In this document: positions 1 to 64,000 of the stretch, in pieces
Position numbering within the stretch: the stretch's first letter is position 1
Layout of the letters: every line of letters begins with the position of its first letter
Assembly (NCBI GenBank): GCA_951394045.1
Contig: OX595985.1
Coordinates: 2,666,001-2,730,000, forward strand
DNA length: 64,000 nucleotides
Direction: 5' to 3'
DNA from: Nitzschia sp. DOCU1
Taxonomy: Eukaryota; Bacillariophyta; Bacillariophyceae; Bacillariales; Bacillariaceae
Translations under genes and position numbers: made by a program
Notes under the pieces: generated by a model
What the model saw: the letters and a program-made list of their open reading frames with translations, nothing else
Told to the model about the DNA's origin: nothing
Databases searched by the model: none

Positions 1-1736
1 TCCTGTTTCTCTCGAGGGAGTTTCTACTGGCACCTCCTCAAGCCAGGGAGGCCCTCTGCTTCGTCATCGCCTTCAAAAGCGCGATACGAATTTGCACGCT
101 TCGGGGTTCCCCTCCTTTGCTGCCTCTGCGGCGGCCCAGTACGAGGACTTTACTAGAGATGGATACCCAGAGAGGCAAGGACGTTATAGTTTTACCGGCT
201 CCCCCATTCGAGAGATGGAGTTTGAGTCCTCCAATACTCCCGTGGGACAACCAGGCGATTCTTCCATGTTCTCCATACCTCACAAGGTTCGAAGACTTTC
301 CAAGCAACACGATGCACCGGCCGCTGAGGCGTTCAACACAGACTTTTATGTCGCGATTAATAATCAACAGAAGAGGCCTCCACAGCTGGACGTGGAGGAA
401 GCCGAGTATGGAGCGCGTAACAAGAATCATTCTTATTACCGTGTGGGTGACGAGATTAGTCCAACGGACGTGATGTCCTTTCCCATGATGATGAGCGCTC
501 CAAACTCTCCAGGGACACCAGTGCCTCCCACTCCCTCCAAGCCCCGAAATTATCGCCGACGCCCCAAGACTCGATACACCCCAGTGCGTAAATCGGTCGT
601 CCCCCAAACACCCATACCGGAACGTCGTGCTAGAGGTAACTTTTGCAGTCAAAGTACCGACGAAGATGATAGTGATCGAGAAATGACTACCTCCAAGCCC
701 CGAGCCCAATCTCGGTTCTATTCTGACTTTGATGTCATTGCGGAGCTGGGAAATGGAAGTTTTGGGAATGTATTCAAGGTCATGAGTCGTCTGGATGGCT
801 GTATGTATGCCATCAAGGTTGCACACCGGCCGGCAAAGGGGAATTCGGATAAGGACCGCATGCTGAAAGAGGTGAGTTGCAGCACTCGGCGTGCTACTCT
901 GCATCTTCCCGTATTGAGTTCCTTACATGTTTCTCACACGATTTTTTCCACAGGTCTATGCGTTGGCGGCGCTGTCGGATCAGGCAGACACAGCCACATT
1001 TCATATTGTACGCTATCATCAGGCCTGGATGGAAGAGCAACGACTCTACATCCAAACGGAGTTGTGCACTAGCACACTCTCTGCGGAAATCGAACATCTT
1101 TCTCCGGTCCTCCTTTCTGTCGAGAGACGATACAAGTTCTTGCGTGAGATTTGCCTGGCCCTAGAATTCATTCACAAGAATGGAATGGTGCACCTGGATA
1201 TCAAGCCTGAGAACATTTTCATAAAAAATGATCAATTTAAGCTTGGAGACTTTGGGCTAGTCTCCACGGTTTCGTCGCATGATGTGGAGGAAGGTGACTC
1301 TCGCTACATGTCGATGGAGCTATTGTCTGGCGATCACAACGACCTGACGAAATCAGACATCTTCTCGCTCGGGATTTCTCTCTACGAAATCTGCCTCGGT
1401 GGCGTTCGCCCTCTACCAACTAACGGGCCCGAATGGCAAGCCCTGAGAGCAGCCAATTTTGCAACCCTCGCCAACACTCCAGGCGAGATGGAACGCATCA
1501 TCAAGGTGATGATGGATCCTGATGCGGCGGCTCGGCCGAGTGCACACGAACTACTGAAGCGCCCCCAACTTTTGAGTGCCGAACAAAAGGCACTGTTGGC
1601 GGAGCGCAACAAGGTGGTGCAAGCCAATCTTGCCTTGGCGGAACAAGCAGACCGTTTAAAAAAGCTGACCCCGCCCCCACCCCCGATTCCATCACGACGT
1701 GTGCTGGTGCGAGCCAATACTTGGAATGGAAGCTAA
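1..1736 (+). CDS. Wee1-like protein kinase, 5' partial
   Basis: Cell-cycle inhibitory kinase of the Wee1/Myt1 group, which phosphorylates the inhibitory tyrosine (or Thr/Tyr) of cyclin-dependent kinase. The frame is open from the window edge with no ATG before position 92, so the true start lies upstream. A disordered Ser/Pro-rich N-terminus with a possible CDK-site region (TPVPPTPSKP) precedes the kinase domain. Visible motifs are the glycine loop GNGSFGNV, the lysine in YAIKVA, the catalytic loop HLDIKPENIF, the metal-binding GDFGLVS and the Wee1-type activation segment EGDSRYMSMELL. An intron lies at 872-953 (GTGAGT...CACAG); splicing joins ...MLKE to VYALAAL in frame. The C-terminus ends in a short Ala/Leu helix and a Pro-rich tail. 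Seen: motifs and splice signals. Inferred: CDK substrate. Wee1 versus Myt1 cannot be settled here, although no membrane segment follows the kinase domain, which favours Wee1. Confidence 0.88.
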
Positions 1737-1817
1737 ACCATTTCATTGTAAACTAATCTTTAAGCGCGCATTCAAAAAAGTAAGCTGACTTCTTATACTT
1801 AGTAGCAGTTTGACGTT

Positions 1818-4199
1818 TTACTCTACTAGCTCTTCCGGTAGACAATTCTGAAGCACAACAGCTTTCATGACGGCATACGGAGCCGTTCGACCCGTCCAGA
1901 GCTCAAATTGTCCCACACCTTGTTCCCATAACATTTCAGACCCACGTACCACTGAGCAGCCAGCCGCTTCAGCTTGATCGAGCAATTTCGTATGGTACGG
2001 TTTGTAATTGACGTCGAAAATGACTGGTTTTGATTCGTCGTCGAGTAGCCACTGGGGTAAAACAAAGTTAGCTGCAGCGGGCAAGGTGCTGATTATGACC
2101 ATCACACTGTTTGTCGATGCTCCTTCGCCTTTCAGCAAGCTACCCAAGCAATCTTCACCCTCCTGATCCAAGCTAGATATCACCGTGCCGCCAAAGGACT
2201 CTGCCAAGTCAGCGGCCTTTTCCGGTGTGCGGTTGTAGTAGATGCGCTTCAGACCCAACTTGACGGCAGCATATGCTGCGGCTCGAGCTGTACCGCCGCC
2301 GCCAAGAATTAATGCGTATGGCTTGGACGCTTCTCCCGACTTGACTCCCAATTGACGCTCTAGAGGGTTGAAGATTCCCTTCCAATCTGTGTTATCACCA
2401 TATATTACTTGTTTCATTTCATCACCTTGGATTTCTTGCTTTGCGATCAGAGTATTAACACTTCCTATTGTTTGAGCGGCATCGCTCATAACGTCCACGT
2501 AAGGAATTATAGATTGCTTGTGAGGAATCGTGACACTGCAGCCACCATACAAAAGGTCTTTGAAAAAGTCGGAATTCACAAAGTCCTCAACCTTTTCCAC
2601 ATCCGCACGTCCGTACTGATGGGGCAATCGGGTCGCCTGAAAGGCTGCACCTTGCATTTGTGGACTCACAGAATAAGCAATATTGTGCCCCAAAATGGCG
2701 TAACGTCGGCCCTGAATGATCTTTGTCAAGACTCGAGCAGCCATAATCTCACTGGCCGTCATTTGTCCCGGGGCCGCTTTGAATGGAAGGGACTCATGCG
2801 TCACAGGCGTAAACGGAATGTTGACAACACGAGAAAATTGACCCACATCGCCAAGAATCAGCGACACGTTTGGAATAACAGGCTTTCCTTCCTTTTCGGC
2901 CAAGGCTGTGGCAATCAATGCTGCTTCGTGGGCCATGCGGTCCTTCTCCTTTGAGTTGATCGATAGGACTACCTTCGCACCATGAGAACGTCCGTCCAGG
3001 GCACATTGCTGGAAAAGTCGCACGGCCTCTTCTTGAGATACTTCTTGACCTACAACGTGGTGACTACCAAGAATCTGACTGGAATATCGCTTTTCTGACA
3101 AGGATAGCAAGGCATCCGTCTTTTCCTTGTCCCATGCACTCTCAACATCCAGAACCTCAACGCCGGCACGAAGGCCCCATTCGAGCATGTCGAACATCTG
3201 AGCGATGCCGGCCTCATCATCGGGATACGTTCCTGCTTGGTGACGAGTCCGAACCGTGTACACAATAGGCATGACATCATCCAATACTCTTCCCGAGAAG
3301 GGCAGAGCTGGTACTCGTACTACCGAAGTACGACAATACCGACGCAAAAGTTGCATTCCATAAATCAGATCGAACCGGCTGTCGCGGCAGTCCAACAAAT
3401 CGGTTCGATACTCCATGGCGTCGATATCCAGGCACATCTCCTTCACATAGGGCTCTACTTGAGAGATTTCGGGAAAGCTCAAGGACAAGAAAAAAGTGTG
3501 TTCTCCCATGGTGAGATGAGCCGTATTAGTCGTCGGAGTATTGGCTCCAGGGATAGCAGGAGCAAGCCGAGCGCGAGCAATCAATCGTGATAGTTCCCAC
3601 TGAATATGTTCCCACTCTGAATCATCATCACCCTTGGTACCTTCATCCTTTATACAGAGCTCAAAATCAGAGTTTGGAACCAGCAAGTCGGCTTCCAACT
3701 TTGCCTTTCTTGCATTTGCGTCAGCATCACCCAAGTCTCCGACATTGACGTACACCGACAAGATTCCTGAATCATACAAACTTGTTGCGGTTGCGGCAAG
3801 ATTTCCTCCATCTCTGGAAAAGTCTGCTACGATCATATTTGGCCATCGATACTTCTTACTGGTGATCTCGTCGAGAATGCCGGACAATGGCAAGTGCACA
3901 ACTCCACCATCCGCTTGACTGGGAAAGTTGTCTTGAAGAAACGACGTTGCCAGTCGATCAAGTTCGTTTCCTTTTCCAGAAAATCCAATCAACATGATTG
4001 GCTTATCATAGTCATGGAAAATATTTCGCTGGATGCTGGCTTCCGATGTCATGGCTGACGACGACACTGTTGTGGCGGTGCAGGTTCTTCCTGCATTTCC
4101 ACTGCTCTTGTTGATCCATCCAGCCGGCTGGTGACTGACAAAGCCATGTGAAGTAGGCAACCACACTACTATCCCAAGTAACAACAAGGGGGCTATCAT
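1818..4199 (-). CDS. Plastid 3-dehydroquinate dehydratase / shikimate dehydrogenase fusion
   Basis: Bifunctional shikimate-pathway enzyme (793 aa) converting 3-dehydroquinate to 3-dehydroshikimate and then, with NADPH, to shikimate. The N-terminus is a hydrophobic signal peptide followed by Phe at about residue 20 (SHG|FVSHQ), the diatom signature for stromal targeting. Residues about 65-215 look like a decayed shikimate-kinase fold ([10 protein letters not shown] lacks the P-loop GK[S/T]). Residues about 230-480 are type I DHQase, with EYR at 263-265, the His pair at 380-381, the Schiff-base Lys in GAKVVLS (409) and the APGQMT end. Residues about 500-793 are SDH, with SVSPQ, VTIPHK (Lys561), GDNTDW (Asp605), the nucleotide loop LGGGGTAR and NRTPEKA. 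The order matches the last three modules of fungal AROM. No intron is needed. The ATG at 4199 is the first in frame and gives the signal peptide. Confidence 0.93.
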
Positions 4200-4400
4200 G
4201 CTTCGATCCGTTTAGGTGCAAACTGACAGCATCCAATGAATACACCGCCCATCATCATGGTCGGAGGGAGATCTGAACGCATGCAGGGATCGCTCAGCAT
4301 CCATCCGAAAGTTTGTGGGTGAGCGGACGAAGGACGGACAATGACGTCATTTGTGAGACCTGAAAAAATGGTGGCAGGTGCGCGCGAGGTTTTCTGTAAT

Positions 4401-5188
4401 GCTGGAGCATTCGGGAATACGTACGAAGGTCAGACTAGGGCTATATAATTGCAATCACCCCTGAAGGCCCATTCGGCGGAATTCCAATGATTGCTCGCGT
4501 GACTCATATTCAGTAGATTTTCCTTAAGTAGAAATTCCTTAAGGATTTTTTCCTTAATGTCAGTAGATTCTACTGAATTCCAAAAGTCATTCAGTAGATT
4601 TTCCTTAATATCAAAAGTCATAATGATTCCAAAAGTCATTCAGTAGATTTTCCTGAATATCAACAGTCATAATGATTCATCACAGCGGGCAGGCGCCGTA
4701 GAAAGATTTCTGAAAGTGCAACGACGCGACCGCAGCAAAACACAACACACAACAACACAAAACACAACAACTCAAATGGCGTGCACCGCATCTGCAAACT
4801 TCGTCTTATTAAGCTAGTGTCCATGTCGTAACCTATTAATTATTTTTCTCTCACGTGTTCTCAATTGTCTGTCAAACCCGCGGTCTGTCCAATGACCCAC
4901 CGTTCTCTACATTCAGGAAAATTTCCTTAATTTGGTCCGTCCGACGACCGACCCTTCGGAAGACATTCAGGAAAATTTCCTTAAATGGTCCGTCCGACGA
5001 CCGACCGATTAAGGAAAATTTACTTAATCAGGAAAATCTACTTTCCTTAAGGAATTTCTACTTAAGGAAAATCTACTGAATATGAGTCACGCGAGCAATC
5101 ATTGGAATTCTGCCGAATGGGCCTTCAGGGGTGATTGCAATTATATAGCCCTAGTCTGACCTTCGTACGTATTCCCGAATGCTCCAGC
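4401..5188. mobile_element. 788-bp foldback / MITE-like element with about 145-bp inverted arms
   Basis: Positions 4401-4545 and 5044-5188 are inverted repeats that pair without an indel (p pairs with 9589-p), with only about one mismatch seen (ggcgg versus ggcag). The ends are GCTGGAGCATTCGGG. The interior carries many copies of the short words TTCCTTAA and CAGTAGATTTTCC, a direct repeat of about 48 bp around 4580-4680, and two copies of TGGTCCGTCCGACGACCGAC on the right side. No coding frame is convincing. I find no clear target-site duplication (left flank ...CTGTAAT, right flank TACGGA...). It sits 56 bp left of the tyrosine-recombinase element pair but shares no termini with it. Most likely a non-autonomous DNA transposon. 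Confidence 0.75.
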
Positions 5189-5231
5189 TACGGAGTCTAC
5201 CTCATGACGCGCGAAATTAAAGGCAGACTAC

Positions 5232-5244
5232 CTCTACTACTACG
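5232..5244. other. Left half of the inferred recombinase target site (attL-side host flank)
   Basis: Host DNA directly left of the first element is CTCTACTAC (5232-5240) followed by TACG. Host DNA directly right of the second element is GTAGTAGAG (23541-23549), the exact reverse complement of the 9-bp left arm. Removing both elements and one copy of the shared ACG leaves a 22-bp site with 9-bp perfect inverted arms and a 4-bp spacer. Tyrosine recombinases characteristically bind inverted arms around a short crossover spacer. The arms and the ACG are seen; their role as a target is inferred. Simple CTA/TAG repeats are common nearby, so chance contributes some risk. Confidence 0.55.
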
Positions 5245-6484
5245 TAAGGCCCAAAATTCCACCCATGTGGTATTTTTGTACCAAAATTCCATTTCCCCGT
5301 ATGTAGAAATACTGATACCGTCATTGGAGTTTGTGGATTTCTCGTGGTGTTGACGTGGCAAATCCACTGCGGAGTGGACAGGAATCGTGGAGTTTAGGGG
5401 CCAAAAATTCCACAATACGATCCGCAATACCAAATTCTGCTCTCGCACACGTGTGTTTGAGAATGACAAAACGCAACAACAAACTATGACAACACACCAA
5501 TGCATCTGGCCCATATGCCAATCCGGACTGCAAACCTGGGGACTTACACAGCAAAGCGAATGCACCCATCGGCATGATTTGATTGTATGCCTTGCAAGTC
5601 AACAGGTTTTGGGTTTGCACCGAACGAGTTGCTGGAAGGCGCCCCCGTCCCAAACGAGTGCTTTGGGCTGAACAATTGCAGCAACAATCAACCCGCTGCC
5701 GCTGGGAGAAACAATGACGACGATGATTCATCTGACGATGACAATGGTCCCACAAATGGAGAAGACCCCCCAAACCACAGATGGATCAAGAACAAATTGC
5801 CAACAATGGGCAGTCAGCTGAGTGCCTTGGCCGGTATGTCTGTGGTATGACTGCGGTGGTGCCAATGATTGTTGCGACCCAAAGACAAACACAAAAAGGA
5901 AGATGACAAGAAGAAACGTGCAATATTTATTTGAGCATGCCAAGCCCCATCAACGAAACCACGGCCCAAGCAGCCATAAATATTGCTAGTAATGTGGCTG
6001 CAACAAGGGGTATACTGCAATAAGAAAGACAACGAACGGTTGACAGCTAGAAAGAAAAAGAAATTGTAGACTTTGCAAACTAATAGTAGAATCTATCACA
6101 CTCCTAGGTACTAAAATTTAGAGTTAAAGCGGCGCTCTAGCAGCAGAGACTTGATGGAATAGAGTTCTTCTTTCATTGTTGGCTGCTCTCGTGCCGCCCA
6201 TTCAATTTTATCAGGAGCAAGGATGTACAACAAAGTACTTTACTGCCGTGTACAGAATAAAGTGAACAGTACTACACCTGTCAGAAATAGCTACTGTAGC
6301 TAGCTAGAGAACGGTATGGTGTTGGCCATCCAGTCGATCAACACGCAATTTTGCACCGACTCCTCGCTTTTAGGTAGTGGTAACGTCGTTCGACTGATGC
6401 GAACCCTTCCGACATAGACGATCGTTGGTTACACGGGATTGTGGTGTGGAATTTTGTGTGGAGTATTTTGCGACTATTTTCACG
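5245..6484 (+). mobile_element. Internally deleted, non-autonomous copy (E1) of the tyrosine-recombinase element
   Basis: This 1,240-bp segment consists of the first 35 bp of the adjacent 17-kb element (5245-5279 equals 6485-6519) fused to that element's last 1,207 bp (5278-6484 equals 22334-23540, constant offset 17,056). I read no indel or substitution. The two parts overlap at a 2-bp GT present on both sides, the footprint expected of a microhomology deletion removing 15,816 bp. It starts TAAGGCCC and ends TTTTCACG like the full element and abuts it head-to-tail with ACG at each junction. It encodes nothing convincing. The two 1.2-kb copies could be mistaken for LTRs, but the copied 35-bp left end argues for a deletion derivative in tandem. 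It would depend on the recombinase of the neighbouring copy. Confidence 0.8.
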
Positions 6485-6502
6485 TAAGGCCCAAAATTCC
6501 AC
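6446..6502. other. Element-element junction with subterminal inverted repeats
   Basis: At the E1-E2 junction the right end (...CTATTTTCACG) meets the left end (TAAGGCCC...), the same joint an excised circle would have. GTGGAATTTTG (6446-6456) and CAAAATTCCAC (6492-6502) are perfect 11-bp inverted repeats across the joint with a 35-bp gap. The same words occur near the outer ends at 5252-5262 and 23502-23512. Further near-copies of CAAAATTCCA lie at the start of the 1.2-kb right-end region (about 22337) and about 120 bp inside it. These are good candidates for recombinase-binding sites, but the crossover ACG (6482-6484) is off-centre between the two arms, so accessory binding is as likely as core binding. 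Confidence 0.55.
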
Positions 6503-6690
6503 CCATGTGGTATTTTTGTTGTATATATAATTCTTTTTAAGTACCAAACTTTTAAGCGAATATTTGGCGACCGAAGCCCCTACCCACCACTCCATCTAGT
6601 CCTCGATTGCCACTCACCCTTCGGTCATCCTCAGGGGGTGTGTCACGTCCCCACATTCCTACCCCAACCAAGCAACGTCACCTTTGAGCA

Positions 6691-9252
6691 ATGGATGGTC
6701 AGATTGCCTTTTCTGACTCCTCGTTAGCCATCCCTCCACAATTTTCCAAGAGTTCCAACATGCCACCTTCCAACCTACCCAATCCAGCTCCAGACCCGGC
6801 ACTATGGCAGGATACTTCATTTCACTTCTCACTAGATGCCCGCTGCATGGATAGGTTCATCAACAGATACCTAGGACAAAAGGTGATTGATGGGCTAGTC
6901 GCCGCCGCCGAAAGATTAAGAATCCAGATCCCTGATTGCAATATCCTCTGGCTCACCAACCATGCTGGCAGGTACCAGCAATATGCTGATCCAGATGACC
7001 GAAAAACACAGGAACAACTTCAACAAGCATGTTTTGCAGGGTTGTCGACAGAGGAACGGGATACACAGTTCCTGTCCAAATACCACAAGGAGGTGGCTTC
7101 TTCCCCTCGCTTTCGTGGTTCCAGTCTCAAGCCCACAACCACCAATTCCTACGAGGATAAGCTAGGCAAGCTTTGGATGTTCCTAGCAATGTTGGGCGAT
7201 TACGAGAGTATGTTGATTCTTCTTGCAACACCCCCCATTGCATTTATTCCATCCATAAATGCAGACCACCTTAAGGCATATTGCGACCATCGATTTCTGC
7301 TAAAGAAGTCCCCACTGTTCTGCCCCAATACAAGCGATCAACCACTCTGTGATGTTCATGATGTACCAATTCTTGCAGAAGGTGGAACCTTCAACCACCA
7401 CCGGTTTCAAAGTTTATTTGCGGCTGTCACCTTTCTATGCACCAAGCACAAGAATGGTGGGAACTACACCCCTCGCTGCGAAAACTGCTTCAACCATTTT
7501 ATCAACCGTCAACTGACCCCCTGCCAATATCACCCAATCCAGAACTTCTGTAACACAGGCAATCCAATTTGCTCTGATGTAGCTAAAATGCTAAGAAAGT
7601 GGCTTATGGCCGAGAACAACCGGCGAAACTACTGTGTCCGAAAACGTGACGTACTTCTTCCCTCCGATCTTGTGGACATTCACCACCATGTTACCCAGGC
7701 TGACTTCCACATCACCCAGTTCCAATTTTATGTGATGTTACTCAATGCCCTTGATGGGGCCCTCCGATTTGATGGTTTGCACGACGTATCTTTTCAGGAT
7801 TTCGAGAAAGACGAACATCGGCAACTTTGGCAAGTCAATAGTCACTGTGGAATTAAGTACCTGGTTCAAGGTGTAAAGGAGAAAAACGACAACCAGGTTC
7901 ACCTTTACAAAATTTCCTTTAAAGATGACTTTCCCGAGCAATGCTATCTCCGCCATCTCCTTATTTTCATTCACTGTGCAACTCATGACTCAGGTCACGT
8001 TTTCCGACGTCACGTTTTTGCACATTCAGGCAACCCGGCACCGGGCAACGTTGACAATGAACCACCCATAGGGGACGACCACCCTGTGCCTCATCAATCA
8101 TTCCACAACTGGATCTGCTCACGTCTCCGCCTAAACTGCCGCCACACTCTCAAACCTGGCCTGCTGAAGTGGGGCACTCATTCCCTAAGGCGTACCTTTT
8201 ATTTCTTCTGGGCACTGGGTGGTGGCGAGTTCGAAGCTGCCAAGAGAAACGCTCGCCACAAGGACACTGCTACTGCCCTTGGCTACCAGGCGGACTCTGC
8301 AGTCCTAGTTCGGGAAATCCATTCCAACCCCAAAGCAGCCATTATACAACGAATTTGGCCAGCACAAGAGCGCCTCTTGTGCCAAGGCGGACACTCCCTT
8401 ATGCGAATTCACCAATTTTCTGCAGACATCCCAATCGAGCTAGGTGGACTTTCAGAAGCGGCAAGTTATTTTGTTACCAAAATGCTGGGTGTGCCTAGCA
8501 ACAGCCCCATCTATCGCAATGCGGGGCAGTTGTGCCAACTTTCCTATACCAGAAAATTTACAGACAACAGGGCTAAAGCCTCATACCTGGAGTGGGTCGA
8601 GGAAAGTTTAAACCCAGATCAACGCCAAAAAGCTTTATCCCTTTTTCACAATGCGGTGGAAGAGGAGGTATCTTTACAATTGCAAGGCAGTTCCCCTGAA
8701 TCTACTGCTCCAAGTCCTGCAGCTGCACGAGGTACCATCCAACCATCCCCGACAGATGAACACAAGCCAGCAGCCAGCAATGCCTCCCAAGCAACCACTC
8801 CCTCACCACTACCTCCCACGCTACCAGGTTTCCACTTTACAGGTGTCACTGACCACGGATCAATTATTCCTCTGGAAATACTAGTCAAGGCAGGTACAAC
8901 CACAACAGGTAGAGTTCAATACAAAGTCAAGCCTGACATCCTTCCAAGGCTTTCAGGGCACCATGGTGAATTGGTGATCAGGGTTCTGTATAGACTCATG
9001 CATGAGGTTGCCAGCATTGCTTTTGACGGTCAGCAGCCACCTGTACCCTTCGACCTACTCTACGAACAAGGGCGCAAAAAATGTCGACCATCCAGACACA
9101 TTTTCAAGAAGTACCTCAACGCACTGCACCTTTGTATCCGAGTTTGTCATTCCAACAATATCAACAGCTTCATTGATGCTAACCCATCTTGGTGTATCAG
9201 CAATCCCCCTGTTTGCATCAAATGCTACCCACAAGTCCTACCCTCTAGTTAA
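6691..9252 (+). CDS. Tyrosine recombinase (Crypton-like integrase/transposase) of the 17-kb element
   Basis: 853-aa protein with the tyrosine-recombinase active site: Arg359 in ALRFDGL, a candidate beta-hairpin Lys near GIKYLVQGVKEK, His497-x2-Arg500 in THSLRRT, His523 in ARHKD and nucleophile Tyr532 in ALGYQ. The nine-residue His-Tyr spacing fits the family. Before the catalytic domain a Cys-rich stretch (Cys263, Cys266, Cys278 and following His/Cys) may bind zinc. After Tyr532 there are about 320 further residues with a Pro/Ser-rich linker and a folded-looking C-terminus (LYRLMHEVASIAF), longer than typical phage or Crypton recombinases. It would catalyse strand exchange during excision and integration through a 3'-phosphotyrosyl intermediate in the nucleus. 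The ATG at 6691 lies 206 bp inside the element's left end. Seen: catalytic residues. Inferred: that it moves this element and its deletion derivative. Confidence 0.88.
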   Translation: MDGQIAFSDSSLAIPPQFSKSSNMPPSNLPNPAPDPALWQDTSFHFSLDARCMDRFINRYLGQKVIDGLVAAAERLRIQIPDCNILWLTNHAGRYQQYADPDDRKTQEQLQQACFAGLSTEERDTQFLSKYHKEVASSPRFRGSSLKPTTTNSYEDKLGKLWMFLAMLGDYESMLILLATPPIAFIPSINADHLKAYCDHRFLLKKSPLFCPNTSDQPLCDVHDVPILAEGGTFNHHRFQSLFAAVTFLCTKHKNGGNYTPRCENCFNHFINRQLTPCQYHPIQNFCNTGNPICSDVAKMLRKWLMAENNRRNYCVRKRDVLLPSDLVDIHHHVTQADFHITQFQFYVMLLNALDGALRFDGLHDVSFQDFEKDEHRQLWQVNSHCGIKYLVQGVKEKNDNQVHLYKISFKDDFPEQCYLRHLLIFIHCATHDSGHVFRRHVFAHSGNPAPGNVDNEPPIGDDHPVPHQSFHNWICSRLRLNCRHTLKPGLLKWGTHSLRRTFYFFWALGGGEFEAAKRNARHKDTATALGYQADSAVLVREIHSNPKAAIIQRIWPAQERLLCQGGHSLMRIHQFSADIPIELGGLSEAASYFVTKMLGVPSNSPIYRNAGQLCQLSYTRKFTDNRAKASYLEWVEESLNPDQRQKALSLFHNAVEEEVSLQLQGSSPESTAPSPAAARGTIQPSPTDEHKPAASNASQATTPSPLPPTLPGFHFTGVTDHGSIIPLEILVKAGTTTTGRVQYKVKPDILPRLSGHHGELVIRVLYRLMHEVASIAFDGQQPPVPFDLLYEQGRKKCRPSRHIFKKYLNALHLCIRVCHSNNINSFIDANPSWCISNPPVCIKCYPQVLPSS

Positions 9253-9359
9253 TTCCAGGACCTTGACCTTCCACCCTGTTCCGAGTTTGAACCCCCCCAA
9301 CAATTCAACGGAGTACATCATTTAATGAACCAAACACACTATAGCAACACAGCAGTCCA
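9253..9359. other. Recombinase gene 3' region before the satellite
   Basis: AT-rich, CAA-rich spacer between the recombinase stop codon and the first satellite unit. I see no further gene in it. Confidence 0.4.
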
Positions 9360-10749
9360 ATCCAATAACAAGTAATGGTCCAACCTTAGTATACCATTTC
9401 CACAGGTTGCTATCCACTTTTTAGCAATCTATTAGTAGAATTCACTAAGCTAGCTACCAAATAGCACGTTTTTGCTCGTTTCTACGAGCTTTCCCGCCTA
9501 TCCACACATTTTTGACAACTACCTGACACCCAAGGGTCAAATCCAATAACGAGTAATGGTCCAACCTTAGTATACCATTTCAACAGGTTGCTATCCACTT
9601 TTTAGCAATCTATTAGTAGAATTCACTAAGCTAGCTACCAAATAGCACGTTTTTGCTCGTTTCTACGAGCTTTTCCACCTATCCACACATTTTTGACAAC
9701 TACCTGACACCCAAGGGTCAAATCCAATAACGAGTAATGGTCCAACCTTAGTATACCATTTCAACAGGTTGCTATCCACTTTTTAGCAATCTATTAGTAG
9801 AATTCACTAAGCTAGCTACCAAATAGCACGTTTTTGCTCGTTTCTACGAGCTTTTCCGCCTATCCACACATTTTTGACAACTACCTGACACCCAAGGGTC
9901 AAATCCAATAACGAGTAATGGTCCAACCTTAGTATACCATTTCCACAGGTTGCTATCCACTTTTTAGCAATCTATTAGTAGAATTCACTAAGCTAGCTAC
10001 CAAATAGCACGTTTTTGCTCGTTTCTACGAGCTTTTCCGCCTATCCACACATTTTTGACAACTACCTGACACCCAAGGGTCAAATCCAATAACGAGTAAT
10101 GGTCCAACCTTAGTATACCATTTCAACAGGTTGCTATCCACTTTTTAGCAATCTATTAGTAGAATTCACTAAGCTAGCTACCAAATAGCACGTTTTTGCT
10201 CGTTTCTACGAGCTTTTCCGCCTATCCACACATTTTTGACAACTACCTGACACCCAAGGGTCAAATCCAATAACGAGTAATGGTCCAACCTTAGTATACC
10301 ATTTCAACAGGTTGCTATCCACTTTTTAGCAATCTATTAGTAGAATTCACTAAGCTAGCTACCAAATAGCACGTTTTTGCTCGTTTCTACGAGCTTTTCC
10401 GCCTATCCACACATTTTTGACAACTACCTGACACCCAAGGGTCAAATCCAATAACGAGTAATGGTCCAACCTTAGTATACCATTTCAACAGGTTGCTATC
10501 CACTTTTTAGCAATCTATTAGTAGAATTCACTAAGCTAGCTACCAAATAGCACGTTTTTGCTCGTTTCTACGAGCTTTTCCGCCTATCCACACATTTTTG
10601 ACAACTACCTGACACCCAAGGGTCAAATCCAATAACGAGTAATGGTCCAACCTTAGTATACCATTTCCACAGGTTGCTATCCACTTTTTAGCAATCTATT
10701 AGTAGAATTCACTAAGCTAGCTACCAAATAGCACGTTTTTGCTCGTTTC
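9360..10749. repeat. 181-bp satellite array, about 7.7 units
   Basis: The word AGTAATGGTCC starts at 9371, 9552, 9733, 9914, 10095, 10276, 10457 and 10638, an exact 181-bp period. Units are nearly identical; a CCACAGG/CAACAGG alternation and GCTTTCCCGCC/GCTTTTCCACC/GCTTTTCCGCC variants are the main differences seen. Each unit holds a small hairpin, GCTCG-TTTCTA-CGAGC, and the partly palindromic AAGCTAGCTA. The last unit stops abruptly after GCTCGTTTCT at 10749. The array separates the recombinase gene from the convergent minus-strand ORF pair. The unit length is nucleosome-sized. It has no coding frame. Possible roles include a binding array, spacer or replication-related sequence; none can be chosen from sequence. 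Confidence 0.95.
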
Positions 10750-10920
10750 TGAGTTGACCAAATGGATTAGTCTTAACGCAAGCTACCCCGTTGGTCAAAG
10801 GCCACCTACCAGTTCGACTGCTAGGATCGCAATTTCTGATTGGACCAAATGGATTCGTCTTAACGCACGCTACCCCGTTGGTCAAAGGCCACCTACCAGT
10901 TCGACTGCTAGGATCACCAT
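10750..10920. repeat. Two 87-bp repeats carrying the element-wide GGCCACCTACCAGTT motif
   Basis: Two near-identical units, with the motif at 10800 and 10887. GGCCACCTACCAGTT is the reverse complement of AACTGGTAGGTGGCC found in three other intergenic regions of the element. Upstream in the first unit TTGACCAA and TTGGTCAA form an 8-bp inverted repeat. The pair lies between the satellite and the 3' ends of the convergent genes. Confidence 0.8.
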
Positions 10921-11013
10921 CCATTGTAAATCCAAACAACTACATGGCTAGTAGGATTAACTAAACGGCTAGTAGGACTAACACATATACTAAAACCATT
11001 ACTGTTTGGAATC

Positions 11014-12516
11014 CTATACCGGCACAGGCTCCCACTCGGTTGATCCAAAATACTTTACCATGGGTACACCCTCGTTGGAAAGTCTGAACAATGACTGTCC
11101 TATGAAATACCGGTCAAACTTCTGGCAAAGACGACCATCCCTTGACTCGCAAAGGATATTCTCGACCTCATCCAGGTGAATGGGCCTAGTACCCACCGAA
11201 AGGGATGTTCTTATGTCCTCTAGGACCTGTGTCATATCCTCTTTCCCTATACCCGCCATCAGAAGGTGGTCGTGCCCCCCGCTCCCCTCCAGTGGGACGA
11301 AGACACTGCGCAATTGTTTCCGCGCCTTCACGCCAAGTCCCAAGTGAGCATCAGCTTGCACACACAGCATCAGACGGAAACCGCCCAGTTGACACAATAT
11401 TCTCGCCTTTATATTTTTGTTGGTGTGCAGCAATGTTGTTGTGACATTTTCCATATTCGGTTCCACGATTTGGTTCATGTTTGACGCAAGTAAACGCAGC
11501 TCCTCCACCACAAAGTCCACCAGTTCCTTTTTGGGATTAACGTCTGTCCCAAAAGTTACCGCAAAATCAATAGCCGCCGGTCCGAATCGTGGGGTCGACC
11601 CACCAATCATCCGTGCACAGGGTTTCTTGTCCTCGAACAATATGGTTGCCACGCGGTAGTACTCAAAAATAGGGTAGTTCACATCAAAGTCAGGGTTTCT
11701 CAACATTTGCTGGCAGACCTGGTGAAAATTCACAAAGCTGTTCTGCCACACCAGGACTAACACCAGCTGGTAGAGACCTGAGACTGGCACTCTCAACTTC
11801 GTTTTGAGTTCCAAAATGTCCGACAAAGCTAGGGACATCCAGAATCCACGACCGATTCCTGTCAGCAGGGTGAAGCTTCCGTCGGCGTCCCATGGAGTCA
11901 TAGCCGACAATGAGAAATCGTCCACACAGTACCACCGTGGGATGTTTTTTCCTTGGTACCCGCCTTGGTGTGCCTCCACCCAACGCACGTAAGCCTGGTC
12001 CAGACTGTTGAGGTAAGTGCTAGCGGCCAGCATGACCTTGTTCACAGCCGATGCCTTGGCTCCGTAGTAATCGCCAATGTTGCGGCGATAGCCCGTGATC
12101 AACTTCAGAGACCAAAGCGAGCCGGTCGCATCCACCAGATTGATCACTTTGACGACAACCCGGTCGTACGAGGGCCTGTGATCGTTGAATTGATCACGGT
12201 GTTCCTCACCCCCCTCTCCAGCAGATAAATTCAACAACTGTAAGGTGACGAACTCCACGTCGGACTTGCCAGAATAAAAATAGTCGGCGAGATGCGACGC
12301 ATAATCCTGATAGCGGCGGTGGTTGATTGTAACCGGTAGCTTGAGACAGTCCGACATTTCTCTCCCCATTGGACACAGTCCATCCAACAGTTGCCCGATG
12401 ACTTTTCTCACCAAGTGGTCTTCAGGTTCAGTGTCGGAGAATACCTCGGTGCCGCAAAGCGTCCTTGGCCGAAAGCTCCCATCCGGTAGGGCGTCGTACG
12501 CCTGTCCTCCATTCAT
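11014..12516 (-). CDS. Element ORF C, unknown 500-aa protein (possible 2OG-Fe(II) oxygenase-like segment)
   Basis: The reading frame extends upstream to 12588 only through a TTG; the first ATG is at 12516 and overlaps the stop codon of the preceding ORF as TAATG, so coupled translation is likely. I do not recognise the family with confidence. Residues around 95-150 read LLNLSAGEGGEEHRDQFND followed by alternating hydrophobic strands (VVVKVINLVD, LWSLKLITGYR). This recalls the G-x-x-x-x-H-x-D strand of 2-oxoglutarate/Fe(II) oxygenases, but I cannot place the distal His and Arg with certainty. The remainder is mixed helix and strand with no membrane segment. It is convergent with the recombinase gene and follows ORF B in the same direction. 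The alternative is that it is the C-terminal half of one long ORF B-C protein made by a frameshift. Confidence 0.6.
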   Translation of the reverse strand: MNGGQAYDALPDGSFRPRTLCGTEVFSDTEPEDHLVRKVIGQLLDGLCPMGREMSDCLKLPVTINHRRYQDYASHLADYFYSGKSDVEFVTLQLLNLSAGEGGEEHRDQFNDHRPSYDRVVVKVINLVDATGSLWSLKLITGYRRNIGDYYGAKASAVNKVMLAASTYLNSLDQAYVRWVEAHQGGYQGKNIPRWYCVDDFSLSAMTPWDADGSFTLLTGIGRGFWMSLALSDILELKTKLRVPVSGLYQLVLVLVWQNSFVNFHQVCQQMLRNPDFDVNYPIFEYYRVATILFEDKKPCARMIGGSTPRFGPAAIDFAVTFGTDVNPKKELVDFVVEELRLLASNMNQIVEPNMENVTTTLLHTNKNIKARILCQLGGFRLMLCVQADAHLGLGVKARKQLRSVFVPLEGSGGHDHLLMAGIGKEDMTQVLEDIRTSLSVGTRPIHLDEVENILCESRDGRLCQKFDRYFIGQSLFRLSNEGVPMVKYFGSTEWEPVPV

Positions 12517-14780
12517 TACGTCGATGCGCCGGCCTCCAGATCTTTTCTCCTGTCGACCACCTTTTTTTTCAGGAAATTGAAAAGACAATCAAGCCCCTTG
12601 TACTGGCTGCCCTCTTCCGGGAAGTGTCGTTTAAATATACTACTTTCCGGGCGTGCCACGTAAAATTCATTGCCCACCATTGCACGGGAGCATTGGTCGC
12701 CAACAACAATAAGAGGCGCGTCCGAACGTTCGAAGTGTTCGGGAGGACAGTCACCCATGTTTTGATATTGGTGGTTGTATTCGCCCAGTTTGCGTGCAAA
12801 ATACACCTCCACCGGAGCGTGGTACAGCATAATAATGTCTTCGGTCCGCCTTACCACCAGGCGGTGATGAAGTTTCCTGGTTTCCTCCAATGTTGCAACG
12901 CGAAGGGGTTTACTGTCTTCAAGTGACGGGTCCCCTTGGCAGCTCGGACTTGCAGTCGGGCTCTGGGTGACGGCCCTGGGAGTGGGTCGGTGAGCCACTG
13001 ACACTGCCTTGGTGAGGGCACGGCGGTCCTTATCAAAAAGTGATGGGGCTGCTTGGAGGCTTGCAAGAACAGCGGTGGGCACGGGCAGTTGCCGTCGACT
13101 ACGCTCTCCAATCTTGATTTCCACCTCGGTGCTTTGCTTGCGGTAGGACGTAAGACGATTGATAGTCATGGATGACTCTCTCCTCTTATCTAGCTCCATT
13201 GTCACGGCCAGCCTGACCAACGTTCTCTGAGCTGGCCATTGACGTTCGTCCATTTTGGAGCATGCACGAAGGAAATGTGTCTTCAACTGAACATTCAAGT
13301 CTTGCTTGTATTCGAAGAAAGATTGCGATTTAGACCGCGCAGAGACCTTTTGGCGGATTGTCGCGGGGTCGTCGAGGAGCTCCCTCATCATGGTCTTATT
13401 CTCGATGATTACATCGTGGGTCGGACACATCATCAGGAGGTCTTGACAGGACTCAAGGACCATACGCTTGGTGGAACAATCCAAAAAAATCAGGGTAAAT
13501 AGCTTCTTCATCACATCCTCGTCCTCAAATATCTCAGTACGAAGAACTGGCTCAAAACAACACTGCATCGTCCTCCAGGCTAGCTGGAGAATTTTTTGAC
13601 GTTCAACCAGATTCCTCCAAGAAGACAGCTCTGTGAAAAGTTTAGAAACAAGGCGGTCCTTCTCCGAATGTCTGTTGGGACCGGTAATTTTTTTTTTTTT
13701 GGGCAAAGGACCAAGCGTACTGCTATCGGTCACGTCGTCGGTGGCCATGCTGTAGGTTCCTCCTTCGCCTTGGCTCCAGCTGGTGTCGTCGAAATCCTCC
13801 TCCTCGTAGTCGCCCTTTGAGTCTTCGTCGTCGTAGTCGTCTGTGGATTCTTCCTCATCGTCATCGGATTCCGAATCATTCGCCTCATTCTGGATGGTTG
13901 TAGTATTACCAGGCCCACCTGCCAATCTAGATACGTGCGAGTTAGCAGGTTTGCCGCCGGCCGTAGCATCCTTGGCACCGATACCCATTTGGTCCGGCAC
14001 GGTTGTAGTGTAAACAGATAATGTTGCGGCGGCTCCGCCTCCTTTGCTGTGTAACACGGATTTGGTCTCTCCCAAATCGGTGGAGGGCGGCGGGAAAAGT
14101 TCATCACTTTGGAGCACTTTGTAGAGCGACTCCATCATGGTCGCCGCTCGATAATACATCTGCGCCTTGTCGCCGCCAATCAACTTCAGGCAGTTGTGGA
14201 TGCGGACGTAGGACACATGTACGTGACCTTGCGCCACCTTAGCCTGCCAGCCACGTAAACGCAGGAAGGTGGCTAACGACATTTTGAGTTCGTTAGAAAA
14301 TACCGTGCAGGCGTAAATGCTATCACGGAAAAAAGATTTCTTGCGCTTCTTCGAAAATAGAATAAGACCGAGAGCAACCATGCCCTGTGAGGGCAAATAA
14401 GGACTTTGTGTCCGATTCATCTCCTTTCGCTTTTTTGTCTCGACGACCTTGGAAACGGCCTGGGTGAGGTTGACATCGTTGACATCACCGCCGTTGGAGA
14501 ATGCAACAACATCGTTTCCCAGCGCTGCGGTGAGTAGGTCCATTTCCTCATCCAAAAATAAATTCCTGATCGTCTGACCAGCGACGGTGGGTTGCATCGG
14601 TCCCGTGGTAAAATGGGGGTCAGGGCGCACAACGGCGTCAAAATTAACCAAGTCGCTTGTCGGCCAATCGATGGTGCCTACCGCCCTACCGAGAACTGTA
14701 TCTGCCATCAAACTATCATCATCTATCAGGGAGACTGATTTGTATTGTTCTTTGAGACGTCGTCTGAGTGTAACTACCAT
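12516..14780 (-). CDS. Element ORF B, unknown 754-aa acidic-linker protein
   Basis: The first ATG in frame is at 14780 (MVVTLRRRLKEQYKS). No family is recognised. An N-terminal globular part (about 1-260) includes helices such as FLRLRGWQAKVAQGHVHVSYVRIHNCLKL. A long acidic low-complexity linker (SDDDEEESTDDYDDEDSKGDYEEEDF) is followed by a Lys run encoded by an unusual homopolymer of 13 A (plus strand T13 at 13688-13700). The C-terminal half is mixed. The frame ends LFNFLKKKVVDRRKDLEAGAST with an A8 run just before the stop, where a -1 shift would enter the ORF C frame. It is divergent from the Ulp1-like gene, with a repeat-containing region between them. Acidic and basic blocks suggest a nuclear chromatin- or DNA-associated protein, but that is only inference. 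Confidence 0.62.
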   Translation of the reverse strand: MVVTLRRRLKEQYKSVSLIDDDSLMADTVLGRAVGTIDWPTSDLVNFDAVVRPDPHFTTGPMQPTVAGQTIRNLFLDEEMDLLTAALGNDVVAFSNGGDVNDVNLTQAVSKVVETKKRKEMNRTQSPYLPSQGMVALGLILFSKKRKKSFFRDSIYACTVFSNELKMSLATFLRLRGWQAKVAQGHVHVSYVRIHNCLKLIGGDKAQMYYRAATMMESLYKVLQSDELFPPPSTDLGETKSVLHSKGGGAAATLSVYTTTVPDQMGIGAKDATAGGKPANSHVSRLAGGPGNTTTIQNEANDSESDDDEEESTDDYDDEDSKGDYEEEDFDDTSWSQGEGGTYSMATDDVTDSSTLGPLPKKKKITGPNRHSEKDRLVSKLFTELSSWRNLVERQKILQLAWRTMQCCFEPVLRTEIFEDEDVMKKLFTLIFLDCSTKRMVLESCQDLLMMCPTHDVIIENKTMMRELLDDPATIRQKVSARSKSQSFFEYKQDLNVQLKTHFLRACSKMDERQWPAQRTLVRLAVTMELDKRRESSMTINRLTSYRKQSTEVEIKIGERSRRQLPVPTAVLASLQAAPSLFDKDRRALTKAVSVAHRPTPRAVTQSPTASPSCQGDPSLEDSKPLRVATLEETRKLHHRLVVRRTEDIIMLYHAPVEVYFARKLGEYNHQYQNMGDCPPEHFERSDAPLIVVGDQCSRAMVGNEFYVARPESSIFKRHFPEEGSQYKGLDCLFNFLKKKVVDRRKDLEAGAST
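12562..12569 (-). promoter_or_regulatory. A8 slippery run with TAATG stop/start overlap downstream
   Basis: On the minus strand CTG AAA AAA AAG (ORF B frame) can slip -1 to GAA AAA AAA GGT (ORF C frame). ORF C is open through this region but has no ATG until 12516, where ORF B's TAA overlaps ORF C's ATG as TAATG. Three readings are possible: programmed -1 frameshifting, stop-restart reinitiation, or a simple one-base homopolymer error or mutation splitting one gene. Confidence 0.45.
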
Positions 14781-15289
14781 CGTATTCGCCTGTAGCTGAA
14801 AACGGTGTGTGCGGAAATTATCGCGCAAATGCGAGACGTAGTGAAAAACAAAAATCTGGGATTTCGGTTTTTCACCATTATTCGCCCTACGCTAAGTTAC
14901 GCGTAGAGATTTGTACCAAGTTCAATTGACTGATTCTGAGAATTATGACAGGCAAGTGGACACCGCCGTGCTCTTGCGCGCGTCCGCCCGTGGGGTGGTT
15001 TGCTAAGTAGCCGGTGCTGTTTGGCAGTTGAATGACGAATAAGACTCACCTGGCCATCGAAATATTGTGCACTATCCAGTTTATATTCTAAATTTGTCGA
15101 ACGTGCTCTTATGTACATAAGGAAGTTAGTATTTTGAACGTTGGGAGAATGTGTGCACTCCCCCTGTGGAAAGGTTATATGCCCTTGTTTCTATGTATCG
15201 GTACGAGCACGTGCCGACCCAATTTATGTTTAATAAGCCCTTATGTCTGTCGGAATTCCGGTCTCGAGATTCAACCCGGTCGGTCGGTC
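14781..15289. other. Divergent promoter region between ORF B and the Ulp1-like gene, left part
   Basis: About 500 bp with no convincing ORF. It should hold the promoter of ORF B (minus strand). The right-hand part of the same gap is occupied by the 162-bp repeats. Confidence 0.4.
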
Positions 15290-15662
15290 CTAGGGCCAGC
15301 AACCAGTTTGAAAATGTAACTGGTAGGTGGCCCTGGAGTGGGTGGGCAAACGGTCATTCAGTCATCCGTCACGGTTCGACTGGTACCTGGCCCTGCCTCT
15401 TGTTGGCCATCCGTACTCCCGTCATACGGTCGCACGGATAACCACGGTCCTAGTAGGGCCAGCAACCAGTTTGAAATTGTAACTGGTAGGTGGCCCTAGA
15501 TTGGGTTGACAAACCGTCATTCAGTCATCCGTCACCGTTCAACTGGTACCTGGCCCTGCCTCTTGTTGGCCGTCCGTACTCCCGTCACACGGTCCACGGA
15601 TAATCACGTCCTAGTAGGGCCAGCAACCAGTCTGATGTTGGAACTGGTAGGTGGCCCTGAAT
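15290..15662. repeat. About 162-bp tandem repeats with palindromic motif AGGGCCAGCAACCAGTT...AACTGGTAGGTGGCCCT
   Basis: Units begin at 15292, 15455 and 15616 (spacing 163 and 161 bp). Each contains an imperfect inverted repeat with 17-bp arms and an 8-10-bp loop, two mismatches per arm pair. Two of the units also carry a variant half-site AACTGGTACCTGGCCCT (about 15378 and 15541). The right arm is the motif shared with the other intergenic regions of the element. The block lies upstream of the Ulp1-like gene and ends about 105 bp before its ATG, so it may act in transcription, recombinase binding or replication. Confidence 0.85.
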
Positions 15663-15766
15663 TGGAAAGCCACGTGTGCTGCTGATGTCCTTGGTGGTTT
15701 GACAATGCCATCTTCCAGTTGTCTGCTTAGGTCAATTGACATTAGAGCCCACAAATAACATCCAGG

Positions 15767-18700
15767 ATGCAAGAAGCCAGTCACTGGATAAACAAATATG
15801 AGTTGGTAGAACCACTCAAAAGAAAAGATTTGCCCAAACGGCAGCCCAATGATTGGGTAAGGCCCGGGGATGTTGATTGGTCGCGTGTTCTAATGTCGTT
15901 TGAGCGAAGGGACAGTTGGCTTGTTGAATCCGTCATTGTAACCATACTCGAGGGGATGCTGCCCAAGGGAACGTTGCTACTACCTCATTATATAGCCGAG
16001 CTTTTTCAAGGGCAAGAGGGGAATCTTGGTCCTGAGAATGGACGTTGGCAGCGATTCTTGGCCAATACCAGAGAAAAATTCCAATCGCAGCAACCCAATT
16101 TTGAACGGAGACAAATGGTGCGAGTTGTTGCCGCAGTCAACCTGCGAGAAAATCACTGGATTGGGTGCGAGATGGACCCATTCAAAAGGAGGATTTGGGT
16201 TTATGATTCTATGATCCCCACTGTTTTGGCAGGTAGGGTATATCTATTTGATCCCATGCAGAAAACCCACGAAAAATTGCCTGTCACGTACAAAAAGTTT
16301 CATGTGATGTCGCAGTTTGTGGACTGCTTGTACAACCACCGCTCTGCCCCTTGGCAAATGGTATTTCCAAAGAAAGAGGAGGTGCCCCAACAAGTGAACT
16401 CCTGGGATTGTGGCGTTTATGCCATCATGATTCTGATGGAAGTTGCAAGGTCACAACCCATTGGCTGGATTACACCGACCGACGTGGGGAATGCGCGTCA
16501 GTACTTTTTGAAACTGATCATTGCATTGGGTAAGAAAAAACATTGTCGGTTCGATGAAGAAAAGTTGGACATTGACGAGCGGGCTATGTTGGACGTCTAC
16601 AAGGTCCATTTTGTGCAGCGTGCGGGTGCTGGAATTGGTGAGGGGGAGACAAAAAAAGGAGCTGCAGGGCGTAGGTCGGGCTATCGACTACGAATCAGGA
16701 AGGAAACAATCGCGAAGGACAGTACGAAAGAGGAGGTAATATTGATAGCAGAAACTCCACCAGATACTCCGCCAAAGAAGCAAAGAAGGAATGCCCTCGC
16801 TGGTGATGAAGAGAGGGAGGACGATTCAAAAAAACCACCAGCAAAACGACGGTCCGACTACCGACTACGCAGCAAGGAGGCAAGCACCATGGTGTCCACA
16901 CGGAGTGGGGACAAAGCGACTAAGGTCTCCACCAAGGTACCAAAGAAGGGCCCCACCAAGACGGCAAAGCAGAGGGGCAAGCTGACCAAGAAATCAAAGG
17001 CCGCCGCAAAGGAAAACAACGGCGGCAAAGCCCTGGGACGGGACAACGTTCAAGAAATCGAAGCAGAGCTGGAGGATCCATATTTCGACTCCCCGTCCTT
17101 TTCACTGGACTCCTCCATATGCTCATCAGTTCGCGGATCTTTGAATGCTGACACCGACGACCAGGAATGGAACAAAAAGTGCGCAAGGGCGATGCAACCG
17201 TTTGGTGAATTCGGGTTCCAGATTGAGTTGAAGTCACTGCATTTCCCCCCACTGTTAAAACCAGGAGAAAACTGGGACGAGGCACTGCTCAACACTGGCC
17301 TTGGGCTGCTCGCCGCAGTATGCCAGCAAAAAGAGGAAGGCTTTTATATTTACCCCACAGTTCTATCTGGCGCTTACTCCTTCAAAGAGGGTTATGCTGC
17401 CAAGCCAACGGACCTGGGCGGCGCTAAAGTGGTTTTCATCCCTCTCCAGGTAGACGAACCTACCGAGCACTTTTTCCTCCTCAGAGTGGAAAAAGGGCCC
17501 TCCGAATCTGCTTCGGCACAGATGAATGTGACGTTATTCGAGGCCGTCGTTCGGGAAGACGGGGGTGCACCCAAAACCCTGGAGGAACTCGAGGCGGATG
17601 ACCCAGACTTCTTTGTAACTGCTCAAGAGCTAGCAAAGACAGCCACGCGGTGGATTGGTTTGGAAGGAGAAGCCCGGCTGACTGGGTACGAGAACATCGC
17701 TTCCGCCCCGACTGATAGTAACAGTTGCGGTCCGGCCATCTTGCTGAAGCTGAACCAGGAAGTTGGTTGTCCTAATTGGGAGGACTGGCCCTCTGGAGGT
17801 GACGCTAGGTGGACCACAAAGGCAAAAGCGCTTCGGCTTGTCAGCAATGCCCTCCTTCATTTCTGGGACAAGCTAGTGCCAAACGGTGGTGAGGACAGCA
17901 ACAATTGGGCAGTCTGCAAAGAGATCAGTCTGCGCCTCCATAGGTTGACCCCACGATCCTTCATCGGGCTCATCAGCCGACTCAAATGTTCCCCCTGCGT
18001 CTGCGTGGAGAAAGTACAATCCCAGTTTGTCTCGCTAGGTTGCTGCTTCCGCAGAATGCACTCCCAATGCTTTCTTGCGGAATGGACGCAAAGGGGGCAG
18101 GAGAGGGCTGGAACTCGGCCATTGTGCAGTAGCTGCAACGGGCAAATCGAAGAGATCCAGCTCATCAACGAGAATCTTGAGAATGGAATGTCAAAATGGT
18201 ACCCACCGCCACGGGGCCCTTATGAAGAGGATTTCAAGGAGTGGCTGGAGGATTTGCAGAAGAAGCCGATGGTGGAGGACCCAAATCTCCCCATCGAAGA
18301 ATTGCCCCAGGTCGCCCCTCAACTCACTGCCTCCCCTACGAGCAGCAATATTCTGACCTCGCCAGTGGTCACTTCGAAGACGCCAATAGGGTTAAAAGGG
18401 AGCACAGTGCCGGTCCAACAAGAACAGTTGAGTGTCCATGCCGGTGTGGAGGAGGGAGAAGAAGATTCAAAAAAACAATCAGCAGCCAAGGATCAGGGTG
18501 AAGAAGATTCAAAAAAACAATCAGCAGCCAAGGATGGTGGAGACTGCGAAATGGACGTTGACGTGGCCGAGCCAGGGGAAAATCAGCAAGGCAAGCCTTA
18601 CCGGGGCAGAACCATGCAGACACTAGATGTTGGGAGGAAAGACGGGGAAAAATACCTGGTGTGTTGTTTTTGCCACAATTTCTTTGGAAAGATCAATGCC

Positions 18701-19360
18701 GAATTGTCAAAGAACTACAGAAGTGACAATGACGCAAGGATCATTTCCTATGTTTCTAATGAGATTGCCTGTTCCCAGCTGAGAAAAAAGAGCGGGTATA
18801 AAAGCATGGTCCAACACTTGTGGACATGTGGCCTTGCGAGGGGTAAAACAAGGGATGATTGGCCAGATTTCTTTGATCCCTGCTATGGTGGTAAAAAAAG
18901 GAAGGGGGCCCTGACAGATGCGGAGAAAAGGAGAACAGAGCCAAACAAAGCCAACAAAGGTCACGAGGGTAGGTGCAAGACCATAGCAGATGTCAACAGA
19001 ACTGACCTGGTCCTTTGGTGCCCACACTGCGAGAGGGTTAAAGATGTGAAAAGAAATGTTGTGGAAGCCTTGTGCCCACACTGCCGAAAGGATAAGGATG
19101 GTAAGAGAAAAGCCAAGGAAGCATTTTACCCAAATTGCCCCAAGAATGCATTCAAGAAGCTCGGAGAGCATTGGTTGGTTGCTGACCTAGAATTGGAAGC
19201 CCATCATTGCATTAGGAAGACTCATGCTTGGAAGAGGATGAGGGAGCATGTTCGGGATCATGTTATGATGGGAAGGCATGGATTGGAAAAGCATAGTCTG
19301 GAGGTGGAAAACTCACTACCACTGTTCTACCGTCACAAAGACACACCTAGCTTACCATAA
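15767..19360 (+). CDS. Double Ulp1/C48-like cysteine protease with RING-like and zinc-finger clusters
   Basis: 1,197-aa nuclear-type protein. Domain 1 (about 50-260) has the complete SUMO-protease catalytic set His130 (ENHWIGCEMD), Asp147 (VYDSM), Gln209 and Cys215 (NSWDCGVYAI). A basic linker (about 295-425) repeats GRRSGYRLR/KRRSDYRLR. Domain 2 (about 470-700) keeps His568 (EHFFLLRV), an acidic Glu592 and Cys654 (DSNSCGPAILL) but has no Gln at the oxyanion position, so it may be weakened or specialised. Residues 741-790 form a RING-like cluster (C741, C744, C759/760, H765, C768, C787, C790). The C-terminus has a C-x2-C...H-x3-C BED-like finger (VCCFCHNFF...QHLWTC) and C-x2-C pairs. A 39-bp tandem duplication (about 18460-18540) repeats EEDSKKQSAAKD. 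Ulp1 genes occur in several eukaryotic DNA transposons. Removing or adding SUMO/ubiquitin on host or element proteins is the likely theme, but is inferred. Confidence 0.8.
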   Translation: MQEASHWINKYELVEPLKRKDLPKRQPNDWVRPGDVDWSRVLMSFERRDSWLVESVIVTILEGMLPKGTLLLPHYIAELFQGQEGNLGPENGRWQRFLANTREKFQSQQPNFERRQMVRVVAAVNLRENHWIGCEMDPFKRRIWVYDSMIPTVLAGRVYLFDPMQKTHEKLPVTYKKFHVMSQFVDCLYNHRSAPWQMVFPKKEEVPQQVNSWDCGVYAIMILMEVARSQPIGWITPTDVGNARQYFLKLIIALGKKKHCRFDEEKLDIDERAMLDVYKVHFVQRAGAGIGEGETKKGAAGRRSGYRLRIRKETIAKDSTKEEVILIAETPPDTPPKKQRRNALAGDEEREDDSKKPPAKRRSDYRLRSKEASTMVSTRSGDKATKVSTKVPKKGPTKTAKQRGKLTKKSKAAAKENNGGKALGRDNVQEIEAELEDPYFDSPSFSLDSSICSSVRGSLNADTDDQEWNKKCARAMQPFGEFGFQIELKSLHFPPLLKPGENWDEALLNTGLGLLAAVCQQKEEGFYIYPTVLSGAYSFKEGYAAKPTDLGGAKVVFIPLQVDEPTEHFFLLRVEKGPSESASAQMNVTLFEAVVREDGGAPKTLEELEADDPDFFVTAQELAKTATRWIGLEGEARLTGYENIASAPTDSNSCGPAILLKLNQEVGCPNWEDWPSGGDARWTTKAKALRLVSNALLHFWDKLVPNGGEDSNNWAVCKEISLRLHRLTPRSFIGLISRLKCSPCVCVEKVQSQFVSLGCCFRRMHSQCFLAEWTQRGQERAGTRPLCSSCNGQIEEIQLINENLENGMSKWYPPPRGPYEEDFKEWLEDLQKKPMVEDPNLPIEELPQVAPQLTASPTSSNILTSPVVTSKTPIGLKGSTVPVQQEQLSVHAGVEEGEEDSKKQSAAKDQGEEDSKKQSAAKDGGDCEMDVDVAEPGENQQGKPYRGRTMQTLDVGRKDGEKYLVCCFCHNFFGKINAELSKNYRSDNDARIISYVSNEIACSQLRKKSGYKSMVQHLWTCGLARGKTRDDWPDFFDPCYGGKKRKGALTDAEKRRTEPNKANKGHEGRCKTIADVNRTDLVLWCPHCERVKDVKRNVVEALCPHCRKDKDGKRKAKEAFYPNCPKNAFKKLGEHWLVADLELEAHHCIRKTHAWKRMREHVRDHVMMGRHGLEKHSLEVENSLPLFYRHKDTPSLP

Positions 19361-19529
19361 TACATTAATAGAGGTCCAAGATTTAGGTAAACATTGACTT
19401 AGTTGTCAAGATTCATGAAGGTGCTTATGTGCCTAACTACCACATCTGAATTGGAATTTAGTGCTCATACAAGTCATATTGGTAGGTGGACTTAAATATT
19501 CTGTAATGGGAGGTAGGGACAAATCTGCT

Positions 19530-20180
19530 CGGTCAAAATCGACTTAAAGTCGAATTGGTCCAATTGGTAGGTGGCCTTAGCCTGGGGTTGGGGCGAAGAA
19601 ATTTGATTGGTTGCCTTCCAGTCAAATGAGTCCGATTCCCTTAAAGTCGAATTGGTCCAATTGGTAGGTGGCCTTAGCCTGGGGTTGGAGCGAAGAAATC
19701 CAATTGGTTGCCTTCCAGTCAAATGAGTCCGATTGCCTTAAAGTCGAATTGGTCCAATTGGTAGGTGGCCTTAGCCTGGGGTTGGAGCGAAGAAATCCAA
19801 TTGGTTGCCTTCCAGTCAAATGAGTCCGATTGCCTTAAAGTCGAATTGGTCCAATTGGTAGGTGGCCTTAGCCTGAGGTCGGAGCGAAGAAATCCAATTG
19901 GTTGCCTTATAGTCAAATGAGTCGGATTGACTTAAAGTCGAATTGGTCCAATTGGTAGGTGGACTTAGCCTGAGGTCGGAGAGAAGAAATCCAATTGGTT
20001 GCCTTCCAGTCAAATGAGTCCGATTGACTTAAAGTCGAATCGGTCCAATTGGTAGGTGGCCTTAGCCTGGGGTCGGAGCGAAGTCGAATTGGTCCAATTG
20101 GTAGGTGGCGTTAGCCCGGGGTCGGTGGGAAAAAATCCAATTGGTTGCCTTACAGTCAGATGAGTCCAATTGGTAGGAGG
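19530..20180. repeat. 97-bp tandem repeats with AATTGGTAGGTGGCCTTAG motif
   Basis: The core GGTAGGTGGCC begins at 19566, 19663, 19760, 19857, 19954 and 20051 (exact 97-bp period), then 20100 (a 49-bp partial unit), with a degenerate copy at about 20166. Each unit also contains TTGGTCCAATTGG and CCAATTGGTTGCC, which can pair with the core. Short reading frames on the minus strand simply follow the repeat. It lies between the Ulp1-like gene and the Cys-motif gene. Confidence 0.92.
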
Positions 20181-20466
20181 CGCTCGTCGGGGATGAAAGA
20201 GAAGACATTCAACTGGTCGTACCAGTCTAATTAATTTGGTGAAATTGATCCAATCAGTCAAAATTGGTTTGTGGTCACGTGGGTCGCTTTGGTAGTTTGG
20301 GTGGACCTAAGTAGGGATGATCAAGGGTTTAAAAAAAATGATGGGCAGGTGGGCATGTGCCCCAACAATGACAAAAACTGGGAGGGCCAAAACGAGTTGG
20401 GGAAACGGTGTTACATCAGTCTAAAGAAGAGATTGGTTTTAAAGAGAAGAAGATTGAAATAAGAAA

Positions 20467-21405
20467 ATGTTGGAACCTGGGGAGTTGGTTATGTTGGAAG
20501 AAGTCATGGAAGAAACTGTCAAAAATGATTCCAATGATACAGATGGGCATGCTAAACAGAAGGTAAATGCCCCGTCAGCTGTCCGTTTGGAACCAATAAT
20601 GGAGGAGCTTTATGCAGACATAGACGCATTGGAGATGATTGACCCGCACAGGTCCAGGGCAGTTGAACAACAATTCATTGAAGAGATTAAGGCAATTATT
20701 GCTCAGGCTCGTGATAAATTACGAAAAGGTGAAGAGACTAAAATTCCAGTGGAAACCACTGTCGTTGTGGTGGATGGTAAACAAGGGAGTGGTGAAATGC
20801 GCCAGGAGGTTAGCAAAGAAACGCAAACAAAAAATGACAGTGTTAGCGTAAAAATGGATAAAGTGGAAGAAAGTGAGTGTGCTCATGTTGAGAAAAAAAG
20901 GAAGATGAATTACGAGGAGTGGGAAGCACCGCCGGTGGAAAATGGGGAGTGGTTGGAGGCAGAAGGGTTTGGAGCATTACGTAGGTCCCTGGAGGTGGGA
21001 GTCCCGGAGGATGTCGAGGAGGCTGCATTTGTAGAGTGGGATGAAGAGGAAGAGGCCAGGAGGTTGGAGTTTGAACGTAGGGGTAACAGGCTGTGCGAGC
21101 AGTGTGGTTCTGACCCATGTTGCCTTGACAATTACTCGCGTGGCAAAGATGGGAAGGAAAGAAGGCTTGGACATGACATGATAAGTTTGGGGGAAGGAAT
21201 GAAGGATAGAGATGGAATGAGTAATTTGGAAGTACGCCATAAATTGGAATTTTTTGCGAAGAGCTTCATGAAAAATCTGGTGGACGACAGGTTTAAAGAC
21301 AAACTTCCAAAGTGCGTTGAGGAAGAAATAAAGAAAAGTTACCCGGAGAGGGGGGTGAATGTGAAGAATACCTTCAAACAAGGGTATATGTATTTCTTGG
21401 ATTAG
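20467..21405 (+). CDS. Element ORF E, 312-aa protein with C-x2-C-x3-PCC motif
   Basis: Highly charged, mostly helical protein. Residues about 211-224 read LCEQCGSDPCCLDNYSRG, a compact Cys cluster probably binding zinc. The C-terminal 70 residues (EVRHKLEFFAKSF...DKLPKCVEEEIKKSYP) resemble, from memory, small uncharacterised protist proteins that pair a CxxCx3PC cluster with an LPxCVxxxI tail and are often multicopy. I cannot assign a biochemical role. The ATG at 20467 is well placed. The stop lies 11 bp from the stop of the convergent PIP-box gene. Confidence 0.6.
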   Translation: MLEPGELVMLEEVMEETVKNDSNDTDGHAKQKVNAPSAVRLEPIMEELYADIDALEMIDPHRSRAVEQQFIEEIKAIIAQARDKLRKGEETKIPVETTVVVVDGKQGSGEMRQEVSKETQTKNDSVSVKMDKVEESECAHVEKKRKMNYEEWEAPPVENGEWLEAEGFGALRRSLEVGVPEDVEEAAFVEWDEEEEARRLEFERRGNRLCEQCGSDPCCLDNYSRGKDGKERRLGHDMISLGEGMKDRDGMSNLEVRHKLEFFAKSFMKNLVDDRFKDKLPKCVEEEIKKSYPERGVNVKNTFKQGYMYFLD

Positions 21406-21416
21406 TTTAAAAAATC

Positions 21417-21941
21417 TTAAGTTTGTGGTTCCCAGTTGAACTCATTCTCCTCGTTGTCAGAAGTGCTAGCAGCAGATGCATGGGTGGTGGTGGAATTGGT
21501 AGCAGCAGTATGTCTGGTGGTAATTTTCCTGGCCTTAGTTCTCTTGCGAATGTGGGGTGTGGCTGATTTGGCTATGGAAAAAAATTGGTCGAGGGAGTGC
21601 TGCTTGCCTTTCTTTACTTCTTTCAATGCTTGACGTTTGACTTTTTTGGCTGCACGTTCTTCGAATTGGTAGGATTCGTATCGTTCCCTGGCCGTTTGCA
21701 TGGGGGGGAGCTTGTTGAGGTAGAGGTGGCACTGGGGACAGTGACAGTCTTTGGATTGGTGTTCGATGACAACTCGAGGGTCATAGGTAGGGTCGATTAG
21801 CCGGCGGGAGAACTTCACTTGGGGTGGACTACTCTCTGGAGATGAGGTCATATTGGGGGATAAGGAGGATATGGTTGTAACGATGAGGATAGGGTAAACA
21901 GGCTCGATGAGGGTGGTTTTTTGGCATGCTCCACACAACAT
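21417..21941 (-). CDS. Element ORF F, 174-aa protein with PCNA-interacting (PIP) box
   Basis: The first ATG is at 21941; the frame extends six codons further only through a TTG. Residues 3-6 (C-x2-C) and 66-71 (CHCPQC) may form zinc sites. A basic helix (about 95-113: RAAKKVKRQALKEVKKGK) runs into Q114-H-S-L-D-Q-F-F121, an exact match to the PIP-box consensus Q-x2-[LIM]-x2-[FY][FY], followed by a basic Ser/Thr-rich tail (HIRKRTKARK). PIP boxes bind the interdomain groove of PCNA at replication forks. Known mobile elements use PCNA contacts to couple movement to replication. Seen: motif and basic flank. Inferred: PCNA binding. The gene is small, so its reality depends on conservation, though the motif argues against a chance frame. 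Confidence 0.55.
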   Translation of the reverse strand: MLCGACQKTTLIEPVYPILIVTTISSLSPNMTSSPESSPPQVKFSRRLIDPTYDPRVVIEHQSKDCHCPQCHLYLNKLPPMQTARERYESYQFEERAAKKVKRQALKEVKKGKQHSLDQFFSIAKSATPHIRKRTKARKITTRHTAATNSTTTHASAASTSDNEENEFNWEPQT

Positions 21942-22110
21942 TGCAAAATCGAAAATCAATGAGTGGGCGACTGGCCTTTTGTCATTGGTGGTTTGGTGCT
22001 AAGGCTATAGCTATTTAGCCTGATAAGGCCATTTATGAGATGGAAATCGCTGGGGCAATCACCTCCGTGGGGAAAACGAGGTTGGGGAAATCAGTTGTTA
22101 TCGAGTAAGT

Positions 22111-22226
22111 AGGGCCAGGTACCAGTTGATGGATAGGAAATGGTAGCTGGCCCTTGTGTGTCCAGTAAAGACTATCGTAAGAAGGGCCAGATACCAATTG
22201 ATACATCAAAATTGGTAGTTGGCCCT
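22111..22226. repeat. Two hairpin copies of the element-wide motif
   Basis: AGGGCCAGGTACCAGTT...AATGGTAGCTGGCCCTT (22111-22154) and AGGGCCAGATACCAATT...AATTGGTAGTTGGCCCTT (about 22183-22226) are imperfect palindromes of the same design as those upstream of the Ulp1-like gene. They lie between the PIP-box gene and the 1.2-kb right-end region. Confidence 0.85.
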
Positions 22227-22333
22227 TGTGTGTCAGGTAAAGAGGATTCGATCGCCAAGGTTTGGTGATGGATCGCCTTTTGGAAATGAACACATGGTAC
22301 TAATTCTACATACGTCGACTGATAGTAGACATC

Positions 22334-23540
22334 GTACCAAAATTCCATTTCCCCGTATGTAGAAATACTGATACCGTCATTGGAGTTTGTGGATTTCTCG
22401 TGGTGTTGACGTGGCAAATCCACTGCGGAGTGGACAGGAATCGTGGAGTTTAGGGGCCAAAAATTCCACAATACGATCCGCAATACCAAATTCTGCTCTC
22501 GCACACGTGTGTTTGAGAATGACAAAACGCAACAACAAACTATGACAACACACCAATGCATCTGGCCCATATGCCAATCCGGACTGCAAACCTGGGGACT
22601 TACACAGCAAAGCGAATGCACCCATCGGCATGATTTGATTGTATGCCTTGCAAGTCAACAGGTTTTGGGTTTGCACCGAACGAGTTGCTGGAAGGCGCCC
22701 CCGTCCCAAACGAGTGCTTTGGGCTGAACAATTGCAGCAACAATCAACCCGCTGCCGCTGGGAGAAACAATGACGACGATGATTCATCTGACGATGACAA
22801 TGGTCCCACAAATGGAGAAGACCCCCCAAACCACAGATGGATCAAGAACAAATTGCCAACAATGGGCAGTCAGCTGAGTGCCTTGGCCGGTATGTCTGTG
22901 GTATGACTGCGGTGGTGCCAATGATTGTTGCGACCCAAAGACAAACACAAAAAGGAAGATGACAAGAAGAAACGTGCAATATTTATTTGAGCATGCCAAG
23001 CCCCATCAACGAAACCACGGCCCAAGCAGCCATAAATATTGCTAGTAATGTGGCTGCAACAAGGGGTATACTGCAATAAGAAAGACAACGAACGGTTGAC
23101 AGCTAGAAAGAAAAAGAAATTGTAGACTTTGCAAACTAATAGTAGAATCTATCACACTCCTAGGTACTAAAATTTAGAGTTAAAGCGGCGCTCTAGCAGC
23201 AGAGACTTGATGGAATAGAGTTCTTCTTTCATTGTTGGCTGCTCTCGTGCCGCCCATTCAATTTTATCAGGAGCAAGGATGTACAACAAAGTACTTTACT
23301 GCCGTGTACAGAATAAAGTGAACAGTACTACACCTGTCAGAAATAGCTACTGTAGCTAGCTAGAGAACGGTATGGTGTTGGCCATCCAGTCGATCAACAC
23401 GCAATTTTGCACCGACTCCTCGCTTTTAGGTAGTGGTAACGTCGTTCGACTGATGCGAACCCTTCCGACATAGACGATCGTTGGTTACACGGGATTGTGG
23501 TGTGGAATTTTGTGTGGAGTATTTTGCGACTATTTTCACG
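22334..23540. repeat. 1,207-bp right-end region of E2, duplicated in E1 (5278-6484)
   Basis: Identical, as far as I can read, to 5278-6484 without indels. It contains short open frames. One at 22643-22906 (+, 87 aa) has an Asp-rich run and one at 22443-22727 contains a CIWPICQSG...ECTHRH cluster that could be a Cys/His finger; neither has independent support. Subterminal words CAAAATTCCA and GTGGAATTTTG mark its ends. It could hold cis-acting ends needed for movement, since the deletion derivative kept exactly this part. Confidence 0.85.
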
Positions 23541-23600
23541 GTAGTAGAGAGCAAATCTCGGTGGAAGAAGTGGGGGTATTAACTACCGTATTTCCCGGAG

Positions 23601-24707
23601 TCACTGTATACACCTGTGTTCGGGCATCGAACCCAACTCGGTGCAAAACCTACAAAGCGGGTTATCTTCTCTCATGAAAACCGCATAACCCATGCGAAGC
23701 AAACGTGTTTGTAGCTCCACTAAATCCGTGGGGAAAAAACTTACTGTCTTGTAGTGAATCTGCGATAGGCGATGAGGACGCCCAAGGTTGTTGGCAAAGA
23801 ATGATTAGCACGAGATCACAACATACACCACCAGAACCGTGCTGCTCCAGACTAGGCGTACCTCGACAGCAATCTGCATCGGCATCAATACCTGATCTGC
23901 TTCTTTAACGTGGTCGAGTTCTGGCCAAGAATAGAAGAGCGGCCACTCCCAGCCTTCGACGTCAACTTTCAGCAGGTCGATTCTAGAATGATTCAATTTT
24001 TGTTGCATCTCCAATATTGTCCATGATTCTCCAATCATATATCCCTCGGGGACATGTTTGCCATTCTGGGAGTAGGCGGTCAAGCAGACATAATGAAAGT
24101 GGAGTCGTGGATGCTCGGGAACAACAAACCTTTCTCGTGCCCCCGTACAATCAAATGTATGAATTTCGCAAGGTGTATTTGCCAGCAGATCGTTTTCGAA
24201 GCCCCATTCGTTGTTCCCTCCGATACTGTAGACGACGCAAGGGAAGGGAGCCTGACTGTCGTTATCTGGCGTCGCAAGGTGTTCCTTCAACCCACACAGG
24301 TTTTTTGCCCCGTCAGTTCCACATTGTCCGCCCACGCATTCAAGGTGATCATGTTTACAAGTAGCCATTGGGAGGAAGGGGAAGAATCGTTGATGGTCGC
24401 TGCGTCGATACTTTTCCTCCAGCGATTGCGCACCAAAAAGACTTCGATCTTCTTCTAACCACTTTGTCATTTTCCCCGAGATTTCTTCTAAAGGCTCCGT
24501 TAAGGCATCGCGGTATGGGTTGGCATAACAAATATTATGGTTCTTCTTGGTGGTAACGTCATTCGACGTTTGTTCGCAGGACGCTGGTGCGGGCGGTGAG
24601 CGGAAAGATGGCGTGAACAACAACGGTACAAGGACGCATAGGTTCAGCACGATTGTCAACGCCACAACCACGTTGAGTCTAATCTTTCTAGGAAGCAGAT
24701 GGCTCAT
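23601..24707 (-). CDS. METTL24/FkbM-like methyltransferase, type II membrane anchored
   Basis: Two-exon gene: exon 1 24707-23862, intron 23861-23760 (GTACGC...CGCAG), exon 2 23759-23601 ending TGA; 334 aa. Splicing turns a dead-end frame into QIAVE|IHYKT, the conserved end of the catalytic fold, followed by LLRMGYAVFMREDNPLC typical of the family. N-terminal residues about 10-35 are a hydrophobic anchor (VVVALTIVLNLCVLVPLLF), suggesting a Golgi/ER lumenal enzyme. SAM-fold signatures are VYSIGGNNEWGFE, CEIHTFDCT and DLLKVDVEGWEW. The first ATG is at 24707; the frame extends upstream only through a GTG. The substrate is unknown (METTL24-type proteins lack a settled substrate). The right end of the recombinase element is 60 bp beyond the stop, so its 3' UTR may be altered. 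Confidence 0.82.
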
Positions 24708-25883
24708 CTGGTACAAGAGAGAGGTCGAACAAGCCCGTGTGGTATTAAAGATGATGATTCGTTGTCCTGAGCGAATCTTCACGACAACAATAGAGATTTC
24801 CTGCCCTCAAAATTCCTTACTTATTCACTTTGTTGGGCGAGCGCCGGCCACCCGGCCGTCGCGCGCCCAAATGGCCGTTCCGCCTCTGGACATCAGAACT
24901 TCCATGGATACTCTATGACTCTACTATTACTAGTCTCATAACTTCTACTATTATTAAAGCAGCGCTTGTTTAGCACCCCGTTTACTCGACACTCACATCA
25001 ACAGTGCTAAACAAGCCGATCACCCTGCAACCGTTCGTTGCGCTCTTCATCGTTTGCCCTTGTCAACGATTGACTCTGACCGAAGCATGTTCGTGTCCCC
25101 TTGTACTGCATGTTGTCGTTTCAAAGCTATTTTAGGTTGTGTGCGTGTTACTTAGTTAGCCCCCCAATTTTACTGTTGTTGTGATGATCGCTTGAGAAGG
25201 TCGTAGTTTTAGCTGCTGTTTTGGAGCCTAATCAAATTAGTACTGCAAAGGATCGAGTGGAAAAGACGACGCTTGATTTTGGAATTGTTGTCGCTTCGCT
25301 GAACCAGTCCATCAGTCCACGGGTCAAGACGATATCATCATGTCCTCAAGGGCTCACCAATACTACCTCTTCGTCGTCGCACCCCTTCGAGTGAAGTATC
25401 TTGTAAACAGTTGGCCTAGGAACAGGTATCGGATGTAGCTTGTACAGCAAATGAAAGGGAATACTTGGAAAACCATAATGTTCGCCACGATAATTGGTGC
25501 CCAGAGTCAAAATGGAATACCAACTTAAGTGCTGGAGTATGATGGTTGACAGGCACCACCAACGTCGTTTTTTGCTTGGAACCATGATTGGTAATACATA
25601 AACATGACATGGATGGGGTGGGATGTTCATTCAGAGTGCTTCCGACAAGACAGTGGACTTTTCCATCCATCCAACAAGAAGTAGATAGATATAGAAGCAG
25701 CAGACGAAACGCAACGGCACACCTTGTATATGTAGCACATTGCCGATGAAATGCGTCAGATTGCTTTACCATACTGCAATCCTACCACATCAAATCCTGC
25801 CGCACTGGCTTCCAAACGGTCAATGTAGTCCAACATGCATTAAGTCCCTCACCCTAATAGTCATCTTGTGTGTGTGTGTAGTT
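24708..25883. other. Intergenic region with a perfect 13-bp hairpin
   Basis: No convincing gene; minus-strand frames at 25346-25772 lack recognisable content. GCTTGTTTAGCAC (24964-24976) and GTGCTAAACAAGC (25004-25016) are perfect inverted repeats with a 27-bp loop, about 260 bp upstream of the methyltransferase ATG. The 3' UTR of the adjacent minus-strand dehydrogenase gene does not reach here; its stop is at 25884. Confidence 0.55.
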
Positions 25884-27275
25884 CTATTTTTTGTCTTTGG
25901 GTTGCTCCTTGTTGTGAATACTACTACTGTGTTGTAGGATATCCATTAACATTCGATCCGGAAGATCGTAGGATTTCCAAACGGTAGCATTGGCTTGAAC
26001 ATGCGACAAGGCCATGTCGGGAATGGAAAATCCCTTCATGGTTTCATCCATCACGTCCAATCTAGGAACTTGGAGCTTTGAAACCAGTCTCATCAATTCC
26101 ATTGCCATTGGATTATTGGATGGTTGTTGTTGCAATGCATGACACAAACCTGGTAGCAAACTTGCCCAAAACGAGAGAATGTGGACATGAGGAAATATAG
26201 GTGGAATCAACGAAGCCGCCAGAGCCAATGGAGCGGATCGATCTTCATTACCCAACCCATAGGAAATCAATGTTCCGACCTGATAACAAAGATTCATCAT
26301 GGTATTGTGGTCCACCACTTGTTCTTCGTTTTGGAGTAGTAGTAGTATTCGATGCAACTCTTGCAAAGCTACTTCCAAATTCGGATGAGGACTCTGTCGC
26401 AAACATGCATCCAAGGAAATGGCCAAACATGCCTGAAGAACTGTCGATTCTTGGACAGTATTGGCGGTATAATTGGAATCCAATGGTACTGTCGTAATAC
26501 GAGTCAAAGACTCGTTGTTAGTATGGCTCGGTGCCACCACCAACGTTTCTTCTATGGGGTCCAACAATAACGTGTGCGATGCTCCCGCTGCCATGGTAGC
26601 ACCCAACGTACAAGGCACTAATACAACTTGTTCCACACTTTTTTGCTTTGCCAACAGCTTTGCCAAATCCATGGCCGCTCCGGATCCTACGGCGACAATG
26701 GACGAAGCTCCCGTTCGTCTCCACAATTCTTGTAGTTCCGCGTCGAAAGAAGGGCTGACAAAAGCAGATGATATAGTAGCCGACACGGTACGTAATCCAA
26801 ATTGTTGTGACAATGTAAATTGGACCCATTGACAAGCATCCGCAATGGGTTTGTGGGCGGCAGTTGCTGCTACCGAGCTGGTAATCAGTAAAATGGGGGA
26901 TTGTCGAAGCGCAGATAATCCGTCTTGAACGAATCTCTGCAAAGACTTGGTGCCAAACGGCTTCCACAGGGATTTTAATGCCATTATCAGTGGAAGTAGG
27001 AATGGAAGAGAAGAGAATACAATGAAGGGCAAGAAAGCACACAAGAAGGAATGGTCGAGAGACACAAGTACAATGGAAGGAAGTAGTAAAAGGATGATCG
27101 AACGAAAAAATGTTTCCATGCCAATAACAGACTTAGGTATTTGAGTAGCTGACTTTCCTATCGACCTACATACACTGCCCGAGCAGGCCCCTTTCTGCAC
27201 ACCAAAGACATGCGTCCCAGCCCTAGTAACATTTTCATACTCATCTTCAAAAATGAATATAAGTTTGGCCTCCAT
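25884..27275 (-). CDS. Iron-containing alcohol dehydrogenase / maleylacetate-reductase-family protein
   Basis: Up to 463 aa from ATG 27275; other in-frame ATGs at residue 53 (preceding a hydrophobic stretch) and residue 98 (26984, MALKSLWKPFG) are plausible. The last matches the usual family start. Family features are the NAD-loop AVGSGAAMDLAKLLA (GGGSxxDxAK pattern), VPCTLGATMAAGASHTLLLD (the PTTxGxGSE-like strand) and SLDACLRQ, likely holding the metal-ligand Asp. The later helices GLGNEDRSAPLALAAS and FPHVHILSFWASLLPG correspond to the metal-His region, but the first expected His appears to be missing. The protein may use another metal, or none. Substrate unknown; reductive or dehydrogenase activity is inferred. 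If the longest form is used, residues 53-98 would be a membrane or signal segment. Confidence 0.68.
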   Translation of the reverse strand: MEAKLIFIFEDEYENVTRAGTHVFGVQKGACSGSVCRSIGKSATQIPKSVIGMETFFRSIILLLLPSIVLVSLDHSFLCAFLPFIVFSSLPFLLPLIMALKSLWKPFGTKSLQRFVQDGLSALRQSPILLITSSVAATAAHKPIADACQWVQFTLSQQFGLRTVSATISSAFVSPSFDAELQELWRRTGASSIVAVGSGAAMDLAKLLAKQKSVEQVVLVPCTLGATMAAGASHTLLLDPIEETLVVAPSHTNNESLTRITTVPLDSNYTANTVQESTVLQACLAISLDACLRQSPHPNLEVALQELHRILLLLQNEEQVVDHNTMMNLCYQVGTLISYGLGNEDRSAPLALAASLIPPIFPHVHILSFWASLLPGLCHALQQQPSNNPMAMELMRLVSKLQVPRLDVMDETMKGFSIPDMALSHVQANATVWKSYDLPDRMLMDILQHSSSIHNKEQPKDKK

Positions 27276-27616
27276 GCCGACAGGTGTTTATTCGGCAATA
27301 TTCAACGGAAAGAATCTCGCGCACGTCGACCCTATGCCGTTTTACGTGGTACATAACGTCGTGTGCCTTCCAACCCACACGGGAACAATTCGACCAAGGC
27401 GATGATGATATGTGCATCGATGCCTTTTTCCTCTCTGCTTTACTTGGGCCCTTCTATCATCATTGACAATAACAAAGCACTGCTGGAAAGCATTGTCATT
27501 GTCTCCGTTGCATAGCTTGGTGCGTTGCTTGTGGAGTCTCATTGCATTTGAGGTTGCCGAGACGGTTGTGTTCTGCTGTTAATTTTTATTCCAGGGAAGG
27601 CGTCATTAGAATCATC
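27276..27616. other. Divergent intergenic region
   Basis: Promoter region shared by the dehydrogenase (-) and WD40 gene (+). No repeat or small gene seen. Confidence 0.4.
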
Positions 27617-30600
27617 ATGGAAGACGTGGTCCGCACATTGTCCTCGTTATCCTGTGAAGTGGACGAAACTACTACCAAGGAAGCAGCAGCAGCCGCGACA
27701 GAAACGGACGATACTTCTCTTCCACCACACTTGCCATTGCTCCATCGTCCTCCTCATTCCGAATCTCCGGATTCCTGCAATAGCAATGTGGGGTCTCCTA
27801 CGAATAGTGCAAGTGCCAACAAACAAGTCGCACTGGCTTTGGCAGCGGCACGACGAAAACGTAGCGACACCGATTTGCAATTGCCGTCACTGAGTGAATC
27901 CAGGAACGATCGAGAATGGACACCGTTTCGCTACGAGGATAACAAATTTGCTACCCCGTTTAGTGTCCATACGACGTGTAGTGAAGACGGAGCCGAGTGG
28001 GAAGTTTCCTTGACGACCAAGCATCGAAAGGATGACGAAGAAGAAGAACAAGATGATGACGATGATGATTGTAATGTGGAAGAAGAAAAAAAGGTTGACT
28101 CTTCCTTGACTTTGGAACAACAACCACATGATCCGAAGGATGCTTTGACTCCAACGAGCAATGCTATTGTTGCTGATCATCCTGATGCTCTGTCTCCGGA
28201 AACCTTGGAACGAAGGACCGAACGAATTATCATGGAAGCCAAGATGGAGACGATGCGGTGGAGACAACAAAGTGCCGAAAGAAACTCACCCTCGTCGTTC
28301 ATTGAAAGCTCGAGACGACAAGAACTCATTCGGCAAGCATTGGATCGAGCGGCATCTAAAACACGCGAGGCTGCGCTTTTGGCAGTCTTGGATGGATCCA
28401 GCGTTACTGGTGAAGAGGCTAGTAGTACTTCTCAAGCTCTAACACCCAAGATGAGATCTACTGCCGAAGTCATGTCCCTGGTCTCAAGGACACTGTCGCC
28501 TGCTCCTGTAGTACCAAGTTTGTTGGTAGCTTCGCATTGGGAAGGTTCCGATCATCATGTGGGGTCGTCATTGCCCTCCCCACATTCGGGTGTACCTAGA
28601 CCGCCTCCCACTCCCGATGGTAGACCACCACTGTCGCCATTGACCCCAATGACACCTGTGGGAGCCGATCCTTATACTAGGTTCCAACCCAGTCCAACCG
28701 CTGCAGCTTCGACTGCCAGCAGTGCCGCCTCCAAGTGTTTAAGCCCTGCCGAAAGTAGTATGGCCTCATTGGAAGACTATGAAAAGGCAATGAGTCGATT
28801 GTTGCCGAATATACAACTCACCGAACAAGTGTCTGATTTGTCGCGAGAAAAGATTCTACGAAGAATCGATGGCATTGTCACATCTCCGCAAATTATTCAG
28901 ACGCGACCAGCGTCCCCCGTCTCGTCGATTGCTTCTACAGCAGCCTCATTACAGTTTGTAGAAGAAGAAAACTCTTCCATCATTTCAAGTTCCTCCGCTG
29001 CCAAACAGCCGGATCAGGAGGCTACTGGTGGGACACAAAGGAAAAAAGTAAAAAAGGTCAAGACAGTAGTCATCAAGTCTGCAGAACCCAAAAAGGAAGT
29101 GGAAGAATCCTCCTTTGGCAGTTGGTTCAATTTTCTGTGGGGCGGAGCTCCGTCCAATGTCAATGCCGACAGTGACTTTGCCATGGAAGAATACGAAGAA
29201 AGTTTGGCACCCATGTCGTGCGGTCGGCAACGTTTGCCACTGCACGAGGAATTGCCCATTGTTCCTACGTCTCTAGTACGCGTGGCGAGTCGGGAAGAAC
29301 GAGAAGGATATGCGGAAGCTATCAATGCCAAGGAACTGTACATTGATCCCCGCATGCCCGAATGGATTGACAACCAATTCAGTGTCCGGGAAGGCTTGCC
29401 GAAGGATGGAACCTATCAACTAGGAGAATCTCGAACAGTGATTGTTCATGAGCTGATACGTGGCAGCTGGACGTGGTGCACGGCATGGTCTCCAGATGGG
29501 AGACGGCTGGCTATTGGAACGGAAAACCATCATTTGGCGGTTGTAGATACCTACTCTTCGTCAGTCTGGAGAATCAAGCATGACAAGCGTGTGAGTGGAT
29601 CTGCGACTCGAGGCAGTGATGCTACTCATTCGATTCGAAGTATTGCTTGGGGGGCACAGTTCATTGCCATTGGTGGTGTGGGCAGCTCGGTCTCGATCCT
29701 GGCGCCGACGGCACCTTACCCAATTTTGCACCAGATCTCACCGACTGGTTTTGTGGGGTCATTGCACTGGCTCAAAGGTTCCAACACTCTACTCATTGGC
29801 AGCCGGAATGGCAAGGCCACGATTGTCAAGATTTGGGCTCAAGAATCCGATCATGCAGGACCGGCAGTGCCTCCAGAAAGGGAAATCCGAAGTACCATTC
29901 TCCACACCATTGACCGACAGCGTGCGTGGGTTAATGTCGCAAAGTTTAGTCCTGGTGGCATGGCCTTGGCAGTTGGTGACAGCAAGGGTATTCTGGGTGT
30001 CTACAGCTATGAAGAAAAGCCTGGTGCCCCGGTTAATGTTTCCAATATTGCCAACTTCAAGCTGGAAGACTCTATTCTGGACATTGACTGGTCTCCGGAC
30101 GGGCAATGGCTCTACGCTGGTGGCGAGGATTTTGTCGTGACGGTCATCAATACACAATGGTGGGAAGCCGTTCATCGTATTAAACGAGACCGCTGGGTAC
30201 AATTTATTGCGTCATCACACGGGGGCTCTCACGTGGCTATCGGTGGGGTTTCTTCGGAGGTTTCCATCATGGATGTGGATCGAGGATGGGATACGGCCAT
30301 TAACGTAAGCCTGAAGGGTCTTGTTCCCCTGTCGGCCCAATGGCACCCCCAAGATCAGTACCTCGTCGTTACGGGTCAGAACAATAGCGTTCTTGCCGTT
30401 GAAACGACCAACTCTCGCTATGTTATGGGTCACTTTTTGCGATCTATCTCGCCTATCCTGGCGATTGAATTCTCTCCGGACGGTCGAATGGCGGCCATTG
30501 GAAACGAAGCAGGCGTTGTGACCATATTTAAGCTTTCCGGAACGACCTTCACCACAACCTACGAGTTGGTGCTGGATGGCGATGGATCCCTTTCGATTCA

Positions 30601-31477
30601 ATGGAGTTTGAACGGTGCCTACCTCGCGGTCGTCGCCGGAAGCAAAGTTGTTATTGTCGCCAAGTCCAGTTCGCTGCCAGGCACTGCGCCACCCAATGCG
30701 TCCGGATTCCATGTCGCGCAAGTTATTCGTGACTTTGGGATTGTCCAAGATGTGGCTATTTCTCCCAAAAGTCGGTATGTGGCGATTAGTGGAGCGAACA
30801 AGACACGATTCTTGGATGCTACTACAAACTTCAAGTGCGTCTTGGAAGTGGAGAAGACCGGCACGACCCTTTCAAATTCCTGGGCGCCGGACGGCAACTG
30901 GTTCGCGACGATCGGAAAGAACCAAAACTTGCTGATTTACGATACCACATCTTCGAAACCTTCCGATTGGAGGGTAGTATTTACCGTTCACATGACACAA
31001 CCAGGATTGGCCTTGGCCTGGGGCCCGGCGATGCTTGGCGGCCTGCAATATTGTGCCTACGGGGGCGAAGACAAGAAGATTTACATTATGGAAATCCGTA
31101 CCAAGGAACGCACCTGGGAGACGGTCCTTGGAATCCCACGGGAAGGCATTATTCATGACTTGGACTGGAATGCAGAAGGCTTGGTTGCTGCCGCCATTGG
31201 CAACGGAACTGTCACCGTTATGGATTTGTCGTATCTCCAATCTGGCTGGGCAGTCAATGAAATGGATTACAACTGGCAACGCCAAGCTCTGACCTGCTTC
31301 ACTGAAATCCGACGAAACAAGGGAAAGAACGCCATGAAGTGTGTTCGATGGATCCCGTCGGCTCCTGGTTCTGACAGTTTGCTTGCCGTAGGCGGCACCG
31401 ATGGTGAAGTGGAGATTGTAGACCTTACCGATCGACGAAGATGCAGTGGTTTTAACAAGGTGGCACCCACAACATAG
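27617..31477 (+). CDS. Large WD40/beta-propeller protein with disordered N-terminus
   Basis: 1,286 aa from ATG 27617 (MEDVVRTLSSLSCEVDE); the frame extends upstream only through a TTG. The first 500 residues are low-complexity, Ser/Thr/Pro-rich with an acidic run (DDEEEEQDDDDDD) and SP/TP sites, plausible phosphorylation targets. From about residue 590 the chain is a series of WD40-like blades: WTWCTAWSPDGRRLAIG, SIRSIAWGAQFIAIGG, VNVAKFSPGGMALAVG, LDIDWSPDGQWLYAGG, LAIEFSPDGRMAAIGN and others to the C-terminus, enough for two propellers. No catalytic domain is visible, so a scaffold role is likely. I do not recognise a named orthologue. It is intronless as read. Confidence 0.78.
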   Translation: MEDVVRTLSSLSCEVDETTTKEAAAAATETDDTSLPPHLPLLHRPPHSESPDSCNSNVGSPTNSASANKQVALALAAARRKRSDTDLQLPSLSESRNDREWTPFRYEDNKFATPFSVHTTCSEDGAEWEVSLTTKHRKDDEEEEQDDDDDDCNVEEEKKVDSSLTLEQQPHDPKDALTPTSNAIVADHPDALSPETLERRTERIIMEAKMETMRWRQQSAERNSPSSFIESSRRQELIRQALDRAASKTREAALLAVLDGSSVTGEEASSTSQALTPKMRSTAEVMSLVSRTLSPAPVVPSLLVASHWEGSDHHVGSSLPSPHSGVPRPPPTPDGRPPLSPLTPMTPVGADPYTRFQPSPTAAASTASSAASKCLSPAESSMASLEDYEKAMSRLLPNIQLTEQVSDLSREKILRRIDGIVTSPQIIQTRPASPVSSIASTAASLQFVEEENSSIISSSSAAKQPDQEATGGTQRKKVKKVKTVVIKSAEPKKEVEESSFGSWFNFLWGGAPSNVNADSDFAMEEYEESLAPMSCGRQRLPLHEELPIVPTSLVRVASREEREGYAEAINAKELYIDPRMPEWIDNQFSVREGLPKDGTYQLGESRTVIVHELIRGSWTWCTAWSPDGRRLAIGTENHHLAVVDTYSSSVWRIKHDKRVSGSATRGSDATHSIRSIAWGAQFIAIGGVGSSVSILAPTAPYPILHQISPTGFVGSLHWLKGSNTLLIGSRNGKATIVKIWAQESDHAGPAVPPEREIRSTILHTIDRQRAWVNVAKFSPGGMALAVGDSKGILGVYSYEEKPGAPVNVSNIANFKLEDSILDIDWSPDGQWLYAGGEDFVVTVINTQWWEAVHRIKRDRWVQFIASSHGGSHVAIGGVSSEVSIMDVDRGWDTAINVSLKGLVPLSAQWHPQDQYLVVTGQNNSVLAVETTNSRYVMGHFLRSISPILAIEFSPDGRMAAIGNEAGVVTIFKLSGTTFTTTYELVLDGDGSLSIQWSLNGAYLAVVAGSKVVIVAKSSSLPGTAPPNASGFHVAQVIRDFGIVQDVAISPKSRYVAISGANKTRFLDATTNFKCVLEVEKTGTTLSNSWAPDGNWFATIGKNQNLLIYDTTSSKPSDWRVVFTVHMTQPGLALAWGPAMLGGLQYCAYGGEDKKIYIMEIRTKERTWETVLGIPREGIIHDLDWNAEGLVAAAIGNGTVTVMDLSYLQSGWAVNEMDYNWQRQALTCFTEIRRNKGKNAMKCVRWIPSAPGSDSLLAVGGTDGEVEIVDLTDRRRCSGFNKVAPTT

Positions 31478-31711
31478 TTTGGAGCTGTAAGACTAAGGAA
31501 GGGGTTCATATTGCGATTCGAGCACCAAAGGAGCTGTTGCCGTGCGCCAGAGCTAGTTCGTTTGGAGTTGTTTTATAAGTACTGGCAAATGAACGGCGCT
31601 AAGGAAGAGCTACCTGTAGATAGCGCATTTTCTAGCCATGCATCCTACTGTAGGATTAAGATTCAGTCAATATACAACGGGGTTTCTTAGAGCGATAGCA
31701 TACTACACAGC
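31478..31711. other. Convergent 3' intergenic region
   Basis: Short AT-rich gap between the WD40 gene and lipoamide dehydrogenase stops; nothing recognised. Confidence 0.4.
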
Positions 31712-33437
31712 TTAATGGGAAGACATGCCGACGGCGCCCTTGAAAGCCTCGTCCATGACCTCGGAGAGCGTGGGGTGGGTGTGAACCATCATCGACAACT
31801 CTTGAACTGTCGTGCCCGCCGCAACAGCGTTTGCGCATTCTTGGATCAAATCGGCTGCGTGCAATCCAATGATGTGGACAGCAACAACCTTGCCGGTGTC
31901 CTTGTTGAACAAAACCTTCGCAATTCCGTTTCCTTCGCCCTCGGCAAGGGCCTTGGAGTTGGCACGGAAGTTGCCCTGGCTCTTACCAAGAGTCCAGCCT
32001 TGTTCCTTGGCCATTTCGATCGCTTGTTCCTCCGTCGGTCCGACCATGGCAATTTCGGGGTGTGTGAAGCAAGCGGCAGGAATAGCGGCGTGGTTAACAA
32101 CGTGTTCACGGCCAACAATGTTTTCAACGGCAGAGATTCCTTGTGCCGACGCAGCATGAGCAAGCATCATTTTTCCGTTGGCGTCACCAATGCAGTAAAC
32201 ATGGGGAACGACAGATCCGCCATCGTGCTTTGTGAGGACTTGCATCTTTTCGTTGACGGCAACAAATCCGCGTTGGGTTTCAATGCCCATGGCCTCCAAT
32301 CCCATGTTAGCAGTGTTGGGAACGCGTCCAGTAGCAACCATGGCGGCATCAACTTCAATTGTTTCGACATGTTCCCTGTACGTGATCAAAATAGATGTGT
32401 CAGGTCAGTTCGGCAGTGGCAATGGAGCCAAAGACCACTTCAATTTTTTCCTACTTACTTTGTCTTGGCATCGATCATCTTGATGGTCACGGGCTTCTGG
32501 CCTTGAATACCAGGGGTGACTTCCGCTGCGAAAACACCAGTGCGGTAGTCGATGGGACGATCACGGATCAACATACGTTCGGCTTGCTTGGCAATCTCAC
32601 GGTCGAAAGTAGGCATCAAGTTAGGGAGAGCTTCAATAAAAGTAACTTCGCTTCCCAAGGCGGTGTAGACATCAGAGAATTCAAGACCAATGTAACCAGA
32701 ACCAATGATGGCGACCCATTCAGGAACAAATTGAAGTTCGAGAGCACCATCCGAAGTGTAGACGGTCTTCTCGTCAACGGTGACACCAGGAGGCACAAAT
32801 GGAACGGATCCAGGGGCAAGAATGATATCCTAGCACAACGACAGTTCAAGGCACGTGAACAAAAATGGTAAGACACAGTTCACCCGTTGACAAGAACAAA
32901 TCGACGAAGAAGACATACCTTAACTTTGTAAACTTTTCCGGTGGCTTCGTCCTTCACTTCGTGGGGATTTCCCGTAAGGACTCCGCGACCCTCGATGACA
33001 TTGCATCCAAGCCCGACCAAACTGTTCTCGAGGTTACCCTTGACCTTGCTAGCCAAATTCTTGGCATGGTCAGCGATTCCCTCACGAGAGTAAGTGACTT
33101 CCCCATCAACTTCAATTCCTAGAGACTTAAGGTGAGACGCATCTCTCATTTCTCTGACACGTCCACTAGCAGCAAGCAACGCCTTTGACGGCACACATCC
33201 CCGGTTAACACAGGTGCCACCAACGTCACCCCCAGCAAATACGGCAGTGGAAAGGCCTTGGGCTCGGCTGTGCAAGGCAGCACCGTGTCCTCCGACACCA
33301 CACCCGATAATGGCAACATCGAAGTCGAAGGCACCAGATCCATCAGCCATGGACAAGGGTCCAAATCTCCTCAATTGCCGAGTGGGCGCAAAGGCCGAAA
33401 CTGAAGCTACGACGAAAGTCAACGCAAAGAATCTCAT
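31712..33437 (-). CDS. Plastid-type dihydrolipoamide dehydrogenase (E3)
   Basis: 517 aa in three exons: 33437-32919, 32829-32459, 32375-31712. Introns 32918-32830 (GTATGT...GCTAG) and 32458-32376 (GTAAGT...TACAG) restore the conserved joints [14 protein letters not shown] and [16 protein letters not shown] loop [14 protein letters not shown], redox disulfide [16 protein letters not shown] loop [14 protein letters not shown], second FAD motif [15 protein letters not shown] and catalytic HTHPTLSEV are all present. It reoxidises dihydrolipoamide of 2-oxoacid dehydrogenase complexes. The N-terminus [18 protein letters not shown] is a signal peptide with Phe at +1, the diatom plastid signature, so the partner is probably plastid pyruvate dehydrogenase. 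ATG 33437 is chosen because longer in-frame extension destroys this presequence. Confidence 0.95.
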
Positions 33438-34530
33438 GGCAGTATTCTCAAGAAAAAGGAAAGGGAATCGTCGACGTCTACCTTCAGACGAGAAGGATCT
33501 TTTATGAGATAGAAGGGGGCTGACTTCCTGCGTCCGAAGTCGGGTTAGGAACCAACAAGGACCTGGCTCTCGTCGACCGTCGATGATTGCGACTTTGGCG
33601 ACGACTGACGACATCGAAAAGGCGATGTGAGCGGGAAATTGACGCGCTCTCTGCATCCATCATCATTCTTTTGGCAACGGCATACGTCATCAACGGATCC
33701 AATCCTATCCGATCCTGATCCGGGCCTGAATAAGCTCCTTTGACGGATCGGATGGATCGGATGGGTGGATCGGATGGGTGGATCGGATGGATCGGATTGA
33801 AGGATGGATAAGTACCTTTAACCCCACCAATCATACTGCAATGAATACTGTACTTCAGAGAACCAGAGTAGGTCGATGTCAGGGGCACTGTTGAATCTGC
33901 CATAGGAGATTTGATGGCGTCTAGGGACATTAGAGTTCTTTTTCGAGAAGTAGTAGTGAAGTGTACATTTTCCGCCTATGTGCGGTACTCGGCGAGTACC
34001 GAACATGACTGTTTGTGTCGGAATGAGACATGTATTTGTCGCATTGAGACAAAATAGGCAATAATATTGCTTACTACTTGATGGCTCTCTCTATCCACCA
34101 CTAATTCATCGATATCTCGCCAACCACTGGTCAGAATTCAACCATTCGTTCACCAACCGAACCGGGACAGTAAAATACATCGGAAACTGTTTCCTTCTTT
34201 TTTAAGAGAGTATAGATCTGTAGTTATAGCTTAAGTGACCAACTTCTCTAATACCCATGGTAGCACAACAAGATCTTAGCAGTGGGGGCGTCAGTTGAAG
34301 AAAGGCGGGATAGACGAAAAAAGGCGGAATTCGGACAGGTTCCGGGCAAGTTATAGACAAACAACTTTCTAGAGGGAGACTTCCCAGTAGTAAGGCGAAT
34401 GGGAGTAATCCAGGGAGTCATTTGGACCAATCAAAGGAGTCACACAAGTACTGATCCATTGTCATTGTCGGCTTCTCGCAATAGTTGTGGTTGTCACCTT
34501 CCCGCATTGCATTGTTGCATTCTTGCATTG
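33438..34530. other. Intergenic region with a GGATCGGATGGGT minisatellite
   Basis: About 1.1 kb with no convincing gene. A short tandem repeat based on ATCGGATGGGTGG spans about 33745-33800. The rest shows nothing recognised. Confidence 0.5.
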
Positions 34531-35046
34531 TCATTGTCGCCTTCTCCCATTTGTTGTGGTTGGCGCATTCTCCCATTGTCGTTGTGGCATTGTCGCCGTT
34601 GTCACATTCTCGCATTGTCGTTGTCGCCATTGTCGCATTTGTGGGGGTTGTTGCCTTCTTGCATTCGTTGTTGTTGTAAAATCATAATTTTCGTCATCTT
34701 CGCTGGAATAGCTTTGGCTATCATCATCGACATCAAAGCCTGTGTCGTTGGATTCCACTGCCTCGCGCAGTTTTTGCAAGGACTCTTCTTGCAAGTCTTT
34801 CTGTCGCTTCTGATGCTCTATATTTGCTTGTCGCTCAGCATTTTGCCTTTCTTCTTTTGCTGAAGCCTCCCTGGCTATTCTCTGCTTATTTGACCTTGAC
34901 TCCTCAACTGTCAGAACTGTCTTGCGTTTCCTGTCTCTCGCCTCTTTCGCATGGGCTAATGACCCAAAAATGGTTTGTTGGCCTTCCACCACCTTAGCGA
35001 GTTTTCCAGCCTTCGGACGTGCACCTCCACTGCCAGGGCCACCCAT
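34531..35046 (-). CDS. Hypothetical charged protein, possible transposon N-terminal fragment
   Basis: 171 aa from ATG 35046. It begins MGGPGSGGARPKAGKLAKV, then QQTIFGSLAHAKE (a degenerate PIP-like word), then a long charged helix (KEERQNAERQANIEHQKRQKDLQEES), an acidic patch, and a Gln/Arg/Thr-rich tail encoded by a GTTGTCGCATT-type minisatellite (34500-34680). Such N-termini occur in protist transposon proteins from memory, but no catalytic domain follows. It may be a small gene whose tail is repeat-derived, or a decayed element. Confidence 0.35.
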   Translation of the reverse strand: MGGPGSGGARPKAGKLAKVVEGQQTIFGSLAHAKEARDRKRKTVLTVEESRSNKQRIAREASAKEERQNAERQANIEHQKRQKDLQEESLQKLREAVESNDTGFDVDDDSQSYSSEDDENYDFTTTTNARRQQPPQMRQWRQRQCENVTTATMPQRQWENAPTTTNGRRRQ

Positions 35047-35948
35047 AGTATATCAGAATTGTGATACTATTAATAAGGTAGTAGTAGTGGTGGTAGTAAT
35101 CGTATTAGATATTCGTCGCAACAATAATGCGTTCGTGGTGATGGTGATGAAACCAAAAAAATTTCGACGCCTCCGGCGCCGGCCGAAGCGGCCCTCGCTT
35201 CGCTCGGGTTAATCAAAAGTTTTTGCCCACATACGTAAAACACGTGCCGTTGAATCGCCTTCCGAAATGTTAGAATTGGAAACATCATGACAAAATGAAT
35301 ATTGAAGTTGGCGAAAGAATAATTAGTGCAATGACCACTTCTAATAGCCTCATTGTTATCGGCGGAACCCTGCAGAAATGTCATTAAGTTGTAGAAATGT
35401 ACATTAGATCGGAAAATGCGGTGAAACGAGGAGTCGTTTTCTCCTTTCCCCTAGGGCTATTTTATCGTGATAGTTTTCGAGAGAACTCTACATATGGCTC
35501 GTGTGCTTGGTGGCAGCAAGTTCTCCACCATGATGCAACGAATTCTCTTAGGAAGAACTCTTCTAAAGAACATGGGAACATGCGATCTCCCTTCTTTGAA
35601 ATATTGTCTCATCAACGTAGCTGCCTACACAAATTTCATAAATGTCGCATTTCCCACCGGGAAGGTCATAGAAATGAGAAAGAAGGCCCAAAATGCCAGT
35701 TTCCGACTGGGCGCGATCGTAGAAAACATGCACGGTGGACTTGCTGCATGATCTCGGCGAAACTTCTGGTCGTAGCAAAACGCCATCGACATTTCCGCCA
35801 TTACGACGCCAACGGAGCTTGATGTTCTAAACGTAAGTGGGACGGATCTATTTGCCGTCCAGATTGCCGCTTGGAACGACGACTTATATTGACATTAGTT
35901 GCAGTATTATTGTTCCCTTTTAGTTTAGAACAGCAGACCACGTTCACC
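35047..35948. other. Intergenic region
   Basis: Contains TAG-rich simple sequence (35075-35100), a GC-rich patch at 35160-35210, and several short overlapping frames on both strands with no recognisable content. The right part is the promoter of the U-box gene. Confidence 0.4.
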
Positions 35949-36665
35949 ATGGCCCCAGCTCCTCCCTCCGACTTTCTGTGCCCGCTTTCACACAAGCTTA
36001 TGCGTGAGCCCATGATGAGCCGCTATGGGAACCATTTCGAGCGGGAAGCCATCATGGAATGGTTTAACCAGGGGAACAATTACTGCCCTGTGACCGGAAA
36101 CCCCCTCCGTCCTTCTAACCTTATTTCTGATAAGACACTTCAGTGGAAGATCAGTTACTGGGCGAAGAAGAATGGCTACGACTTGGGGGGAGGAGAGACC
36201 AAGAGCGATGAGGCTGAGGCAGTCGCCTCCATTGGTTTTGTCGCAATTCCTTACGAACGTTTCATTTGCCCTTTGACAAATGAAATCATGGAGGATCCCG
36301 TTTGCACGAAGGAAGGACTTAACTTTGAGCGTAAGGCCATCCTTCGTTGGCTGGACGAAAAGGGCGATGTCTGCCCTGTCACGAGCAAACCACTTACGAT
36401 GACGGGTCTGGTAACTAACAGCAAGCTTCAATGGGAAATTAAACAGTGGCAACTCAACACCGGGGATGCTAGCCAGCAGATGAGTGAGCTCGAGCTACAG
36501 GGAAAGCTCAGCAAGGCGATGATGATTTCCAGGGACGTGCCGCTTGCAGAAATCGTGCGTGCACTTGCTGCTGACCAAGCGACATCTGCGCCACCTCCTG
36601 CTGTCCCAAAGATGGAAAAGCAAGACGTCCTCGATGTGCTCGACGATGTCATGAATACGTTGTAA
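35949..36665 (+). CDS. Tandem U-box protein
   Basis: 238 aa from the first ATG (35949, MAPAPPSDFLCPLSHKLM). Two U-box domains of about 70 residues each: domain 1 DFLCPLSHKLMREPMMSRYG...FEREAIMEWF...CPVTGNPL, and domain 2 RFICPLTNEIMEDPVCTKEG...FERKAILRWL...CPVTSKPL. Both keep the CP[LI]T-like start, the [FY]ER helix and the CPVT turn. U-boxes recruit ubiquitin E2 enzymes, so this is a likely E3 ligase. No substrate-binding domain (ARM, WD40, kinase) is present. The C-terminal 60 residues are an Ala/Glu-rich helix region. Two U-boxes with little else is unusual and may indicate internal duplication. Confidence 0.85.
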   Translation: MAPAPPSDFLCPLSHKLMREPMMSRYGNHFEREAIMEWFNQGNNYCPVTGNPLRPSNLISDKTLQWKISYWAKKNGYDLGGGETKSDEAEAVASIGFVAIPYERFICPLTNEIMEDPVCTKEGLNFERKAILRWLDEKGDVCPVTSKPLTMTGLVTNSKLQWEIKQWQLNTGDASQQMSELELQGKLSKAMMISRDVPLAEIVRALAADQATSAPPPAVPKMEKQDVLDVLDDVMNTL

Positions 36666-36833
36666 TTGCGTGCACATCTGTTTTGATGTGCGCTTCAAAT
36701 TTTACCCACTCAAGTAAGATGAACCCATTATCTATGGCATCCTGAATGTCTGCAAACCTTCCGGTACCGGGAGTAAATTGGCTAGCAGTTCAGATTTATG
36801 AAAAACAAACAACCTACACATTATGCACGCCGA

Positions 36834-39386
36834 CTATTCCTCGTTTGTTTCAGTTTCTTGCGATGGCTCCGCATTGTCCTCGTCCTTTTCAGGGCTCTCG
36901 CTAGCAGATTCCTCTTTAGCAGATTCGTCCTTGGGGGCATCTTCCTCGTCGTCAGATACGTCATGCTCATACCAAACGCCCCCACCGCCGTCAATTAGCT
37001 CTGCCTTGTTGTTGTCATCCTTAGCGTAGATGCCTACAGATTGCATCGTATGGCTCCCCTTCTTCTTTTTCTTCTCAGCTGCTCGTTCCTTTAGATTCGA
37101 CGAAGATGCCGGCGCCGCCGCACCACCAATTTTGACAACAATCGAGGCGGCAGGCATCAGACCGTGATCCTTGAGTGACTTTTGCATTTGCTCCGTGTCA
37201 GAAGACTTGATCACCAGTCGCTTGGCGACGCATGTGATCTGAATGTCTTCCTCACTGGCAGTGTCGACGTTTAGTACCCCTAATACTGCGCTCAACGGAT
37301 CGTTTTCGTTCAGTGTAACTTCGTGGACCTTCTTCTTCCCGTCTAGTCGAAGCTTCAAGGAGCAGACTGTTGGGTCCACCTCCTCCTCCTCGACATCATC
37401 TTCGAGTTCACCTTCGTTTTTACTAGCTGCTGCCAATTCGGCTTGTACCTTTACACGATCGGCCTCGTCTCTTCGTTTTCGAGCTGCAGCCGCCATTTCA
37501 TTGCGGTTCTTTTGAATCCACTTGTCGATACAATCCCTTGCAACGACGAGCGGCGCAACATTGATAACTTTCTTGCCCTTTCCAATAACCATTTCCGAGC
37601 CGTTCTTGTCAAAACCTACAAACTTCAGGACTGCGAGGGCATTGGCGTTGTTGCCAAGCTTGGATGCAATCATCTTGTTTTCCAAATTGACCTTTCGGTA
37701 CTTCATTTCATAGGGATCTCTGACAATATTATTCATGAGAGTCCGCAACAACTCGGCAGCTCCTTCGACGTCGGCGACAGAGTCATCCTGAACTAGGTCA
37801 TCCAGTTTGGTGTTAATGCGATCGTTGAGACGCTCTCGTGCCGAGAAGGAAAAGCAGGCGGCTCCGGCTGTCTTGACCAATTTGGATGTTAGCTCTTCGT
37901 ACTTTTTGGATTCCTCTGCTGTCACGGGAGGTGAAAAGGGCGCCGCACCAAACAAACCCATCATGAAGTTCTTCATCATATCTTCCGATCGAGGCATCCC
38001 TTGAAACATGTGGACAATTTTTCCGTCCCGGACACCATAGACGGTAGGTAGCGCCGTCACTTCCAAGGCTCCACTTACGGGACGCTCATTGTCAGAGTTG
38101 ACCTTGACCAATCGAAAGACTCCTCCGGCTTTGATGGCCATTTCCTCTAGTGCTGGGCCCAGCACTTTACAAGGCCTATGTGCAAACACGTGCAAACACG
38201 AGCGAAAGCAGTAAAACAATTGTTGAGAATAGCACATGGCAGGATACAACAGGTTGAAAGTCGACATGGCTATTAGGAGCCAAACAACGCAAATTACTCG
38301 CACTCACCCACACCAATCCGCGTAGATATCTAGTAGTACAGGAACTGGTGATTCCAGTACGAGTTCCTGTATCTGAGCAGTGGTGGCTTCAAACACCACG
38401 GACTCCTTGGATGCAGGCTTGGGCATGCCCCCAGTTGTCGATTGCTGCGCCACAGCAGGCTTGGCTTTGGGTGTCGTTGGAAGCGCCGTTGGATCAAATT
38501 TGGTCTTGACTTCCACCATATCAGGTTTTAGTGCCGCCTGTTCTGCCCGCAACTGCGCTCTCATCGCTTCTTCCTCGTCGTCTCCTCCAGCTGATGCTTG
38601 TTCATCTTCTTCTTCTTCATCCATTTGATCGGCAACCAAAATAGCTCGCGCATCCTCCATGTTATTTTCGGCAAACGCCAAGGCCCGTCGACTGAGAAAG
38701 GGATCGAATCCTTCTTCCACTAGCGTTTGTACGTTCGGTGCATCCCTCGGAATTTGCTCAATAAGATCTAGTTCGTACTGAATCATGTCTCGTGCCGCTT
38801 GTTCATGGTAAATGCGTTGATTATTGTCTCCCAATGTCGACGTGGCTCCAATGGTCGCCATGGCCAAACGTGAATCTACTTCCATATCCTTGGCGATGGC
38901 ATCTGCCATGACATGTGGATCTTGTGACGACAACGACGACGCTGATTTCGTCGGTGCTTCCGTGGACGAAGCCGAAGATTCTTCTTGGCCTGGCATGGGA
39001 CAAACGCCATCTTTACATTCGCCACTGACACCAATGTTTTCCTCGCCTTCCTCACCAGGTGGTGGTGACAGACCCAATTTCTTCATGGCTGCATAGACCT
39101 TTTCGTCCAAACTAGGTTCGTCGTCCCCACCACTGGTTTCTGCGGTAGCAGGCGCGGGTGGCGCATCGACATCAGTGCTAGCCGCTTCATCTCCTCCTCG
39201 CAATCCAGTCACTAGATTCATCCTTTGAGATGTTGATGTCGGCAACAAATAGTAGTCGGGTCGTAGAATGGCAGTACGCACACCCCATGGTTTGGCATTG
39301 ACGACGATAGGATTCTCAGTCGTCATCATCATCATCATCCAACATGTTGCTGCCACCACGGCGAGTTTCGAACTCGAACTTCCCAT
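36834..39386 (-). CDS. Secretory-targeted UBA-thioredoxin-UBX protein
   Basis: 806 aa in two exons: 39386-38308 and 38175-36834, with the intron (38307-38176, GTGAGT...CATAG) splitting the thioredoxin active site WCG|PC. The N-terminus is a signal peptide (MGSSSSKLAVVAATCWM...VVNA|KPW) with no Phe at the likely cleavage site. A low-complexity region contains GECKDGVCPM. A UBA-like helix bundle (LVEEGFDPFLSRRALAFAENNMEDA) precedes thioredoxin (LLDIYADWCGPCK...ALEVTALPTVYGV). After a helical region with charged KKRKDEADRV-like blocks, a UBX-like domain reads CSLKLRLDGKKKVHEVTL...KRLVIKSSDTEQMQKSLKDHGLMPAASIVV, which would bind Cdc48/p97. The layout recalls UBXD7 (UBA-UAS-UBX). With a signal peptide it fits the symbiont-specific ERAD-like import machinery of complex plastids; this location is inferred. 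Confidence 0.75.
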
Positions 39387-39915
39387 GTTTCGTTTCGTTT
39401 CAATAAAAATGATAATAAAGTGGTGTGTATGTATGTGTACGTTCCAATGTAATCCGATCAACGACCAAAAGTAACAATGGAGCAGCGCCACCCAAACAAG
39501 AATTGTGTTCGACGGATGCTTTTTTTGGTTGATGTCGATGATCGGGGGGAAATCTTCCACGTGTCTCGTCGATAGGTCTCAAGATCTCGCGCGCAAAAAT
39601 ATTCGAAATATCAATGGCGACCATTGGATGACGTCCAAATTGTTCTTTGCGTTAAAAATACACTAGTTTAGAGGATAATGATTCGTTGATTTTTAACGCG
39701 AAGAACAATCCTCCAAAGCTATTAGGTTAAAACTCCACCGTTTTTCAGGTGCCAAAAATCTGAGGCGCAAAAGTATGAAATCTGGGACTCAGAGTGCAAC
39801 AGCTACGGGGCGTCATCAGCAGAGGGGGGCAGGGTACCAAGTAGTATTCATCTCTTGCACAAAGACGACTACAGCATTCCGAGGGACTGGTAGTTCCTAG
39901 TACAGGGCAGCCATC
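39387..39915. other. Divergent promoter region with a 21-bp hairpin
   Basis: ATTGTTCTTTGCGTTAAAAAT (39639-39659) and its near-perfect inverted copy (39689-39709, one mismatch) surround a 29-bp loop containing CACTAGTTTAGAGG. It lies midway between two divergent genes, so it may be a bidirectional regulatory element or a tiny MITE. Confidence 0.5.
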
Positions 39916-41259
39916 ATGACGAGGGTAGTTATGTTCCCCGGACGGAGAGTTGGTTTTACATTGTTGGAACGGCCCCCATCTCTGAAAATCGCCCTTACTG
40001 TTGCGCTAATCATCGCCTGCACCACACATTTGCAAACTGCTGCCTGGTTAATACAACGACTGACACTTACAGATTCGCTCTTATTATACTTCCCTGAACA
40101 CCCAATGCCGTCCAAGTCCTATAACTTCTCCATATCCACAGAAGATTATCTGAATCCTGAAATTGTTAAGAAAGGATGTGGAATTACAGTCGTGTTTATG
40201 GATCCTTCCATTGATACGGCAGCTCTCTGGGCCCTGGAATCAGCCGCCCATTATTTGGAACCGAGTGATCAAGTTTGCATTGTATTACATACTTCAGCAT
40301 GCCTGGAGTTATCGCTAGAAAGCAAGGCACAACGGATTCAATCACAAGCGCAGCCTCATTTTCGTCAATTGATTCAACAAGGCCAAGTCCGAATGTCCGT
40401 ATTGGATCATACTTTTTATAGATGGAAGACATGCTCAAACTTTTACAGTCCGAACAATGCATGGACAAATTATCATTACTGGTCCCATGAATTCAGCTCG
40501 AAGGATGCGGATTTTGTGTTGACCCTTCAGTCCGATGCCGTCCTTTGTCGGCCCCTCAAATTCGAAAACTGGCTAGATGCTGCATGGGTCGGTGCTCCAT
40601 GGCCACCTGAGCACGGTCGGGGACCTTACCCTTGGAATCATTGTGAGGGTATGCCCCGTAACTGGCAAAACTTTCATCAATATGCTGCCGAAGATAAGAA
40701 AGAAGGGAATGCGGTAGTACCAGCCTTTCCATACACTCCGGACGAATTCTGTTCTCAACATGAAATCGGCCCACAAGGCAATGGGGGGTTGTCCTTGAGA
40801 AAACGTTCCTGGCTACTGAGAGCTATTGAATACTGTCCTACTAGTTGGTCAGGCTTGGACGAAGCTAGTTTTCAAAAGGCAATCTGTCATGCCCGGGATC
40901 AATTGGCAGAAGATTGGTACTTTCTTGCCATACTCAGAGGCTTGAATGCCCCCCTTCCTTCGGCATTGGATGCCGCTTTATTTGCCTTGGAAACCACACA
41001 TATTGAATCCATTCAAGCCTTCTACAATATCAGTGACAATGTGGTAGAGCAACGCATGGCGGTACGAGGGACGTCCGAAAGGATTGGAATTCACAAACCA
41101 TGGCCTTATGCCTTTTTTTGGCCCCAAAACTTTTGCAACAACAACAAGAACACTACGATTCAGCAAGATTGTCCCTATTTCATCAAAATTGTTGAACATT
41201 CGAAGAGTGCAAAGAAGGCTTTGGCCCGACGAGGCCATCCACCGTGTTGGGAACAATGA
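39916..41259 (+). CDS. DUF5672-like putative glycosyltransferase, type II membrane protein
   Basis: 447 aa from ATG 39916. A single hydrophobic anchor near residues 23-45 (LKIALTVALIIACTTHLQTAAWLI) predicts a Golgi/ER type II topology. The lumenal domain contains ADFVLTLQSDAVLCRPL (DxD-like acidic strand), DAAWVGAPWPPEHG, GNGGLSLRKRSWLLRAI and EDWYFLAIL, the pattern I associate with DUF5672 proteins of the glycosyltransferase-A type. Sugar donor and acceptor are unknown. Two N-x-S/T sequons near the stem and C-terminus (YNFSIS, NKNTT) are compatible with lumenal exposure. No intron as read. Confidence 0.72.
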   Translation: MTRVVMFPGRRVGFTLLERPPSLKIALTVALIIACTTHLQTAAWLIQRLTLTDSLLLYFPEHPMPSKSYNFSISTEDYLNPEIVKKGCGITVVFMDPSIDTAALWALESAAHYLEPSDQVCIVLHTSACLELSLESKAQRIQSQAQPHFRQLIQQGQVRMSVLDHTFYRWKTCSNFYSPNNAWTNYHYWSHEFSSKDADFVLTLQSDAVLCRPLKFENWLDAAWVGAPWPPEHGRGPYPWNHCEGMPRNWQNFHQYAAEDKKEGNAVVPAFPYTPDEFCSQHEIGPQGNGGLSLRKRSWLLRAIEYCPTSWSGLDEASFQKAICHARDQLAEDWYFLAILRGLNAPLPSALDAALFALETTHIESIQAFYNISDNVVEQRMAVRGTSERIGIHKPWPYAFFWPQNFCNNNKNTTIQQDCPYFIKIVEHSKSAKKALARRGHPPCWEQ

Positions 41260-41787
41260 TTGTTCCTACAATTTTTTGGAGAACAGCTACCAGAAGGATA
41301 AAGCATAATAGCTCTAACAGCGATCCAGCTAGTAGAGCACAGACAACATATTCAAATAGTGATAAACCTGTAGACAGAGTGCGTTCCTCGACAAAAACAA
41401 ACTATGAGTTTAAAGTTATATAATAAGAATGTACTAGAGAGACATCTTTCCCCACAACGGCCAGTCGCCAGTGGATATTTGGCAACGACTCTTGTGACTT
41501 TTGAATGGTGCGCCAACAATTAGTACCAACCAAGTCTTTCACCAGCTTTGTCTGTAATTGGCTCAAACATTCTTTCATCTTTATTGTTTTACTTGTCCCG
41601 AACACCCCTTTGAAGCAATGAGCCTATTTTTTACTACAATCGACCCAGCCTCTAAAAGTAGACACGGGCATAATACGGTTTGATTTTGGGGCTATGTACT
41701 AATATTTTCGTTGTTCTAGTATTGGCTTGCTGAAGTACACCAAACGAGGTCATCGCGGCGAGTGGCAGGAGTGATTGTTGTGATCCT
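41260..41787. other. Intergenic region
   Basis: 3' of the DUF5672-like gene. Several short antisense frames, none convincing; no repeat seen. Confidence 0.35.
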
Positions 41788-42255
41788 TCAAAAACGGTGA
41801 GACTTGCCCATGTCTTCTCGCCACCTGGACATACGCCCAATGGTCGACGATGGCGGCGTTATGAGGAAGAGAAACTGTGAGTCCATGACGATCTTTCGCC
41901 AAGATGACATGTCTGCATGTATGTATCGCTCTATTGCCATGCTTGATTTCCGAATCCATTCTCCCAGTCTGTTTCCGAGGGCATGCCCTTCTCGTAGTAT
42001 CTCTCCGGTGCCCCGAACTTTTTCTTGGTAGTTCGTTCCCGCTTGTATGGGCATCTTCTTTGCATTCTGTACCATTTCGTTGACCCATTCACCTCGTCTT
42101 GGATTTTCCGGCCCATTTGAGGCATCTAGAAATGGTGGAAAGCTGGAACCAGCCACACTACGGGGGAGGCGCTTGGCCGCCCAATACCTAGCTTCGTCTC
42201 GGTCTCCTCTGTGGACGGGGTAGATTCTTTGTTTTGTTTGATTTCCTCGCCTCAT
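41788..42255 (-). CDS. Hypothetical 155-aa protein, doubtful
   Basis: Open frame from ATG 42255 with a plausible-looking composition (RDEARYWAAKRLPRSVAGSS, ENPRRGEWVNEMVQNAKKMP). Two other frames on the same strand are also open here, so coding potential is ambiguous; an intron-containing small gene is possible. No family recognised. Confidence 0.25.
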   Translation of the reverse strand: MRRGNQTKQRIYPVHRGDRDEARYWAAKRLPRSVAGSSFPPFLDASNGPENPRRGEWVNEMVQNAKKMPIQAGTNYQEKVRGTGEILREGHALGNRLGEWIRKSSMAIERYIHADMSSWRKIVMDSQFLFLITPPSSTIGRMSRWREDMGKSHRF

Positions 42256-42965
42256 CGATCATCAAGCCGATATTGTCGTTTCGATTCCTGTCCTTGATTT
42301 GCCGTTCCACAATGAAAATGCTGTTTTCACTGCTCCTCAGCATGAGGCGGTGTGACGTGGTGGCGGCAAGTTTTGTTTCTGCTACCTGTTGTCACGGCGA
42401 ATAGTAGAAAACTCATCGTAGGAGTCGGCCATCATCTTCATTACTATCATAGTCATGAATGAGTACAGTCCATTGTGGTTCTCATGACAATGCAGAACCA
42501 GCATGGGAAGTGGTCGTGTCGGCCTCGGATGATTGGTCCATGGTCGGTCTGTCGCTACTGTCGATGATGATTCGAAGCCCACATCCGATGCTCCGATGAT
42601 CACATACATTTCACGTGGATGTCATAACGGCACGAAGCCTACAGTACAATGCTCGGAAAAGCAGTCCATTGAGTCATCGATTCATGGTGGATGGATGGAC
42701 GGACGGACGGGGGAGCCCATAACCCAATTGCCCCATTGCGCACAAAAGGGGTTTGTTGCGACGATGGGCCGGCGCCGTCGTGTGAGAGGCATTTTTGTGT
42801 CGACTGCGGTAGGCCGAGTTACAACTACGGCACGTTTGCAACTGTTATTGTGTCCCTCTGCTCGCAAACTACGAAATTGTTCAGTCGCTGGCGTCATATC
42901 TGTAGCGTATTGCAAGCGGTGATTGTCATTCATTGAATTTTCTGGTTACTGCGAGATTTGACACC
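42256..42965. other. Intergenic region upstream of Spt5
   Basis: Overlapping short frames on both strands without recognisable domains, including a GGATGGACGGACGGACGG stretch at about 42690-42710. It should hold the Spt5 promoter. Confidence 0.35.
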
Positions 42966-45900
42966 ATGGCGTAAGTGACCCTTGGGAACAAAATCTAGAG
43001 TCGGTCGGTCTATTTGACGCATCATTTGTTTCATTGCTGACATTCTACTTTGTTTTTGTGTACAGTGCTCGTCCTGGAAAGTTCTTTCGTCCTGGCAAGG
43101 TCCTCCGCCCGGGTGGCCACGATGACGACGAGGATGACGATGACGACGATTCCTCCGAGGAGGAGGAAGAAGAAGAGCCCGCTCCCCGTGTCGTGCAACG
43201 CGGAGGAGGCAAGTCGTTGTCTCGTCCCGCACCACCCGCTGAAGAAGAGGAAAGTTCCGAAGATGAGGACGATGATGACGACGACGAAGAAGAGGAGAAA
43301 CAGCCTGCGCGGGTCGTCCAGCGTGGGGGTGGAAAGTCTCTAGGCAAGCGTCCTCCTCCCCCATCGGCCAATTTAAGTTCGGACGATGATGACGACGACG
43401 ACGATGAAGATGACGAGGAGGAGGAAGACGACGAAGAGGAGGAAGATACTCGCAAACGCAAAAAAGGTGGCGATGGTGGCCGCAAAAAGGCGAAACGATC
43501 CAAGGTCTCCTCCTTCATTGATGAAGAAGCCGAGGATGACGACGACGAAGAGGACGAAGAGGAGCCCTACGGAACTCATCACGATCCCGACGATGTCGTT
43601 CGAAAGCACTATACGGACGAAGAACGTCGTAAAGAACAAATGGACGAAGAGGCTCAAGAGCTTATTCGACAACAGGATCGACGACGTGCACAAGCGGGCT
43701 ACCGCTTTGGTGGACGAGACGACGATATGGGCCATGAACGGTCCATTCAGGACATGGCTCGTGATATTGAAGAGCGTCACAAAATGTCACGACGTAGAGT
43801 GGATCGGAGTGTATTAGATCGTACTGTCCGCCATCATGATGAAGAAGAGGATGCGCCGGGAGGACCCGAAGTGTATACTGCCGTGTCGCAGCAATCCTTG
43901 GTGCCAAGTGTCTCGGACCCGAGTTTGTGGATGGTGTCCTGTAGCAATGGCAAGGAACAAGAAATGGTCTTTCAAATTATGAACAAGTGTGTGGCCTTTG
44001 CGCGTCAGGGTCGACCCTTGGGTATTTGTGGTGCGATTGCGGCACAAACCAAGGGCAGGATTTACATTGAAAGTTATAGTGAACCAGCGGTGGTGGAGGC
44101 GATCGGTGGTATTCGTGGATTGCTTCAATACACTATGCGGTTGGTGCCCATCCAGGATATGACTACCGTCATGACGGTGGTGCCGACCAAAAAGCCAGGT
44201 ACGTGTTGTAGTGTATTTTGTTACAAAATCGAAAATGTAAATCGAATGGTTCCTAATTATTGTTCCATCGTCGCAGTCAAAAAGAATGAATGGGTTCGAA
44301 TGACCCGCGGTCATTATAAGGGCGACTTGGCCCTTGTGTATGCCGTCCGAGAGTCGGGACTCAAGTGTGTGGTACAGGTCGTACCCCGTCTGGACTTGAC
44401 CCTGGCCAATTTGACCCCAGAAGAAGCAAGGCTTCGACGACGAACAGTGCGACCTCCACAAAAGTTCTTCAATGAGCAAGAAATTGTCGCCATGGGAAAG
44501 CAGAGACTTCGACAGCGCTTTCCGGCATTGGACTTGATGTGCGACTATTTTGAGAACAACTATTACTATGATGGATACATGCTCAAGGAAGTGACGGTCG
44601 GTTCCATGGTAAAACCCTGCACAGACGAGGACAAGCCTACTCTAGACGAACTTCAGCGATTTCGCAAACGAACCAAGAACTCTGGCGATGGCGACGATCA
44701 AGAGGAGAATGAGGGATCCAAGATGGCCGCGTCTTTGTTGGATGAATTGACCAAATTGCAAGAGACAACTGGGTTTGGAAAGACTTCGTCTGGCAACAAT
44801 GGATTGCTCATTGGTGACACAGTGGAAGTGATTGAAGGTGATTTGGTGGGAATGCGTGGAAAGCTCATGAGCATGGATGGAACTACCGTCAAGATCAAGC
44901 CCAACGATACCTCCTTGGATCTTGGTGGGACGGGCGAAATTGAATTTCTTGCCAGTCAAGTGCGCAAGTATATCGCCGTCGGTGCACACGTGAAAGTTAC
45001 CGATGGCAGGTATGCCAACGAGACGGGAACGGTGGTGGCAGTGGAACAGCTGGACGGAGAAAGCGACTTTACGGCTGTAGTGTTGACCGATGTGACCAAC
45101 AAGGAAATCTCGGTGCGGACATCCCAACTGAGAGAGTCGGCCGAAGTTTCGTCGGGACAAGACAAGCTCGCCGGCTACGAGCTGTATGATTTGGTTGTTC
45201 TCAGTGGTGGTGGTTCGGCCAACGAGGTCGGAGTCATTGTGCGTGTTGGCCGAGAAGACTTCACGGTTATTAACAATCACGGTATTGCCCGCGATGTTCG
45301 CCCCGAAGAGTTGCGTGGAAAGCGCAACCAAACGTCGAACCGTGCAGTTGCCTTGGACGTGCAAGGCAATCAAATCAGAACTGGGGATCAGGTCAATGTC
45401 GCGGAGGGCCCTCATAAGGGCAAAACTGCGACTATCAAGCGAATGAGTCGTGCTCAGCTATTCTTGCACTCTCAAACGAGATCGGAACACGCTGGTGTTT
45501 TTGTGGTTCGAAGTCGAAGTTGTGTTCTTGCTGGTTCTCGGCAGCAGAACAGAGCAGCGGGTGGCGATTCGGGCGTGAGCCCATTCAGTACCCCGCAGTC
45601 GCAGACTCGCGCCCCAACCGGAGCACGAGGAAAACGTGACGACGCCTTGATTGGCAAGACTGTCCGCATCCAAGCAGGTATGTGGAAAGGATATCTGGGT
45701 GCTGTCTCGGATGCGACTGCCACGCACGTGCAGGTGGAGCTACATTCAAGGCTCAAGAAGGTCATGGTCGTGCGTGAACGCGTCACTGTTGTCGGTGATA
45801 AGTTTGGTGCTACGGAAGACGTTGGGCAAAACGACCCGAACGCGCAAAATGCTGCCACAGCGGCCGTTTTCAGTGGAGCGGCTACTCCCATGCACGGTGG

Positions 45901-46552
45901 AGCGACGCCGATGCATGGTGGAGCTACTCCAATGCACGATGCCATGGGCAGCGGTGACGAAGTTTGGCGGCCCGGCGCCTTGGATCAGGAGACCGCGGAT
46001 AGCACCGAAAATGGTGGCGGATGGGGCCAGGATTCGAGCGAGCACAATACATTCGGCTCGCCTGCGAACGAGGCCAATGACGGTGGCTGGGGAAGTTCAC
46101 AAACGGACAGCACCTGGGCACCGGCACCAACAAAGAACGAGCCAGACTTTTCGTCTGCTGCTGCTTCGACCGTTGCAGTGAAGCGTGAACAGCCAAGCAG
46201 TACTATGGAAACGCACGAGGCTGACGCCGGAGAAACTGCAGTATGGTTCATGGAACGTGTCTGCGTGCAGTTGAAGAGCACAGATCAGCCCGCGATCATC
46301 AAGGAGATCAGCGCTGACAAGACGGCACTTGTCGAACTAGAAGACAAAACCACCCAGTCTGTACGTGTAGACGATGTATCGCGAGTCGAACCGAAGGAGA
46401 AGGACATGGTATTGGTCATTGGAGGAGCCGACGTTGGCGTGGAAGGAGAATTGGTGTGCATTGATGGAACTGATGCCATTTTGAAGGACTCGAACGAGGA
46501 TTTCAAGATTGTCGACTTTGTGCACCTGGCAAAGATTGCTGCCGACAGTTAG
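42966..46552 (+). CDS. SPT5: Transcription elongation factor Spt5
   Basis: 1,137 aa in three exons: 42966-42970 (only ATGGC), 43066-44198, 44277-46552. Intron 1 is GTAAGT...TACAG. Intron 2 (44199-44276, GTACGT...CGCAG) is 78 bp, in frame and stop-free, so naive translation retains 26 extra residues within the expected PxxxxEWVR joint; splicing gives KPVKKNEWVRM. An acidic Glu/Asp-rich N-terminus leads to the NGN domain (SLWMVSCSNGKEQEMVFQIM...YIESYSEPAVVEAI) and several KOW modules (WVRMTRGHYKGDLALV, VEVIEGDLVGMRGKL, PHKGKTATIKRM...FLHS...GVFVVRSR). A short C-terminal repeat region with GATPMHGGATPMHGG and EVWRPGA follows, then further KOW-like sequence. Spt5 pairs with Spt4 to clamp RNA polymerase II; the TPMHGG repeats are the presumed kinase target. 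Confidence 0.95.
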
Positions 46553-46682
46553 ACTGCACCACGAAAACTCAACATATTAACTTTAACAACTAATTGTGGT
46601 AGCATGCTGCTAGCGCTCCATGCTGTCTACCAGACATCTTCTATTTTAGCGCTCGTTGGGCCCCTCAAAGCGCAGTGGCCGG

Positions 46683-48589
46683 CTAGTCCTCGCCCAGGTC
46701 AGAATGGTTTTCCTCCCCAAGGACAGCATGATACTTGTCGTGATGAGATTTGGTCCCAAGGCTGAAAATTCCAAGGTTAGCTGGTGCCGGCTCGGTGCAG
46801 TTGCACCCACGAGAGCGGTCGCAGCAGAGTCCGTACTGGTCGGGCCCTTCATTGGGACCATCAGGTATGGGAATGATGTTGCCGAATTCGAATGTGGCCA
46901 CTTCCATAGCATGAGCTCTCAAGATACGATTCAAGGCCTCCAACGCTTCCTTCTTCCGAGGCAGCTCGTTCGGAGCATTCAATGGCAGGGCCTCGGATGG
47001 ATCTTCCTCAACATTAAACATGAGCGGGGGATCGTAGTACTTCGTCAGATTCTGACCCGACTGACCCAAGCCCGGGGCTGTGCACCAATGTGCTTTGTAC
47101 TTGCCATGGCGCACAGCTGTTACTGCATGATAGGGCCCTCTGTTGCAGGTGCCGTAGAAAAACAGAAAGTCGTGCTTTGATCTGCCACCTTCTTTCAAGA
47201 GAATATCAGAGGCATCCCGGCCATCAAAGACTCGGTCCTTTGGCAGTTCTACACCCGCCAACTTGGAAAGAGTCGGAAACAAATCCATGGAACTAACGAT
47301 TTCTGCGGACCGACTGAAGGGCTGAATGCTTCCAGGCCAATACGCAAAGGCGGGTTCTCTCAGCCCTCCCTCCCAGTTGGATCCCTTTCCAGTGTCCCAA
47401 TATCCCGAAGATCGGCCGGTGAATAATCCCTCACTACCACCAGCCAATGAACGAACCAGCCAAGGTCCATTGTCGCTAGTAAAGAGGATCAAAGTGTCCT
47501 TATCCAACTCAAGTTCTTCTAGCTTTTGGACAATGTTACCAACAATCCAGTCTGCTTCGGCCAGTGCATCTCCAAACATACCACGGCGAGTAGTACCCTT
47601 GTGCGAGCACCCGGCATACTGCATATCAGGTTGTGAATTGGAAGTTGCATGGACGTGACTGAATGGCATATACAAGAAGAATGGATGATTCCTATTTTCC
47701 TCCAAAAAGCCCAAGGCAAAATCATTGTATTTGCTGGCCAATGTCGTGAAGTCCAGCGGCTGTTCCAAGATGTAAGTATGATTGAATTTTTGTAAGACAA
47801 GAGGGAGAAAACGTCCAGCGGGATCATCATCTCCATGTTTGTTGCAAGTATTAGATTCTTTGCTGCATGCTGCATCCAATAGCCCCGACCTTTCGTATTG
47901 TTCTCTATACCAGCCCGAGGGATTCTTATCCTCTTCCCACGATGGTGCTTCATTCTCAAACGTCTCCTTTTCAGCTCCATCGATGGGACAGCTAGATGCA
48001 ATGCCATCGCCCATATCATCGGAATAAGGTATCCTTCATGAAACAAATTATCGATGTTCAGTGCCAGGATTCAATCTAATTCCTCATGGTACTGCTTCTC
48101 AAGAACTTACCCCAGATAGAAATCGAAACCTCGATTTGCTGGGAGGTATACTTGCCGTTGCCCCAAATGCCATTTTCCAATGATTGCAGTGGAATATCCT
48201 ACGTTTTTCAGTTGTTCTGCGATGGTTGTCTCATTGAGATTTAGCCCTCCATTCCCCGTCGGCCCAAAGACACCGGGAACACCTGTTCTTGGGAATTGAC
48301 GACCAGTCATAAGCGCAGTCCGAGAACATGTGCACACATTACACCCTGAATACCAAGTAGTCAAAATCTTTCCATTCCAAGCCAAGCGATCAAGATTTGG
48401 GGTCTTGGTAGTTGGATGTCCAGTGAATCCTAGATCACCGTAACCGAGGTCGTCGGCGAATAAGAGGACAAAATTCGGGCGCTTTCTCTCGCCACCATCG
48501 GTGGTGGCACCTGTGAGTCCAGCAAGTATCAGAAACGCCCACAATATTATCATTGGATACAATAGTGCTTCTTGGCTCAAGCTCTCCAT
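46683..48589 (-). CDS. Secreted type I sulfatase with atypical C-x-C-S-R site
   Basis: 609 aa in two exons: 48589-48111 and 48033-46683; intron 48110-48034 (GTAAGT...TGAAG) joins FDFYLG|IPYSDDMGDG, a hallmark joint of arylsulfatases. An N-terminal hydrophobic segment (YPMIILWAFLILAGLTGA) predicts secretion or lysosomal/Golgi entry. FADDLGYGDLG carries the calcium-binding Asp pair (Asp45-Asp46). The formylglycine site is Cys86-Thr-Cys-Ser-Arg-Thr-Ala-Leu-Met-Thr-Gly-Arg, with Cys in place of the usual Pro or Ala at +2. The later IIGKWHLG, FFLYMPFSHVHAT and LFTSDNGPW strands keep the other active-site Lys, His, Asp and Asn. Likely acts on sulfated polysaccharides or lipids; the substrate is unknown. 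Confidence 0.9.
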
Positions 48590-48925
48590 GATGTGTTAGA
48601 CCTCTGATCATAGCTACATAGCCGTGATGCTCGACGATGCGATTTTATGGAGCCGCAGTGGGTTTATCCCCGAAGGTAGTTATATGTGACGATCCCAAGC
48701 GCAAGCCAAGCTGATTTTGCATTACGCCAAAAGGTCGGCAATTTTTATATGGGAGAAGCTCCATCCCCGAATATTGGCGAATCTGTAGCGCCGGGGGGTG
48801 GCATGCGAGAAGCCAGCCATCATCCATCCATGTATACATTTTCATGATGTTTTATTGAAATTTTTGGGAACCTTGTGGTGTTTAGCTCCTGAGACGGAGG
48901 GAAGACATGACTACCACATGTATGG
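48590..48925. other. Intergenic region upstream of sulfatase
   Basis: Sulfatase promoter region. No ORF of note; the repeat domain begins at about 48,926. Confidence 0.35.
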
Positions 48926-49130
48926 AACCTATGTGCAGTAAGGTGACACGTGCCCTGATGACGCTTGTAGTCCAGCTAGTCGAGTGTATTTCTCCTATGT
49001 GAAGTAAGGTGACTCGTGCCTTGATGACACTTTTAGTCGAGCTAGTCGGTTGCATTTTACTTATGTGAAGTAAAGTGACATGTGCCCCGATGTCTCTTGT
49101 AGTCGAGCTAGTCCCTTTCAGTCGAGCTAG
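48926..49130. repeat. First copy of a composite about 50-bp repeat (TGACACGTGCCCTGATGAC family)
   Basis: Three imperfect units of TATGTGAAGTAAGGTGAC-CGTGCC-TGATGACACTT-AGTCGAGCTAGTCG. The same block recurs at 49889-50080 and 50405-50600, so the block was duplicated with the sequence after it. Confidence 0.85.
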
Positions 49131-49640
49131 TCAAATCTATAATATGAAGTGGAAAAATCGAACTTTGAGTCGAGCTAGTCCAATTTATAATATGACGTGG
49201 AAAAATTGTACTTTGAGTCGAACTAATCCAATTTATAATATGACGTGGAAATATTGTACTTTGAGTCGAGCTAGTCAAATTAATAATATGACGTGGAAAA
49301 ATTGTTCTTTGAGTCTAGCTAGTCAAATTCATAATATGACGTGGAAAAATTGTACTTTCGGGTCGAATTAGTCCAATTTTTAATATGACGTGGAAAAATT
49401 GTACTTTGGGTCGAATTAGTCAAATTTTTAATATGACGTGGAAAAAGTGTACTTTGAGTCGAGTTAGTCCAATTTTTAATATGACGTGGAAAAATTGTAC
49501 TTTGAGTCGAGTTAGTCCAATTTATAATGTGACGTGGAAAAATTGTACTTTGAGTCGAGCTAGTCAAATTTGTAATATGACGTGGAAAAATTGTACCCCC
49601 TACAATAAAGTCGCATCGAATCGTGGTAGTTGAAGTTATA
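49115..49640. repeat. 48-bp tandem array, about 11 units
   Basis: The word TGACGTGGAAAAATTGTAC recurs with a 48-bp period (49145, 49193, 49241, 49289, 49337, then 49386 and so on to about 49640). The consensus unit ends ACTTTGAGTCGAGCTAGTC followed by AATTTATAATA. Because 48 is divisible by 3, long repetitive frames appear on both strands; these are not genes. Confidence 0.95.
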
Positions 49641-49659
49641 ATATGACGTGGCAAAATTG

Positions 49660-50880
49660 TACCCCCTACAATAAAGACGTCAATGAGTGCAAATAGGCCT
49701 GTCGTGTTTGAAACGTGTAAAAAAGTTCGTGAAAGGGAGTCTTGTCTGTGGGTCGTGTTCACAGTCGTTTCAACTCTAACATGGAGACTTGACGTAGACC
49801 CCATCACATCACAAGGTCGAAACAAAATTTCCTGAAGACAATGCTCAAATTCAACTTACTGCCCAGAATGGGATGGGAGCCGAAGATGCTCAACCTATGT
49901 GCTGTAAGGTGACACGTGCCCTGATGACACTTGAAGTCCAGCTAGTCGAGTGTATTTGACCTATGTGAAGTAAGGTGACTCGTGCCTTGATGACACTTTT
50001 AGTCGAGCTAGTCGCTTGCATTTTACTTATATGAAGTAAAGTGACACGTGCCCCGATGTTTCTGGAGTCGAGCTAGTCTAGCTAGTCAAATTTATAATAT
50101 GACGTGGAAAAATCGTACTTTGAGTCGAGCTAGTCAAATTTATAATATGACGTGGAAAAATTGTACCCCCTACAATAAAGTCGATAAAGACGTCAATGAG
50201 TGCAAATAGGCCTGTCGTGTTTGAAACGTGTAAAAAAGTTCGTGAAAGGGAGTCTTGTCTGTGGGTCGTGTTCACAGTCGTTTCAACTCTAACATGGAGA
50301 CTTGACATAGACCCCATCACATCACAAGGTCGACACAAAATTTCCTGAAGACAATGCTCAATTTCAACTTACTGCCCAGAATGGGATGAGAGCCGAAGAT
50401 GCTCAACCTGTGTGCTGTAAGGTGACACGTGCCCTGATGACGCTTGAAGTCCAGCTAGCCGAGTGTATTTGACCTATGTGAAGTAAGGTGACTCGTGCCT
50501 TGATGACACTTTTAGTCGAGCTAGTCGCTTGCATTTTACTTATGTGAAGTAAAGTGACACGTGCCCCGATGTTTCTGGAGTCGAGCTAGTCTAGCTAGTC
50601 AAATTTATAATATGACGTGGAAAAATTGTACCCCCTACAATAAAGTCGCATAGAGTCGTGGTAGTCGAAGTTATAATATGACGTGGCAAAATTGTACCCC
50701 CCACAATAAAGACGTCAATGAGTGCAAATAGGCCTGTCGTGTTTGACACGTGTAAAAAAATTCGTGAAAGGGAGTCTTGTCTGCGGGTCGTGTTCACAGT
50801 CGTTTCAACCCTAACATGGAGACTTGCCATAGACCCCATCACATCACAAGGTCGACACAAAATTTCCTATCATGTCGTGT
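49660..50880. repeat. Segmental repeats of about 515 bp
   Basis: A segment beginning GTCAATGAGTGCAAATA and ending CATCACAAGGTCGA occurs at about 49678, 50190, 50710 and again at 51738. It alternates with the TGACACGTGCC blocks, giving a period near 515 bp. Confidence 0.8.
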
Positions 50881-52600
50881 TAGTAACTCGTTTTGTTTCG
50901 CCGCTTTTGATTACAGGATCAAGCTTGCAATGTGACTTATTGTACCTTGTCCAAAGACTCTGCTTCGTGAGCTGATGTCATGTTAGTAATTCGTGTTGCT
51001 TCCGTCACGCCAATTTCGTGTAGCTTCGCCGAATACGATTACGGGTTCCAGATTGCAACGCGACTTATCGTACCTTGTCCAAAGATTCTGCTTTGTGCGC
51101 TGATGTTGTGTTAGTAATTCGTGTTGCTTCCGTTGCGCCATATTCGTTTTGCTTTGCCGAATATGATTATGGGTTCCAGTTTGTAACGTGACTTATTGTA
51201 CCTTGTCCAAAGATTCTGCTTCGTGCGCTTATGTCGTCTTAGTAATTCGTGTTGCTTCCGTCGCGCCCAATCTTTCTTGCATAGTACTTGTTGAAGAAAC
51301 TGATAATATTGTCCAGCGAAGTCCTGTTGTGGTGCGATGTTGTCAACCAATCCAAAATCATTCTTTCCTCAGACAAGCTAAAAGTGAGAGATTCGTTCGC
51401 GTCGTCTAGGAATGCTGTCCAGAGACGTCTCTTTACTACACGTTTGAACAACACCCCGTTTTTCTGATGAATCATGTCCGTTACCGCTCTTTTGACATCA
51501 ATTTCCCCTGGAAATAGATTGACGAAGAGAGAGGGTCGTCGGTTGTTTCAATTGTGGTGCCCCTTGAACATGCAGAGTAAAACAACCCTGGGCAGTGTCC
51601 CTCAAAGCTAAGTGTCCCAGGATCAATGATGATTGATGTTGTCTTGTAAGTAGTTTTGTCATCCGCGACTATTTGCATCGAGTCGTGGTAGTCAAAGTTA
51701 TAATATGACGTGGCAAAATTGTACCCCCCACAATAAAGACGTCAATGAGTGCAAATATGCCTGTCGTGTTTGACACGTGTAAAAAAATTCGTGAAAGGGA
51801 GTCTTGTCTGCGGGTCGTGTTCACAGTCGTTTCAACCCTAACATGGAGACTTGCCATAGACCCCATCACATCACAAGGTCGACACAAAATTTCCTATCAT
51901 GTCGTGTTAGTAACTGGGTTTGTTTTGCCCCATGGAGACTTGCCATAGACCCCATCACATCACAAGGTCGACACAAAATTTCCTATCATGTCGTGTTAGT
52001 AACTGGGTTTGTTTCGCCGCTTTTGATTACAGGATCCAGCTTGCAACGTGACTTATTGTACCTTGTCCAAAGATTCTGCTTCGTGAGCTGATGTCATGTT
52101 AGTAATTCGTGTTGCTTCCGACACGCCAATTTCGTGTAGCTTCGCCGAATACGATTACGGGTTCCAGATTGCAACGCGACTTATTGTACCTTGTCCAAAG
52201 ATTCTGCTTTGTGCGCTGATGTCGTGTTAGTAATTCATGTTGCTTCCGTTGCGCCATATTTGTTTTGCTTCGCCGAATATGATTATGGGTTCCAGTTTGT
52301 AACGTGACTTATTGTACCTTGTCCAAAGATTCTGCTTCGTGCGCTTATGTCGTCTTAGTAATTCGTGTTGCTTCCGTCGCGCCCAATCTTTCTTGCATAG
52401 TACTTGTTGAAGAAACTGATAATATTGTCCAGCGAAGTCCTGTTGTGGTGCGATGTTGTCAACCAATCCAAAATCATTCTTTCCTCAGACAAGCTAAAAG
52501 TGAGAGATTCGTTCGCGTCGTCTAGGAATGCTGTCCAGAGACGTCTCTTTACTACACGTTTGAACAACACCCCGTTTTTCTGATGAATCATGTCCGTAGT
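50655..52600. repeat. About 1.1-kb tandem duplication with nested about 127-bp repeats
   Basis: 50655-51475 matches 51682-52591 (offset 1,027 bp at the left, 1,116 bp at the right because of an extra 89-bp internal duplication around 51925-52013). Inside each copy CTTATTGTACCTTGTCCAAAGA recurs about every 127 bp (50937, 51064, 51190). About 200 bp between the copies (51480-51680) is single copy. The frames 51239-51475 and 52355-52591 (-) could be remnants of a protein but have no recognised domain. Confidence 0.85.
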
Positions 52601-52822
52601 TTCAGTCTTTTATGGCAAAGCCACTCGAATGCACAATTTCAGACCAATACTTCCCGTTCTAGTTTCAGTCTTTTATGGCAAAGCCACTCGAATGCACAAT
52701 TTCAGACCAATATTTCCCATTCTAGTTTCAGTCTTTTATGGCAAAGCCACTCGAATGCACAATTTTGGGGTCAACCATCGTAGATCAATTGTCCTTTATG
52801 GCAAAGCCACGGGAATGCACTA
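52597..52822. repeat. 63-bp tandem repeat, about 3.5 units
   Basis: TAGTTTCAGTCTTTTATGGC starts at 52597, 52660 and 52723, with a divergent fourth unit (TTTATGGCAAAGCCAC near 52793). Each unit contains CGAATGCACAATTTCAGACC. Confidence 0.9.
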
Positions 52823-53465
52823 TTTTTTCATCCACGTTTAGCGACAATCGTTATAACTTCCCTTGATTGTGTTCACTCTCTACCACTCTGGTTTCAGTCT
52901 TATAGCGGAGCCACCGGATATACTATTTTTCAAGACGGTAGACGGACTGACAGCGAAGCCAGCCGATTGGCTGGACTACAACGGCTCCGCAACTTGAGCG
53001 ACTTCGGCCGGTTGCTACCAGATCCCCACTGCGGCGTGGAGGGCTCCCTAACTTACCAACGGTACAACATACCCTTCCTGCCACCCGACACGTCAGGCTC
53101 CAGCGCGCATGCCCCGCTAGTCCAGCGGAACGGTTTTGCGCCACTTGTTGTTTCTGTGAAAAGATCTTGCGCCGCAGAAAAAGATCCGTTCACGAGGTCT
53201 GCGTTGTGTTGCTAAAAGTGCATGCGCACCGAGCTCGAATTCCATGCAGAGCATCCTACTACTAGTAGTAGAAACTACGCTACTAGTAGACGAATTATGG
53301 AAGCTGCGGCCATGAGTAGCTTGTTTTGCATCATGTTCGAAGAATCCATTAGCAGCATACCTACAGGATCGCTTTGATAGCTTGAAGAGCAGAATGGATA
53401 GCTAGGAAACTTCTCCAAGAGGTGTGCACCCCAAATGAAAAGTTTTACACAACCAATCATACCAC
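52823..53465. other. Intergenic region
   Basis: Between the repeat domain and the fucosyltransferase-like gene. It holds a CTACTAGTAGTAGAAAC simple palindromic stretch (53255-53290) and no convincing gene. Confidence 0.35.
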
Positions 53466-54905
53466 CTACCAGGCATATGGTAAGCATTTGTCTTTAAGAC
53501 CGCCGCCAGCTCGTCCTCGCTGTGGTCGCCGACAATCCATGCTTCGATTCCGCATTGCGGGATATGTCCTCTGGGCAAAGGTAGCCCGCTGGTCGGCTGC
53601 CAAGAATTTGACAAACTCCTTGGAATACGTTCGTTCTCCACTGCCCTGCGGCCCCTTGTGACGGAATCGAATCCAAGTTGAATAATTGCAACACCAATCC
53701 TCATAGCTTTCATAACATAGCAGCGTGGGAGGGAGTTCTTGCACTTCTTGAATCGTCGCATTGATCGTTTCTTCTTCCTTGGTTTGCGGTATTATTTCAC
53801 AATAGGCTTTGGAAAGCTTACGCTGCTTGCGACCAAACGCCAAGGACATGGGCGCCGTTTGACTGAATGAACTAGGATTGGCGGCAACGACCACATCGGC
53901 ATGGCTCAGCAAGAACATGTCCATGAGTGTATCCGTCCATCCCTCAAGACAGCTCGAGTAGTCATCCTCGTGATTGTTGCTACTACCACCTTTGTTGTGC
54001 ACCTTGTCGGAAACGCCAAACAAAACACCTTGGCCTTCTTCTCGTCGTCCTTGTTGCGGTAACTCCAATACTGGAATGGGATGCAAGGCATTTCGAAAGT
54101 GTACTATCATGGATGGAGTATCCGTTGCAATGTAAAATAGAGGAGGGGGAATCATCGATTGTGGTTGTAGTTGCTGCTGCTTTTGTAAAAAGTCCTTCAA
54201 CAGCTGACTCACTTGCTCGACCCATAGAGTAGGATTCTGAATCGTTCGTCCCTTGCGCACAAAATCCCCACCTTCGCCGTTTCCAGCACGTACATGAATT
54301 CCAATCACCGTCTTGGAGAGAAAGTTCTTCTGAACAAAAGCATCGATCTGATCCTTGGCACGAAATCGTTGTCGCAACGAATAATACAATTCCAAGTCAG
54401 CTTGTATCTTGTCCCGGTGACAAGGACACGTCTCAGTTTTGTTGCTAGGACTCCTGGCAACCGCAATAAAGCCAGGCACTTCATTGTAAAAAGGAAGTAC
54501 CAGATTGCGAGAAGTCACATGCTGGAGTTCCTCAGGTGACGGAGGTGCAAATAGATAAGAAAAGACTTCAATCGGTCGCTGTTCTCCGCACCACCCCCAA
54601 AACGATCGGAGGGAAAATCCTTTTCGTTTGGCAACGTAGTGTGCCAAGGACATTCGAACGAGACGATGGCCGAGACCGCAACAGGCATAATAATCCACAG
54701 ACGAACGACCTTCGAATTCTTGATTTGTTTCTTGTACAGAGCTGGTAGTTGCCGTAGACAAATGAAGGGAGGCAAAACTGGAAAACCAGGATGACAAATA
54801 TATCACAAGCAGCAGGCGCAACGACCACTTTAGAACACGGAATCGAGATCGTCGTGAAGCAGCAACATTATCCAAATTAGAAATGCCCCCAGGATTCTGT
54901 CGCAT
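53466..54905 (-). CDS. Fucosyltransferase-like (NodZ/GT23-type) type II membrane protein
   Basis: 479 aa from the first ATG at 54905 (MRQNPGGISN); the frame extends seven codons upstream only through a GTG. A membrane anchor at about residues 25-45 (LKWSLRLLLVIYLSSWFSSFA) gives a Golgi type II topology. Motifs are CGLGHRLVRMSLA (acceptor/donor loop near the start of the domain), TVIGIHVRAGNGEGGDF (the H-x-R-x-G-[DN] nucleotide-sugar strand of fucosyltransferases), PLFYIATDTP and LLSHADVVVAANPSSFSQTAP. Together these fit GDP-fucose transferases of the alpha-1,6/O-fucosyl clan; acceptor unknown. The last 30 residues are Arg/Gly-rich and unlike the rest; another frame over the same bases (GIEAWIVGDHSEDELAAV) also looks coding, so a 3' splice or frameshift is possible. 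Confidence 0.75.
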   Translation of the reverse strand: MRQNPGGISNLDNVAASRRSRFRVLKWSLRLLLVIYLSSWFSSFASLHLSTATTSSVQETNQEFEGRSSVDYYACCGLGHRLVRMSLAHYVAKRKGFSLRSFWGWCGEQRPIEVFSYLFAPPSPEELQHVTSRNLVLPFYNEVPGFIAVARSPSNKTETCPCHRDKIQADLELYYSLRQRFRAKDQIDAFVQKNFLSKTVIGIHVRAGNGEGGDFVRKGRTIQNPTLWVEQVSQLLKDFLQKQQQLQPQSMIPPPLFYIATDTPSMIVHFRNALHPIPVLELPQQGRREEGQGVLFGVSDKVHNKGGSSNNHEDDYSSCLEGWTDTLMDMFLLSHADVVVAANPSSFSQTAPMSLAFGRKQRKLSKAYCEIIPQTKEEETINATIQEVQELPPTLLCYESYEDWCCNYSTWIRFRHKGPQGSGERTYSKEFVKFLAADQRATFAQRTYPAMRNRSMDCRRPQRGRAGGGLKDKCLPYAW

Positions 54906-56431
54906 GCTTTTCCACCTTGCTGACACAAGGCGTTGCTAGGAGTAGTAGAAGTTGCGGTTGCCAGCAATTACAATGGTTCGCATTAGACAGGCTTCGGCAT
55001 ACAACGAGCGATGTATGATGATGATGTGACCATCATGCAGCTAAAGTTATTACAACGCGGGCTTTTTTTGGTTCTCGCACAAATTCGTTGCGCGCTCGCG
55101 CACGGCATGCCCTCGCCCCCAAAAGAAAGGGGGAATGTCATATCTCGTGTCCTACCAGGTATGCCCATAGGACAAAACCATAGGACATGTCCTATGCCCA
55201 TACCAGGTAGGACAAATAGGACACAAGCGCGTGATTGAAATTCTCGACTCCTATCTATAGGCGAACACACCAACGAACATTTGCGCCGGCCCACCCCCCA
55301 CATGATATTCAAACGCAACGGCAATTTTGGTGTTCGCCTTGTCAGTTGCAGCGAATGCGACACCTGCAAGTCACGAATTTGCTTTGTCCTATGGCCTCAG
55401 GACCCATAGGACAAATTCTGGGGGAAACAATCCCGAACTCAGAATTTGGGGGTATATCGTGATATCTCGTTCGAGCTCCACGAGCTCTTCGGAAAATTGT
55501 ATATGCCCGCAAACTCCTGATCGATCAAGAGATCTGCAACGTGGTGGTCGTAAATGTATCATACCAGGTACAGACAGTAGGTATAATATGGTATGTGATG
55601 CACCACGTGTCTCTTACGTACCTCTGGACTGACGTACGAGGATGTCAAGCCTCATTCAAGATCGCTCGTCGGTCTCCATGCCCGCTCGTAGCCCTCATAA
55701 TAATGGATAGTTGATTGCTTCACAGGCCTAGTTCACTCTGAATTCAGAAGCAAGTTCGCATACAATCAGTACTATCCTTTACGTGAGAAAAGTGAAATTA
55801 CGATTCACCCGTCAAGCCATTATCATCCTCTCTTTGCGAGTTTGTCTAACCCTTTACTATGAACTTGTCTGCTTCTCCTGCCGCTACTCGTGCACATGTC
55901 ATTCCGTTGATATCAGAGTTGAAGGTGGCGGAGTTGCGTCAAGCACATATAACTCATACAGTAAATGTAAGAACAAACTGCAGTACACTAGAATACCCCT
56001 CTAGACCTAACAAGTAGTTAGAGTAATGAGTACACACAATGGCCTACGTGTAGTACCAACATACCTTAGATACATACCTGGCTGACGTCGACTTGGTCAA
56101 ACATCTGTGGATGCACAGACGGACGGGCAAGGCCGGCACGGCTGACGAGCAATGATGACGACAGTTGCAAGCACGGCAAGCCGTCGACGTCTACTACTGG
56201 ACTAGAAATTCCAAAGGTATCTAGCTATAGACCTTGAAGAGATCCGAGAAGCTAGATCGGTGGGAGTTGTATCCAACACATACAGGATGCGTTGAGGAAA
56301 GACTCCGGTGGTCTAGGAGCGATAGAATCAGCGATAACTTTAGATCTCACAATTATTTCCACTACAACTTTTTCATCGTACTTTCAGCGTAGTGCACAGT
56401 GTTAACACTCCACGTTACACGCGTGAGCAAG
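54906..56431. other. Intergenic region with a 25-bp inverted repeat
   Basis: At 55149-55173 and 55189-55213 arms beginning GTCCTACCAGGTATGCCCAT pair with two mismatches around a 15-bp loop that itself contains AGGACATGTCCT. A related CCATAGGACAAATTC word recurs at about 55400. Probably remains of a small transposon. The right part may include the decayed LTR/leader of the truncated gag gene. No convincing gene. Confidence 0.45.
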
Positions 56432-57010
56432 ATGAAGATTGCAACCAGCATCCCTAAGAAGGCCGCTGCCAAGAAGCAGGGCTTTAAGTCAGCGCTGATC
56501 AGCATTGAACGGCCTGAGCCAAAGGAGCTCAAGGATGGTGCGTACAGTCAATATGACTTGCGTATTGATCCAAAGGATAAAAAGTCCTTGACGCGACGCG
56601 TCAAACAACCGCATTTCACTGATGGAACGCCCGAAGAGTGGTTCCTATTCCTTATTGGACTTAAGGATGTGATCGCGGGTCAGGACCTAACTACGGGACC
56701 TCAGCAATACGCTTTAACACGCAATTTGCTGAAAGGCCAGGTATTGGCGGCTTTCAATGCGAAGGCCTCAGAACTCAAAGCCAAAAACCCTGATAATTTC
56801 GAGAAATGTTTGCACGCGGTTACGGCCTATGTCCTCCCAAAATGCGCGGTGCAACTTCAAAAGCGTTATATGCGTCGGATCTGCCAAAAGCCCCCGACGA
56901 TGACGATGAAGGCGTATGTAGCTCGGTTCCGCGAGCTGAATAAGCAATCTGCCAAGAAACGGACCGATCCATATTTCATAAAAATTTTTAGCATAGATTT
57001 CCCCCGGTAA
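56432..57010 (+). pseudogene. Truncated retrotransposon gag fragment
   Basis: 193 aa from ATG 56432 (MKIATSIPKKAAAKK). The stretch TDGTPEEWFLFLIGLKDVI...LTRNLLKGQVLAAF...YVLPKCAVQLQKRYMRR...TMKAYVARFRELN matches the capsid-like Gag type seen in diatom LTR elements. The frame stops shortly after RTDPYFIKIF in AT-rich sequence at about 56985, where unrelated DNA begins; no zinc knuckle, protease or polymerase follows. It is a different Gag from the one at 58033. Seen: truncation. Inferred: disruption by later insertion. Confidence 0.65.
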
Positions 57011-57885
57011 GTGATGCCAAAGTACGCCGTTTCGGATAAACGGGTCATTTATACCCCCCAATAAGTGATGCTCTTATGGGGCCGACAGATAAACAGGCAA
57101 TTTATACCAAACCACAAAATATCAATCAGAAGAGCATTCAAACATACAATTGCAAATATGTTTATGCAAAGTGCTTCCACTCCCGCCGAACCATTCGATC
57201 AAATCCACAATGCCGATGTCCACAACTACAACAAGGACAAAACAATGCCTTCATTTACCGCAACTTCACCATTGCTCAACGTTTCGATCTCCCAAAGTAG
57301 TTTAGTGATAACCCAAGCACAGTGATCATTTGCACGGTCAAAGATGGGTCCGACGCTAAAGAGAGAGCGAGCGCCAAAGCAGCAGTGAAAGCAACAATCA
57401 ACTTGTTGTTTCTTTATCAGTCTGCGGTCTCAAAACAAATGCCATGCCCGACGCCTCCAAATCCGACAGCAATGCCACATATCATGGGATAAAGGGATGT
57501 GAAGGAAGCAGGGGGGCGGGATTGTAATGTCGATCCAATTGTCGTTGGCAAGAAAGGATTATCACATCGTCCTCGTTGTTGCCAGTTCTGCCGACCAAAA
57601 CGAATAAATATTTAAGGTATGAGTATATGTCTAGTATCAACGTCACTACGTAGGAATAGCTAAAATATCAGGGGGAAATATCCATGACGCGGTTGGTGAT
57701 GCGAAGCGAAGAGCCCCATAAACTTCCGCCATAAATCATAAACGGCCAGTTTACCCCCCAAAAATATGGGCCCGATTATTAGTGATGCTCTTACATGCTG
57801 GTGGGATTTTTGTTTTAGTACGTCTGTCTTCCGCTCTCTTCGGAGAAATGCTTTAGCGCGAGGCAAACGAGACCCACGGAGAGAA
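57011..57885. other. Repeat-derived spacer between gag fragment and copia element
   Basis: TTTATACCCCCCAATAAGTGATGCTCTTA (about 57048-57077, broken here by description: a T-rich lead, a C6 run, then AAGTGATGCTCTTA) has a related copy around 57752-57795 (GTTTACCCCCC ... TTAGTGATGCTCTTAC). This suggests an inserted non-autonomous element bounded by these words. No gene recognised. Confidence 0.4.
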
Positions 57886-58004
57886 TGTTGGGGCGATTCC
57901 GAACGGCCAACCGGACCCACATTCTACGACCCCTTTGTTACCGTAGTGTCGAATAACGCGTCATAATTTACATTATCGTACTATCGATCTACTGTATTAC
58001 AACA
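57886..58004. repeat. Candidate 5' LTR of the copia element (119 bp)
   Basis: Starts TGTTGGGGCG and ends TTACAACA, giving the 5-bp inverted ends TGTTG/CAACA normal for copia LTRs, and lies 28 bp before the gag ATG. The 3' LTR is outside the window, so this cannot be confirmed by a second copy; no clear primer-binding site was recognised. Confidence 0.4.
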
Positions 58005-58032
58005 GTTTATCTATACCCATTAGCTTTTGACC

Positions 58033-59631
58033 ATGGTGATCACTGCGAATCAAATCACGGCATTCTTTATGGAGCCAAACCAGATGGCCTGTACTGTCGA
58101 AGCCATCAACGCGATGCAAGGTGAGGGCATTAGCGCCCCTGGTGACCTCACTGAGTTTGAAGAAGAAGATCTCGACAAGATCTCTTCCAACCTGAAGAAG
58201 TTGACCCCTCCTGTGATCCTAGGAGCTAAGTCGCTCCAGCGTTTGATCCATACCGCGGATCTCATTCGCTACTACGAGATTGTTGGCCGTGACTTGACTG
58301 CTGCTAACATTTGCTGGATCAACGTTGGCAAGAACTTCGTGCCAAGTTGGAAGGCTCTTTGCGCGCGCGCCAAGGATGATGACCCTGAGACGCCCAAGAT
58401 TACTAGGTCGCTCTCTATCATCAAGTTTACTGAGGTCTTCCCAGACTTCCTCAGTCGCATCTCTGGTGTGCGAAAGATTCCCCTGGTCTATGTGATCCGT
58501 ACCAAGGTGAATCCCGAGCCGGCTGCCTGCCCGGCTGCTGCAGCTAACGTCCCATATGCCGACTCCTACAACTCCTTGGAAGAGGAGCTCATCGATCGAG
58601 CCAGTCATACTCATCCTTTGTTTCAGGAGGACAACGCCAAAGTCTACTACTATCTTGAGGAGGCAACTAGGACTACTAGTTATGCTGCGTCCCTGAAGCC
58701 ATTCCAACGAACCAAGGATGGCCGCTCTGCTTATTTGGCACTCGTCAGCCAATACGCTGGCGTTGATAAGTGGAAGGCAGAGCTCAAACGACAATCTGAG
58801 CTCATTGTTACCCAAGAATGGCGCGGCCAGAGCAACTACTCCCTGGAGAAGTTCGTTTCAATGCACCGCAACGCCTTTGTCTTGATGACACAATGTGCCC
58901 AGCACGTGCCCTATCAGCTACCCAACGAGTCGACCCGAGTCACCCACCTGCTTGACAAGATTCAATGCAGTGATGCCGCTCTTCAAGCTGCCATGGCCCA
59001 AGTCCGGTTGGACACTCATCCGACTACTGGCATGGCAAATGATTTTGAAGCGGCTGCCTCTTTCATCTTACCGCACGATCCCGTGGCAAGGAAGCGAACT
59101 GACAACAAGAAAGGGGGCATTGGTGGTGTTGACATTAGCGAGGTGGATGGACATGAATCTCCATCTGTCCTAACCAAGGCATCGAAGGGCAAGACCGGTG
59201 TTGAGCTGCGCTTCTACACTCACGCCGAGTATAAGAAACTTTCTAAAGAGCAGAAGGACGAACTTCGTGCTCATCGAGATCAACGCCAAGCCAACGGCCA
59301 GAGCCGCAATCTCTTGGCCAAAGACAAGTCGCGTGGTGGCTCGGGAAAACAACCATCCTCGAAGAAGGTGAAGACGATGGTGGCCGCCGCGGTGGCAGAG
59401 GAACTCAAGGCCCGTAACGACCATGCCAACCTTGATCAGCAGTTCAAAGAGTACATTATCTCTGTTGTGAACTCTGCTCATGGCTCGGCACCTTCGGCCT
59501 CGTCGACCGGTATCCTCAAGAAGAATGTCACCATTTCTTCTTCCATCGCAGCAGACTCCAACGACTCGAAGCCACCAGCCATTTCCATCAACGACATCAT
59601 CAAGCGCGCCCAATCGGCCAAGAAGGACTGA
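58033..59631 (+). CDS. Copia-type Gag polyprotein
   Basis: 532 aa from ATG 58033. The N-terminal part has a SAM-like helical region (ISAPGDLTEFEEEDLDKISSNL), the middle a capsid-like helical domain (YLALVSQYAGVDKWKAELKRQ...YSLEKFVSMHRNAFVLM...TRVTHLLDKIQCSDAAL) and the C-terminus a basic Ser/Lys-rich tail (KKVKTMVAAAVAEELKARND). No CCHC zinc knuckle is visible. It would form the particle that packages element RNA in the cytoplasm. It ends ...RAQSAKKD-UGA and the same frame continues into pol, with C after the stop (UGAC), a comparatively leaky context. Confidence 0.85.
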   Translation: MVITANQITAFFMEPNQMACTVEAINAMQGEGISAPGDLTEFEEEDLDKISSNLKKLTPPVILGAKSLQRLIHTADLIRYYEIVGRDLTAANICWINVGKNFVPSWKALCARAKDDDPETPKITRSLSIIKFTEVFPDFLSRISGVRKIPLVYVIRTKVNPEPAACPAAAANVPYADSYNSLEEELIDRASHTHPLFQEDNAKVYYYLEEATRTTSYAASLKPFQRTKDGRSAYLALVSQYAGVDKWKAELKRQSELIVTQEWRGQSNYSLEKFVSMHRNAFVLMTQCAQHVPYQLPNESTRVTHLLDKIQCSDAALQAAMAQVRLDTHPTTGMANDFEAAASFILPHDPVARKRTDNKKGGIGGVDISEVDGHESPSVLTKASKGKTGVELRFYTHAEYKKLSKEQKDELRAHRDQRQANGQSRNLLAKDKSRGGSGKQPSSKKVKTMVAAAVAEELKARNDHANLDQQFKEYIISVVNSAHGSAPSASSTGILKKNVTISSSIAADSNDSKPPAISINDIIKRAQSAKKD

Positions 59632-61512
59632 CGACACCCGGCGACACTTGAGGGGAGACGAAATCCCTTAGTGTCAGAGCCGGAAGAAGCTCCAAATTTT
59701 CACGTCTTTGAAGTAATTGTGGCAAGTCTCGCCGAACTGTCGATGGCGGATGATGATGCCAAAGGTGGCAGGACCGATCTTGATTCGCATGCCAACATGA
59801 TTGTCATGGGCAAATATGTGATTGTCCTGAACAGGAGTGGCCGCAAAGCCAGCGTCCATGGTTTTGCACCCGACCTCGAAGCCCTCGAAATCAAGATTGT
59901 TGATGCAGCTACCCTGTACGAATGTCCATACACAGGGCGCTGCTTCATTCTCGTCGCACTGAATGCACTGTATGTGCCGACGATGGAACACAATCTTGTT
60001 CCACCATTCATCATGCGCGAGGCGGGCATTGAAGTTAACGATGTCCCCAAGATTCAAGTTCATGACCCAGCAGAAGAGGATCATACCCTCTACTTTCCTG
60101 GCCCCGACGTTCGAATCCCCCTTTCGCTGTGGGGGACGTTCTCGTATTTTCCATGTCGGCGCCCCACTCTGGAAGATCTTGTACAGTTCCAAGATGACGT
60201 ACTACTTCTCTCTCCAGAGGGCCCATGGAACCCGCACTCGGACGTGTACGCCCGCAATGAGGAGAACATGGTTGACTGGGAAGGGAAAATTATTGCCCCA
60301 GCTGATCGCCTCAAGGTTCAGATTCTTCTTGAGAACTTGCAAGAAGATGATGATCTGGCCCTGCAGGTTTCAGAGGTTGAGGCACGACTAGAGGCCCAAG
60401 TTGCTGCCGACCTCGAACCTATGTGTACCTCAGTCGCGAGGCCCGACTGGGATACCATCCCACACGAAGCCAACGAAGTAGACAGCACTTTACATGGCGT
60501 GAACCCAGTGCTTGTCTCGGCTTGTTTTGCTTCTTCTTTGCAGGAACGCGCTCTGGAGGGCAAGTTGAAAGCCTCCCTTGGCGCGACTACTCCTTGGAAG
60601 AACCCCGTTTTGTTTCCAGATGTGGTCGAGCCCGATGCTGACGACTACTGCATCGGCTCCCTTGATTTTGACGATATCATGGCAAGCTCCGTTCAAGCTG
60701 GCGCAACGATTGGGATTTCTCCAGAACACCTCTCTAAAGTTTGGAGGATTGATCACAAAACGGCTGCTAGAACTATCGATGTCACTACGCAACGATGTGT
60801 TCGCAGCGAAGTGGAAAATTTATCTCGCAATTACCCGACAAACGACAGGATGCTGCGCTACCGACGCATAAGCCAGCACTTCTTCATGGATACTTTCTTC
60901 GCAACGAAAAAGATGAGGAAGTCTTCGCGTGGCAATACCTGCGCCCAACTGTTTGTCACCGATCTGGGATTTGTTTACCTCATCCCAATGAAGTCGAAAA
61001 GAGATGTACCGAAGGCGCTGAAAGCATTCGCAAAGGCCATTGGTGCCCCTGATGCTATCATCTGCGACGCTTCAGGGGAGCAAACATCTCAAGAGGTTCG
61101 GAATTTTTGTCACCTGATTGGAACTGAACTTCGGATCTTGGAGGAAGGGACTCCTTGGGCTAATCGAGCCGAGCTCTACATCGGCATTATCAAGGAAGCA
61201 ACCCGCCGCGACCTTCACTCCTCCAATTCCCCACTAGTCTTCTGGGATTACTGCGCTGAAAGACGCGCCAGAATCAACAACCTTATCGCCAAAGACCTGT
61301 TTCAGTTGGATGGCCGTAATGCTCATTTCTCGGTCAAGGGAGAACCCGGCAATATCTCCAACTTGTGCCAATACGAGTGGTACGAGTGGGTATATTCGCG
61401 GGAGCATACTGTCGTGCGCTCGGTCCGGCAAAAGGGGAGGGCAACGAGATGGCACAGTGGATTCTCAACGCAAACGGAAATGTTGTGCCGCGCCGATCGC
61501 ACCGATCCCTGA
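59632..61512 (+). CDS. Copia Pol, first part: protease and integrase
   Basis: Open in the gag frame directly after the UGA at 59629-59631. The first in-frame GTG is at 59671, but readthrough rather than new initiation is the natural source. Protease signature TDLDSHANMIV (diatom elements often have DSHA in place of DSGA). Integrase: FMDTFFATKKM, ICDASGEQTSQEV and TPWANRAELYIGIIKEA supply a D-D-E-type triad, with DYCAERRARINNL after it. The expected H-C-H-C zinc finger before the core is not evident. The frame is lost near 61400-61425 (YEWVYSREHT...) and reaches a stop at 61512, so this copy is probably defective. Confidence 0.8.
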   Translation, partial: RHPATLEGRRNPLVSEPEEAPNFHVFEVIVASLAELSMADDDAKGGRTDLDSHANMIVMGKYVIVLNRSGRKASVHGFAPDLEALEIKIVDAATLYECPYTGRCFILVALNALYVPTMEHNLVPPFIMREAGIEVNDVPKIQVHDPAEEDHTLYFPGPDVRIPLSLWGTFSYFPCRRPTLEDLVQFQDDVLLLSPEGPWNPHSDVYARNEENMVDWEGKIIAPADRLKVQILLENLQEDDDLALQVSEVEARLEAQVAADLEPMCTSVARPDWDTIPHEANEVDSTLHGVNPVLVSACFASSLQERALEGKLKASLGATTPWKNPVLFPDVVEPDADDYCIGSLDFDDIMASSVQAGATIGISPEHLSKVWRIDHKTAARTIDVTTQRCVRSEVENLSRNYPTNDRMLRYRRISQHFFMDTFFATKKMRKSSRGNTCAQLFVTDLGFVYLIPMKSKRDVPKALKAFAKAIGAPDAIICDASGEQTSQEVRNFCHLIGTELRILEEGTPWANRAELYIGIIKEATRRDLHSSNSPLVFWDYCAERRARINNLIAKDLFQLDGRNAHFSVKGEPGNISNLCQYEWYEWVYSREHTVVRSVRQKGRATRWHSGFSTQTEMLCRADRTDP

Positions 61513-64000
61513 CTGAGCAAGAACGCAAAAGCCCGATTGAACAACGAAAACGAGAAATCTTCGACCAACTCATTGAGCAGCGCTGGGGCTCCGCCATCAA
61601 GGCTCCAGCGCCTGGCAGTGACGATGACGACAACATTGACACCAACCCCGACGTGGAGGCAAGTCCGACGATTCCCGAACTCGATGACCCCGTTGATGCT
61701 ACTGGAGCACCCATTGATCAACAACCTGCCTACGACCGGTTGATCAATGCCGAATTGATGTTGCCAAAAGGCGACTCCTATGCCTACGCCAAAGTCATCG
61801 GCCGTACCATCAGTCCTAGTGGAAAAGTGGAAGGGACCTACAATCCCAACCATCTAATGAACACAATGGTGTATGACGTGAAGTTTGATGATGGCGACGT
61901 GCAAGAATATGCCGCAAACGTCATTGCTGAGAATTTGCTACGACAAGTCGACGATGAAGGATTCGCAATCATGCGTTTTGAATCCATTGTCGACCACAAG
62001 AGCGATGAGACGGCTATAACGAAGGACAACGCCTACACTACGAATAGTCGTGGTGTGAAGAGACTTCGGAAATCTACTACTGGATGGCATTTCAAAGTCC
62101 GATGGCACGATGGAAGAGAAAACTGGGTGCCTCTGTCAGTTCTCAAGGAATCGAATCCAGTGGACGTGGCGGAGTATGTCCAAGCAAGAGGGTTGAACTC
62201 TGAGCCAGCATTCATGTGGTGGGTCCCGTACACACTTCGGAAACGAGATGTACTTGTGTCGGCCGTCAAGGCGAGAGTGAAGAAGACCACTCACAAGTAT
62301 GGTATTGAGATGCCTAGAAGTGTGGAGCATGCTAGAGCTCTGGACGCAAAGAACGGCAACGACTACTGGGAGCAATCAATCAAGAAGGAGATGCGAAATG
62401 TTGGCGTCGCCTTTGAGATTCTTGGACCCGATGCCAAACCACCGCCTGGCTGGAACAAAGCTTCGGGCCACATGGTGTTCGATGTGAAGATGTCTTTGGA
62501 GAGAAAGAGTCGCTGGGTACTTGATGGTCATTTGACTGACAGGCCCGACTTTATCTCAACCTATGCTGGTGTTGTTTCTCGCGAGAGTGTCCGAATTGCT
62601 TTGACCTACGCCGCACTCAATGGGATCGATGTGTGGGCCGCCGACATTCGCAACGCCTACATCCAAGCACCAAGTTCGCAGAAGGACTACGTAATCTGCG
62701 GGCCTGAGTTTGGATTGGAAAATGTTGGCAGAATTGCGCTCATACGTCGTGCTCTTTATGGAGGAAAGACTGCTGGACGTGACTTCAGGTGCCACTTGCG
62801 AGAGTGTATGGATCATCTTGGGTTCCAATCGTGTCGTGCCGATCCGGACGTTTGGATGCGCCCAGCCGTGAAGCACGATGGAACTGAGATCTGGGAGTAT
62901 GTTCTACTCTACACGGACGACACTCTTGTGATTAGCGAACGAGGCGAAGAGATACTACGAAAGGAGATTGGAAAGTATTTCGAGCTTAAAGAGGAATCAA
63001 TCGGACCTCCAACGATCTACCTGGGAGGACGAATGAGGAAGGTTACTCTCTCGAATGGTCTCTATGCTTGGGCTTTCGGATCATCACAGTATGTCCAGGC
63101 ATCCGTGAAGAACGTCGAGGAGCAGTTGAAGTCAAAGTCGAAGCCACCACTACCAGCCAACGCAACAGCCCCGCTATCAACCAACTATCGACCTGAAGTT
63201 GATGTCTCACCGGAACTTGGTAAGGAGGATGCGTCCTACTATCAATCGCTGATTGGTGTCCTTCGGTGGATTGTTGAGTTGGGTCGTGTCGATATATGCT
63301 GTGAAGGCTCCATGATGTCGTCCCACCTTGCACTACCACGTGAAGGACATCTGGAGCAAGTACTGCGAATCTTTGGATATCTCAAGAAGCACCACAACGC
63401 TGAGTTGGTGTTCGATCCGTCAGAGCCAGAGATCGATCGTAGTTTGTTTGAGCGAAAGGATTGGTCAGCATCCGAAATGAGTTTTGAGAAGGAAGAACTG
63501 CCCATCAACATGCCGCAACCTCGTGGCTTTGGATTCATCCTCCGAGCTTTTGTCGATGCGGATCATGCTACCGATTCAATGACACGAAAGTCAAGAACTG
63601 GTTTCCTTGTCTTCCTGAACAGCGCCCTTGTTTACTGGATGTCTCGGAAACAGACCAGTGTCGAGACGAGTTCTTTTGGATCCGAGTTCACTGCGATGAA
63701 GCAGTGTACTGAATATCTTCGTGGACTTCGATACAAGCTCAGGATGATGGGAATTCCTTGCGACGAGCCTGTGTATGTCTATGGAGACAACAAGTCCGTT
63801 CTGTGCAATACCACTATGCCAGATTCGACCTTGAAAAAGAAGTCTGAGAGTATTGCCTACCACCATATTCGGGAAGGAGTTGCCCGAGATGAGTGGCGCA
63901 CTGCGTACGTCAACACGCACCAAAACCCTGCTGATCTCCTTACTAAGCCGTTGCCTTCAGGGGAGAAACGTTCCAGCTTCATTCGAATGCTTCTGCATCA
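61410..64000 (+). pseudogene. Copia Pol, second part: reverse transcriptase and RNase H, frame-shifted and window-truncated
   Basis: Open to the window edge in the frame whose codons begin at positions divisible by three. It begins RALGPAKGEGNEMAQWIL, which must have followed the integrase part. A chromo/Tudor-like strand (YDVKFDDGDVQEY) precedes the RT: VFDVKMSLERKSRWVLDG, VWAADIRNAYIQAP, YGGKTAGRDF and the catalytic YTDDTLVI (Thr where YVDD is usual). RNase H: FVDADHATD, SSFGSEFTAMKQ and YGDNKSVL, then HHIREGVARDEW and NPADLLTKPLP. One net frameshift separates it from the integrase part; a homopolymer-rich GCAAAAGGGGAGGG follows, so an assembly error is possible. No enzyme would be made from this copy without correction of the frame. 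Confidence 0.82.

Follow-up and report, generated by a model that had tools for sequence, protein, structure and literature searches.

We found that the window, by which we mean the whole 64,000-nucleotide stretch of the Nitzschia sp. DOCU1 genome analysed here, very probably carries a DNA transposon that is moved by its own tyrosine recombinase (YR), inserts at an inverted-repeat target and brings along a module of partner genes. An earlier note on this DNA proposed that a diatom carries a multigene YR transposon, and that central proposal holds: it is reinforced by ends common to multiple copies, by an empty site and a target of YR type, and by the presence of this gene set in a second lineage. 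In the 52-Mb assembly we detect one 1.8-kb deletion derivative and six large copies at separate loci, which excludes the assembly join that had been raised as a possibility. The ends GTTGTATATAYAATTC...TAGACRTMGTAY are common to all seven, running in window coordinates from 6518 to 22335-22337, and the element proper (GT...GT, 6518..22335, forward strand) is thus 15.8 kb long, not the previously proposed 17 kb from 6485 to 23540; counted to GTAY, the six large copies measure 14,233-15,820 bp. The left end GTTGTATATAYAATTC with its leader (6518..6690, forward strand) has seven genome matches, one per copy, and the right end, ...GGTACTAATTCTACATACGTCGACTGATAGTAGACATCGT (22244..22335, forward strand), is likewise common to the copies. 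Lineage 2, whose YR is 57% identical, has a similar left end, TTGTATA..ATTCTTTTT, and a similar right end (Smith-Waterman score 29, compared with at most 21 in 15 shuffles). GT is the only sequence repeated at both element ends, no terminal inverted repeats of the element were seen, and the insert sits between GT and (GT)AC. An end-to-end joint, which in a circle would read ...TAGACRTMGT-TGTATATA, is absent from the assembly, as expected for chromosomes, and lends no support to a circle; no insertion polymorphism was seen. All five element frames are open in only one of the six large copies.

Upon examining the insertion sites, we observe RTA-N5-G-TAY at 7/7, in which short inverted arms flank 6 bp. 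In the window, the left part of the target (6510..6519, forward strand) consists of the arm GTA at 6510-6512, the spacer TTTTTG at 6513-6518 and a T, and the right arm TAC lies at 22335..22337 on the same strand. Among 33,562 positions in the flanks, 2.1% begin an RTA, which gives a probability of 1.8e-12 for all seven sites by chance, for a motif picked after the sites had been seen, and at the other 17 of the 18 offsets it occurs at two of the seven sites at most. YR targets have inverted arms around a 6-8-bp spacer, and judged from its sequence RTA-N5-G-TAY is the kind of target expected for a YR, with arms of only 3 bp compared with the usual 11-13 bp. In lineage 2 the target arm fits two of three left flanks. 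We rejected a Tn916-like exchange of the entire spacer at the right end, where variation is confined to positions −3 and −1.

The YR gene (853 aa, 6691..9252, forward strand) opens the gene order at the 5' end, starting 173 bp from the left end, and is open in five of six copies. The claim of a complete recombinase is borne out by this long frame with R359, H497, R500, H523 and Y532, to which we add K396, and the catalytic residues (R-K-HxxR-H-Y) align in two other lineages, three in all. When the catalytic parts were compared by hhalign with nine known YRs, the match had a score of 36.2 (E 1.4e-4, probability 52.9), with 40 column shuffles scoring at most 18.1, and whole proteins reached a probability of 16.1 (E 0.0016), each E-value being for one comparison. 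The match, for which both shuffled and reversed controls were run, is in register with YRs of the XerD/Cre/lambda type, and the nine yardstick proteins include IntR, which shows no HxxR word and was retained. Relatives of the YR or of the C48 protein described below were not found in the PDB, and AlphaFold2 models of the YR (with two sequences) and of one 500-aa partner ORF alone were useless, with mean pLDDT of 32.6 and 33.1.

The gene content of the element amounts to five: the YR, a protein of about 1,255 aa (BIG), a C48/Ulp1 protein (ULP), a Cys-motif protein and a PIP-box protein. The partner ORFs of the earlier note are all present as ORFs, with the correction that its five further genes become four, since the 500-aa and 754-aa ORFs form one frame in four of six copies. 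BIG (11014..14780, reverse strand) is a single frame of 1,249-1,255 aa in those four copies and is broken in the window copy, by a frameshift, and in copy C3. Within the 754-aa ORF an acidic segment, residues 288-332, gives a sub-threshold Pfam match to Rpc31 of RNA polymerase III (20.8 bits, cut-off 30.2). A search with residues 1-1092 of the C8 copy, a query without the protein's end, found no BIG relative among 7,992 scored candidates at E 0.001. ULP (1,197 aa, 15767..19360, forward strand) had been described as double Ulp1/RING-like; one C48 (Ulp1-type) cysteine peptidase domain is supported (Pfam PF02902, E 2.4e-10), with H130, D147 and C215 as the residues to which we assign the C48 motif roles, and the second Ulp1 and the RING are without Pfam support. 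The Cys-motif protein (312 aa, 20467..21405, forward strand) is open in all six copies, and the PIP-box protein (174 aa, 21417..21941, reverse strand), with a CxCxxC and the PIP-like QHSLDQFF that agrees with the earlier reading, is open in five of six. NCBIfam, PHROGs and PADLOC returned nothing usable, the first two giving weak matches only, which fell far short of the cut-off wherever one is set.

Lineage 2 keeps all five genes, their order and their strands, with a shorter ULP of 723 aa in which the middle of the window protein (about residues 386-887) has no match. Between lineages pN is well below pS in all five genes, and at the level of sequence this comparison shows the four partner proteins to be a conserved module under purifying selection between the two lineages. 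Within lineage 1 selection is weakly resolved, with dN/dS of 0.57 for the Cys-motif protein, 0.51 for the PIP-box protein and 0.43 for ULP. The earlier note would have taken partners scattered and never accompanying the recombinase as a refutation, and here the outcome cuts both ways: all five genes occur together at 7 of 14 YR loci (some broken), and homologues of three partners lie elsewhere without a YR match. These counts cover 14/16 YR, 46/77 BIG, 8/11 ULP, 57/57 Cys and 17/19 PIP matches, the remainder being further pieces close to those included. An eighth near-full-length YR, in lineage 2 (C6), has only a BIG fragment beside it, the lineage 3 YR has no partner genes beside it, and the C-terminal ~100 aa of the Cys-motif protein are the source of nearly all 50 matches outside element copies.

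The longer noncoding gaps of the element are occupied by satellites. Behind the YR lies a 181-bp array (9355..10750) of 7.7 copies, with 4.1-11.7 across the six element copies, and the period of this ~182-bp array is kept in three lineages and its sequence is not. Further arrays, of 87 bp (10746..10915), 163 bp (15291..15665) and 97 bp (19543..20083), contain a 12-bp motif, which a 72-bp repeat near the right end (22105..22243) carries in inverted pairs. The motif TGGTAGSTGGCC, allowing at most one mismatch, occurs 22 times in the window, always within the element (0.46 expected), and its lineage 2 counterpart is TTGGTTCCYGAA.

In the mechanism we propose, the YR would bind both ends and cut the element out, probably in the form of a circle closed at the GT core, and insertion into RTA-N6-TAY, an architecture observed at the target, would proceed via strand exchange across the 6-bp spacer. 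The C48 protein may strip SUMO-like tags from proteins of the element or of the host. The PIP-box protein may recruit PCNA, and by doing so could couple movement to replication, so that copy number can rise. Candidate binders of the 12-bp motif, which is specific to the element and recurs between its genes, are the Cys-motif protein and the 1,255-aa protein.

The closest kin would be Cryptons, namely CryptonS with C48, and, on grounds of analogy, Starships, and for each of these groups the element lacks at least one defining feature among those tested. As described in the available part of PMC3212892 (Kojima and Jurka 2011), CryptonS is known from seven oomycetes and the diatom Phaeodactylum, some members encode an additional C48 protein, and the termini are 5-6-bp direct repeats, mostly TATGG. 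Our element shares with that description a YR DNA transposon in a stramenopile host, with RT and DDE not found, no terminal inverted repeats and a C48/Ulp1 gene alongside the YR. It is conceivable, though we consider it unlikely, that it is an enlarged CryptonS in which other genes were added to the YR and C48 pair. Against this, only GT is repeated at its ends, without TATGG, and it differs in its 15.8 kb, five genes, inverted-repeat target and satellite arrays. Additionally, none of the four YRs scanned matches DUF3504, DUF3435 (PF11917) or any other Pfam YR family at E <= 10, and the only two relatives found among 5.8 billion proteins searched have no Crypton name, the comparison being with CryptonS as published descriptions give it. 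Starships, placed in Pezizomycotina at 15-700 kb in the portion of PMC12134995 consulted, are likewise large YR elements whose 5'-most gene is the YR, followed by other genes; ours lies at the low end of that range, lacks the DUF3435 match, has a gene set constant in two lineages compared with variable Starship cargo, and resides in a diatom, with silicon transporters in its genome.

A DDE transposase acting in trans, such as Plavaka, with the YR only resolving intermediates, is very improbable as the driver. A YR has been proposed in that role for Tec elements with DDE-driven movement (PMC3212892, as far as its accessible text goes), and a BIG homologue adjoins a Plavaka DDE transposase at another locus. 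However, the element lacks terminal inverted repeats, has a YR-like inverted-repeat target with a 6-bp spacer, and its YR is the least diverged of the five proteins between copies (mean dN 0.0028). In agreement with the earlier note, the six ORFs scanned have no Pfam match to RT, DDE, capsid or DNA polymerase, which also separates the element from DIRS/Ngaro/PAT retrotransposons, eukaryotic YR-encoding elements as well, whose split or inverted terminal repeats it does not have of its own. Protist viruses and virophages do contain YRs and Ulp1-like cysteine proteases, but that the element is what remains of a DNA virus, or a satellite of one, integrated via a viral YR is a remote prospect, as the scanned ORFs have no capsid, packaging or DNA polymerase match and no YR relative was present in the viral contigs or phage records searched.

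With the element read as a transposon driven by its own YR, we tentatively entertain, at rather less than even confidence, a separate superfamily of large diatom YR transposons, independent of Cryptons and Starships, whose mobility module is five co-inherited genes, in which an accessory gene is exchanged between elements driven by YRs and others driven by Plavaka DDE transposases, and in which every lineage makes a satellite after the YR, ~182 bp and nucleosome-length, with the period and not the sequence selected. In the parts of the sources available, a Crypton is said to encode a YR, joined in some cases by a C48 protein, and the YR elements with several genes are the Starships of fungi (PMC3212892, PMC12134995); the conserved five-gene element suggests that an alga, too, has evolved a strategy of this kind. 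Clear ends and target sites make this unusually complex transposon directly testable, it may be a source of a site-specific recombinase functional in diatoms, and its period-conserved satellites raise the question of why a transposon would keep nucleosome-sized repeats.

Finally, TAAGGCCC and TTTTCACG are the termini of a separate 1.24-kb tandem repeat into which the window copy is inserted. An intact unit (5245..6484, forward strand) neighbours the second unit, which is split into a left piece (6485..6519) and a right piece (22334..23540), both on the forward strand, and the intact unit keeps the empty target site GTATTTTTGTAC (5270..5281, forward strand), the empty site being known for only one of the seven copies. 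That a 17-kb unit from TAAGGCCC to TTTTCACG is the element is scarcely credible: its flanking 1,207-bp repeat (5278-6484 = 22334-23540) is 100% identical on both sides and resembles a long terminal repeat, but the ends of the five other large copies are all without it, and elsewhere, among the 40 of 79 candidates scored, the repeat also stands as single units and as tandem arrays of, for instance, four and eight units. A split-direct-repeat (DIRS/PAT-like) reading of the 5242/6482 (38 bp) and 5278/22334 repeats was rejected, as both are part of this separate 1.24-kb family. We also rejected a firm tie between YR lineage 3 and the 1.24-kb repeat, the weak sequence match at C4:2017791 having no C10 counterpart among the matches listed; the target motif is alike in that comparison.

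The window spans C1:2666001-2730000 of a 52.08-Mb assembly (63 contigs). In this assembly the silicon-transporter family PF03842 has 18 matches, all exceeding the curated cut-off, which marks the host as a diatom or a near relative that also silicifies. A search with the protein of the tyrosine recombinase (YR) gave 16 matches at 14 loci. Near-identical large copies of the element were found at six loci, namely the window, contigs C3, C8, C7 and C4, and a second site on the window's own contig C1, just beyond the window's right edge; a seventh copy, at C5:596005-597811, is a 1.8-kb internal-deletion derivative. The five other large copies align with the window only as far as about 6507-6518 (left) and 22336-22337 (right). 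All seven copies carry, at base level, the left terminus GTTGTATATAYAATTC and the right terminus TAGACRTMGTA[C/T]; probes with the left and the right end found 7 loci apiece. The element ends and their GT core are established, and the length is 15.8 kb in the window and 14.2-15.8 kb across the six copies. The bases at -3 and -1 ahead of the right-hand GT occur in all four combinations among the seven copies. Beyond these two, the last 126 bp of the six large copies hold three variable sites, private to one copy, and the probability of two of ten variable sites falling in the last five positions is 0.05; the variation at -3/-1 could be a trace of strand exchange in the spacer. Separately, C1:2730238-2730407, which flanks the second C1 copy on the left, has a 97.6% match at window 57811-57979.

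Joining the flanks yields RTA-N5-G-TAY at all seven copies (GTATTTTTGTAC, GTACTGCTGTAC, GTATCATAGTAC, ATAGAACGGTAT, ATATTATCGTAC, GTACGGAAGTAC, GTACAGTAGTAC), and the copy with right arm TAT has left arm ATA as well. RTA, a motif picked after the sites were known, begins at 2.1% of the 33,562 positions of the flanks; at none of the remaining 17 of 18 offsets does it occur in more than two of seven copies. The target is a short inverted repeat around a 6-bp spacer, and this architecture is established. Typical YR targets have spacers of 6-8 bp and arms of 11-13 bp, according to PMC3212892, so the arms of this target are short or partly hidden. A circular intermediate, with strand exchange over the 6-bp spacer, would be the putative route of movement.

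The earlier note was misled by a separate 1.24-kb unit, to which both the ends TAAGGCCC/TTTTCACG that it gave the element and the 1,207-bp perfect direct repeat belong. This unit is found singly and in tandem arrays, with units joined head to tail at ACG (four on C15 and eight on C14, for example). Exact head-to-tail arrays of this 1.2-1.3-kb repeat lie at window 5242-6484 and 22334-23540, C15:255380-260378, C14:1239064-1248670 and C3:4187711-4190291. The window copy is inserted within the second unit of a repeat pair; the first unit preserves the empty site GTATTTTTGTACC, and the second reads GTATTTTTGT-element-GTACC. GTAG starts the right flank of the repeat at three places (window, C15, C14:697230), ATAC follows a remnant on C9, and a relative of about 2.78 kb has both ends in common, judged from match positions. 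Just left of the repeat pair, window 4401-4545 and 5044-5188 form a 145-bp inverted repeat (99% complementary, 498 bp apart) that resembles a fold-back or MITE element.

All five genes occur together at 7 of the 14 YR loci. A second lineage, at C5:2792731-2808261 (15.5 kb), has a YR 57% identical to that of the window lineage and an unchanged order and strands: YR(+), BIG(-), ULP(+), Cys(+), PIP(-), that is, recombinase, a large protein (about 1,255 aa in lineage 1), a C48/Ulp1-type peptidase protein, a Cys-motif protein (312 aa in lineage 1) and a PIP-box protein (174 aa in lineage 1). Its left end resembles that of lineage 1, and its right end was located by similarity (Smith-Waterman 29 vs at most 21 in 15 shuffles), with the final 20 bp, ending at the CT core, placed by eye. 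Between these lineages pN is well under pS for all five genes (YR 0.29/0.78, BIG 0.35/0.80, ULP 0.45/0.84, Cys 0.08/0.27, PIP 0.07/0.38), and within lineage 1, where changes are few, dN/dS is 0.22 for YR, 0.29 for BIG, 0.43 for ULP, 0.51 for PIP and 0.57 for Cys. The conserved gene set and selection between lineages are established. Synonymous divergence of the Cys-PIP block between lineages is far lower (dS 0.33 and 0.52 vs saturation), which suggests that this module was exchanged.

The seven loci with incomplete sets are the deletion derivative, a C6 locus where a BIG fragment is the sole partner of a near full-length lineage-2 YR, partial copies at C1:3259584 and C9:170145, and three lineage-3 loci. 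At C9:170145 the small YR remnant is nearest lineage 2 (81.6% over 38 aa) and has BIG relatives on either side. Lineage 3 (C4:2007435, C10:2266415, C3:204105) encodes a 782-aa YR of 30% identity and has the left end GTAGGTTTCGCTC in the context CTAC-N4-GTAG at all three sites; near these loci no match to the four partner proteins was found.

On the earlier note's refuting condition, partner homologues that are scattered and never accompany the recombinase, the result is mixed: the partners do occur with it, but not exclusively, since homologues of BIG, PIP and Cys are also present without a YR match. At 15-kb linkage, YR-less clusters comprise 22 with BIG and 10 with PIP, plus all 50 Cys matches outside element copies. 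At the one YR-less BIG locus whose neighbourhood was read (C11:1968907, within C11:1965301-1972396), the homologue adjoins a Plavaka transposase (PF18759, 33.5 bits vs cut-off 26.3), so at least one DDE element shares BIG; by matches, this BIG type is also present at four further loci. Outside the element, ULP is limited to fragments at C11:2262249, close to a BIG relative. C11:2251697-2262249, with that relative (a 1,195-aa open frame at its end), the ULP fragments and no YR detected, is possibly a further lineage. The Cys domain (roughly 100 aa) of the 312-aa protein has about 50 scattered matching ORFs, a large family in this genome.

Two ORFs formerly read as separate, of 500 and 754 aa, are a single BIG frame of 1,249-1,255 aa in four of six copies. 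Across the six copies, open frames number 5 for YR, 4 for BIG, 3 for ULP (the others having a stop or deletion), 6 for Cys and 5 for PIP, with all five open in one copy. C48 in ULP, with H130, D147 and C215, is the only Pfam domain among the partners to pass its cut-off. The partner proteins might provide a SUMO-protease link and a PCNA link.

R359, K396, H497, R500, H523 and Y532 of the YR align across the three lineages at 30-57% identity, and Pfam returned no YR family match at E <= 10 for the element YRs. When a profile of the catalytic parts of five relatives was compared with nine known YRs, R, HxxR, H and Y fell in register at a score of 36.2 (probability 52.9; E 1.4e-4 for this single comparison). 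The score never exceeded 18.1 over 40 column shuffles and was 14.5 for the reversed profile. Whole-protein profiles reached a probability of only 16.1 (E 0.0016). Searching 5.8 billion proteins twice, by a method that detects only relatives with 5-residue words in common (4,545 and 5,971 candidates scored), gave two short JGI proteins, one of which, P0002, has His at the expected catalytic Tyr position. The background papers were PMC3212892, PMC12134995 and PMC6431247. Titles and abstract beginnings from a chiefly open-access literature without preprints, including papers with a single mention of Crypton in diatoms, describe no multigene YR transposon in diatoms; this is a weak indication of novelty.

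Allowing at most 1 mismatch, the window contains TGGTAGSTGGCC 22 times vs 0.46 expected, always within the element, and over the six copies the counts are 13-23 inside and 0-1 outside; an element protein could bind the 12-bp motif. None occurs in 28 kb of lineage 2, which instead carries, in three gaps (BIG-ULP, ULP-Cys and right-terminal), arrays of TTGGTTCC(C/T)GAA-type words; lineage 1 holds motif arrays in these gaps as well. The array behind YR has a period of 181, 182 and 183 bp in lineages 1, 2 and 3, conserved while the sequence is unrelated (best mutual match between units, E 0.055); our guess is that nucleosome spacing underlies it. Elsewhere, window 48926-52826 contains dense nested tandem arrays with units of 66, 48, 128, 89 and 63 bp.
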